Shown piece after piece: positions 1 to 34,365 of a stretch of DNA of 34,365 bases (position 1 is the stretch's first letter; each line of letters starts with the position of its first letter). This DNA comes from Gammaproteobacteria bacterium. Lineage in GTDB: Bacteria > Pseudomonadota > Gammaproteobacteria > Pseudomonadales > Azotimanducaceae. The notes under the pieces were generated by a model, which saw nothing but the letters and a program-made list of their open reading frames with translations, was not told where the DNA came from and ran no database searches. The stretch lies in contig PAFU01000028.1 of NCBI GenBank assembly GCA_002704225.1, positions 1,967 through 36,331 of the forward strand. The letters run 5' to 3'. The position numbers and the translations under genes are program-made.

Positions 1-404
1 CTGGCGGCAGCTCTCTCTTTTTGCGGCCGGAGAGAGGTGCGCGGACAACTGATGACCCGCTGGCCTGCGGCGTCTTCAAACCAAACATCGGTTTCCACTC
101 GCAAGCCGCGAGGCACTGAGGTTACGCGTTGAATCTCGCCGCGTACCGTCAGCGGCTCGCCAAGCTGGGCCGGCCGATGCTGAATCATACGCTGCAGCAT
201 ATTGATGTTGCCCTCGGCGCTGATGCCGCTGTCGATACCCGCATGAATGGCCAGACCAATAAAAAAAGCCGGATCCACGTCATCACCGAAAACCTGAGGA
301 TCGATACCGCAGGCGGTCAATCGTTCGACTTGGGTTTCCGCCGTCAACGCCAACACATGAGTTCGATATTGAAACCCTGCGACGGGTTCATGCCATTGCT
401 GCAT
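1..404 (-). CDS. Hot-dog-fold-like (MaoC/acyl dehydratase-type) protein, 3' end cut by window
   Basis: An open frame runs leftward from the ATG at 404 to the window edge without a stop, giving 134 residues of an incomplete protein. A strong ribosome binding site (AGGAAGGAG) lies 5-6 bases before the ATG. The translation carries segments such as FFIGLAIHAGIDSG and HRPAQLGEPLTVRGEI, the layout expected of MaoC/FAS1-type hot-dog proteins: a short N-terminal strand, a central helix, then strands with a GEPL turn. These proteins hydrate enoyl-CoA or bind acyl-CoA. It lies 45 bases after the SDR gene and is probably the third gene of a leftward operon. The family call rests on pattern only and the C-terminal part is unseen, so the catalytic Asp/His pair cannot be judged. 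Confidence 0.6.
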   Translation of the reverse strand, partial: MQQWHEPVAGFQYRTHVLALTAETQVERLTACGIDPQVFGDDVDPAFFIGLAIHAGIDSGISAEGNINMLQRMIQHRPAQLGEPLTVRGEIQRVTSVPRGLRVETDVWFEDAAGQRVISCPRTSLRPQKERAAA

Positions 405-449
405 GTCTTGCTCCTTCCTACGGGTGCTCGAGAATCCGCCGGTAACCTC

Positions 450-1232
450 CTATCGGAACATATGGGTACCGCCACATACCGTCAGGGCTTGGCCTGTCAC
501 ATAGGCACTGGCATCTGAGGCAACGAATACCGCCATACCCTTAAAATCGTCCGCCTCACCAAAACGACGCAACGGGGTTTGTTCCGTCACACGCTGAGCG
601 GCTTCCGGGTTGTCCCACAGAGCTTTGGCAAAATCCGTACGGATCAAGCCCGGACACAGGGCATTCACACGCACACCTTGGGGGCCCCATTCCATGGCCA
701 GATTACGCACTAAGGCGATGTCCGCCATTTTGGAGATGTTGTATGTACCCAAGGTTTCCGACGGCCCAAAAGCACCAACGCTGGCGGTGATCATGATGGA
801 GCCGCGCTGCTTGGCCAGCATGTCGGGCGCCACCATCTGGCACAGCCAATGGTTAGAACGCAGGTTGGAATTCATGGTTTTATCAAAAGCCTCGTCAGGA
901 ATTTCTGACATCGGCCCATAAAAAGGATTCACGCCGGCATTGGCGATCAAGGTATCAATCGCGCCCAGGCGAGATCGCGTTTCATCGACCAAGCCTTGCA
1001 ATTGCTCCTTGTAGCCAATGTTGCAGGCGACAGCGATCGCCCGATCGGCGCCGACAGCGGCGTTAATCTCTGCGGCCGTTTCTTCACAGGCGTCCAGTTT
1101 GCGACTGGAAACCACAACCTGACTGCCATGCTCGGCCAGCGCCAGGGCCATGGCCTTGCCCATGCCCTTGGACGCGCCGGTCACTACGGCTATCTGGCCG
1201 CTCAAATCAAAAAGTTGTGTCGATACCGCCAT
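450..1232 (-). CDS. SDR-family oxidoreductase (classical short-chain dehydrogenase)
   Basis: 260 residues, the usual length of classical SDRs. It shows the cofactor motif TGASKGMG (residues 18-25), the NAG motif (98-100), and the catalytic triad Ser151, Tyr164, Lys168 (YNISK). Arg44 in the SSRK turn after the second strand suggests NADP preference, which is inference. It would oxidise or reduce a hydroxyl/keto group on a cytoplasmic substrate. The start is supported by AAGGGGAG upstream of the ATG. It lies 29 bases after the FMN alpha-hydroxy-acid dehydrogenase and 45 bases before the hot-dog gene, all leftward, so the three are probably co-transcribed. The substrate cannot be read from the sequence; a hydroxyacyl-CoA or cyclic alcohol would fit the surroundings. 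Confidence 0.92.
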   Translation of the reverse strand: MAVSTQLFDLSGQIAVVTGASKGMGKAMALALAEHGSQVVVSSRKLDACEETAAEINAAVGADRAIAVACNIGYKEQLQGLVDETRSRLGAIDTLIANAGVNPFYGPMSEIPDEAFDKTMNSNLRSNHWLCQMVAPDMLAKQRGSIMITASVGAFGPSETLGTYNISKMADIALVRNLAMEWGPQGVRVNALCPGLIRTDFAKALWDNPEAAQRVTEQTPLRRFGEADDFKGMAVFVASDASAYVTGQALTVCGGTHMFR

Positions 1233-1261
1233 TTTTCTCCCCTTATCAGCCGTCTAATCGG

Positions 1262-2416
1262 CTACGTGTGATTTGTTAGCCCCCCAGTGTAAAGCACATC
1301 GTCACGGACTTCGCCTAAGTCTGTCTTGCCACAGAACGCCATGGTCAAATCCAGTTCCTTCTCAATAATCTCCAAGCACTGAGTCACCCCGGCCTTGCCC
1401 CCTGCGCCCAGACCATTCAAAAATGCCTTGCCGATTAGGGTGGCATCCGCGCCTAGGGCCTTTGCTTTGAACACGTCTTGGCCCGAGCGAATACCGCCAT
1501 CCAGCCAGACCTCGCAGGCTCCATTCACCGCAGCAACGATCTCCGGCAGCACCTCGATACTGGCCGGCGCACCGTCCAACTGGCGACCGCCGTGATTGGA
1601 GACGATGATGGCATCAATGCCCAAGTTTGCTGCGATAACCGCGTCTTCCGCATCCATGATGCCCTTGAGAATCAGCTTGCCACCCCACTGCTCCTTGACC
1701 CATACCACATCATCCCAACTCAGCGATGGGTCCAGCTGCTCCGCCGACCATGCGGAAAGCGATGTCAGGTTTTCGACTCCCTTGGCATGCCCCACCACAT
1801 TGCCAAAGGAATGTCTCCGCGTGGTCAACATGCCAGCACACCAGCGGGGCTTGGTCGCCATATTGATGAGGTTGGCCAGGGTCAGCTTGGGCGGTGCGGT
1901 CATTTGATTTTTCAAATCTTTGTGGCGCTGACCAATAATTTGCAGATCCAGTGTCAGTACCAGAGCGCTGCAGCCAGCGTTTTTGGCGCGCTCGATCAAC
2001 GCCCGGATAAAATCACGATCCTTCATCACATACAGTTGGAACCAGAACGGTTTTTCCGTGTGCTCGGCAACATCCTCCAAGGAACAGATACTCATCGTCG
2101 ACAGGGTAAAAGGCACACCAAAGGCCTCCGCCGCTTGTGCCGCCAGAATTTCACCGTTGGCATGCTGCATACCTGTGAGTCCCGTAGGAGCTAAAGCTAC
2201 CGGTATCCGCTGGGATTCGCCCAGCATGGTCCCTGCAACGCTGCGCTGACTGATGTCCTTGGCCACCCGCTGACGCAGTCTGATCTCGGTAAACGCCTCT
2301 TCGTTGCGGCGAAACGTGCGCTCAGTCCAAGAGCCTGACTCTGCATAGTCATAAAACATTTTCGGCACGCGTCGCTGATGCAAGACACGCAAATCCTCAA
2401 TACAGGTAATGGTCAT
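1262..2416 (-). CDS. FMN-dependent alpha-hydroxy-acid oxidase/dehydrogenase (LldD/mandelate dehydrogenase family)
   Basis: 384 residues from the ATG at 2416, which has AGGGAG six bases upstream; a longer frame exists but lacks a ribosome site. The family active-site motif SNHGGRQ is at residues 273-279, with His275 as the base. Tyr23 (FYDY), Tyr129 (FQLY), Asp157/Arg164 (TLDLQIIGQR), Lys251 and the FMN phosphate loop DGGIRSG (306-312) are all present. The enzyme would oxidise an L-2-hydroxy acid to a 2-oxo acid on FMN, passing electrons to quinone, cytochrome or oxygen. Family members act on lactate, glycolate, mandelate or longer 2-hydroxy acids. It is first in a leftward operon and is transcribed divergently from the acyl-CoA dehydrogenase operon, so a catabolic role is more likely than simple lactate use. 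Confidence 0.9.
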   Translation of the reverse strand: MTITCIEDLRVLHQRRVPKMFYDYAESGSWTERTFRRNEEAFTEIRLRQRVAKDISQRSVAGTMLGESQRIPVALAPTGLTGMQHANGEILAAQAAEAFGVPFTLSTMSICSLEDVAEHTEKPFWFQLYVMKDRDFIRALIERAKNAGCSALVLTLDLQIIGQRHKDLKNQMTAPPKLTLANLINMATKPRWCAGMLTTRRHSFGNVVGHAKGVENLTSLSAWSAEQLDPSLSWDDVVWVKEQWGGKLILKGIMDAEDAVIAANLGIDAIIVSNHGGRQLDGAPASIEVLPEIVAAVNGACEVWLDGGIRSGQDVFKAKALGADATLIGKAFLNGLGAGGKAGVTQCLEIIEKELDLTMAFCGKTDLGEVRDDVLYTGGLTNHT

Positions 2417-2491
2417 CCTCGGCTCCCTATCACGCCACCACGCTCGAGATCTCATGGTAGCATCCGTTGATCATGCATTTGGGGAGGTTTC
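2417..2491. promoter_or_regulatory. Divergent intergenic region with overlapping palindromes
   Basis: This 75-base gap must hold the promoters of the leftward hydroxy-acid dehydrogenase operon and the rightward acyl-CoA dehydrogenase operon. It contains CTCGAG (2443-2448) overlapping the perfect 8-base palindrome GAGATCTC (2446-2453), and TGATCA and ATGCAT just before the rightward ribosome site. These could form an operator shared by both operons. No clear -35/-10 pair is visible and no known regulator site is recognised. Confidence 0.3.
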
Positions 2492-3661
2492 ATGGCGCTG
2501 GTTTTTACTGAAGATCAAGATCAATTCCGGGACAGCATTCAACGCTTTCTGTCCGACCAAATGCCCACCACCCGAGTCCGTCAGTTGATGGCAACGGAGC
2601 ACGCCTTCGATGACCAACTGTGGCAGCAAGCCAGCACCCAATTGGCACTCACCGGCATCCACGTACCCGAACACCTGGGCGGTGCAGGATTTGGTCCGGT
2701 CGAGCTTGGCATTGCCTTGGAAGAAATGGGTCGGGCATTGTTTTGCGGGCCGTATCTGAGCAGCGCCGTGTTGTCCGCTTACGCGCTGCTGATCTGCGCC
2801 GATGCGGATCAACAAGAACGCTGGTTAAGTGATGTGGCCAACGGTGGGCGGCGCTGCAGCCTTGCGGTCACTGAATCCACTGGACTGTGGCGAGACGACG
2901 ACATTCATACCACCGCCACCACCGATGAAGCTGGCAACAGTCTACTGAACGGTCGGAAGCGATTCGTGATTGACGCCAACAATGCCGACCTGCTCATTGT
3001 TGCCGCGCGTGCCAGCGACGGCATCGCTCTGTACATGATTGACGGTGAAACCAGCGGACTGACCCTTACCGCCCTAGACACCATGGACCCAACCCGCAAG
3101 ATGGCGGATATCGAGCTGAATAACGTCGTCGCGACACGGCTAAACCATGCGCCTGACCTACTACTCGACACCCTGCTGAACGTGGCCTGCATTGCTTTGG
3201 CCAACGAAATGATCGGAGGCTGCCAGCGCCTGCTTGATTCCGCCGTGGACTATACCCAGCTGCGCTATCAATTCGGGCGAAGCATCGCGTCGTTCCAAGC
3301 CATCAAACATCGGCTGGCCGACTTACTGTTGGACGTTGAGCTGAGTCGTAGCGCCGCCTATCAGGCAGCCCAAACCTTGGCGAGCTGCAGCGATCTGCGA
3401 ACCATCGACCAGGAAAAACACCGACGGCTAACCGAACACGCCAGCCTGGCAAAGGCCGCGGTCTGTGAAACCTATTTGCAAACGGCGCTGGAAACCATTC
3501 AGCTTCACGGCGGCATCGGCTTCACATGGGAAAACGATACCCACCTGTGGTTTAAGCGCGCCAAAAGCAGCGAAGTGCTGTTTGGCACACCGGCAGAACA
3601 TCGAGAACGCATGATGGTCGCCATCGAAACCGCCACAACCTCTCAGGAGAGTGCCGCATGA
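2492..3661 (+). CDS. Acyl-CoA dehydrogenase, probable non-catalytic partner subunit (FadE28-like)
   Basis: 389 residues with the acyl-CoA dehydrogenase layout: N-terminal helices (1-120), middle beta domain (about 121-225), C-terminal helices with QFGRSIASFQAIKH (260-273) and LHGGIGFTWE (338-347) for FAD contact. The catalytic glutamate appears absent from both known positions. The medium-chain enzyme site (Glu of YEGT) is Phe364 here, and the isovaleryl-CoA dehydrogenase site on helix G is Ala232. The stop overlaps the start of the next acyl-CoA dehydrogenase (ATGA), the usual arrangement of heteromeric pairs such as mycobacterial FadE28/FadE29. GGGGAGG precedes the ATG. I infer that it binds FAD and structure jointly with its partner rather than acting alone. 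Confidence 0.9.
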   Translation: MALVFTEDQDQFRDSIQRFLSDQMPTTRVRQLMATEHAFDDQLWQQASTQLALTGIHVPEHLGGAGFGPVELGIALEEMGRALFCGPYLSSAVLSAYALLICADADQQERWLSDVANGGRRCSLAVTESTGLWRDDDIHTTATTDEAGNSLLNGRKRFVIDANNADLLIVAARASDGIALYMIDGETSGLTLTALDTMDPTRKMADIELNNVVATRLNHAPDLLLDTLLNVACIALANEMIGGCQRLLDSAVDYTQLRYQFGRSIASFQAIKHRLADLLLDVELSRSAAYQAAQTLASCSDLRTIDQEKHRRLTEHASLAKAAVCETYLQTALETIQLHGGIGFTWENDTHLWFKRAKSSEVLFGTPAEHRERMMVAIETATTSQESAA

Positions 3662-4920
3662 GCCAAGCGACAACACTGCATGCCGAAGTAACCCAATGGC
3701 TGAGCGAGCATTGGGACCCGAACATGGATCTGCTGACCTGGCGCTCCTTGGTTGCCGACTCTGGATGGGGAGCTCCCAGTTGGCCCAGTGACTACTATGG
3801 CAAAGACATGAGTCCGCTGGACGCCGGTGTCGTTGAGCAGGCCTTTGCGGATCATGGTGCCGTCGGCGCAGCGCAAAGCGGCGTGCGCATGCTGGCGGCG
3901 GTTACTCTGCTCGCCCACGGATCTCACGAACAAAAGCAAAAGTACCTACGCGGCATTCTCACTGGCGAGGACCAGTGGTGTCAGCTCTTCAGCGAACCCG
4001 GCAGCGGCTCGGATCTTGCCGGCGCCACAACCCGTGCCGACTTACGCGGAGACGAATGGATCATCAATGGCCAAAAGGTCTGGAATACCAGCGCCCACCA
4101 CGCTCAGTACGGCCTGCTGTTGGCCCGTACAGACTGGGACGCGCCCAAGCACCAAGGCCTGAGCTACTTTGTGATTGATATGGAGCAACCCGGCGTGGAA
4201 GTACGCCAGCTGGCGCAAATGAACGGTCACGCCTCGTTCAACGAAGTCTTTATGACTGATGCGGTGGTCAATCGCGATGATCTGGTGGGCGAAGCGGGCG
4301 GCGGCTGGAAATGCGCCATGACTACCTTGGCAAATGAACGCCGGTCCTTTGATCGGGCCCGGGACGTCGGTGCTCGCAAAGGCCGTCAGGGGAAAATTTT
4401 TGCGGATCTTGAAGAAGAATTTGCTATCGCTAACGAACCTTATACGTGGTACCCCCAACGCGCCGGTCGCGTGGATTTGATCCTGCAGCGAGCGATGGAA
4501 ACCGGTGCCATCAACGATCCGGCACAGCGTCAGGACATTGCCCGCCTGCACATCATGGCGGAGTCCGCCAAGTGGACGGGCGAGCGTGCAAAGGCTGCGG
4601 CGAAGGCAGGTAAGCCTCAAGGACCGGAGGGTTCCTTGGGCAAGCTCGCCGCCAGCAACGTCGCTCGTCTTGCCGCCCGAGTACATACCGCCATCTGCGG
4701 CAACGATGCGCTTCTGACCGGCCCCAACAGTCCCATGGGCGGCGTTATCGCTGAAATTCTGGTCTCCACTCCAGCCATTTCCATCGCTGGTGGCACCGAT
4801 GAGATTCAAAAGAACATCATCGCGGAACGGGTCATGGGCCTGCCCAAGGAACCGCGCGTTGACGACGGCCCATTCCGGGATGTTCGACGCAACACCAGTG
4901 GCACCACGACAAAGAGCTAA
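3658..4920 (+). CDS. Acyl-CoA dehydrogenase, probable catalytic subunit (FadE29-like)
   Basis: 420 residues, somewhat long for the family. The FAD-site segment FSEPGSGSDLAG is at 111-122 and the FAD/interface motif GGTDEIQ lies near the C-terminus. Where medium-chain enzymes carry the catalytic Glu (YEGT) this protein has AGGT, but Glu227 in LANERRSF falls at the helix-G position used by isovaleryl-CoA dehydrogenase, as in FadE29. The reaction would be FAD-linked alpha,beta-desaturation of an acyl-CoA, with electrons passed to ETF. It overlaps the upstream partner by four bases (ATGA), so translation is probably coupled. Six bases separate it from the CoA-transferase. In known heteromeric pairs the substrate is often a bulky, ring-attached or branched acyl-CoA, which fits this cluster. 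Confidence 0.93.
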   Translation: MSQATTLHAEVTQWLSEHWDPNMDLLTWRSLVADSGWGAPSWPSDYYGKDMSPLDAGVVEQAFADHGAVGAAQSGVRMLAAVTLLAHGSHEQKQKYLRGILTGEDQWCQLFSEPGSGSDLAGATTRADLRGDEWIINGQKVWNTSAHHAQYGLLLARTDWDAPKHQGLSYFVIDMEQPGVEVRQLAQMNGHASFNEVFMTDAVVNRDDLVGEAGGGWKCAMTTLANERRSFDRARDVGARKGRQGKIFADLEEEFAIANEPYTWYPQRAGRVDLILQRAMETGAINDPAQRQDIARLHIMAESAKWTGERAKAAAKAGKPQGPEGSLGKLAASNVARLAARVHTAICGNDALLTGPNSPMGGVIAEILVSTPAISIAGGTDEIQKNIIAERVMGLPKEPRVDDGPFRDVRRNTSGTTTKS

Positions 4921-4926
4921 CAATCT

Positions 4927-6132
4927 ATGGACAACAAACCCCTACACGGCATTCGCGTTATTGAGGTAGGCCAACTGCTCGCCGGCCCGTTTGCGGGCAC
5001 GCTTCTGGCGTATTTCGGTGCCGACGTCATCAAGGTTGAACCCCCCGGCGACGGCGACCCCATCCGAGGCTGGAGACTGCTCGACAAAGACGGCACCAGC
5101 TTTTGGTGGCGGAGTCTGGGACGGAACAAAAAATCACTGACCTTGAACCTGCGCACCACCGAAGGTCGCGACGTATTGGGCAAACTGTTGGGTGATGCCG
5201 ACGTACTGATCGAAAACTTCAAACCCGGCACCATGGAAAAATGGGGACTGGGACCGGAAGACGTCAAACAGCAGAATCCCGGACTGATCTACACGCGAAT
5301 TTCGGGCTACGGACAAACCGGGCCCTACAGCAGCAAGCCCGGCTACGCGTCGGTAACCGAAGCCTATTCTGGCTTCCGCTACATCAACGGTTTTGACGGA
5401 GAGGTTCCTGTACGGCCCAATCTGAGCTTGGGTGATAGTGTCGCAGGACTGCACGCCGCCATGGGCATATTGCTCGCATTGCTCGCACGCAAATCAAGCG
5501 AATCCGAAACAACCGGCCAGGTGGTTGATGTCGCCCTGTACGAATCCATGTTCAATCTGATGGAAGGCATCGTGCCCGAGTATTCCGGTGCCGGTGACGT
5601 GCGCCAGCCTGCAGGCTCGACCATCACCGGTATCGTGCCTACAAATACCTACCTGTGCGCTGATGCAAAACATGTGGTGATTGGCGGCAACGGCGACTCC
5701 ATTTACGTGCGACTCATGACCGCCATCGGCCGCGAAGATCTAGCCAATGACCCCCGTCTGGCAGGCAACCCCGGTCGAGTCACCCATCAGAAACTCATCG
5801 ACGGTGCCATTGCGGCGTGGGCAGACAAGCTCACCAGCGCTGAGGTCATCCAAATCATGGAGGATGCCGATGTGCCCGTAGGTGCCATTTTCAGTATCGC
5901 CGATGCCTTCGATGATCCGCACTATCAAGCCAGAGGCCTGTTCGAGCACGTCGCAGTACCGAACCAAGACCAACCACTGGCGATTCCTGCTATTTTGCCC
6001 AAGCTCACCGGGACACCAGGCAGCACAGAGTGGCCGGGCGGCGAGGTAGGCAGCCATACGGATGAACTGCTGCAAGGCCTCGGGTTAGACGCCGAACGTA
6101 TTGCCTATCTGAAGGAACATGGCATCGTATGA
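4927..6132 (+). CDS. Class III CoA-transferase (CaiB/BaiF family)
   Basis: 401 residues, typical for the family. The N-terminus (IRVIEVGQLLAGPFAGTLL, then GADVIKVEPP) is the CoA-binding Rossmann-type half. The catalytic aspartate that forms the acyl-enzyme anhydride is Asp170 in SLGDSVAGLH. The TGQVVDVALYE segment and the C-terminal EHGIV end are also typical. It would move CoA from a donor such as succinyl-CoA or acetyl-CoA to a free carboxylic acid. There is no strong ribosome site before the ATG; six bases from the previous stop suggests coupled translation. It is the third gene of the seven-gene operon and probably activates the acid that the acyl-CoA dehydrogenase pair then oxidises. Confidence 0.93.
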   Translation: MDNKPLHGIRVIEVGQLLAGPFAGTLLAYFGADVIKVEPPGDGDPIRGWRLLDKDGTSFWWRSLGRNKKSLTLNLRTTEGRDVLGKLLGDADVLIENFKPGTMEKWGLGPEDVKQQNPGLIYTRISGYGQTGPYSSKPGYASVTEAYSGFRYINGFDGEVPVRPNLSLGDSVAGLHAAMGILLALLARKSSESETTGQVVDVALYESMFNLMEGIVPEYSGAGDVRQPAGSTITGIVPTNTYLCADAKHVVIGGNGDSIYVRLMTAIGREDLANDPRLAGNPGRVTHQKLIDGAIAAWADKLTSAEVIQIMEDADVPVGAIFSIADAFDDPHYQARGLFEHVAVPNQDQPLAIPAILPKLTGTPGSTEWPGGEVGSHTDELLQGLGLDAERIAYLKEHGIV

Positions 6133-6151
6133 ACGACTTGAGGGGAACACC

Positions 6152-6991
6152 ATGAGTGAGAATTTGAATACCGGAACCGATGAGCTGTTGTGCAACATTG
6201 ACCAGCGTGTGGCCACGATCACCTTGAACCGCCCAGAGAAACGTAACGCCCTTTCTGACAATCTCACACCCGCGCTGCGCCAAACACTGTTGGCGCTGGA
6301 AACCCGAAACGATGTGGGCTGCATTGTCATCACCGGTGCCGGATCCGCTTTTTGCGCCGGTGGCGATGTGGGCGGCATGAGCGACAACAATGCACAAGCA
6401 GCCAATACGCCACGAACTGAACGACCCACAATGGACAATAAGGTGCGGGCCCTGATTCATAAACAGGAAACGCTCACCCTACGACTGTTTGATCATGCAA
6501 AACCCACCATCGCCGCACTACCCGGCGTGGCTGCCGGAGCAGGCATGTGTATTGCGTTAGCCTGCGACATCCGCATCGCGGCGGCGTCGAGCTTCGTTAC
6601 CACGGCCTATCGCAACATCGGCTTTTCCGGTGACTATGGCGGCAGTTGGCTACTCAATCAGTTGGTTGGGCCGGCCAAAACCAAGGAGTTGTATTTCACG
6701 GGGCGAAGAGTCCAAGCAGACGAAGCCTTAGCCTTAGGCATCTTCAATCAAGTGGTGGATGACGAGCGCTTTCCGGCAGCGGTTACCGAGCTGGCAAGAC
6801 AGATTGCCTCGGGCCCGCCCATCGCCTTGGGTTTTATGAAACGGAACATCAACAGCGCCATTGAAGGCACACTACGAGACAACTTGGCCCGCGAAGCCGA
6901 TACCTTAATGCGCTGTGCGGCCACCGAAGATCACAAAGAAGCCGTCGCGGCATTTATGGCGAAACGCGCGCCGGAATTTCAGGGCCGCTAA
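6152..6991 (+). CDS. Enoyl-CoA hydratase/isomerase (PaaG-like crotonase)
   Basis: 279 residues from the ATG at 6152, chosen because GAGGGG sits six bases upstream; an in-frame ATG 33 bases earlier overlaps the previous gene. Crotonase oxyanion-hole segments are CAGGD (68-72) and GVAAGAG (125-131). The two glutamates of classical crotonase do not appear at their usual places. Asp161 in GDYGGSWLL matches the acid of PaaG-type enzymes (consensus GxxPDxGG), so isomerase or ring-modified hydratase activity is more likely than plain crotonase. The product of the acyl-CoA dehydrogenase pair is the likely substrate. It is 19 bases from the genes on either side. Confidence 0.9.
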   Translation: MSENLNTGTDELLCNIDQRVATITLNRPEKRNALSDNLTPALRQTLLALETRNDVGCIVITGAGSAFCAGGDVGGMSDNNAQAANTPRTERPTMDNKVRALIHKQETLTLRLFDHAKPTIAALPGVAAGAGMCIALACDIRIAAASSFVTTAYRNIGFSGDYGGSWLLNQLVGPAKTKELYFTGRRVQADEALALGIFNQVVDDERFPAAVTELARQIASGPPIALGFMKRNINSAIEGTLRDNLAREADTLMRCAATEDHKEAVAAFMAKRAPEFQGR

Positions 6992-7010
6992 CCAACAGAG
7001 CGAGATACCT

Positions 7011-8183
7011 ATGGCCAATTGGCAAAACTGGTCCGGACGCCTGTCCAGCAAACCGGAGCAACTGAGTTTCATCTATTCTGAGGCACAGGCGGCCGCACTG
7101 GCCAAGGCCAGTACACAGGCAGGCAAGTCACTCCGCGCAGTCGGTGCCGGTCATTCCCACAAAGAACTTGTTGTCGATGGCGACATCATTGCCGACCTGC
7201 AAGCCTTGTCCGGCGTTCTGTCCGTGGATACGGATCTGGGCACCGCATGGGTTGGCGGCGGCTCTAAGATCCATACCTTGGGCCCTGCCCTGCACCGCCA
7301 CGGTCTGGCGTTGGCGAACCAAGGGGATATCGACCAGCAAAGTATCAGCGGTGCGACAGCCACCGGCACCCACGGCACCGGCGCAACCCTGCAGAACCTC
7401 AGTAGCCGGGTGTCCGGCGCGCGCATCGCACTTGCCACTGGTGAGGTGGTGGAATGTTCGGCTCAGCAGAACAGCGAACTGTGGCAGGCAAGCCGCCTGC
7501 ATCTGGGTGCATTTGGGCTAATCACGGCACTGCAGCTGGATTGCGTGCCGTCCTATCGGCTGCAAGAACGCAGCTGGACACTGCCCCTGGGTGATCTGTT
7601 GGCCGACCTCGACGATCTCATAGCCAACAATCGCCACTGCGAATTTTTCTGGTATCCCCAAACCGACAGCGCCAATCTGAAAGTGATCAACCCCACCGAC
7701 GCACCAGCACAGTACCCGCTGGGCGGAGAGGGTGAACGCTGCGCTTGGAATTTTGAGGTACTGCCGAACCATCGCCCGCACCTGCACACGGAAATGGAAT
7801 ACAGCGTACCGGCGGATCAAGGCCCCGCCTGTATGCAGGCCATTCAGTCGCTGTTAAACAACACATTTACCGACGTGCGTTGGCCGGTGGAATATCGAAC
7901 CCTCGCTGCAGACGATGTGTGGCTTTCGACAGCCTACCAGCGGGATACCGTCACCATTTCCGTTCATCAGGACGTGAATTTACCGGATGCCGATTACTAC
8001 CGTGCATGCGAAGAAATCTTCCTAGACTTTGACGGCAGGCCGCATTGGGGTAAGGCGAACTTTCTCAGTGGCGACCAACTGGCCAAACAGCACCACAAGT
8101 GGGCTGACTGGTGGCGGGTAAGAGACAGCGTCGATCCTGAGGAAACCTTTCTCAATCCGTACATGAAAGCCATTCGACCTTAG
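7011..8183 (+). CDS. FAD-dependent oxidase of the aldonolactone oxidase family (D-arabinono-1,4-lactone/L-gulonolactone oxidase-like)
   Basis: 390 residues from the ATG at 7011, just after the hydratase stop; a longer in-frame extension overlaps that gene and is rejected. The N-terminal FAD domain has GAGHSH (45-50), where His48 corresponds to the histidine that covalently binds flavin in aldonolactone/alditol oxidases, then QGDIDQQSISGATATGTHGTG around 104-124. The C-terminal family signature GRPHWGK ends at residue 348 (HWGK 345-348). Known members oxidise sugar lactones, alditols or similar alcohols. Here the gene lies inside an acyl-CoA operon, so the real substrate may be a cyclic alcohol or lactone from the degraded compound; that is inference. 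Confidence 0.88.
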   Translation: MANWQNWSGRLSSKPEQLSFIYSEAQAAALAKASTQAGKSLRAVGAGHSHKELVVDGDIIADLQALSGVLSVDTDLGTAWVGGGSKIHTLGPALHRHGLALANQGDIDQQSISGATATGTHGTGATLQNLSSRVSGARIALATGEVVECSAQQNSELWQASRLHLGAFGLITALQLDCVPSYRLQERSWTLPLGDLLADLDDLIANNRHCEFFWYPQTDSANLKVINPTDAPAQYPLGGEGERCAWNFEVLPNHRPHLHTEMEYSVPADQGPACMQAIQSLLNNTFTDVRWPVEYRTLAADDVWLSTAYQRDTVTISVHQDVNLPDADYYRACEEIFLDFDGRPHWGKANFLSGDQLAKQHHKWADWWRVRDSVDPEETFLNPYMKAIRP

Positions 8184-8191
8184 GGAACCCC

Positions 8192-9274
8192 ATGCACCCC
8201 ACGTATACGTCAAAATTTCCCGAACTCGGCTTCTATGGTCTGCCCGGACACAGCCGCACGCCGCGAGACATTCTAAAGCAGGCCCAAGACGCTGAAGCCT
8301 TGGGCATTGGCAACATCATGATTTCCGAGCGGGCTGACTACAAAGAAATATCCGCCTTGTGCGGTGCCGTCGCCGCGGTGACCGAGAATATTTATATCGG
8401 CACCTCAGGAACCAATCTCAATACCCGGCACCCGGTGATTACAGCCTCCATGGGCTCTACATTAAACAGTCTTTCTGAGGGAAGATTTGCTCTGGGCCTG
8501 GCCAAGGGTGTGGGTTTGCGCTGGAAGGCAATGAACGTCGACTTCCCCACCTTTGAGCGGGAGGCGGAATTCATCGAGCTGATGCGCAAGCTGTGGCGAG
8601 GCGAGCGCGAACTGAATCACCAAAGTGCCTTAGGCAGCTATCCAGCCCTGCAGCTCGCGCACTATGTGAACGAGGACATTCCCGTGCTCTACGTGGGCTT
8701 TGGCCCTAACAGCTTACATCAGGCGGGAAAGGTGTATGACGGCGCGCACCTGCATACCTTCATGAGCGATCGAGCCTTGAGCGAGGCCGTGACCCACTTC
8801 CGCGCCGGTGAACGCGAAACTGGCCGATCCGGCGGCAAACTGTGGTCAGTCTTCGCAACCGCTTGTGACGTGAGCGAAGAGCGTTACCTGAAACTCATCG
8901 TGGCGCGTTTGGCCACTTATCTGCAAATACCCGGCTACGGCGAAGCGCTGGTAAACGTCAACGGCTGGAATATGGAAACACTGCACGCGTTTCGCAGCGC
9001 ACCCGTCGTGGCCAACATGGCGGGTGCCATCGACAGCGTCGCCAGCTACAACGAACTCGCCGAAATCGAGAAACTGATACCAGAACACTGGCGACCCGCA
9101 GCCGTAGGCGATGCCAAAACCTGCGCGCAACGATGGTTGGATCAATTCACTGCCGGCGCTGACGGCATCATCATTCACGCCAGCACGCCAGAGGAGTTTG
9201 CTCCCGTCTTGGCAGAGTACGAAAAGATCAGACCAAAAGAGCTGTTCACCGAACGAACCAATCGCCCGGGTTAA
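8192..9274 (+). CDS. LLM-class flavin-dependent oxidoreductase (luciferase-like)
   Basis: 360 residues with the bacterial luciferase-like TIM barrel pattern: ELGFYGLPGH start, NIYIGTSGTNLNTRHPV strand-loop and EGRFALGLAKG, where a glycine-rich turn binds the flavin phosphate. It resembles the group annotated as F420-dependent in mycobacteria (MSMEG_2249-like, recalled), but most gammaproteobacterial LLM enzymes use FMNH2. Members include Baeyer-Villiger monooxygenases of terpene degradation as well as dehydrogenases. AGGGAA precedes the ATG, eight bases after the previous stop. It is the last gene of the operon, which ends against a convergent HAD gene with a seven-base gap and no clear hairpin. 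Confidence 0.88.
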   Translation: MHPTYTSKFPELGFYGLPGHSRTPRDILKQAQDAEALGIGNIMISERADYKEISALCGAVAAVTENIYIGTSGTNLNTRHPVITASMGSTLNSLSEGRFALGLAKGVGLRWKAMNVDFPTFEREAEFIELMRKLWRGERELNHQSALGSYPALQLAHYVNEDIPVLYVGFGPNSLHQAGKVYDGAHLHTFMSDRALSEAVTHFRAGERETGRSGGKLWSVFATACDVSEERYLKLIVARLATYLQIPGYGEALVNVNGWNMETLHAFRSAPVVANMAGAIDSVASYNELAEIEKLIPEHWRPAAVGDAKTCAQRWLDQFTAGADGIIIHASTPEEFAPVLAEYEKIRPKELFTERTNRPG

Positions 9275-9281
9275 TGAGCGG

Positions 9282-9926
9282 CTAGATCAAAGCAAGCAAG
9301 TCCGCGGGCGACGATACCCAGCGACTGAAACCTGAGGCTCGGTACTCATCGATGTCGCCATAGCCGTAGAGCGCACCAATAAAGTCCATGCCGTTGTTTT
9401 GAGCACCTACCGCATCGTGACGACGATCGCCAATCATCAAGGCACCCTGGGCATTCACACCGGTCTCTGAGAGCGCATGCGCCAACAGCTCACTTTTGTC
9501 TGCAAGCGATCCGTCTAGGCCCGAACCAAAGGTTTGCGTAAAAAAGCCATCCAACGAAAAATGCGCAAGAATCTGATCCACAAAGACCAAGGGCTTACTG
9601 GACGCCACATAGAGCGGGATCCGCCCAGCGAGATCCCTCAACACCTCCGGGATGCCTTCGTAGACCTTGTTCTCAAACAACCCAATGGTACTGAAGCGCT
9701 GGCGATACCAGTCAACGCCTTCCTGAGCTCGTTCAGACCCGACCAGCTGCGAGAAAGTTTCCAACAAGGGCGGGCCAATACACCAGGTCAGTTCATCCTT
9801 GGCGGGCACGGTTTCACCCATGTTTTCCAAGGCGAATTGAACACAGCCGGTAATTCCCTCCTTGGGATCCGTCAGCGTGCCATCCAAATCGAAGAATATT
9901 GCTGACACATCATCCGTGTTTTGCAC
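9282..9926 (-). CDS. HAD-family phosphatase (phosphoglycolate phosphatase/5'-nucleotidase-like)
   Basis: 214 residues starting with GTG at 9926, with a GGAG about ten bases upstream. HAD motif I is DLDGT with Asp13 (nucleophile) and Asp15; motif II ASSKP at 108-112; motif III Lys144 (ADKSEL); motif IV GDRRHD with Asp167 and Asp171. The alpha-helical cap lies between motifs I and II. It would hydrolyse a small phosphate ester such as phosphoglycolate or a nucleoside monophosphate in the cytoplasm. It is a single gene convergent with the LLM oxidoreductase and divergent from the epoxide hydrolase, and it has no obvious link to the catabolic genes. Confidence 0.9.
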   Translation of the reverse strand: MQNTDDVSAIFFDLDGTLTDPKEGITGCVQFALENMGETVPAKDELTWCIGPPLLETFSQLVGSERAQEGVDWYRQRFSTIGLFENKVYEGIPEVLRDLAGRIPLYVASSKPLVFVDQILAHFSLDGFFTQTFGSGLDGSLADKSELLAHALSETGVNAQGALMIGDRRHDAVGAQNNGMDFIGALYGYGDIDEYRASGFSRWVSSPADLLALI

Positions 9927-9928
9927 AG

Positions 9929-9958
9929 TTGTTTGACTCCAAATATTGGTTCTATGAT
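9929..9958 (+). promoter_or_regulatory. Possible sigma-70 promoter for the epoxide hydrolase operon
   Basis: TTGTTT (9929-9934) and TATGAT (9953-9958) are separated by 18 bases, in the 63-base divergent gap and 31 bases before the GTG start at 9990. CCAA-ATA-TTGG, a short inverted repeat, lies inside the spacer and could be an operator half. The -35 box is imperfect and the assignment is by eye only. Confidence 0.35.
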
Positions 9959-9989
9959 TCGGGATCGCAGTTTTCAGGAAACAGCCTAG

Positions 9990-10967
9990 GTGACAACGTC
10001 CAACGCATTCCCCCAGATTACCAATCGACGCATCGCAACAAACGGCATCGAGTTGAATATTGCCGAACAGGGCGATCCCAATGCCCCGCTCATCGTGATG
10101 CTACACGGATTCCCGGAATCTTGGTTTTCATGGCGACATCAGTTCGCACCACTGGCAGCCGCGGGCTACCACGTGGTGGCACCCGACATGCGCGGCTACG
10201 GCGATTCTGACAAGCCGGCAGACATCGGTGCCTACAATCAAATTGAAGTGGTCAACGACATTAAGGGACTGGTCGCTGCCCTGGGCTACGAAACCGCCAT
10301 TGTGCTAGGCCACGACTGGGGCGGCCCCACCGCTTGGAGCTGCGCCCTATGGCACCCGGAAATCTTCTCCGCCGTCGGGGTCTTGTCCGTCCCCTTCAGC
10401 CCACGCTCACCCATACCACCACTGGATGCCATGAAAGCGTTCTTTGCGGGCAAATTCTTCTATCAGCTGTACTTCCAAACGCCCGGCGTCGCCGAGGCTG
10501 AATTTGAAAAGGACATACGTACCGCCCTACGCAAGTTCTACCATCTGGCCAGCGGAGAAATGGACGTCAACATTCTCGGGGAAAAGTCAGAGCACGACGA
10601 CTTACTCACCAGCCTCATCGACCCCGAACGCATGGGCCCGTGGCTATCCGACACGGATCTGGACTTTTACGTTAACGAGTTTACTCACAGTGGTTTTTTC
10701 GGACCGCTCAACTACTACCGCAATCACAATGAAACCTGGGAGCTCAGTGCGGACAAACCCACCGAGATACATCAACCCGCCTTATTTGTCGCAGGCGAAC
10801 GAGACGGCGTCATCGCCATGGCAGGGCCCGCGCTTGAGAACATGCCAAACTTCGTTAAAGACCTGCGCACCAATGTACTGATCCCCAAGATAGGGCACTG
10901 GACCCAACAGGAAGCCCCCGAGACCGTGAACGGGTATCTGCTGAACTGGTTGGCGGAATTGGATTGA
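9990..10967 (+). CDS. Alpha/beta hydrolase, epoxide hydrolase-like
   Basis: 325 residues, read from a GTG start at 9990 with AGGAA upstream. It has the epoxide hydrolase signatures HGFPESW (39-45, oxyanion hole) and GHDWGG, with Asp109 as the nucleophile in place of the serine of esterases. Asp272 (GERDGV) and His303 (KIGHW) complete the triad; a helical cap with several tyrosines occupies roughly 135-240. The Asp nucleophile points to an epoxide hydrolase; haloalkane dehalogenases share this Asp, but HGFPESW is typical of the epoxide group. The gene leads an operon with two CoA-transferase genes; its stop overlaps the proposed TTG start of the next. A role in opening an epoxide intermediate is inferred. 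Confidence 0.9.
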   Translation: MTTSNAFPQITNRRIATNGIELNIAEQGDPNAPLIVMLHGFPESWFSWRHQFAPLAAAGYHVVAPDMRGYGDSDKPADIGAYNQIEVVNDIKGLVAALGYETAIVLGHDWGGPTAWSCALWHPEIFSAVGVLSVPFSPRSPIPPLDAMKAFFAGKFFYQLYFQTPGVAEAEFEKDIRTALRKFYHLASGEMDVNILGEKSEHDDLLTSLIDPERMGPWLSDTDLDFYVNEFTHSGFFGPLNYYRNHNETWELSADKPTEIHQPALFVAGERDGVIAMAGPALENMPNFVKDLRTNVLIPKIGHWTQQEAPETVNGYLLNWLAELD

Positions 10968-12112
10968 GCGTGGCAGAGACGCCAACGCAGAAAATGAACG
11001 TCGAGCGAGGCGTTTTTCATGATCTGACCGTAGTCGACGTGAGCGGCAGCGTGGCCACCAGCTATGCCGCCAAGCTCTTTGCCGACTACGGCGCGGTGGT
11101 GGTGAATCTCGAACCGGCAAACGGCTTTGCCACCAGAACCCTGTCGCCGTTGCTCGCCAATGGCGACAGTGCCATGCATGCATACCTGCACACCAACAAG
11201 CAAAGTGTGGTCGCAACGCACCCGCGTCTCACGGACGAACCGGTTCTTCGTCGGGCAGATCTGGTGATATTCGATCCGGACTACCTAGCCCACGCGGACG
11301 GCCTGTCAGACATCAAGACCAATACCTGCGCGATCAGCTGGTATGGGTTAACTGGGCCCTACAGCGACATGAGCGGTTCCGATGCCGCGATTCATGCGCT
11401 GAGTGGATTGATGCGAGGCATAGGCACTCCTGAAGGCCCACCCATTATTCCCCCGGGCTTTCAAGCACAAATCATAGGTGGCCTTAGCGCCTATAACGGC
11501 GCGCTGGGGCATCTGCTGGCTCAGCGCATGGGAAATCACCATGACCACTTTCAACTGGACGCCAGCGTTCTCGAAGCCAACATGTGCTTCACCGATCTGG
11601 CGGCGATTAACGCCCACATGGGCAACCCCCAGCCACCCAGAATGGGCATCAATCGCTTCCCCCCCACCTATCCGCTGGGTATTTGGCCGTGTCAGGACGG
11701 CTGGCTGGGTGTAACGAATCTGACACCCGGCCAGTGGAAGGCTTTTTGCAAGCTGCTGGACCTAGAGCATTTTGCCGATATTGAGCTATTTCAAAACAGC
11801 GTGAGCCGACTGGAATCTGCTGACCTGCTCGAACCGGAGATACTCGCCGCATTATCCAAACACAGCGCCGAGGATCTGTTCTATCGCGGACAGGCCATGC
11901 GCATTCCGCTGGCTCGAGTACCGACCATGGAAGAGTTGTTTGACGTCGATCAATATCGCAGCCGGCAAGCTTTCAGCCAGGTGGAAGCGGCAGGTGAGAC
12001 GTTTGCTGCGCCATCCACCCCGTTCCGTCTGTTCTCGACTCCACCCCACCTTGGCGGACCGGTTGCCGGACTAGGCGCTGACAACATGCTGTGGAGTGCC
12101 GATCATGTATAA
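10964..12112 (+). CDS. Class III CoA-transferase fold protein lacking the catalytic Asp (probable non-catalytic subunit)
   Basis: 382 residues if the TTG at 10964, overlapping the previous stop, is used; GTG at 10970 and ATG at 10994 are alternatives, and none has a clear ribosome site. CaiB/BaiF features are VVDVSGSVATSYAAKLFADYGA near the start, the GLTGPYSD loop (128-135) and an ending near PVAGLGADN. Where active members have Asp followed four residues later by Gly (as in GDAVGGL), this protein has Gln169 in FQAQIIGGL. It also lacks the usual NKxSxxLDL stretch, having NKQSVVATH. The following gene encodes an active-looking family member. This matches BbsE/BbsF-type heteromers, in which one subunit lacks the aspartate. 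Confidence 0.88.
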   Translation: MSVAETPTQKMNVERGVFHDLTVVDVSGSVATSYAAKLFADYGAVVVNLEPANGFATRTLSPLLANGDSAMHAYLHTNKQSVVATHPRLTDEPVLRRADLVIFDPDYLAHADGLSDIKTNTCAISWYGLTGPYSDMSGSDAAIHALSGLMRGIGTPEGPPIIPPGFQAQIIGGLSAYNGALGHLLAQRMGNHHDHFQLDASVLEANMCFTDLAAINAHMGNPQPPRMGINRFPPTYPLGIWPCQDGWLGVTNLTPGQWKAFCKLLDLEHFADIELFQNSVSRLESADLLEPEILAALSKHSAEDLFYRGQAMRIPLARVPTMEELFDVDQYRSRQAFSQVEAAGETFAAPSTPFRLFSTPPHLGGPVAGLGADNMLWSADHV

Positions 12113-13334
12113 CGCCCTTGAAGGCCTGCGCATCATTGATCTGACCATGGGGTGGGCCGGGCCACTAGCCACACGCAATCTCGCCGACATGGGGGCTCAG
12201 GTCATCAAGGTCGAAAGCTGCGAACGCTTCGACTGGTGGCGCAGTTGGGAGGCCACCGAAGCATGGATTGCAGACAATGGCGCTGAAAAGTCACCTCAGT
12301 ATCTTTCGGTGAACCGCAACAAACTCGATATCACCTTGGATCTGGAACATCCTCGAGGACGAGAGCTACTCCTGCAGCTGGTGGCTACCGCCGACGCCCT
12401 CGTCGAGAACTATTCCGGCGGCGTGCTACCCAAACTCAGACTCGACTACCAGCACTTGATTGAGGCCAACCCCCAGCTGGTCATGGTGTCTATGCCCGCC
12501 TTTGGCAGCACAGGCCCTTGGTCGGAATTTCGCGCCTACGGCTCGACGGTTGAGCATTCCTCCGGCCTTCCCCACTTGGTTGGTGACCCGGATCAGCCGC
12601 CGACGATGCAGCATGTGGCATTTGGCGACGCCGTGGGCGGGCTCAACGGCACGGCGGCCATTCTGACGGCACTGTGGCACAAGCAACGCACCGGCCAAGG
12701 TCAGTTTGTCGACCTGAGCCAAGTGGAATGCCTGCTGCCTCTCGCCGCTCAAGGTGTGCTACATCAGTCGGTGCACGGCACAGCCCCAGAACGCCATGGC
12801 AACGCGCACCCCGAACATGCGCCCTATGGGGTGTATCCCTGTCAGGGCGAGGATGTATGGGTTTTGATTCAAGTGCAGACAGAAAACCAGTGGGCCAGCA
12901 TCCAACGTCTCATACCCGGACTGGCGGACTTTGGCGATCTGGCCAGCCGGCTTCGGCGACGTCAAGATCTTGATTCGGTCGTCGCGCAATGGACAGTCCT
13001 ACATTCCCCCGAGGCGGTTATGCACCGACTGCAGGCCGAGGGCATCACCGCTGCCAAGCTCAACAATGGCGAGGATTTGCTACACGAACCCCAGCTAAAA
13101 GATCGTCAATACCTGCAATGGTTAGAGCGGGATTATGTGGGCCTCCAACCCAGCGCCAGTGCGCCGTTTCGCACCGAAGCTGCGCCTATCCCCATCGCGA
13201 GCCCGGCCCCGACCCTCGGCCAACACAATGCGTTTGTGCTGGGCGATATTTTGAAGCTCAGCGACTCGGAAATCGTCGAGTTGGCAGAGCTCGGCATCAT
13301 CGGTACGAAACCGAGACTGCCCAAAACCCAGTAG
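12105..13334 (+). CDS. Class III CoA-transferase (CaiB/BaiF), catalytic subunit
   Basis: 409 residues from the ATG at 12105, which has GTGGAG eight bases upstream and overlaps the previous gene by eight bases; a GTG nine bases earlier is a less likely start. It has RIIDLTMGWAGPLATRNLADMGAQV at the N-terminus (residues 9-33), NRNKLDITLDL (70-80), the GSTGPWSEF loop and the catalytic Asp175 in AFGDAVGGL. The C-terminus ends with an ELAELGIIG-type segment, as is usual. It probably forms a complex with the product of the preceding gene and transfers CoA to an organic acid. The acceptor may come from the epoxide hydrolase branch; that is inference from operon position. Confidence 0.93.
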   Translation: MYNALEGLRIIDLTMGWAGPLATRNLADMGAQVIKVESCERFDWWRSWEATEAWIADNGAEKSPQYLSVNRNKLDITLDLEHPRGRELLLQLVATADALVENYSGGVLPKLRLDYQHLIEANPQLVMVSMPAFGSTGPWSEFRAYGSTVEHSSGLPHLVGDPDQPPTMQHVAFGDAVGGLNGTAAILTALWHKQRTGQGQFVDLSQVECLLPLAAQGVLHQSVHGTAPERHGNAHPEHAPYGVYPCQGEDVWVLIQVQTENQWASIQRLIPGLADFGDLASRLRRRQDLDSVVAQWTVLHSPEAVMHRLQAEGITAAKLNNGEDLLHEPQLKDRQYLQWLERDYVGLQPSASAPFRTEAAPIPIASPAPTLGQHNAFVLGDILKLSDSEIVELAELGIIGTKPRLPKTQ

Positions 13335-13364
13335 TCGAAACCCATGAAACCAGTGCCAAACTGG

Positions 13365-14471
13365 CTATGGCGCCATATCCAACAACTCGGTAAACCCAGA
13401 GGGCTTATGCGGCCCGATAATCAACTGCTCCAGCACCCCGTGACCGCGGCGCTCTCCTAACGAGCCGGTCATATGCGTGTCGCAAATGGCTTGAATGTGC
13501 AGGGTGTGGGCGTCATCGACTTCACTGAGCGTATGCTCTTCATAAGTCGACGCAGGCCCGCCATGGTAGAAGCCATGGCCGAAGGTTTCGTGGCCGTAAC
13601 CCACGCCCTTCATATACCAATGAAACTTGGGTTGCATGGTGATGGTGACCTCACCAGCATCGCGCCTGCGCTGCCACTGTATCTGGATTTCCTTGGCATG
13701 CCGGGTGCCGGGAATAAAATCGATATGCGATGACACCTGAGCCATGGGTTCTGGATCGCCTGCTCCGTTAAGCGGCACGAAGGCCCCAGCGGTGTTCCAC
13801 GGATCACCGAACTCGTCATCGTTGAGATGATACAAACTCACACCGTCATCCCAGTTTATCGGAGCCCAAAGCCAATAAAACTGCTGAAACGGTTCCGCTG
13901 ACGGATTGGCCTGCGGGTCTCGTTCACCGATCGGCCGCACCCCCCAGGAGCGGTCTCGGGTGCCCAGCCAGCGCACCGGGGCTACATCGACCCGCTCCCC
14001 CTGATGCTTGATCCACCCTTCCCAACTGCCGTTTTGCGTTAAACGGGTGTAGTCCATAAATAACTGGGAGCCAAGACGGCGAGTAAAGCGCGGCTCTTCT
14101 TGGGCCGGCGCGCGACCTCGGAACAGCAAATCGGCCTCAATGCCGTGTTGAGGCGCGTCAATCAGAATCCGCAGACTGTGCAATGGTTCCATGACAACAA
14201 CCTTGATGCTGCCCACCTGGGTGTCCATACGCTCCATACCCAGTGCCCGAGAGCACAAAATATTGTGCTGCACGCCATTACGAATCAGTGAAAAGCCAGC
14301 GTCGATTACGTCCAGGTGCGGATAAATCCCCATGCCCAGAGCGAAAAAAACGTCACCGTCAATGTCATAGCCGTTGAAAAAATAGCGATCATAAAAATTC
14401 CGGCTCTGGCCGGCATAGGCTATGGGCTCTGGACTTTGGTGAATTGGAAAGTCGTCTCCCTTGGACAGCAT
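13365..14471 (-). CDS. Uncharacterised protein, CrtC/lipocalin-like (possible DUF7064/DUF7065 type)
   Basis: 368 residues; no enzyme family is firmly recognised. The sequence is rich in beta-strand and aromatic residues, has no signal peptide and no membrane segment. The segment GTRDRSWGVRP followed by FYWLWAPINW resembles the D-x-SWG-x-R signature of the hydroxyneurosporene synthase (CrtC)/AttH-like double-lipocalin fold and of related DUF7064/7065 proteins. That fold binds hydrophobic ligands such as carotenoids or terpenoids and in some members hydrates or cyclises them. AGGGAGG precedes the ATG at 14471. It stands alone, convergent with the CoA-transferase gene (30-base gap) and divergent from the DUF6265/PTE pair. 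Binding or modification of the island's hydrophobic substrate is a guess. Confidence 0.8.
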   Translation of the reverse strand: MLSKGDDFPIHQSPEPIAYAGQSRNFYDRYFFNGYDIDGDVFFALGMGIYPHLDVIDAGFSLIRNGVQHNILCSRALGMERMDTQVGSIKVVVMEPLHSLRILIDAPQHGIEADLLFRGRAPAQEEPRFTRRLGSQLFMDYTRLTQNGSWEGWIKHQGERVDVAPVRWLGTRDRSWGVRPIGERDPQANPSAEPFQQFYWLWAPINWDDGVSLYHLNDDEFGDPWNTAGAFVPLNGAGDPEPMAQVSSHIDFIPGTRHAKEIQIQWQRRRDAGEVTITMQPKFHWYMKGVGYGHETFGHGFYHGGPASTYEEHTLSEVDDAHTLHIQAICDTHMTGSLGERRGHGVLEQLIIGPHKPSGFTELLDMAP

Positions 14472-14575
14472 GGGCCCTCCCTCTCATGGTTAGCATGTGG
14501 CGTACAGTCTAGCCTCATCGCTGTCTTTCTGGCAGATTGCTTGGAGTGATCCAATTCAATCAGCGAGAGAGTCCT

Positions 14576-15076
14576 ATGCGTCGAGCAATTTTATCCGTCA
14601 TCACCCTCATTACTGCCATGACCTTCGCCGGCACAGCAGTGGGCGGCCATCATTTAGCGTCTGAGCAGCCAGTGGTCAGCAACCTGACATGGATGACGGG
14701 CAGTTGGGCCGGCGACATCGGCGGCCCAACTCTGGAAGAAAACTGGACCGAGGCCAAGGCCGGCAGCATCGCCTCCTTAGTGCGTATTACGTCTCCACAG
14801 GGCACTGCCATGGTGGAAATCGTCAACATTCAAGAAATGGACGACACCTTGGTACTGCACATTCAACAGTGGGACCCTGGCTTTGTGGCTCGGGCCGACG
14901 CCCAGAAGATGGTGCTGGAAAGCATTGGACACCAAAGCGTGAGCTTTACCGCCGCCAGCCCCGGTGGTCTCAAGAAACTGGGATACAGCCTGACGGAAGC
15001 AGGCCAATTTCTGGTTCAGGTCACCACCGCAGAGGATCAAGAAATGACCCTGCCCCTGAGCGCCATGCAGCGTTAA
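14576..15076 (+). CDS. Secreted DUF6265-like protein
   Basis: 166 residues from the ATG at 14576 with GAGAG upstream. The N-terminus MRRAILSVITLITAMTFAGTAVG is a Sec signal peptide (about residues 1-23), so the mature protein is periplasmic. The mature part starts with LTWMTGSWAGDIGGPTLEENW, the pattern of DUF6265-type beta-barrel proteins (L-x-W-M-x-G-x-W, then a conserved E-x-W). Further on, GLKKLGYSLTEAG matches the family's late strand. No function is established. It precedes the phosphotriesterase-family gene by 27 bases and is probably co-transcribed; the small, lipocalin-like barrel may bind a hydrophobic ligand. Confidence 0.8.
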   Translation: MRRAILSVITLITAMTFAGTAVGGHHLASEQPVVSNLTWMTGSWAGDIGGPTLEENWTEAKAGSIASLVRITSPQGTAMVEIVNIQEMDDTLVLHIQQWDPGFVARADAQKMVLESIGHQSVSFTAASPGGLKKLGYSLTEAGQFLVQVTTAEDQEMTLPLSAMQR

Positions 15077-15103
15077 ACCCTCAATTCAGGCCGGAGAGTA
15101 ACC

Positions 15104-16054
15104 ATGGCTACCATCAACAGCGTACTGGGTGAGATCGACAGCAAAGACTTGGGTTTCACTCTGATGCACGAGCATGTCATGGTCGCCGCCAGTGGGTTGT
15201 CGATCCACTATCCTGACTTGCTGGGGCCGAATCGAGAGCAGCGGGCCATTGAGTGCCTGAAAACCGCCAAGGCTCATGGCATCGACACCATGCTCGATGC
15301 CACCACCTTCGACTTGGGGCGCGATCCAGCGCTGCTCAAAACCGTAGCCGAGGCGTCGGGCGTAAACTTGATCAACGTCACTGGCTGGTGGCTGGATGTA
15401 CCCCGCTTTATGCAAGGCGTCGGCGCCAATCAAATGGCCGATGAATTCATCAAAGATCTCACCGAAGGCTTTCGCGGCACCAACATCAAGGCCGGCATGC
15501 TCAAGTGTGCGGCGGATTTCGAAGGCGTAACACCGCCGCTGGAAACCATGGCCCGGGCGGTGGCACGCGCCCACCTGCAGACCGGCGTGCCGATCATGGT
15601 GCACTCCTACCCTACCGGCCAGGTGGCTCGACGGCAGATCGCCATCTTCAAAGAGGAAGGAGTGGATTTGGGTAAGGTTAAAATCGATCACAGCAATGAC
15701 ACCACTGACACCGAATATTTGACGTGGATTTTGGACCAAGGCTGTTTTCTCGGACTGGACCGATACCCCGGGCGCTTGGTGAGCCCCCATATGCGAACCG
15801 TGACCCTGAAGCGCCTAATGGACATGGGTTATGGCGAACGACTGTGCCCGTCCCATGACTGCATCTGTCTGCACATTCATAACGAGCAGCCTGATGGCAG
15901 CATTGCCGAGCAGCACGACTTTCACAAGAGCAATCCGGATCAGTACCTGTTTATGCATCGGCATGTGATCCCTCAGCTGCACCAGCTTGGGGCCACGGAC
16001 CGGGACATTGAAATGCTCTTCGTGGATAACCCTCGACGACTGTTTGAGGCCTGA
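15104..16054 (+). CDS. Phosphotriesterase-family metal hydrolase (lactonase-like)
   Basis: 316 residues, the usual length of PTE/PLL amidohydrolases. The binuclear metal ligands are readable: His22 and His24 (MHEH), Lys134 as candidate carbamylated lysine (AGMLK), His167 (MVHS), His196 (IDHS) and Asp252 (SHD). GGAGAG precedes the ATG. Natural substrates of most family members are lactones, not organophosphates. With a luciferase-type flavin enzyme and a sugar-lactone-oxidase-like protein in the same island, hydrolysis of a cyclic ester formed from the degraded compound is a reasonable inference. No signal peptide, so it is cytoplasmic, unlike the secreted DUF6265 partner just upstream. Confidence 0.9.
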   Translation: MATINSVLGEIDSKDLGFTLMHEHVMVAASGLSIHYPDLLGPNREQRAIECLKTAKAHGIDTMLDATTFDLGRDPALLKTVAEASGVNLINVTGWWLDVPRFMQGVGANQMADEFIKDLTEGFRGTNIKAGMLKCAADFEGVTPPLETMARAVARAHLQTGVPIMVHSYPTGQVARRQIAIFKEEGVDLGKVKIDHSNDTTDTEYLTWILDQGCFLGLDRYPGRLVSPHMRTVTLKRLMDMGYGERLCPSHDCICLHIHNEQPDGSIAEQHDFHKSNPDQYLFMHRHVIPQLHQLGATDRDIEMLFVDNPRRLFEA

Positions 16055-16059
16055 GTACG

Positions 16060-16077
16060 GCCCGGACTAGACCGGGC
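16060..16077. terminator. Possible bidirectional hairpin between convergent genes
   Basis: GCCCGG and CCGGGC form a 6-base stem with a six-base loop. It lies across the stop codon of the leftward TauD gene and just after the stop of the rightward phosphotriesterase gene. Neither side has a clear T-run, so Rho-independent termination is uncertain. Confidence 0.35.
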
Positions 16078-16945
16078 GATCACCAATCACCGTTACCCGC
16101 TCCATCTTTCGCACCGCAGGATAGTAGTCTGCCGCCGCATAGTGCTGGGCTCCTCGGTTGTCCCAAAACGCGAGCGAATCAGCGCGCCACCGAAAGCGAC
16201 ATTGAAAATCTGGGATACTGGCCTGCTGGTAAAGCTGGGCCAGCAGCAGGTCGGATGCCTGTGAATCCATACCCTCGATGTAACGGGTAAAGGCGCTGTT
16301 TACGTAAAGCGACTTGCGCCCGCTGACCGGATGGGTCCTGACAACAGGATGGCGCATGGGCGGATACTCCCGGCGTTTTGCCTCAATAGCCTCTTCCGAT
16401 GCTCCTTGATTGCGCATACCTTCCAAAAATGGCGTGTTGTCATGCACCGCCACCAATCCGTCCAAACGCGTTCGGGTGTCCTTCGGCAGCGCGTCGTAGG
16501 CAGCTTCCATGTTGGCAAACAAGGTATCGCCACCCACCTCAGGGACCTCACGCGCACGCAGCACCGAGCCCAGCGAGGGAAATTCTCGCCAAGTCACATC
16601 GCTGTGCCAAATGTTTATGGTGGGCGGCCGGTCCGGTCCGTTATCCAAGTGAATAAGCTCCGGGTAGGCATCGTTATTGGACGCAAAGGGATGCACTTCC
16701 AGCTCGCCAAAACGCCTAGCGAACCCGATGTGCTGCTCAGCAGTCAGCGACTGATCACGGAAGAAAATGACCTTGCGCTCTACCAGCAAAGCCTGCAAAA
16801 ACTCAACCACCTCATCACTGAGCGATTGGGCCAGATCAATACCCAGCACTTCTGTACCAATCACGGGACTGAGATGATGTAACTCAAACCCCTGTCGTCT
16901 TTCATTTTCGAGAGCCTGACTCTCAACATGGTGCGCACCCAGCAT
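16067..16945 (-). CDS. TauD/TfdA-family Fe(II)/2-oxoglutarate dioxygenase
   Basis: 292 residues. The iron-binding triad is His114, Asp116 (WHSDVTW) and His268 (NRGAQHY). Thr141 and Arg279 fall at the 2-oxoglutarate contacts of TauD. The GTEVLGIDLAQSLSDEV start of the core fold is typical. Family members hydroxylate taurine, alkyl sulfates, 2,4-D and other acids, using oxygen and 2-oxoglutarate. AAGGAGA precedes the ATG. It is the last gene of a leftward three-gene operon with the NUDT19-like Nudix hydrolase and a PhyH dioxygenase; the pairing with PhyH suggests two hydroxylation steps on one route. No taurine or sulfonate transport genes are present, so a taurine role is unlikely. Confidence 0.92.
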   Translation of the reverse strand: MLGAHHVESQALENERRQGFELHHLSPVIGTEVLGIDLAQSLSDEVVEFLQALLVERKVIFFRDQSLTAEQHIGFARRFGELEVHPFASNNDAYPELIHLDNGPDRPPTINIWHSDVTWREFPSLGSVLRAREVPEVGGDTLFANMEAAYDALPKDTRTRLDGLVAVHDNTPFLEGMRNQGASEEAIEAKRREYPPMRHPVVRTHPVSGRKSLYVNSAFTRYIEGMDSQASDLLLAQLYQQASIPDFQCRFRWRADSLAFWDNRGAQHYAAADYYPAVRKMERVTVIGDRPV

Positions 16946-16974
16946 CTCTTCTCCTTACAACGTCAGCAAACGTT

Positions 16975-17745
16975 TCAGTAACGCTCGACCGTGTTCTCAA
17001 ACACGAAGCCACCCTGCGGCATGGCCAAACGGTGGCGCGCCCCCTCGATGTCCGGGTTCCACTCGTCGTATCCGGCATCACCCTTCCACATGGCCACACG
17101 CTCGCCGGAGGCTGCAGGCACCACTCGAGTGTTGTAGGTGATGCCGGTGTTTTGGCCGAAATGCTCTATTACCGCGTCTGCTGACGCTTTCAGCGATAGG
17201 TGATACAGGGTCACCCATGTCGGTGGCACCAGATCGATTTCACCCTCGCCATGTTTACGCAGTGCTTCCGCGGGATTTAGCCAAGCATGGTCCTTGATTT
17301 CGCCATCATCAATTGCCACGTCCATGGCACCCTGTACCTTGGCGACAAAAAACCAGGTAGCAAAACGCTTCTGTTGACCGGGAGGCGGTGTCCAATGAGA
17401 CAAGAACACGTAGTCCTCAGACGCCACGGTAATTCCGGCTTCTTCTTCTGTCTCTCGCACCGCAGCCGCACGTGCGGCAGATTCGATGTTGTTCGCATCG
17501 ACCTCACCACCGGGGTAATCGGCAGCATCAATTTTGCCGCCGGGGAATACCCACATGCCGCCAAAAGTGATTTTTGAGTTTTTACGCAGCATCAGCACTT
17601 CCACACCGGAAACGCCATCGCGCAGCAGGACAACCGTCGCGGCAGGTATCAGCGCAGAGACATTGGGATCATCCTCGCTACGCGATTCAATGTTGCCGTA
17701 CATATCGTTGCGGTGTTGCGTTGCATTATCTGTGGTCTCGGTCAT
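16975..17745 (-). CDS. Nudix hydrolase, NUDT19-like (possible acyl-CoA diphosphatase)
   Basis: 256 residues. The Nudix core is present as FPGG (67-70) and RETEEEAGI (97-105), but the space between them is longer than the canonical GX5EX7REUXEEXGU box because of an insertion (about residues 71-90, DAADYPGGEVDANN). This split box is characteristic of NUDT19/RP2p, mammalian CoA and acyl-CoA diphosphatases. The early segment VEVLMLRKNSKITFGGMW also fits. The reaction would cleave CoA esters to 3',5'-ADP and acyl-phosphopantetheine. It sits between two dioxygenase genes in a leftward operon, 38 bases after PhyH. Its job might be removal of dead-end CoA thioesters; that is inference. Confidence 0.88.
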   Translation of the reverse strand: MTETTDNATQHRNDMYGNIESRSEDDPNVSALIPAATVVLLRDGVSGVEVLMLRKNSKITFGGMWVFPGGKIDAADYPGGEVDANNIESAARAAAVRETEEEAGITVASEDYVFLSHWTPPPGQQKRFATWFFVAKVQGAMDVAIDDGEIKDHAWLNPAEALRKHGEGEIDLVPPTWVTLYHLSLKASADAVIEHFGQNTGITYNTRVVPAASGERVAMWKGDAGYDEWNPDIEGARHRLAMPQGGFVFENTVERY

Positions 17746-17783
17746 GTACTACTCCGTTCGTTTGCTTTTCTCGTGGTCAACGG

Positions 17784-18689
17784 CTATCCGGCACGCTGCA
17801 AGGCTGGGGACCAGTCCTCCCACATGTTTGCGGTCACCGGCTTGGTGCGCAGGGTATCCAAATCATTGGTCCAGAAGTCAGCCAATACCGCCTGTCGAAT
17901 CTGTTCGCTGTAATTTTGGCCCGCCGCGTGGGCCAGACGATGATGCCAAAATACGATATCCCCAGCTTGGCCGTAACATTCTACCGGCTCTACCTCATCA
18001 ATGATGCGACTCAGTTCCGCCTTGTACGCCTCGCTGTGGCTAATACCCTTAAACGCGGGCAGGTGAGGGTAGTAGGGAACTCTCGGCTGGTCGTAGCGTA
18101 GGGCGAAAGTAGGAAACAAACGGGTATGGGAACCCGGCCATACCTTGAACGCACCGCCATCCGCAGGACAATCGTCCAGCAAACCCACGATGCCTAGCTG
18201 AAAAGGGTGGCCGTCCGTATGGCAGCCATCCGCCTCACGAGCCTTGTTGCCGTAGGGCAAGGTACAGTACACGCCGCGGGCACCCTCGTTGCCCAGCGCG
18301 GGATCCGTGGGCCCACCGGGCCATGCCGGACCGTGACTTCCCATGGGCGACCCATCAACCACCGCCTGCCGTAACCGCCCTCCCAGTAATTGCTGAGCCA
18401 TCTGACAAATGAATTCCGAATAAATCAGTCGAATGACATCAGCGTTCACCCCAAGAAATCGGTTCAGCCATCGATAGTCCGCGCGCATATGCCGCTCATC
18501 AGAACTTTCGTCCTGTTCACTGAACGGTCCAACAAAACTCGCCGGATCATTTGGTTGCAGTCGAGTATTCGGCGGCAGCGCCTGCCACATCAGGTCTCTG
18601 ACTCGTCGACAAAGCGCGGTATCCATGGCACCCGGGACGATCAAATAGCCCTGAGTTTTGAAAAAACGGATTTGTTCCGCATTAAGCAT
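17784..18689 (-). CDS. Phytanoyl-CoA dioxygenase (PhyH) family protein
   Basis: 301 residues with the non-haem iron triad His157, Asp159 (CHTDG) and His254 (RLAHAAG), and Arg265 eleven residues later for 2-oxoglutarate. The start FFKTQGYLIVPGAMD is the standard PhyH opening. Family members hydroxylate phytanoyl-CoA, ectoine and many secondary metabolites. GGGGAGG precedes the ATG at 18689. It is the first gene of the leftward operon and is transcribed divergently from the 806-residue fused CoA-transferase with a 103-base gap, so the two may share control. Alpha-hydroxylation of a branched acyl-CoA or acid is the simplest guess; other hydroxylations are possible. Confidence 0.9.
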   Translation of the reverse strand: MLNAEQIRFFKTQGYLIVPGAMDTALCRRVRDLMWQALPPNTRLQPNDPASFVGPFSEQDESSDERHMRADYRWLNRFLGVNADVIRLIYSEFICQMAQQLLGGRLRQAVVDGSPMGSHGPAWPGGPTDPALGNEGARGVYCTLPYGNKAREADGCHTDGHPFQLGIVGLLDDCPADGGAFKVWPGSHTRLFPTFALRYDQPRVPYYPHLPAFKGISHSEAYKAELSRIIDEVEPVECYGQAGDIVFWHHRLAHAAGQNYSEQIRQAVLADFWTNDLDTLRTKPVTANMWEDWSPALQRAG

Positions 18690-18792
18690 TGTCGCCTCCC
18701 CGAGCGCTGCATTGCATCAACATAGCATTCTGAACTTTCTCTGACCATTTCGCTGGGCTATTGTCTTTGGCGGAGAGGAATAAGGAACTTTC

Positions 18793-21213
18793 ATGGCGTT
18801 AGCAGACATACGCGTTATCGATTTAACCGATGAACGTGGCATTTATGGCACCAAACTACTGGCCGACCTCGGGGCGCAAGTCATCCGCCCAGAGAGCGCG
18901 ACGGGCGATCCACTACGCCAACGCGGGCCCTTTTTGCAGTCCAAGACTGGCGCCATATCACTTTGGCACAGCTTCTTCGCATCCAATCGAACCTTTGTCC
19001 AGGTCGACAGCGCAGACCCAGCGGCAAGGCAAACCCTGCAAAGGCTGGCCGAAGCCGCTGATATTATTTGCCGATGTGATCAAAGCGATTCAGCAGCACT
19101 CGTGGACATTGAGGCCGCCAAGCGCGCCAACCCCGGCTTAGTCGTTGTAGAACTGTCATCCTTCGGCAAGGAGGGGCCATGGTCAGATTACCTAGCGCCC
19201 GACATCGTTGCCGGTGCATTGGGCGGCGCGGCTGCCACAACCGGCGACGCGAACACACCGCCGCTGAAGAACTTTGGTGATCTGAATTTTATGATTTCAG
19301 GTGCCTATGCGGCCATCGCCGCACTCAGCGCTCTATACCACCAACGCAACACAGGCCAAGGTCAGAGCACACACCTATCTGTCCACGAGAGCATCGCATC
19401 GTGTCTGGAACAGGTCTTCATGTTCTACTTTTATCAGCAAACCCTGAACCGCCCAGAAGGTCGAGTACTGCCCCGCCGCGGCGCCCTGCACTGGTCAGAT
19501 GCCTATGGGGTTATGCCGGGCAAGAACGGTTGCATCATGGCAACACCGGCGCCGAATTTTGACAATCAGTTGATGTGGTGGATCGAAGAGGACGTGCACG
19601 AAGATCTGATCGATCCCAAATACATGGAGCCGGAGAATCTGCGACTGCGAACCCAGCGCGCCATGGACATCATGAGTCGCTGGGTCGCTACCAAGGACGT
19701 GGAAGCACTGTTTCACGAGGCCCAGTCGCGGCACGCGCCCTACGGCTGGGTTCTGCCCATCGAAAAAGTGGCCGAAAACCCGCAGCTGCAGGCGCGGGAT
19801 TGGTATGTGCCGTATCAGATTGACGACGTGAACATTACCTCCCCGGGGACGCCCTATCATTTCAGCAAGACACCTTGGCAGCTCAAGCCATACCAATCTC
19901 AGGCAATCCCCATCAGCGCCGTCGCTGACCAGCTACGCTGGCAAACGCGCACACATCAGGCCGAGAACGCGCCAGGCAGCAAACCGCTGGCTGGCATCAA
20001 GGTGTTGGACTTCACTCACGTGCTGGCTGGACCCTTCGCCACACGCATGCTTGCCGACATGGGTGCTGACGTCATCAAGATCAATTCCAGCGAACGCGCA
20101 GTGACAACCCAAGACCCCCACCACCCCTATTACTTGATGTGGAATCGCAACAAACGCGCCTTAGCGTTAAAAATGTCGGACGACTCGGCCAAGGCGCTCG
20201 CAAGGCGGCTCGCCGACGAAGCAGACATCGTGATCGACAACTTTTCGGTAGGCGTACTGGATCGCTGGGGCATTGGTTATAACGAGGTGAGCCAAACCAA
20301 TCCCGGTGTGATTTACGTACAGATGTCTGGCATGGGGGACGGCGGCCCGTGGTCAAAATACGTCACCTACGCTCCCACCATTCATGCCTTATGCGGTATC
20401 ACGGCGACTACCGGTGTGCCCGGCCGCGAGGACATTGGTATCGGCTTTTCCTATAACGACCATCAGGCCGGTCTGCACGGGGCCGTTGCGGTCTTGGCAG
20501 CGCTGCAAGCCCGGCGCACAACCGGCAGCGGTCAGCGTGTGGACATTTCACAATTCGAGGTAGGCATTAACTTCATCGGACCCTCCTTACTCGATCTGGC
20601 GGCGAACGGTACAAAGGCTCGTCCTGTGGGTAACGACCTGCCCTACGATGCGGTAGCGCCACACGGTTGCTACCGATGCGCCGATCAGACTAAGGAAACC
20701 GGCGCCGACGAAGCAACGGCTCGCCAAGTCAGTGAACGCTGGATCGCCATTGCTTGTATGAACGAATCCCAGTGGCAGGCGCTTTACCAACTCATGGGGC
20801 AACCGGATTGGGCGGCGCAGGATATCTTTGCCACCCAGGCAGCCCGCTATGAGCATCGTGAGTTGTTGAACGAACACCTCTCGGCATGGACTCGTAACGC
20901 CGATGCCCTCACGCTTATGCAGCAATGTCAGCAGGCCGGTGTGCCCGCAGGGGTCGTGCAAGACGGTGCCGACCTCGTGGAACATGACCCTCAGTTGCGT
21001 CAGCGAGGCTTCCTGCAACCCATGGACGATGTACACCCGACTTTGGGACCCACATGGATCGACCGGCTGGTCATTCAGTTCGACACCACCCCCTGCGACG
21101 ACTATCAGCGCACCCGGGCGGTTGGCGAAGACAGCGCCGCCATTTTAAAAGATTGGCTTGGCATGGACGAGGCCACCCTAGCCGAACTCAATAACGCCGG
21201 TGTGTTGAGCTAG
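18793..21213 (+). CDS. Double-domain class III CoA-transferase fusion (inactive N half, active C half)
   Basis: 806 residues, twice the family length. Two complete CaiB/BaiF modules are visible. The N-terminal module covers about 1-385, with ADIRVIDLTDERGIYGTKLL near the start and NTGQGQ at 186-191. The C-terminal module covers about 397-806, with GIKVLDFTHVLAGPFATRML at 401-420. In the C module the catalytic aspartate is Asp556 (YNDHQAGLHG). In the N module the aligned site is Phe166 (NFMISG), although an Asp163 three residues earlier leaves an alternative alignment possible. The arrangement is a covalent version of heteromeric CoA-transferases with one active subunit. AGGAA lies upstream of the ATG. 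It is single-gene and divergent from the PhyH operon. Confidence 0.92.
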   Translation: MALADIRVIDLTDERGIYGTKLLADLGAQVIRPESATGDPLRQRGPFLQSKTGAISLWHSFFASNRTFVQVDSADPAARQTLQRLAEAADIICRCDQSDSAALVDIEAAKRANPGLVVVELSSFGKEGPWSDYLAPDIVAGALGGAAATTGDANTPPLKNFGDLNFMISGAYAAIAALSALYHQRNTGQGQSTHLSVHESIASCLEQVFMFYFYQQTLNRPEGRVLPRRGALHWSDAYGVMPGKNGCIMATPAPNFDNQLMWWIEEDVHEDLIDPKYMEPENLRLRTQRAMDIMSRWVATKDVEALFHEAQSRHAPYGWVLPIEKVAENPQLQARDWYVPYQIDDVNITSPGTPYHFSKTPWQLKPYQSQAIPISAVADQLRWQTRTHQAENAPGSKPLAGIKVLDFTHVLAGPFATRMLADMGADVIKINSSERAVTTQDPHHPYYLMWNRNKRALALKMSDDSAKALARRLADEADIVIDNFSVGVLDRWGIGYNEVSQTNPGVIYVQMSGMGDGGPWSKYVTYAPTIHALCGITATTGVPGREDIGIGFSYNDHQAGLHGAVAVLAALQARRTTGSGQRVDISQFEVGINFIGPSLLDLAANGTKARPVGNDLPYDAVAPHGCYRCADQTKETGADEATARQVSERWIAIACMNESQWQALYQLMGQPDWAAQDIFATQAARYEHRELLNEHLSAWTRNADALTLMQQCQQAGVPAGVVQDGADLVEHDPQLRQRGFLQPMDDVHPTLGPTWIDRLVIQFDTTPCDDYQRTRAVGEDSAAILKDWLGMDEATLAELNNAGVLS

Positions 21214-21216
21214 CGC

Positions 21217-22137
21217 TCAGCTGAACCAGCGCGCAAGAATCCACTCGGCACAGCGCCGGTGCTCCTGCAAGGGTTCGGGATCAAGGCCCTGATCGAGCAA
21301 AGAGCCCGCGGAGGAAAGACCCACTCGCCCCTGCTGCCGCAGCGCGTCGATACCGGCCAGCAGTTTGTTTCGTCGACGTTTGCTCGTCAGTTCAATAACG
21401 CCCACTTGGCCGCCAGACGACAACGCTTCGTAGAGCATGGATGCACTGTCAGCACTCACCCAAACTTGGCTGGCCTTCGCCAGCGCCTGAGTCAGCCAAT
21501 CAGGCGGATTGTCTGTATAGCGGAGCACCCTTGCATTTGGCGCGCCGGCCAGCGCCGCCACGACCGCGCCAACCAAGCCTTCCGCACTGCGAGGCGAATC
21601 TGAAATTTGCCAGTGGACGTCTGGACTCTGCTGAACAATATTCGCCACCGCTTCAGCGATCTCGGCGTCCTGCCAGTGGAAGTGATCGTTCATCCCACCC
21701 AGCAAGATGACCCCTCGATCCGGCGCTTTTGTACCGGACTCGCTCGGCCCCAACATACCCAGTGTGCGCAAAACCTTTCGCTCAGACCACGCGCTATCGT
21801 GCTCGGGCACAAGGGCAAGGTCATAGCAAAAACTCGGCAGACTGGGTTTCATCAGTACGATTGCGCGACTGCCCAGATGCCAGCGCGCGCGCGCCATGGG
21901 CAGATGGGTCCGGCGACCGGCACCAATCAAGAGATCCGGAGCATCGGCCGGATCCCGCCACAGCGCCGACCAGTCGTCGGCGTAATCCACTAGGGCGATA
22001 TCACGCACAGCCAACTCGGCGTCTTCGCCTGCGTGGACAGGCAGGCGCTCACGAAAACCCTGCAGCAGACCGGCAGTTTGCTTTTCGTGACCGGGCCGGC
22101 CATCGGTGAAGCGCCAAATGCGTAGGCTCAGGGGCAT
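21217..22137 (-). CDS. ELM1/GtrOC1-family protein (DUF1022-like, putative nucleotide-sugar/LPS-related)
   Basis: 306 residues from the ATG at 22137, preceded by GAGAG; a longer frame to 22200 lacks a ribosome site. The start LRIWRFTDGRPGHEKQTAGL is the diagnostic N-terminus of the ELM1 family (related to plant mitochondrial fission protein ELM1). Other conserved parts are LLIGAGRRTHLPM and VWVSADSASMLYEALSSGG, which have the look of a GT-B-type nucleotide-sugar site. Bacterial function is not established; association with cell-surface glycan synthesis is suggested for some members. Only three bases separate its stop from that of the convergent CoA-transferase, with no room for a terminator between them. 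Confidence 0.85.
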   Translation of the reverse strand: MPLSLRIWRFTDGRPGHEKQTAGLLQGFRERLPVHAGEDAELAVRDIALVDYADDWSALWRDPADAPDLLIGAGRRTHLPMARARWHLGSRAIVLMKPSLPSFCYDLALVPEHDSAWSERKVLRTLGMLGPSESGTKAPDRGVILLGGMNDHFHWQDAEIAEAVANIVQQSPDVHWQISDSPRSAEGLVGAVVAALAGAPNARVLRYTDNPPDWLTQALAKASQVWVSADSASMLYEALSSGGQVGVIELTSKRRRNKLLAGIDALRQQGRVGLSSAGSLLDQGLDPEPLQEHRRCAEWILARWFS

Positions 22138-22169
22138 GCAATGCTCTCGAAAAAAAAACCAATATACCT

Positions 22170-22192
22170 GCGTATGAGCAAGGGGCATACGC
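22170..22192 (-). promoter_or_regulatory. Hairpin in the 5' leader of the ELM1-like gene
   Basis: GCGTATG and CATACGC form a 7-base stem with a nine-base loop, 33 bases before the chosen ATG. Nine consecutive T residues (leftward strand) follow about 11 bases later at 22150-22158. The T-run is too far from the stem for a standard terminator. An alternative in-frame ATG lies inside the stem. Confidence 0.3.
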
Positions 22193-22295
22193 CCGGACAT
22201 TGGCTGTAAATCACAAATTCACTTGAACCGAGCTTCGTGAACAGCTCACACTGACCATCCAAACGTCACCACCACCCCAACCATCTGAGGTACGT

Positions 22296-22928
22296 ATGCT
22301 GCAACTGCTTTGGCGAGGCGAATACGCCGTATTCACACTGCTGATCGTCGCCTTGATTCTCTCCCTGACGGTCCACGAACTGGGTCACGCCATGGTGGCC
22401 AAGTGGTTTGGTGATGACACCGCCGAGCGGGCTGGGCGCGTCACCCTGAATCCAATCGCGCATATTGACCCCATGGGACTGCTGATGGTGGTCATCGTTG
22501 GTTTCGGATTTGCCAAGCCCGTACCCACAAACCCTGCGAATTTCACCAGCCCTCGGGCGGATTTATGGGTGGCCGCAGCGGGTCCCTTAATGAATTTACT
22601 GTTGGCGGTGATTTGTTGGAATGGCTTCGTCTTGGCGTGGCATGCCGGATGGCAAAACCCCGCGGCCCAGCTGTTTTTTACCATCCTAGCTCAGATCAAT
22701 CTGCTGCTGATGGTTTTCAATCTTCTACCTATTGGCCCGTTAGACGGTCATTACATTGCGCCGCACTTTCTGCCAAACAAGTTGGCTCGGCTGTATCGAT
22801 TCTATAATGCCCGCTACGGTGCAATGCTTCTGCTGGCTCTCGTCATAGGCAGTTTGATGGGCCTTCCCATCCTGACCTTTTTGGCCGAGTTCTCAGCGAC
22901 ATTGCTGAACACCATCACACTGGTCTGA
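22296..22928 (+). CDS. Site-2 protease family (M50) membrane metalloprotease
   Basis: 210 residues, almost all hydrophobic, with about five membrane segments. The zinc motif HELGH is at 27-31 inside the first membrane segment, and the second conserved motif NLLPIGPLDGH is at 142-152 with Asp150 as third ligand. No PDZ domain is present, so it belongs to the short, bacterial-wide S2P group rather than RseP. The substrate is unknown. A GAGG sequence precedes the ATG. It is a single gene, divergent from the ELM1-like gene and convergent with metY. Confidence 0.92.
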   Translation: MLQLLWRGEYAVFTLLIVALILSLTVHELGHAMVAKWFGDDTAERAGRVTLNPIAHIDPMGLLMVVIVGFGFAKPVPTNPANFTSPRADLWVAAAGPLMNLLLAVICWNGFVLAWHAGWQNPAAQLFFTILAQINLLLMVFNLLPIGPLDGHYIAPHFLPNKLARLYRFYNARYGAMLLLALVIGSLMGLPILTFLAEFSATLLNTITLV

Positions 22929-22938
22929 CCCAGGCAGA

Positions 22939-22962
22939 CCTCAGCGGGGTACCCCGCCGAGG
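22939..22962. terminator. GC-rich hairpin between convergent M50 protease and metY genes
   Basis: CCTC-A-GCGGGG and CCCCGC-C-GAGG pair around a central TA, giving a stem of about ten pairs with one A/C mismatch; the innermost bases must form the loop. Its position in the 57-base gap between two stops suits a bidirectional terminator. Neither flank has a T-run, so the mode of termination is uncertain. Confidence 0.5.
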
Positions 22963-22985
22963 CTGCGGCCGTCGTGAAACAGCCG

Positions 22986-24251
22986 CTATGCTAGGGCCTG
23001 TTCCAAATCGGCAATGATGTCGTCAATGTGCTCGATGCCAACCGAAAGACGGATGGCTTCTGGAGCCACACCCACCGCTTTTTGCTCGTCTTCACTCAAC
23101 TGTCGGTGCGTGGTCGATGCTGGGTGGCATGCCAGCGACTTGGCATCACCAATGTTCACCAACCGCTTAAACAGTTGCAGGGCGTCGTAAAACTTGACAC
23201 CTGCTTCAAATCCACCTTTAACACCAAAGGTCATGATGCCGGATGCTGTGCCATTCATGTACTTTCGGGCCAGCGCATGATGCGGATGGCCTTCGAGACC
23301 GGCATAGCTCACCCACTCCACTTTGTCGTGGGCTTGCAAATACTTGGCAACCGCCATGGCGTTCTCGCAGTGGCGCTCCATCCGCAAAGGGAGGGTTTCA
23401 ATGCCCTGCAGCAACTGAAAGGCGCTTTGCGCGGACAGCGCCGCCCCAGTGTTACGCAATGGCACCGTTCGCGCCCGACCGATGTACGCCGCCGGCCCAA
23501 AGGCTTCGGTATAGACCACACCGTGATAACTGGCTTCCGGCTGGTTCAGTCCAGGGTAACGCGCGGCATTGTCCGTCCAAGGGAACTTGCCTGAATCAAC
23601 AATTACGCCGCCCAAGGTCGTACCGTGACCACCCATGTACTTGGTCACCGAGTGCACGACGATGTCCACACCGTGCTCGATGGGCTTAAGCAGCGAGGGT
23701 GAGGCCACGGTGTTGTCCGCAATGGTGCATACGCCGTGTCGATGAGCCATCTCAGTCACCGCCGCAATATCCACAATGTTTCCGGCGGGGTTGCCTATGG
23801 TTTCAAAGAATACAGCCTTGGTCTTTTCATCAATGAGGGCTTCCAACGCCGCTGCCGAATCGTCTGCTGCAAAGCGCACGTCGATACCAAGGGCTGGGAA
23901 CATATGCGCAAAGAGTGTGTATGTACCGCCATACAGCTGCGGTACCGTCACGATATTGTCCCCGGCATTGGCGATGTTAATGATGGCGTAATGAATCGCC
24001 GCACTACCAGCAGACACGGCCAGCGCGCCCACACCGCCTTCCAGGGCCGCAATACGCTGCTCCAAAACGTCACAGGTGGGATTCATGATTCGGCTGTAAA
24101 TATTGCCCGGTACGGCCAAATCAAACAGATCAGCACCGTGCTGCGCGTCATCGAATTCGTATGCAACAGTCTGATAAATCGGTGTGGTTACTGCGTGGGA
24201 CGTGGGGTCTGTCGTATAGCCAGCGTGAATCGCCAGTGTTTCATCTTTCAT
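22986..24251 (-). CDS. metY: O-acetylhomoserine sulfhydrylase (MetY), PLP-dependent
   Basis: 421 residues, the typical length. The start MKDETLAIHAGY and the PLP lysine Lys204 in SVTKYMGGHGT are diagnostic of the Cys/Met-metabolism PLP family, and IYSRIMNPTCDVLEQRIAAL-type residues (51-70) fit the MetY branch. The long insert around 235-262 (PGLNQPEASYHGVVY) is characteristic of O-acetylhomoserine aminocarboxypropyltransferases. It makes homocysteine from O-acetylhomoserine and sulfide in methionine synthesis. AAGGAG lies about 14 bases before the ATG, slightly far. Two short hairpins occupy the leader. It is a single gene, divergent from lptF. Confidence 0.95.
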   Translation of the reverse strand: MKDETLAIHAGYTTDPTSHAVTTPIYQTVAYEFDDAQHGADLFDLAVPGNIYSRIMNPTCDVLEQRIAALEGGVGALAVSAGSAAIHYAIINIANAGDNIVTVPQLYGGTYTLFAHMFPALGIDVRFAADDSAAALEALIDEKTKAVFFETIGNPAGNIVDIAAVTEMAHRHGVCTIADNTVASPSLLKPIEHGVDIVVHSVTKYMGGHGTTLGGVIVDSGKFPWTDNAARYPGLNQPEASYHGVVYTEAFGPAAYIGRARTVPLRNTGAALSAQSAFQLLQGIETLPLRMERHCENAMAVAKYLQAHDKVEWVSYAGLEGHPHHALARKYMNGTASGIMTFGVKGGFEAGVKFYDALQLFKRLVNIGDAKSLACHPASTTHRQLSEDEQKAVGVAPEAIRLSVGIEHIDDIIADLEQALA

Positions 24252-24276
24252 GGCCTTGCCTATGCTCCTTAGATTG

Positions 24277-24314
24277 CCACCCGACGGGTGGAGACATGAA
24301 TCGCATTTGCGATT
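24277..24314 (-). promoter_or_regulatory. Two tandem hairpins in the metY leader
   Basis: On the leftward strand, AATCGC-loop-GCGATT (24299-24314, 6-base stem, four-base loop) is followed by CCACCC-GTC-GGGTGG (24277-24291, perfect 6-base stem, three-base loop). The second hairpin ends 25 bases before the ATG and just upstream of the ribosome site AAGGAG. Position suggests control of metY or RNA stability. The sequence does not match the SAM riboswitch classes I can recall. Confidence 0.45.
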
Positions 24315-24478
24315 TATGGAAAGCGATATTGTGCCTCTGAAGCGGCTTGATGCCTAGGGAGCACATCCAATAATCCTCGGGCCGACCAGCGCGCCTAACA
24401 GAAAACCAAGTGAGAACTTTGCTCCACCGGCATAACCGTGCACACTCGTTGCACTGATTTCCTGGGAAGGTCTTTCCA

Positions 24479-25561
24479 ATGCGCTGGTTCTTCGTCCCCG
24501 TGGGCGCTCGCTACATCAATCGTCAAGTGCTCGGTATTTTTCTCGCCGCCCTGGCCATTTTGCTGTCCATCGCCTTGGGCGACAAACTCATCCAGTTCTT
24601 GGAAAAAGCCGCAGCCGGCAACATCCCCGCGAACCGTGTGTTCTACATCGTGCTATTGCGTATGCCGGAATTGATACAGCTTGTTCTACCCTTTGCGCTC
24701 TATATCGCACTGTTAATGGGATTGGGTCGACTCTATTCCAGCCAAGAAATGGCCGTACTGCGCAGTGGCGGCATGAGCACCAAAATTCTGCTGGCTTGGC
24801 TGATGCCCGGAATCATCCTAATCACCGGGCTGGTGGGTACCGCCTCGCTGTCCGTCACCCCCTCCGCCAAATACGCGCTTGAAAAAGAACTGGTGGAACT
24901 GCAAAAGCGCATTGGCCTCAGCGCTTTGCAGCCAGGCATTTTTCGTATTGAAAATGACGGTGATCAGGTGACGTATAGCAACGCGTTGGATGATGACGAC
25001 CAAACCATTCTCAATGTTTTTATTCAGCGGCAGTTACCCGACGGCAGCCAGATGTCGGTTTGGGCGGAACGAGGACAGCGCAGCCCCCCCGATGCGGATG
25101 GCAGACAAACGCTGACTTTAGAGAATGGCCGGCGCTACGTAGGAAAGTCCGGCGCTTCAAATTTTGACGTGATGTCTTTTGAACGCCTTGATATCAGCAT
25201 CGACAGCGACCCGGTACTCGAGCAAGTCACGGACATCGAATCATTGGATACTAGCAGCCTTGGAAGCACGCCAGCCCATCAAGCGGAACTGCATTGGCGG
25301 TTGGGATTACCGATTTTCTGCGTGATTCTTGCCCTCCTCGCGATAGCCAACGCCACCGTTCAGCCCAGACAAGGTCCCTACGCCCGACTCGCTACCGGCA
25401 TGGTTTGGATGCTGAGCTACTACCTCGCACTGGTATTCAATCGTTGGCTCATCGAAGAAGGTTTCTTACCCGGCGCGTTTGGCCTTTGGCCAGTACACCT
25501 GGCTGTTGGTGTCTACGCCGCCGTGGGGCTACGTAAGCTCGCAATGCCCGCCGCGCGCTAA
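24479..25561 (+). CDS. lptF: LPS export ABC transporter permease LptF
   Basis: 360 residues. Three membrane segments at the N-terminus and three at the C-terminus flank a periplasmic beta-jellyroll of about 130-265, the LptF/LptG layout. The N-terminal region GNIPANRVFYIVLLRMPELI and the coupling-helix part GRLYSSQEMAVLRSGGMS match LptF rather than LptG, and NATVQPRQGPYARL matches the conserved LptF tail. It would extract lipopolysaccharide from the inner membrane with LptB2 and LptG. GGGAAGG lies eight bases before the ATG. Unusually, lptG does not follow; a DUF3429 gene does. pepA, the usual divergent neighbour, is replaced by metY. Confidence 0.92.
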   Translation: MRWFFVPVGARYINRQVLGIFLAALAILLSIALGDKLIQFLEKAAAGNIPANRVFYIVLLRMPELIQLVLPFALYIALLMGLGRLYSSQEMAVLRSGGMSTKILLAWLMPGIILITGLVGTASLSVTPSAKYALEKELVELQKRIGLSALQPGIFRIENDGDQVTYSNALDDDDQTILNVFIQRQLPDGSQMSVWAERGQRSPPDADGRQTLTLENGRRYVGKSGASNFDVMSFERLDISIDSDPVLEQVTDIESLDTSSLGSTPAHQAELHWRLGLPIFCVILALLAIANATVQPRQGPYARLATGMVWMLSYYLALVFNRWLIEEGFLPGAFGLWPVHLAVGVYAAVGLRKLAMPAAR

Positions 25562-25570
25562 AGGACTGTC

Positions 25571-26026
25571 ATGCCTGCACTGAAGATTAATCCGAGAATT
25601 CCCCAACTGCTGGGCTATGCGGGCCTACTGCCAATGCTGGCTTTGTTATTCGGCATCTGGGGCTGGCCCCAACTGACGACTCAATTGACGGATGCTGCGA
25701 CACTCTACGTTGGAGTGATCTTCTCGTTTCTAGGGGGCCTTCAGTGGGGGCTCGCGGTTCGAGGGGATATGGAGAGTCCACCTGACACCAATGCCACCCT
25801 GCGACTGATTGTTGGGGTTGCGCCCTCCCTGACAACCGGCTGCGCCCTGCTGATCCCAACGTTGTATGGAGGCGTCTGCCTCATCACCGGGCTATGGCTG
25901 CTGTTGGCGTTTGAATGGCACTGGCGGGACAGCAACGAATTACCCAACTGGTATCTGCCTTTGCGAATCAACCTCACCATTATGCTCTCGGGATCATTGG
26001 CTGCTGTGTTATGGCTTGCCGGCTGA
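25571..26026 (+). CDS. DUF3429 family membrane protein
   Basis: 151 residues, with about five hydrophobic segments. The pattern LGYAGLLPML near the start, FSFLGGLQWGLA (about 51-62) and ending in NLTIMLSGSLAAV matches the DUF3429 family. Function unknown. An AAGGAC ribosome site lies before the ATG, nine bases after the lptF stop, so the two are probably co-transcribed. Nothing in the sequence suggests an enzyme. Confidence 0.85.
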   Translation: MPALKINPRIPQLLGYAGLLPMLALLFGIWGWPQLTTQLTDAATLYVGVIFSFLGGLQWGLAVRGDMESPPDTNATLRLIVGVAPSLTTGCALLIPTLYGGVCLITGLWLLLAFEWHWRDSNELPNWYLPLRINLTIMLSGSLAAVLWLAG

Positions 26027-26120
26027 CGTTGACGGTTTGCATACAGGCTGATGCAGTATTGTTGTCTCTTCCGCTCACTAACTGAATCGCCCGAAGCTAG
26101 CATCGCTCGTTGGAATCACC

Positions 26121-26396
26121 ATGAAACAGACAGCAACCGATTGCGCTCTATCCGCATCGGACATCAGTCGCATCATTGAAATGGCTTGGGAAGACCGTAC
26201 GCCGTTTGAAGCGATCAAAACCCAGTTTGGTATTGGTGAGCCTGACGTCATTCAGGTTATGCGGCGCAACGTATCCGCCGGCGCTTTTCGGCGGTGGCGC
26301 GCCCGAGTGAGCGGGCGCAAAACCAAGCACGCAGGTCTGCGCCAGCCGGGGGTATCACGACATCAGTCGAGTACCCACAACAAGGCAAACCGCTAG
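26121..26396 (+). CDS. TIGR03643 family small basic protein
   Basis: 91 residues. The core IIEMAWEDRTPFEAI followed by QFGI, VIQVMRRN, FRRWRARVSGRKTKH is the signature of the TIGR03643 (DUF2805-like) family. It looks like a helix-turn-helix followed by a basic tail, which suggests nucleic-acid binding, but no function is established. The C-terminal 20 residues are low-complexity. GGAA precedes the ATG. Its TAG overlaps the TAG of the convergent qmcA gene within a single CTAG. Confidence 0.85.
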   Translation: MKQTATDCALSASDISRIIEMAWEDRTPFEAIKTQFGIGEPDVIQVMRRNVSAGAFRRWRARVSGRKTKHAGLRQPGVSRHQSSTHNKANR

Positions 26397-27322
26397 CTAT
26401 CGGATTTTTGGATATTGCCCATGGTGCCCATTACGGTGGATACCAAGGTCGAAACATCGCCCAACTGAGCAGGCACAATCATCGTGTTGTTGGCCTGGGC
26501 CAACTTGCCAAATTCCTTCACCCACTGCTCGGCGACCCGCAGATTAATCGCATCTTGGCCGCCCGGTTCGCTCACCGCTGCCCCCACCGCTCGCACGCCG
26601 GCGGCCGTTGCCTCGGCAATCAGGCGTATCTCTTCGGCACGACCTTCCGCTTCGTTTATCTGCCTGAGCTTTTCTGCTTCAGACAGGTTGATGGCTTCCT
26701 GACGCTCGCCCTCTGAAACATTGATCCGCGCCTGCCGTTCACCTTCAGAAGATGCCACCACAGCCCGGCGCTCTCGCTCCGCACGCATTTGTTTTTCCAG
26801 AGCGTCTTTCACCGATGCTGGGGGCACAATGTCCTTGATCTCGTAACGCAGAATTTTAACGCCCCAAGGCTCTGCCGCCCTATCCACCGCGTGCACAACT
26901 TGCGAGTTAATGGTCTCACGCTCTTCAAAGGTACGGTCCAGCTCGATTTTGCCGATTTCCGAACGCAGTGTGGTTTGGGCCAATTGTGCGGTAGCGAACA
27001 TGTAGTCCTGAATACCATAGCTGGCGGCTCTGGCATCACTGACTTGCATATAAATGACGCCGTCAATCTCCACCGAGATATTGTCCTTCGTAATACAGCT
27101 TTGCGAAGGCACATCGACGGTCTGTTCCTTTAACGTGTGCTTGTAGGCCACCACATCTACGAAGGGCACCAGAATATGAAAGCCGGCATCCAAGGTTTTC
27201 GCGTACTTACCTAACCGCTCGACCACAAACTGTTCTCGCTGAGGTACAACCCGGGCGGTCTTGAGCAATATGACGACCACAGCAATGGCCAGCAGTACGC
27301 CGAGAAAAAAACTCATATCCAT
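26393..27322 (-). CDS. qmcA: SPFH/band-7 family protein, paraslipin (QmcA)
   Basis: 309 residues: one N-terminal membrane segment (about 4-21), then the SPFH domain starting VVPQREQFVVERLGKY, then a charged coiled coil with repeated SEGERQ units (about 190-245), and a C-terminal region ending in QLGDVSTLVSTVMGTMG. It forms large oligomeric cages at the inner membrane and acts with a NfeD-type partner in membrane quality control. The upstream nfeD-like gene's TGA shares a base with this ATG (TGATG), so the two are translationally coupled. GGAGAC lies upstream. Confidence 0.92.
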   Translation of the reverse strand: MDMSFFLGVLLAIAVVVILLKTARVVPQREQFVVERLGKYAKTLDAGFHILVPFVDVVAYKHTLKEQTVDVPSQSCITKDNISVEIDGVIYMQVSDARAASYGIQDYMFATAQLAQTTLRSEIGKIELDRTFEERETINSQVVHAVDRAAEPWGVKILRYEIKDIVPPASVKDALEKQMRAERERRAVVASSEGERQARINVSEGERQEAINLSEAEKLRQINEAEGRAEEIRLIAEATAAGVRAVGAAVSEPGGQDAINLRVAEQWVKEFGKLAQANNTMIVPAQLGDVSTLVSTVMGTMGNIQKSDS

Positions 27323-27771
27323 CAGTTCGTCTCCTGTTCAACAATCAGAGTATTACCATCCCGTCCGACAATTTTGGCGAACGCGCCTGCGGCGATTTCC
27401 GCATGAGCACTGCGCGCATTCCAATCGGCGCCACGGTAGTTCACCCGACCGCGGCCCTGACTGGCAGCGTCAAAGCCACTCACGATGGTGACGTCCTTAC
27501 CGATAAAATCTTCATCAGCAGAGCCCTGCACCGAGTCTCCAACCAAGTGAAACTTCAGGCGAGAACGCACGCCGACAAGCAACACCAGGGCGAGTCCGGC
27601 GAACAGAATGAAAGGGATACCGTTTCCTGCTGGTAGGCCCAACCACAGAGCGAGACCCGTCATGGCGGCCGCGAGGCCGAGAAAAAACAGGATGAAATTC
27701 CCCATGGTGACCTCGGCAATAATCAGAGCAAAGCCGATACCCAGCCAAATGTATTCCGTATTCAGATCCAT
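27322..27771 (-). CDS. NfeD family protein, short form (YbbK-partner type)
   Basis: 149 residues: three hydrophobic segments between 8 and 75 followed by a soluble OB-fold domain (about 85-149) with IGKDVTIVSGFDAASQGRGRVNY-type residues at 91-113. There is no ClpP-like protease domain, so this is the short NfeD form that pairs with paraslipins. GGAGG lies five bases before the ATG. It is immediately upstream of and coupled with qmcA, the common arrangement. Confidence 0.9.
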   Translation of the reverse strand: MDLNTEYIWLGIGFALIIAEVTMGNFILFFLGLAAAMTGLALWLGLPAGNGIPFILFAGLALVLLVGVRSRLKFHLVGDSVQGSADEDFIGKDVTIVSGFDAASQGRGRVNYRGADWNARSAHAEIAAGAFAKIVGRDGNTLIVEQETN

Positions 27772-27793
27772 TGTGCCTCCTATGAGTTAAGGG

Positions 27794-28792
27794 TTATTTA
27801 CCGGGCACCCGAAACTTACCCTGAATTACCTCAACGCAATATCCGGTGATATGCGTTCGCTGAATCTGCCCCTTGTGGCGCACTACGTCCACTGTTATTC
27901 GACTCGGTCGCCCCATTTCTTCGCCTTGAGAGATCGTGTACCGAGCACCGCCCTGCACTTGATCCTGCTCCGCAAGCAGGCCAGCCAACGCACCCGCCGC
28001 GCTACCCGTGGCGGGATCTTCGGGAATGCCATGCAGGGGATCAAACATACGCCCCTGCGCCTCACCCGAGCCCGTACGGCAGTAGACATAGACCAAAAAC
28101 GCTTCTGCCACGTCTTCACTCTGCGAATCCGGCGACAAGGCATTCAGACTGAGTTGCTCGAATGTCTCGATTTGAGGCTGACAGGCAGCCAAGGCAGCAG
28201 GGTCGGTCACCTCCACCACAGGAAATTCAATACCCACGCTGACAATCGTCGATCCCGCGCTTTGCGCAGCGATCTGATCCACATCCAAACCAAGCGCCTT
28301 CGCCATCACTTGCGTACTGTGCCCGGACCGCTGTTCAAAGGCCCGAGGCGCGGCAATTCTCGCCTTTTCTGCCTTGCCATAGGCGTCTAGAGTCACCGCA
28401 ACCTCTACCAAACCTGCCTGTTCTTCAAAGCGCATAAAACGCTGCTGACTGCCGTCTCGTTCATCGGTTTTAAGCTCAAGTTTGCCAGTAACAGGCACTG
28501 CCTCCGGGTAGGATGCCAACACAAAACCCGTGCCGACATTGGGGTGCCCCGCAAAGGGCAATTCAGACTTAGGTGTGAAAATGCGAATATGAGCCGTGTT
28601 TGCCGGATCAACCGGGGGCAACACGAAGGTGGTCTCAGAGTAATTCATTTCCGCTGCAATGCTCTGCATCTGATGCTCCGTCAGTGAGGCCGCCTGGCGG
28701 TCTGAGGCAAAGAACACGGCAAGGGGGTTCCCACCAAAGGTGTCCTTGGTAAACACATCGACAGTGACGAAGTCTAGATTCAGTCCGTTCAT
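27794..28792 (-). CDS. PhzF family isomerase-like protein
   Basis: 332 residues, slightly longer than usual for PhzF. The opening FVTVDVFTKDTFGGNPLAV, the catalytic Glu53 (NYSETTFV), LPFAGHPNVGT and DPATGSAAGAL are the family signatures. PhzF enzymes isomerise trans-2,3-dihydro-3-hydroxyanthranilate in phenazine synthesis, but most homologues lie outside phenazine clusters and have unknown substrates. No other phenazine gene is present here. GGGAA precedes the ATG. It precedes the NfeD gene by 22 bases on the same strand and may be co-transcribed. Confidence 0.9.
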   Translation of the reverse strand: MNGLNLDFVTVDVFTKDTFGGNPLAVFFASDRQAASLTEHQMQSIAAEMNYSETTFVLPPVDPANTAHIRIFTPKSELPFAGHPNVGTGFVLASYPEAVPVTGKLELKTDERDGSQQRFMRFEEQAGLVEVAVTLDAYGKAEKARIAAPRAFEQRSGHSTQVMAKALGLDVDQIAAQSAGSTIVSVGIEFPVVEVTDPAALAACQPQIETFEQLSLNALSPDSQSEDVAEAFLVYVYCRTGSGEAQGRMFDPLHGIPEDPATGSAAGALAGLLAEQDQVQGGARYTISQGEEMGRPSRITVDVVRHKGQIQRTHITGYCVEVIQGKFRVPGK

Positions 28793-28881
28793 ATTGTTCC
28801 CACCGCTTTATTGCTACTCTTGTCCGCTTGGATACGCCTACAAGACCACCTTATTTTTTCTCTGTCAGTAAGACCCTACCC

Positions 28882-29934
28882 ATGAAGGCACTTTTTTATT
28901 CAGAACATGGCGCAGCCCAAGTTTTGCGCTATGAGAACCGGCCAGACCCTACCATCGGACCCGCCGATGTGCTGATTCAAGTCGCCGCGACCGCGATCAA
29001 TAGACTGGACATTGTGCAGCGCCATGGCTGGTTTACGCTGCCGGGTTTCACGCTGCCGCAGATTGCCGGCATGGATATGGCCGGCACCGTCGTAGAGATC
29101 GGCCGTGACGTCAGCGGAGTCAAAACCGGCGATCGCGTTGTCGTCGATCCGTCATTACACGGTGTATCAGCGCATTCCTCTTTCGCGGGTCACGGCGAAC
29201 GCTATGGCGAGTTAGGGGTGCTAGGGGCCACACATCCTGGCGGCTACGGTGAACTCTGCGCCGTGAGCGCCGATCACGTACATCCGCTGCCCGCGGATCT
29301 ATCCTTTGCCGACGCTGCGGTGTTTCCCACGGCTTGGATGACCACGCATCACGCACTGTTCCGGATAGGCGAACTGCAGGCGGGAGAAACCCTGCTGCTA
29401 CACGGTGCGACCAGTGCGCTCACGCTGGCAGCTACCCAACTGGCGGTTGCGGCAAATGCCAAAGTCTTTGTGACCGCAGCCACCGAGGAAAAGTGTGCCG
29501 TAGCAATGGCTCTTGGTGCCACCGCGACAACCACAAATCGAGACACCGATGTGACCGCCTGGGTCATGCATCAAACCGAGGGCCAAGGCGTCAATATGGT
29601 GCTCGATCATGTGGGGCCAGCCCTATGGGAACCAACCCTGTTCGCACTTGCACCGCAAGGACGGTTAGTAACCTGCGGCAACACCACCGGCGACAGCGTG
29701 AGCATTCCGTCTCTGGGCTTTCTGTTTCAGCGAGGAGCTCAGATCAAGGGCAGCGATGCCTATTTCTCCACGGATTTCGCTGACGTTTGGAAGCGCTACT
29801 GTCAGGGCATCCGCCAGTCTCGGTTCAGCTCGCAGATTCATCGTCAGCACCCCATCGAGGACGGTGCTCAAGCACAGCGGGAACTGGAAGCGGGAAACAC
29901 GCTGGGGCGTATGGTCTTGCTGCACGGCAGCTGA
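28882..29934 (+). CDS. Zinc-type alcohol dehydrogenase/quinone oxidoreductase (MDR) with degenerate cofactor motif
   Basis: 350 residues from the ATG at 28882; a longer frame to 28828 overlaps the presumed promoter and uses a weaker start. The opening MKALFYSEHGAAQVL, GMDMAGTVVEIG (63-74) and GGYGELCAV (120-128) are MDR signatures. No four-cysteine structural zinc loop is present, so a quinone-oxidoreductase-like branch is likely. The nucleotide-binding glycine motif, usually GxxGxxG or A-x-x-G-x-x-A, reads GATSALT (175-181), losing the second and third glycines. NAD(P)H binding may be altered. The ribosome site is weak. It is divergent from the PhzF gene. Confidence 0.85.
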   Translation: MKALFYSEHGAAQVLRYENRPDPTIGPADVLIQVAATAINRLDIVQRHGWFTLPGFTLPQIAGMDMAGTVVEIGRDVSGVKTGDRVVVDPSLHGVSAHSSFAGHGERYGELGVLGATHPGGYGELCAVSADHVHPLPADLSFADAAVFPTAWMTTHHALFRIGELQAGETLLLHGATSALTLAATQLAVAANAKVFVTAATEEKCAVAMALGATATTTNRDTDVTAWVMHQTEGQGVNMVLDHVGPALWEPTLFALAPQGRLVTCGNTTGDSVSIPSLGFLFQRGAQIKGSDAYFSTDFADVWKRYCQGIRQSRFSSQIHRQHPIEDGAQAQRELEAGNTLGRMVLLHGS

Positions 29935-29972
29935 TCGTACCGACGCAGACGTTGGAATCTATGAATGCCGCC

Positions 29973-31130
29973 CTAGGCAATCACCCCTTGGCGGGCCAGC
30001 TCCTGCATTTGCTCGAGGGTCAGACCCAAGTCTGCCAATATCTCTACGGTATGTTCTCCCAGATCCGCTGAAGCCTGCAGGCGCGGCTCGGAACTGCGGC
30101 TGAAACGTACCGCACTGCGCGGCTGGCGCATTGGGCCGCCGCGAGGGTGCTCGATGTCTTGCAGAATGCCCGTTGCCTGAACCTGTGGGTCATCGATGAC
30201 CTGCGCTCGTGTATTCACTCGGCCGGCGGGAATTTCGTTGTAGGCCAGAAGCTCCATCAGCTCATCCGTCGCGTATTGGCTGCAATCCGCACCTAGGTAA
30301 CCCGAAACGACAGCACCATCAGCGGTTTCACTGATGCCGCAGACGTCGGCTAGGTCACCGGCATGCTGCACACCTTGGCCTTTGAACGAGTAGTTCCACA
30401 TCAACTCGGGCCAGTTGAAGTACACCGCAGCGTCCAGCATGGACAACTGAACATGCTGACCGCCAGCACCGCGCTCCCTAGCCAGCAAGGCAGCGGTAAT
30501 GCCTTGGGCGGCCGTCAACGCCGTTACTTTGTCGTAAATTATGGAACGCACCATTTGCAGTGCCTGTTTGTTTTCCTCCGGATCTGCACTTTCTTCCAAG
30601 GGATTGCTGTTCGCGGGCATCATGCCCTGAACATCCAAAATCCCGCTGAGCGCCTGAATGACGTAGTCATAGGTTTTTTGTTCAGCGTAAGGACCCACCT
30701 CACCCATCCCGTTGATGGAGGCATAGATAAGATTTGGGCATTCGGCTTTCAAGGCATCGTAATCCAGCCCGAGCCGTGCCATTTTACCAGGCCGATAATT
30801 CTGCAGCAGGACGTCGGCATCCGCCGCCAACTGCCGCACCAGTGCTTGGCCTTCAGAGTGTTTCAAGTTGATTGCGATAGAGCGCTTGTTGCGATTGATC
30901 ATGGCGTAAATCGCGCTGAGTCCATTGCGTGACGCACCCAACCCACGAATACCATCGCCCCAGCCCGGCGGCTCGATTTTGATCACATCTGCGCCCTGAT
31001 CCGCCAACACCACCGCTGCCATGGGGCCGGAAACCACCGAAGATAAATCGAGCACCCGAAAGCCGCTCAATGGACCTTCATTTGGTATCGTAGCGGACTG
31101 TTGATCAGGGTCGGCGATTGGATCGGACAT
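29973..31130 (-). CDS. Class III CoA-transferase (CaiB/BaiF family)
   Basis: 385 residues from the ATG at 31130; the frame extends 40 codons further upstream but with no family similarity, while a GGAG lies 11 bases before 31130. FRVLDLSSVVSGPMAAVVLADQGADV (residues 24-49) is the N-terminal fold, NRNKRSIAINLK (79-90) follows, and the catalytic Asp200 is in IIYDKVTAL. A short insert rich in acidic residues (about 172-190) precedes it. It appears active, unlike the degenerate modules elsewhere in the window. It stands alone and convergent with the MDR gene, so it is not clearly part of the catabolic island. Confidence 0.9.
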   Translation of the reverse strand: MSDPIADPDQQSATIPNEGPLSGFRVLDLSSVVSGPMAAVVLADQGADVIKIEPPGWGDGIRGLGASRNGLSAIYAMINRNKRSIAINLKHSEGQALVRQLAADADVLLQNYRPGKMARLGLDYDALKAECPNLIYASINGMGEVGPYAEQKTYDYVIQALSGILDVQGMMPANSNPLEESADPEENKQALQMVRSIIYDKVTALTAAQGITAALLARERGAGGQHVQLSMLDAAVYFNWPELMWNYSFKGQGVQHAGDLADVCGISETADGAVVSGYLGADCSQYATDELMELLAYNEIPAGRVNTRAQVIDDPQVQATGILQDIEHPRGGPMRQPRSAVRFSRSSEPRLQASADLGEHTVEILADLGLTLEQMQELARQGVIA

Positions 31131-31173
31131 GGGGTTGCAGTCTCCATAGCAGGTTTGGCCGTCTTGACCCCAA

Positions 31174-31260
31174 GTATGCAATAAGCGTTTCACAGTTTCG
31201 CAATTAATCCACCCGCAGCATGCAATCGGTACTTGATAACTTGCATACAAGGGCTAACGT
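31174..31260. promoter_or_regulatory. Divergent region with repeated ATGCAA half-sites and possible promoter
   Basis: GTATGCAA (31174-31181) and TTGCATAC (31241-31248) are perfect inverted copies of each other, and a third ATGCAA lies at 31220-31225. On the rightward strand TTGATA (31233-31238) and TAACGT (31255-31260) are 16 bases apart and could be a promoter for the DUF885 lipoprotein gene. A regulator binding the repeats could control both this gene and the leftward CoA-transferase. All by eye. Confidence 0.3.
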
Positions 31261-31304
31261 TCAGCCTTTAGCGTTGCTGCACTCAGTCAAACGGAGAACC
31301 GACC

Positions 31305-33194
31305 TTGGATCACTCAACAAAGCCAATAAAAGCACTCGCCTATCGATCCCAGCGTGCCTTCCTAGGCCTGACCTTGGGTATCGCGCTTGCCGCTTGCAGC
31401 CAAGGCGCTGACAAAACAAGTGCAGAAAACGGCACAGTGGAGGGGGCCAAAAGCACACTGACTTTGACCCAGTGGCTGGACGAGCAGTACGCAACGGAAC
31501 TTCAGTTTTCGCCCATAGAATTGACGTTTTTGGGCCGCAAGGAACGCAACGACGAGATAGACGCCTTTACCTACGAAGCGTTTGCCGAACAACTGGCATG
31601 GAAAACCGCATCGGTTGTGCAAATGAAAGAGCTGTTCGACCCCTCGCAGCTGACGGGCGACGAGCTGTTGTCCTACGATTTATGGGTCTATCAACTGCAG
31701 CGGATGCAGGAATCCAAGGCATTTTTCTATGACGGTCTGGTCTTTGAGCAGATGAACGGGGTGCAAAATTTTGTACCAACCTTCTTGATCAACTTTCACC
31801 GGGTCGAAAACGCCGACGATATGACGGCTTACATCGAGCGGGTTAGAGCGGTGAAGCCCCGCATGGAAGAAGCCATCGCCAATGCGGTCAAGGCGGCGGG
31901 CAAAGGTGTGGTCTCACCGCCCTTCGCGCTAGACGGCACCATTACCCAAGCCCGGAGTATCATCACCGGCAAGCCCTTTGACACCAACGCCGCGAAAGAC
32001 AGCGATCTCTGGGCCGATATGCGCCAAGAAGTAAAAACGCTTCTTGAGGCGGGAACCATCGATTCCATCGCTGCGGGGCAACTCACGGCTCAGGCCAAGG
32101 ACGCCTTGATCAACCACCTTCAACCCGCCTATGAGGACATCATTCAATGGGCCGAGAATGAAAAAGACCGCGCCCCTGAAGTGTCTACAGGTGTCGGCAG
32201 CCAGCCCGGAGGCGCCGCCTACTATGCCTACCGCTTACGCAGCCAGACCACCACCGACCTCACCGCGGACGAGATTCATCAAATCGGTTTAGACGAAGTT
32301 GCCCGACTGCGCAAAGACATGGAGGCTATTAAAGATCAGGTAGGCTTCGACGGATCGCTACAAGACTTCTTCGAACATGTGCGCGATGGCGAGTGGAACT
32401 ACTACCCCAATACCGATGAGGGTCGCCAGGGCTATATCGATGACGCCACGGCAGCGATTGATGGCATTAAAGCCCAACTACCCAACTACTTTGGTTTGTT
32501 GCCTCAGGCCGACCTAGTCGTTAAACGCGTAGAACCCTTTCGCGAACGTGATGGCGCAGCACAGCACTACTACCCAGGCACGCCGGACGGATCTCGTCCT
32601 GGCATTTACTACGCGCACCTGTCCGACATGACAGCAATGCCGAAAAATCAGCTGGAGGTGATCGCGTATCACGAAGGTCTGCCCGGCCACCATATGCAAA
32701 TCTCCATCGCACAGGAACTTGAGGACGTGCCGCAGTTTCGCACCCAAGCCCGCTTTACGGCCTATTCCGAAGGTTGGGGATTGTATTCAGAATATTTAGC
32801 GAAAGAGATTCCAGGCACCTATCTCGACCCTTATCAGGACTTCGGGCGGCTCACCGGCGAAATCTGGCGAGCGATACGTCTGGTCGTGGATACCGGCCTG
32901 CACGCCAAGGGCTGGACAGAACAAGAAGCCATTGACTACTTCGCCGCCAATTCACCCGAACCGCTGGAGAGCATTACCTCGGAAATCCAACGCTATATCG
33001 TAATGCCCGGGCAAGCGACGACCTACAAAATCGGCATGCTGAAAATTTTAGAGCTGCGGGCCGAGGCCAAGGCGGCCCTTGGGGACAACTTCGACATCAG
33101 GACCTTTCATGATGTCGTTCTGGGAGGTGGCGCACTGCCCTTACCATTGCTCGAACGTAAGGTTCGCCGATGGATCAACGAGACCCAACAATAA
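31305..33194 (+). CDS. DUF885 family lipoprotein (putative metallo-carboxypeptidase-like)
   Basis: 629 residues from a TTG start, supported by CGGAG eight bases upstream. The N-terminus is a lipoprotein signal with LAAC lipobox at Cys31. The DUF885 core carries the zinc-like motif HEGLPGHH (456-463), followed by FTAYSEGWGLYSEYLAKE, where the Glu of EGW is likely a further ligand. Such proteins resemble thermostable carboxypeptidase-type gluzincins and are presumed peptidases. It is expected at the outer-membrane inner face. It is followed within 16 bases by the small CxxC membrane protein, then the TonB receptor. Confidence 0.9.
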   Translation: MDHSTKPIKALAYRSQRAFLGLTLGIALAACSQGADKTSAENGTVEGAKSTLTLTQWLDEQYATELQFSPIELTFLGRKERNDEIDAFTYEAFAEQLAWKTASVVQMKELFDPSQLTGDELLSYDLWVYQLQRMQESKAFFYDGLVFEQMNGVQNFVPTFLINFHRVENADDMTAYIERVRAVKPRMEEAIANAVKAAGKGVVSPPFALDGTITQARSIITGKPFDTNAAKDSDLWADMRQEVKTLLEAGTIDSIAAGQLTAQAKDALINHLQPAYEDIIQWAENEKDRAPEVSTGVGSQPGGAAYYAYRLRSQTTTDLTADEIHQIGLDEVARLRKDMEAIKDQVGFDGSLQDFFEHVRDGEWNYYPNTDEGRQGYIDDATAAIDGIKAQLPNYFGLLPQADLVVKRVEPFRERDGAAQHYYPGTPDGSRPGIYYAHLSDMTAMPKNQLEVIAYHEGLPGHHMQISIAQELEDVPQFRTQARFTAYSEGWGLYSEYLAKEIPGTYLDPYQDFGRLTGEIWRAIRLVVDTGLHAKGWTEQEAIDYFAANSPEPLESITSEIQRYIVMPGQATTYKIGMLKILELRAEAKAALGDNFDIRTFHDVVLGGGALPLPLLERKVRRWINETQQ

Positions 33195-33210
33195 TTCTGT
33201 GCCGCTTAGC

Positions 33211-33567
33211 ATGAGTCTTACGCCAAGACAGAACTGTGTGCGCCAATTGAGCGAGGTAGCCTCGTCCAGCGGAGCGTCGTGCTATGGGCGCCATTGGTGC
33301 CTCACGCCGCTGACGCTGATCGTCTGTGCCGCCTTGGTTTTCTGTTCCGGCGTGGATCACAATCACACCTCTCCTGACGCCATGGAACAAGACTGTGTCG
33401 TCTGTGATTTCGGCAACGCAAAACTCCTAGCGGCAGTGTGTGCCTCAACGACCCTTTTGGCCTTCGGCTTTGCAAATGAAGTGAACTGGCCAGCCTCTAA
33501 CCCCTTCCCGTCACGTTACCGTACAACAACCCCTCGGGCTCCCCCACCCCAACTCGCGTTCAGCTGA
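33211..33567 (+). CDS. Small CxxC membrane protein (DUF2946-like) preceding a TonB receptor
   Basis: 118 residues from the ATG at 33211; the frame is open further upstream but overlaps the DUF885 gene. No clear ribosome site is visible, so the start is uncertain. Two hydrophobic segments (about 32-46 and 72-88) flank a short loop with His50, His52 and the pair Cys62/Cys65 (EQDCVVCDF). This HxH plus CxxC loop resembles DUF2946-type proteins and suggests metal binding. It lies 61 bases before the ZnuD-like receptor gene. Co-occurrence with such receptors suggests a role in zinc or copper uptake; that is inference. Confidence 0.6.
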   Translation: MSLTPRQNCVRQLSEVASSSGASCYGRHWCLTPLTLIVCAALVFCSGVDHNHTSPDAMEQDCVVCDFGNAKLLAAVCASTTLLAFGFANEVNWPASNPFPSRYRTTTPRAPPPQLAFS

Positions 33568-33628
33568 ACATTGACCAATGTCTCCCAGCAGCCCTGAGAG
33601 ACCCAACCTATTCGCACACGGAGTTGAT

Positions 33629-34365
33629 ATGCCCGTTTCTACCTGTATTTCTTGCCATCGCAGTGCGCTCAGCGCGGCGACTGCTGCACTTGCCCTGAGT
33701 TCGGTGTTTTTTGCCGCGCCGCTTTCCGCCGATAACATGTCGGTGGATGCAACATCCGACAGCACCATCGAAGAAGTCATTGTGCAAGCCCACCCGCTGT
33801 CTGCAGAGGGCTTGGCCCAAGGGACCGTCTCGGTCACTGGGGATACCCTCAACCGTAACCTCGCCCCCAATCTTGGCGATGTGCTGGCCAACCAACCGGG
33901 CATTCACTCCGCCAGCTTTGGCGCTGCAGTCGGCCGCCCGATCATCCATGGACTTGGAGGCGCCCGAGTTCAAGTGATGGAGGATCGACTCAGCACCATG
34001 GATGTCTCTGTGACCAGTGGCGACCACGCCACCACCGTCGAGCCATTCATCGCGAACAGCGTCGAAGTACTGAAAGGACCCGCAACCTTACTCTACGGAA
34101 ACGGAGCGGTTGGCGGCGTGGTCGATGTGCACACCGGCCGAATCCCGCACGGTCAGTTAGGCAAAACCTCTACCGGCAAGATTACCGCCCAAGGCAGCGA
34201 CAATGGCGATCAACACGCTGTTGCCGCCCGCCTTGACGGTGAAGGTGAAGGGTTCGCATGGCATATCGACGGATTTGACCGGCGCTCGACCAATTACGAC
34301 ATTCCGGGCGAAACAGAATCAGACGCCTTGATCGCCGCTGAAGAAGCTGAAGGTGGGGAGCATGA
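33629..34365 (+). CDS. TonB-dependent outer-membrane receptor, ZnuD-like (3' end cut by window)
   Basis: The frame is open from the ATG at 33629 to the end of the window, giving 245 residues of an incomplete receptor. CGGAG lies upstream. A signal peptide (about residues 1-34, ending LSA) precedes IEEVIVQAHPLS, then the plug domain, with GDVLANQPGIHSASFG, GRPIIHGLGGARVQVMEDR, DHATTVEPF and LLYGNGAVGGVVDVHTGRIP. This series is close to ZnuD-type zinc receptors and their relatives, not to siderophore receptors. The barrel starts near residue 190. The visible end is acidic with a His (GGEH), possibly the beginning of a metal-binding loop. The small CxxC gene precedes it. Confidence 0.9.
   Translation, partial: MPVSTCISCHRSALSAATAALALSSVFFAAPLSADNMSVDATSDSTIEEVIVQAHPLSAEGLAQGTVSVTGDTLNRNLAPNLGDVLANQPGIHSASFGAAVGRPIIHGLGGARVQVMEDRLSTMDVSVTSGDHATTVEPFIANSVEVLKGPATLLYGNGAVGGVVDVHTGRIPHGQLGKTSTGKITAQGSDNGDQHAVAARLDGEGEGFAWHIDGFDRRSTNYDIPGETESDALIAAEEAEGGEH

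Follow-up and report, generated by a model that had tools for sequence, protein, structure and literature searches.

Actinobacterial catabolism of the cholesterol side chain and rings involves ChsE, IpdE, Ltp and AMACR. In mycobacteria, an APH-type kinase gene presumably stands beside an Rv3169-family gene (Rv3168-Rv3169), an arrangement that we take to resemble the kinase and lyase genes reported here; to our knowledge, the function of the Rv3168-Rv3169 pair has not been established. In Sterolibacterium denitrificans, the 25-HSK/25-PSL cascade is an ATP-dependent dehydration of 25-hydroxysteroids, according to PMC8449060 and PMC11061730. Features of these systems recur in a gene island within the 34,365-nucleotide stretch of gammaproteobacterial DNA analyzed here (the window). 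We propose that this island, together with genes beyond the window, makes up a conserved catabolic locus whose substrate is an isoprenoid-type compound, hydroxylated and alpha-methyl-branched (a terpenoid or a sterol side chain, perhaps imported in sulfated or esterified form). We assign this reading a probability of roughly 0.4, and we propose an ATP-driven dehydration as one step of the catabolism.

The genes of the island are listed in Table 1. ORF and domain searches place all of the genes named in the initial annotation at about the positions it gave, and its count of four CaiB-type CoA-transferase genes with five modules is borne out. Two of its limits are revised: the start given for ALO, 6915, is probably too early, as the alignments with many homologues begin only near residue 33, which makes 7011 the probable start; the left limit of the island, 450, is too short. 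Three genes are added to its list, those for the HAD phosphatase, the Rv3169-family protein and the DUF6265 protein, and the second of these, which it missed, is the most informative gene of the island. As it had noted, no regulator or transporter match is seen in domain profile searches of the ORFs scanned in 450–21213. The enzyme it called NUDT19-like does have a Nudix domain (PF00293), and the comparison went as far as that domain. ACAD1 and ACAD2 are probably a pair, and their reading frames overlap, as do those of CaiB1 and ECH. At the left edge, the ORF of the MaoC3 orthologue is broken by a short run of Ns in the assembly near the contig start, and neither it nor its orthologue has a Pfam match. 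Recent acquisition of the island was considered and dropped, the GC content being 0.54–0.60 throughout with no tRNA or Rfam match; a viral scan with ALO gave no match.

Table 1. Genes of the island, with positions in the window and the matches on which the assignments are based.
Feature	Position	Strand	Evidence
MaoC3 orthologue	3..404	-	63-65% to L147:17319-18134; MaoC-like by our reading
SDR oxidoreductase	450..1232	-	PF13561 203 bits
FMN-dependent 2-hydroxy-acid dehydrogenase	1262..2455	-	PF01070 448 bits
ACAD1, acyl-CoA dehydrogenase subunit	2492..3661	+	domain match; IpdE2 model 181 bits, cut-off 450
ACAD2, acyl-CoA dehydrogenase subunit	3658..4920	+	PimC model 183 bits, under cut-off
CaiB1, class III CoA-transferase, Asp170 in catalytic column	4927..6132	+	PF02515 381 bits
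ECH, enoyl-CoA hydratase/isomerase, PaaG-like	6119..6991	+	domain/model matches
ALO, FAD-linked alditol/aldonolactone oxidase-type	7011..8183 (revised start)	+	TIGR01679 347 bits, cut-off 292
LLM oxidoreductase, F420-dependent TIGR03857 family	8192..9274	+	315.3 bits, cut-off 218.4
HAD-family phosphatase	9282..9926	-	PF13419 85 bits
Alpha/beta epoxide hydrolase, EphA-like	9990..10967	+	PDB 5cw2 E 4e-72
CaiB2, class III CoA-transferase-like subunit, Gln for catalytic Asp	10964..12112	+	domain match
CaiB3, class III CoA-transferase with Asp	12096..13334	+	domain match
Rv3169-family protein, 25-phosphosteroid lyase homologue	13365..14471	-	NF053593 371.6 bits, cut-off 150
DUF6265 protein	14537..15076	+	PF19780 64 bits
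Phosphotriesterase-family (PTE) hydrolase	15104..16054	+	PF02126 222 bits; PDB 4if2 E 8.7e-61
TauD-family dioxygenase	16067..16945	-	PF02668 238 bits
Nudix hydrolase	16975..17745	-	PF00293 58 bits
PhyH-family dioxygenase	17784..18689	-	PF05721 54 bits
Fused CoA-transferase (CaiBfus), 806 aa	18793..21213	+	N module Phe for Asp; C module Asp

Homology searches find ALO at 54–95% identity in 26 of 36 other genomes of the same genus, and the 26 loci, one per genome, take two forms: form A, like the window (18 loci), and form B (8 loci). Presence was scored only where a position was in reach, and one 5.1 kb locus (L106) is placed in form A solely for showing none of four form-B marker genes. First, many genes are close to constant in the form-A loci in reach: CaiB1 (15 of 15), PTE and DUF6265 (12 of 12 each), the Rv3169-family gene (13 of 14) and ECH (16 of 17, and 0 of 7 in form B). 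Second, other positions vary: of the loci in reach, 4 of 12 in form A and 5 of 6 in form B have the FMN-dependent dehydrogenase, CaiB2 is missing from 9 of 15 form-A loci, and an MFS_2-type transporter relative takes TauD's place in 10 of 12 of form A (69–100% identity to the L039 protein, which alone is assigned by Pfam, the others by identity to it). Third, in further locus lists, which include duplicates (several of L031–L045 and L066 repeat loci of L088–L101), TauD is seen besides the window only in L032, and SDR is present in both forms; SDR stands outside the 26-locus count because all 26 stretches ended short of its full length. Fourth, form B is without ECH, PTE, Nudix, PhyH and the fused CoA-transferase in the stretches seen, often without the ACAD pair too, and has Amidohydro_2 genes, DUF3089 and CMD as extras; common to both forms are only SDR, CaiB1, ALO, LLM and, mostly, the epoxide hydrolase. 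Finally, dN/dS is 0.015–0.122 for the 17 island genes with a computable value, dS being saturated for the fused gene.

The conserved gene order and purifying selection favor one catabolic locus. It is distinctly improbable that the genes instead form no single pathway and mark a genus-level hot spot, with unrelated catabolic genes side by side between QueF/AGCS and ELM1/LptG; the gain or absence of CaiB2/CaiB3, TauD, the FMN-dependent dehydrogenase and MFS_2 among relatives and the short list common to the two forms would fit such a hot spot, but nearly all form-A loci, where in reach, keep most of the form-A set, and the two overlapping pairs of reading frames also speak against it. Synteny in other genomes had been set beforehand as the check on the initial suggestion of an undescribed conserved catabolic CoA/redox island. 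Within the genus the neighbors are indeed kept together, but the island was not found beyond it, where only ALO homologues appear, in other contexts; of 368 other genomes sampled from the class, none has an LLM match at E 1e-60. A literature search found no description of such a gene cluster.

The protein added at the right of CaiB3 offers the closest link to a described system. A PDB sequence search up to E 1 gives it a single relative, 25-phosphosteroid lyase (9fzn, E 7.6e-52), with an identity to 25-PSL of about 30%. The best fold match of its predicted model is 9g4c_B (TM 0.82/0.84; 0.81–0.85 against 25-PSL), a structure of 25-PSL in complex with phosphate and desmost-1,4-diene-3-one. In this structure, Asn replaces the Asp of the 9fzn stretch GSRDRSWG; the island protein has GTRDRSWG there, and its Asp, Asp173, is conserved in 83 of 83 family ORFs collected (many from duplicate loci) and is among the invariant columns of a 25-row alignment. 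From sequence and predicted fold, we propose that the protein may be a phospho-alcohol lyase. Of 398 Pseudomonadota genomes searched with the family model NF053593, 20 have a match over its cut-off, the window's own included; by its name, the family also occurs in mycobacteria.

A candidate kinase gene flanks the island on the left. The beginning of contig C9 is matched at 98.98% over 1573 bases by contig C61, from the same genome, and there the island extends leftward past 450. The genes of this extension are MaoC-like genes and those for an AMACR-like CaiB, LarC, sulfatases, a kinase of EcKL type and an esterase. The kinase (C61:10450-11541) matches PF01636 (APH) at 40.9 bits, over cut-off, its orthologue in genome G003 (L147:9193-10272) matches PF02958 (EcKL) at 55.7 and PF01636 at 49.8 bits, and the motif H-x-D-x4-N is present as HVDYRLDN. 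By its model, the kinase belongs to the same superfamily as 25-HSK (9fsg), but choline kinases and further entries of APH type come before 25-HSK, which ranks 36th (TM 0.51) and is missing from the kinase's PDB sequence matches. Thus, the locus is like the S. denitrificans cascade in having a lyase homologue of the same fold with the conserved Asp and a kinase of the same superfamily, but unlike it in the low identity of the lyase, in a kinase of EcKL subtype that is not closest to 25-HSK, and in a genome without KshA. A literature search on bacterial EcKL proteins with sterols gave nothing related among the matches listed, and a further one led only to the paper on 25-HSK.

The association of kinase and lyase genes can be assessed across genomes. 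In the window's own locus the two lie far apart, on two contigs joined only by the overlap. Among 15 genomes with both flanks judged, 11 have kinase and lyase, three have neither and one has the kinase only (Fisher 0.0088, a value that, like the one below, overstates the evidence because the genomes are related). This table counts partial matches as present (the kinases of G004 and G020, a 59-residue lyase fragment in G010, a lyase in two pieces in G023) and omits genomes in which a contig breaks off before a flank could be judged; two contigs stand for G026 and two overlapping ones for the window's own genome, and the G002 contig stops on the left, yet the best kinase match of G002 lies on another contig. 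Loci L154, L165–L167, L202–L207 and L210–L212 (in part) stand outside the counts. The kinase occurs without a lyase orthologue in G026, G013 and G033, and the lyase without the kinase in G028 and G031. Close pairs within the genus are adjacent (G018, G027), 1.1 kb apart (G035) or 2.6 kb apart (G005); for S. denitrificans, by contrast, no lyase candidate is reported near 25-HSK (PMC8449060). Outside the genus, where kinase genes were called with profiles grown from five kinases of the window's own genome, a kinase gene accompanies 8 of 19 lyase-family loci at a distance of up to 1.5 kb, with H-x-D-x4-N in 8 of 8, and none is seen in the flanks of the other 11. The corresponding counts are 1 of 25 mostly same-genus loci (L132, among L114–L138) and, within 6 kb, 2 of 6 additional loci, found in G039, G044 and G053 and belonging to other families of the order, one by a weak match. 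Control loci have the kinase beside 0 of 30 ALO and 0 of 2 cofD genes (Fisher 1.2e-4), although 27 of the 30 ALO loci are this same island; the density of APH matches in the window's own genome gives an expectation of about 0.015 per locus.

The left flank also bears on whether the locus serves sterol or bile-alcohol side-chain degradation proper, in which the side chain of a steroid (e.g. a sulfated sterol) would be removed and the nucleus released or passed on. The 25-PSL homologue is in keeping with this, as is the AMACR-like protein, which carries HDINY and NLVGDFGGG, motifs that we take to be AMACR-like. The best PDB matches of ACAD2, Tcur3483 and 4x28, are presumably steroid enzymes. The left flank of G003 has sulfatases and an SCP2-containing alkyl sulfatase with orthologues on C61, the form-B loci G018, G025 and G026 have P450 genes on their left side (in G018 also by Pfam), and L036 and L092 have a thiolase that is SCP-x-like by our reading. 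Against it, KshA (PF19298) is absent from the window's own genome, and of 24 other genomes of the genus 3 have it, 2 of these by weak matches; HsaD is over its cut-off in 0 of 38 genomes, but that cut-off, 400 bits, is also out of reach of the best matches from beyond the genus, the highest in the order being 282 bits; and the island in the window has no thiolase match. We regard side-chain degradation proper as unlikely, and complete sterol degradation was dropped on the KshA and HsaD results. The locus is like actinobacterial cholesterol catabolism in its ACAD pair, AMACR-like racemase and CoA-based beta-oxidation genes, but unlike it in that the IpdE2 and PimC/PimD models fall under their cut-offs and KshA is absent from the genome. 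The cyclic terpenoid or steroid suggested initially thus persists weakly as an isoprenoid-type substrate, through the 25-PSL-like lyase, the AMACR-like motifs and the matches of ACAD2, and known aerobic sterol-ring degradation is not supported by the gene content. Atu- or Liu-type terpenoid routes were also dropped, there being no carboxylase match among the island ORFs scanned.

Several of the remaining enzymes might act on other kinds of compound. ALO matches alditol and galactonolactone enzymes (xylitol oxidase, PDB 2vfr, E 1.9e-38), the PTE family includes lactonases (PhFuoseLconase model 61 bits, under cut-off), and both could perform lactone chemistry on a non-isoprenoid oxygenated compound such as a sugar-like lactone, a polyketide or a xenobiotic ester, with which the Amidohydro_2, DUF3089 and CMD genes of form B would be consistent. 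Substrates, however, are not fixed by family names, and the lactone suggested initially has only such names (ALO, PTE) behind it; the 25-PSL homologue and AMACR-like gene better suit an isoprenoid, and we consider a non-isoprenoid substrate improbable. PDB relatives of the FMN-dependent dehydrogenase are lactate oxidase and mandelate dehydrogenase, and the epoxide hydrolase has what we take to be its catalytic motifs.

Three of the five CoA-transferase modules keep Asp in what we take to be the catalytic column of class III CoA-transferases: CaiB1 (26 of 26), CaiB3 (13 of 13) and the C module of the fused protein (8 of 8). CaiB2 has Gln there (9 of 9) and the fused N module Phe (11 of 11). CaiB3 is the probable partner of CaiB2; the fused N module has a closer relative than CaiB2. 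The best stretches of the fused protein match chains A and B of PDB 9fn0, a benzylsuccinate CoA-transferase that presumably pairs a module without the catalytic Asp with one that has it; the likeness extends to both CaiB2/CaiB3 and the fused protein, but no benzylsuccinate genes are seen here. A literature search gave no paper on the 9fn0 structure among the six of eight matches listed. DddD-type DMSP cleavage was considered for the fused protein and set aside on the PDB search, where the benzylsuccinate enzyme was the best match instead.

Described initially as an LLM flavin enzyme, LLM is better read as probably F420-dependent, on the basis of its TIGR03857 score, of F420-dependent reductases as its closest PDB relatives, and of an F420 operon in the same genome (NpdG, CofE, CofC and CofGH over cut-off; CofD slightly under, 253.7 versus 257.45). 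Why Proteobacteria have F420 is given as an open question in a 2021 review (PMC8498797).

In the isoprenoid pathway that we favor, we infer the whole order of steps. Sulfatases and an esterase would deconjugate the substrate; ALO, the 2-hydroxy-acid dehydrogenase, SDR and the dioxygenases would oxidize it; CaiB-type transferases would load CoA; and beta-oxidation would employ the AMACR-like racemase, the paired ACAD, MaoC-like hydratases and the ECH isomerase. The EcKL-type kinase would phosphorylate an alcohol and the Rv3169-family protein expel the phosphate, giving an alkene on which the F420-dependent LLM could act directly, or the epoxide hydrolase once the alkene had been epoxidized. That CaiB, SDR and epoxide hydrolases are very broad families counts against this pathway, as do the genes missing from form B, the lack of KshA in the genome, the HsaD result, the distance between kinase and lyase genes in the window's own locus and the low rank of 25-HSK among the kinase's relatives. 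A wider possibility, more doubtful, is that the Rv3169 family as a whole consists of phospho-alcohol lyases working with EcKL/APH-type kinases, ATP-dependent dehydration, as described for anaerobic sterol breakdown, thus being a widespread means of stripping hydroxyl groups from isoprenoid alcohols and, in this marine genus, built into an F420-using island whose LLM could reduce the resulting alkene; we rate it lower given that one island supplies most of the control loci and that the kinase is within 1.5 kb in so few of the mostly same-genus loci.

If true, these proposals would give the uncharacterized family NF053593 a testable function, and would extend dehydration by phosphorylation and elimination from one anaerobic sterol degrader to marine bacteria. 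They would also point to a carbon source of a little-studied ocean lineage (probably the K189A clade), and may supply a physiological reason for F420 in Proteobacteria, the question raised in PMC8498797.

Every gene named by the initial annotation between positions 450 and 21213 is supported by Pfam and NCBIfam matches, and three further genes can be added to that list (see table). The start of ALO, an FAD alditol/aldonolactone oxidase-type gene, is better placed at 7011. The genome assembly is 2.91 Mb in 63 contigs, and the window (contig C9, positions 1967–36331) has an even base composition throughout, with zero matches in tRNA and Rfam scans. To the right of the island are ELM1, M50, Cys/Met PLP enzyme and LptF/LptG-type genes. 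CaiB5, one more member of the CaiB family, also lies there (the family has 29 matching stretches in this genome altogether), and a TonB-dependent receptor gene is located about 12 kb to the right (L072:5545–7782; window 33578 onward).

When 58 genomes were searched with ALO, 26 of the 36 others from the genus gave a strong match (54–95% identity, two partial), the best identity in remaining members of the order being 40%. The 26 loci compared, one per genome, are of two types: form A, like the window (18 loci), and form B (8 loci), which has its own genes, varying by locus (CMD, DUF3089, Amidohydro_2, another MFS_2, LEH and a VOC-type gene). Gene neighborhood, to which the initial annotation tied its reading of a single catabolic island, is kept within the genus for most form A genes, but ALO homologues outside the genus lie in different contexts. 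No regulator was matched among the island ORFs scanned, as had been noted; the accompanying absence of a transporter is limited to this window, since at the TauD position a relative of the MFS_2 transporter of locus L039 is present in 10 of the 12 form A loci in reach. LLM, initially annotated as a flavin enzyme gene, was not found at E 1e-60 in a sample of 368 further genomes of the class. dN/dS values against relatives are 0.015–0.122 for 17 island genes; dS is saturated for the fused CaiB gene in the same comparison. Two ALO homologues with 46–51% identity (L064, L065) occur in a different gene context in assemblies titled Acidimicrobiaceae/Acidimicrobiales.

Island genes and their occurrence in form A and form B loci (denominators are limited to loci whose compared stretch covers the position; left, mid and right give a gene's place within the island)
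Gene	Window position	Form A	Form B	Remarks
ACAD1		11/12	2/6	left; rarer in B
ACAD2		12/13	2/7	left; rarer in B
CaiB1	4927–6132	15/15	7/7	left
ECH (enoyl-CoA hydratase/isomerase)		16/17	0/7	left
ALO	7011–8183
LLM	8192–9274	15/18	7/8	left
HAD phosphatase	9282–9926	15/17	4/7	mid; added, Pfam
EH (epoxide hydrolase)		13/16	4/6	mid
CaiB2	10964–12112	6/15		sparse
CaiB3	12096–13334	6/15		sparse
Rv3169-family	13365–14471(-)	13/14	1/6 (G025 lyase orthologue sits outside stretch counted)	mid; rarer in B; added, NF053593, 371.6 bits, cut-off 150
DUF6265	14537–15076	12/12		mid; added, domain match
PTE		12/12	0/6	mid
NUDIX		10/12	0/6	right
PhyH		10/12	0/6	right
CaiBfus (two modules)	18793–21213	9/12	0/6	right
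FMNdh (2-hydroxy-acid dehydrogenase)		4/12	5/6	sparse in A
TauD		0/12
CaiB5	29973–31250			right of island

The island continues leftward onto contig C61. C9 starts 1966 bases ahead of the window, and the right end of C61 matches C9:417–1989 (1573 bases, 98.98% identity), with no match there for the 416 bases that open C9. At this joint (C9:1–416 and C61:15430–16566) C61 has an AMACR-like CaiB gene and C9 a different CaiB fragment, perhaps reflecting strain variation in the assembly. C61 contains orthologues of QueF, AGCS, alkyl sulfatase, carboxylesterase, kinase, sulfatase, LarC, a CaiB-family protein, MaoCa, MaoCb and MaoC3, in the gene order of genome G003 plus two extra ORFs and minus its aldo/keto reductase. 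Among the three MaoC genes only MaoCa has Pfam support (PF13452), and we read the other two as MaoC-like. The CaiB-family protein carries HDINY and NLVGDFGGG, which we take to be marks of alpha-methylacyl-CoA racemase, and none of the NCBIfam models gives it that name. The nickel-pincer cofactor gene LarC adjoins the island (C61:14227–15447; L147:12890–15145), with an aldo/keto reductase beside it in relatives.

The Rv3169-family protein has as its only PDB sequence relatives 9fzn, 9g2i and 9g4c, all 25-phosphosteroid lyase. Its AlphaFold2 model (mean pLDDT 89.4) matches these structures best (TM 0.81–0.85), the next model matches being AttH, pericyclases and kievitone hydratase. The motif GSRDRSWG of 9fzn is GTRDRSWG here, and its Asp is kept in all 83 family ORFs collected (63 RDRSWG, 20 variants; many are duplicate loci); in 9g4c, whose ligands are phosphate and desmost-1,4-diene-3-one, this position is Asn, the aligned stretch ending at residue 326. 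PMC8449060 describes the 25-hydroxysteroid kinase (25-HSK) and leaves the lyase unknown, and PMC11061730 terms the lyase putative; a literature search by enzyme name turned up no further paper.

Kinase and lyase orthologues (at least 52% and 59% identity, respectively, partial matches counted) tend to occur together. Among 37 same-genus genomes, own included, 23 have both, six the kinase only, two the lyase only and six neither (Fisher 0.0077, kinship ignored); at the locus level, in 15 genomes, the numbers are 11 with both, three with neither and one with the kinase only (Fisher 0.0088, kinship ignored). More distant copies of the two are side by side in G018 and G027. In G035 an LLM gene separates a kinase gene from a lyase-family gene at a distance of 1.1 kb, and in G005 the distance is 2.6 kb. 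The Rv3169 family is over cut-off in 20 of 398 phylum genomes searched, own included, and an APH/EcKL gene lies within 1.5 kb flanks at 8 of 19 non-own loci (L172, L173, L176, L180, L182, L185, L186, L187), all eight of these genes, outside the genus, having the motif H-x-D-x4-N; the rough chance expectation, from APH density in our genome, is 0.015 per locus. Flanking kinases are found at 0/30 ALO and 0/2 cofD loci (Fisher 1.2e-4, kinship ignored), a weak control because 27 of the 30 ALO loci are this same island. However, only one (L132) of 25 mostly same-genus loci (L114–L138) has a kinase in its flanks, and in six longer stretches (G039, G044, G053) a kinase is within 6 kb in two, one match being weak. 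The window organism's kinase, with the motif HVDYRLDN, scores 40.9 bits against APH, above the cut-off, and its G003 orthologue matches both EcKL and APH; the structural model of the kinase has a choline kinase/APH fold, with 25-HSK (9fsg) ranking 36th at a model-based TM of 0.51.

The column of the catalytic Asp of class III CoA-transferases is D in CaiB1 (26/26), CaiB3 (13/13), the fused C module (8/8) and the C61 protein (16/16), but CaiB2 has Q there (9/9) and the fused N module has F (11/11). In the fused protein, the best stretch of the C module matches chain B of benzylsuccinate CoA-transferase 9fn0 and that of the N module matches chain A. These patterns suggest that the island's five modules would make three active sites, two within unlike pairs; the two pairs are mutually 24–29% identical, not close copies.

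LLM matches the F420 family TIGR03857 with 315 bits (cut-off 218). This marine Pseudomonadales member has NpdG, CofE, CofC and CofGH over cut-off and CofD just below (253.7 bits against 257.45), all in one operon (L151:6100–12001, contig C41); with this genome counted, 21 of the 24 genomes from the genus have a CofD match.

A sterol nucleus is argued against by KshA, which is absent from our genome and has matches in three of the 24 others from the genus, two of them weak, and by HsaD, which exceeds its cut-off in none of 38 genomes (a weak test). Eight P450 matches are present in our genome, none on C9 or C61 among the matches listed. Judged from sequence, an isoprenoid-type, alpha-methyl-branched compound would be the substrate that fits best, because the lyase homologue, the AMACR-like protein, the relatives of ACAD2 and the sulfatases all fit it.
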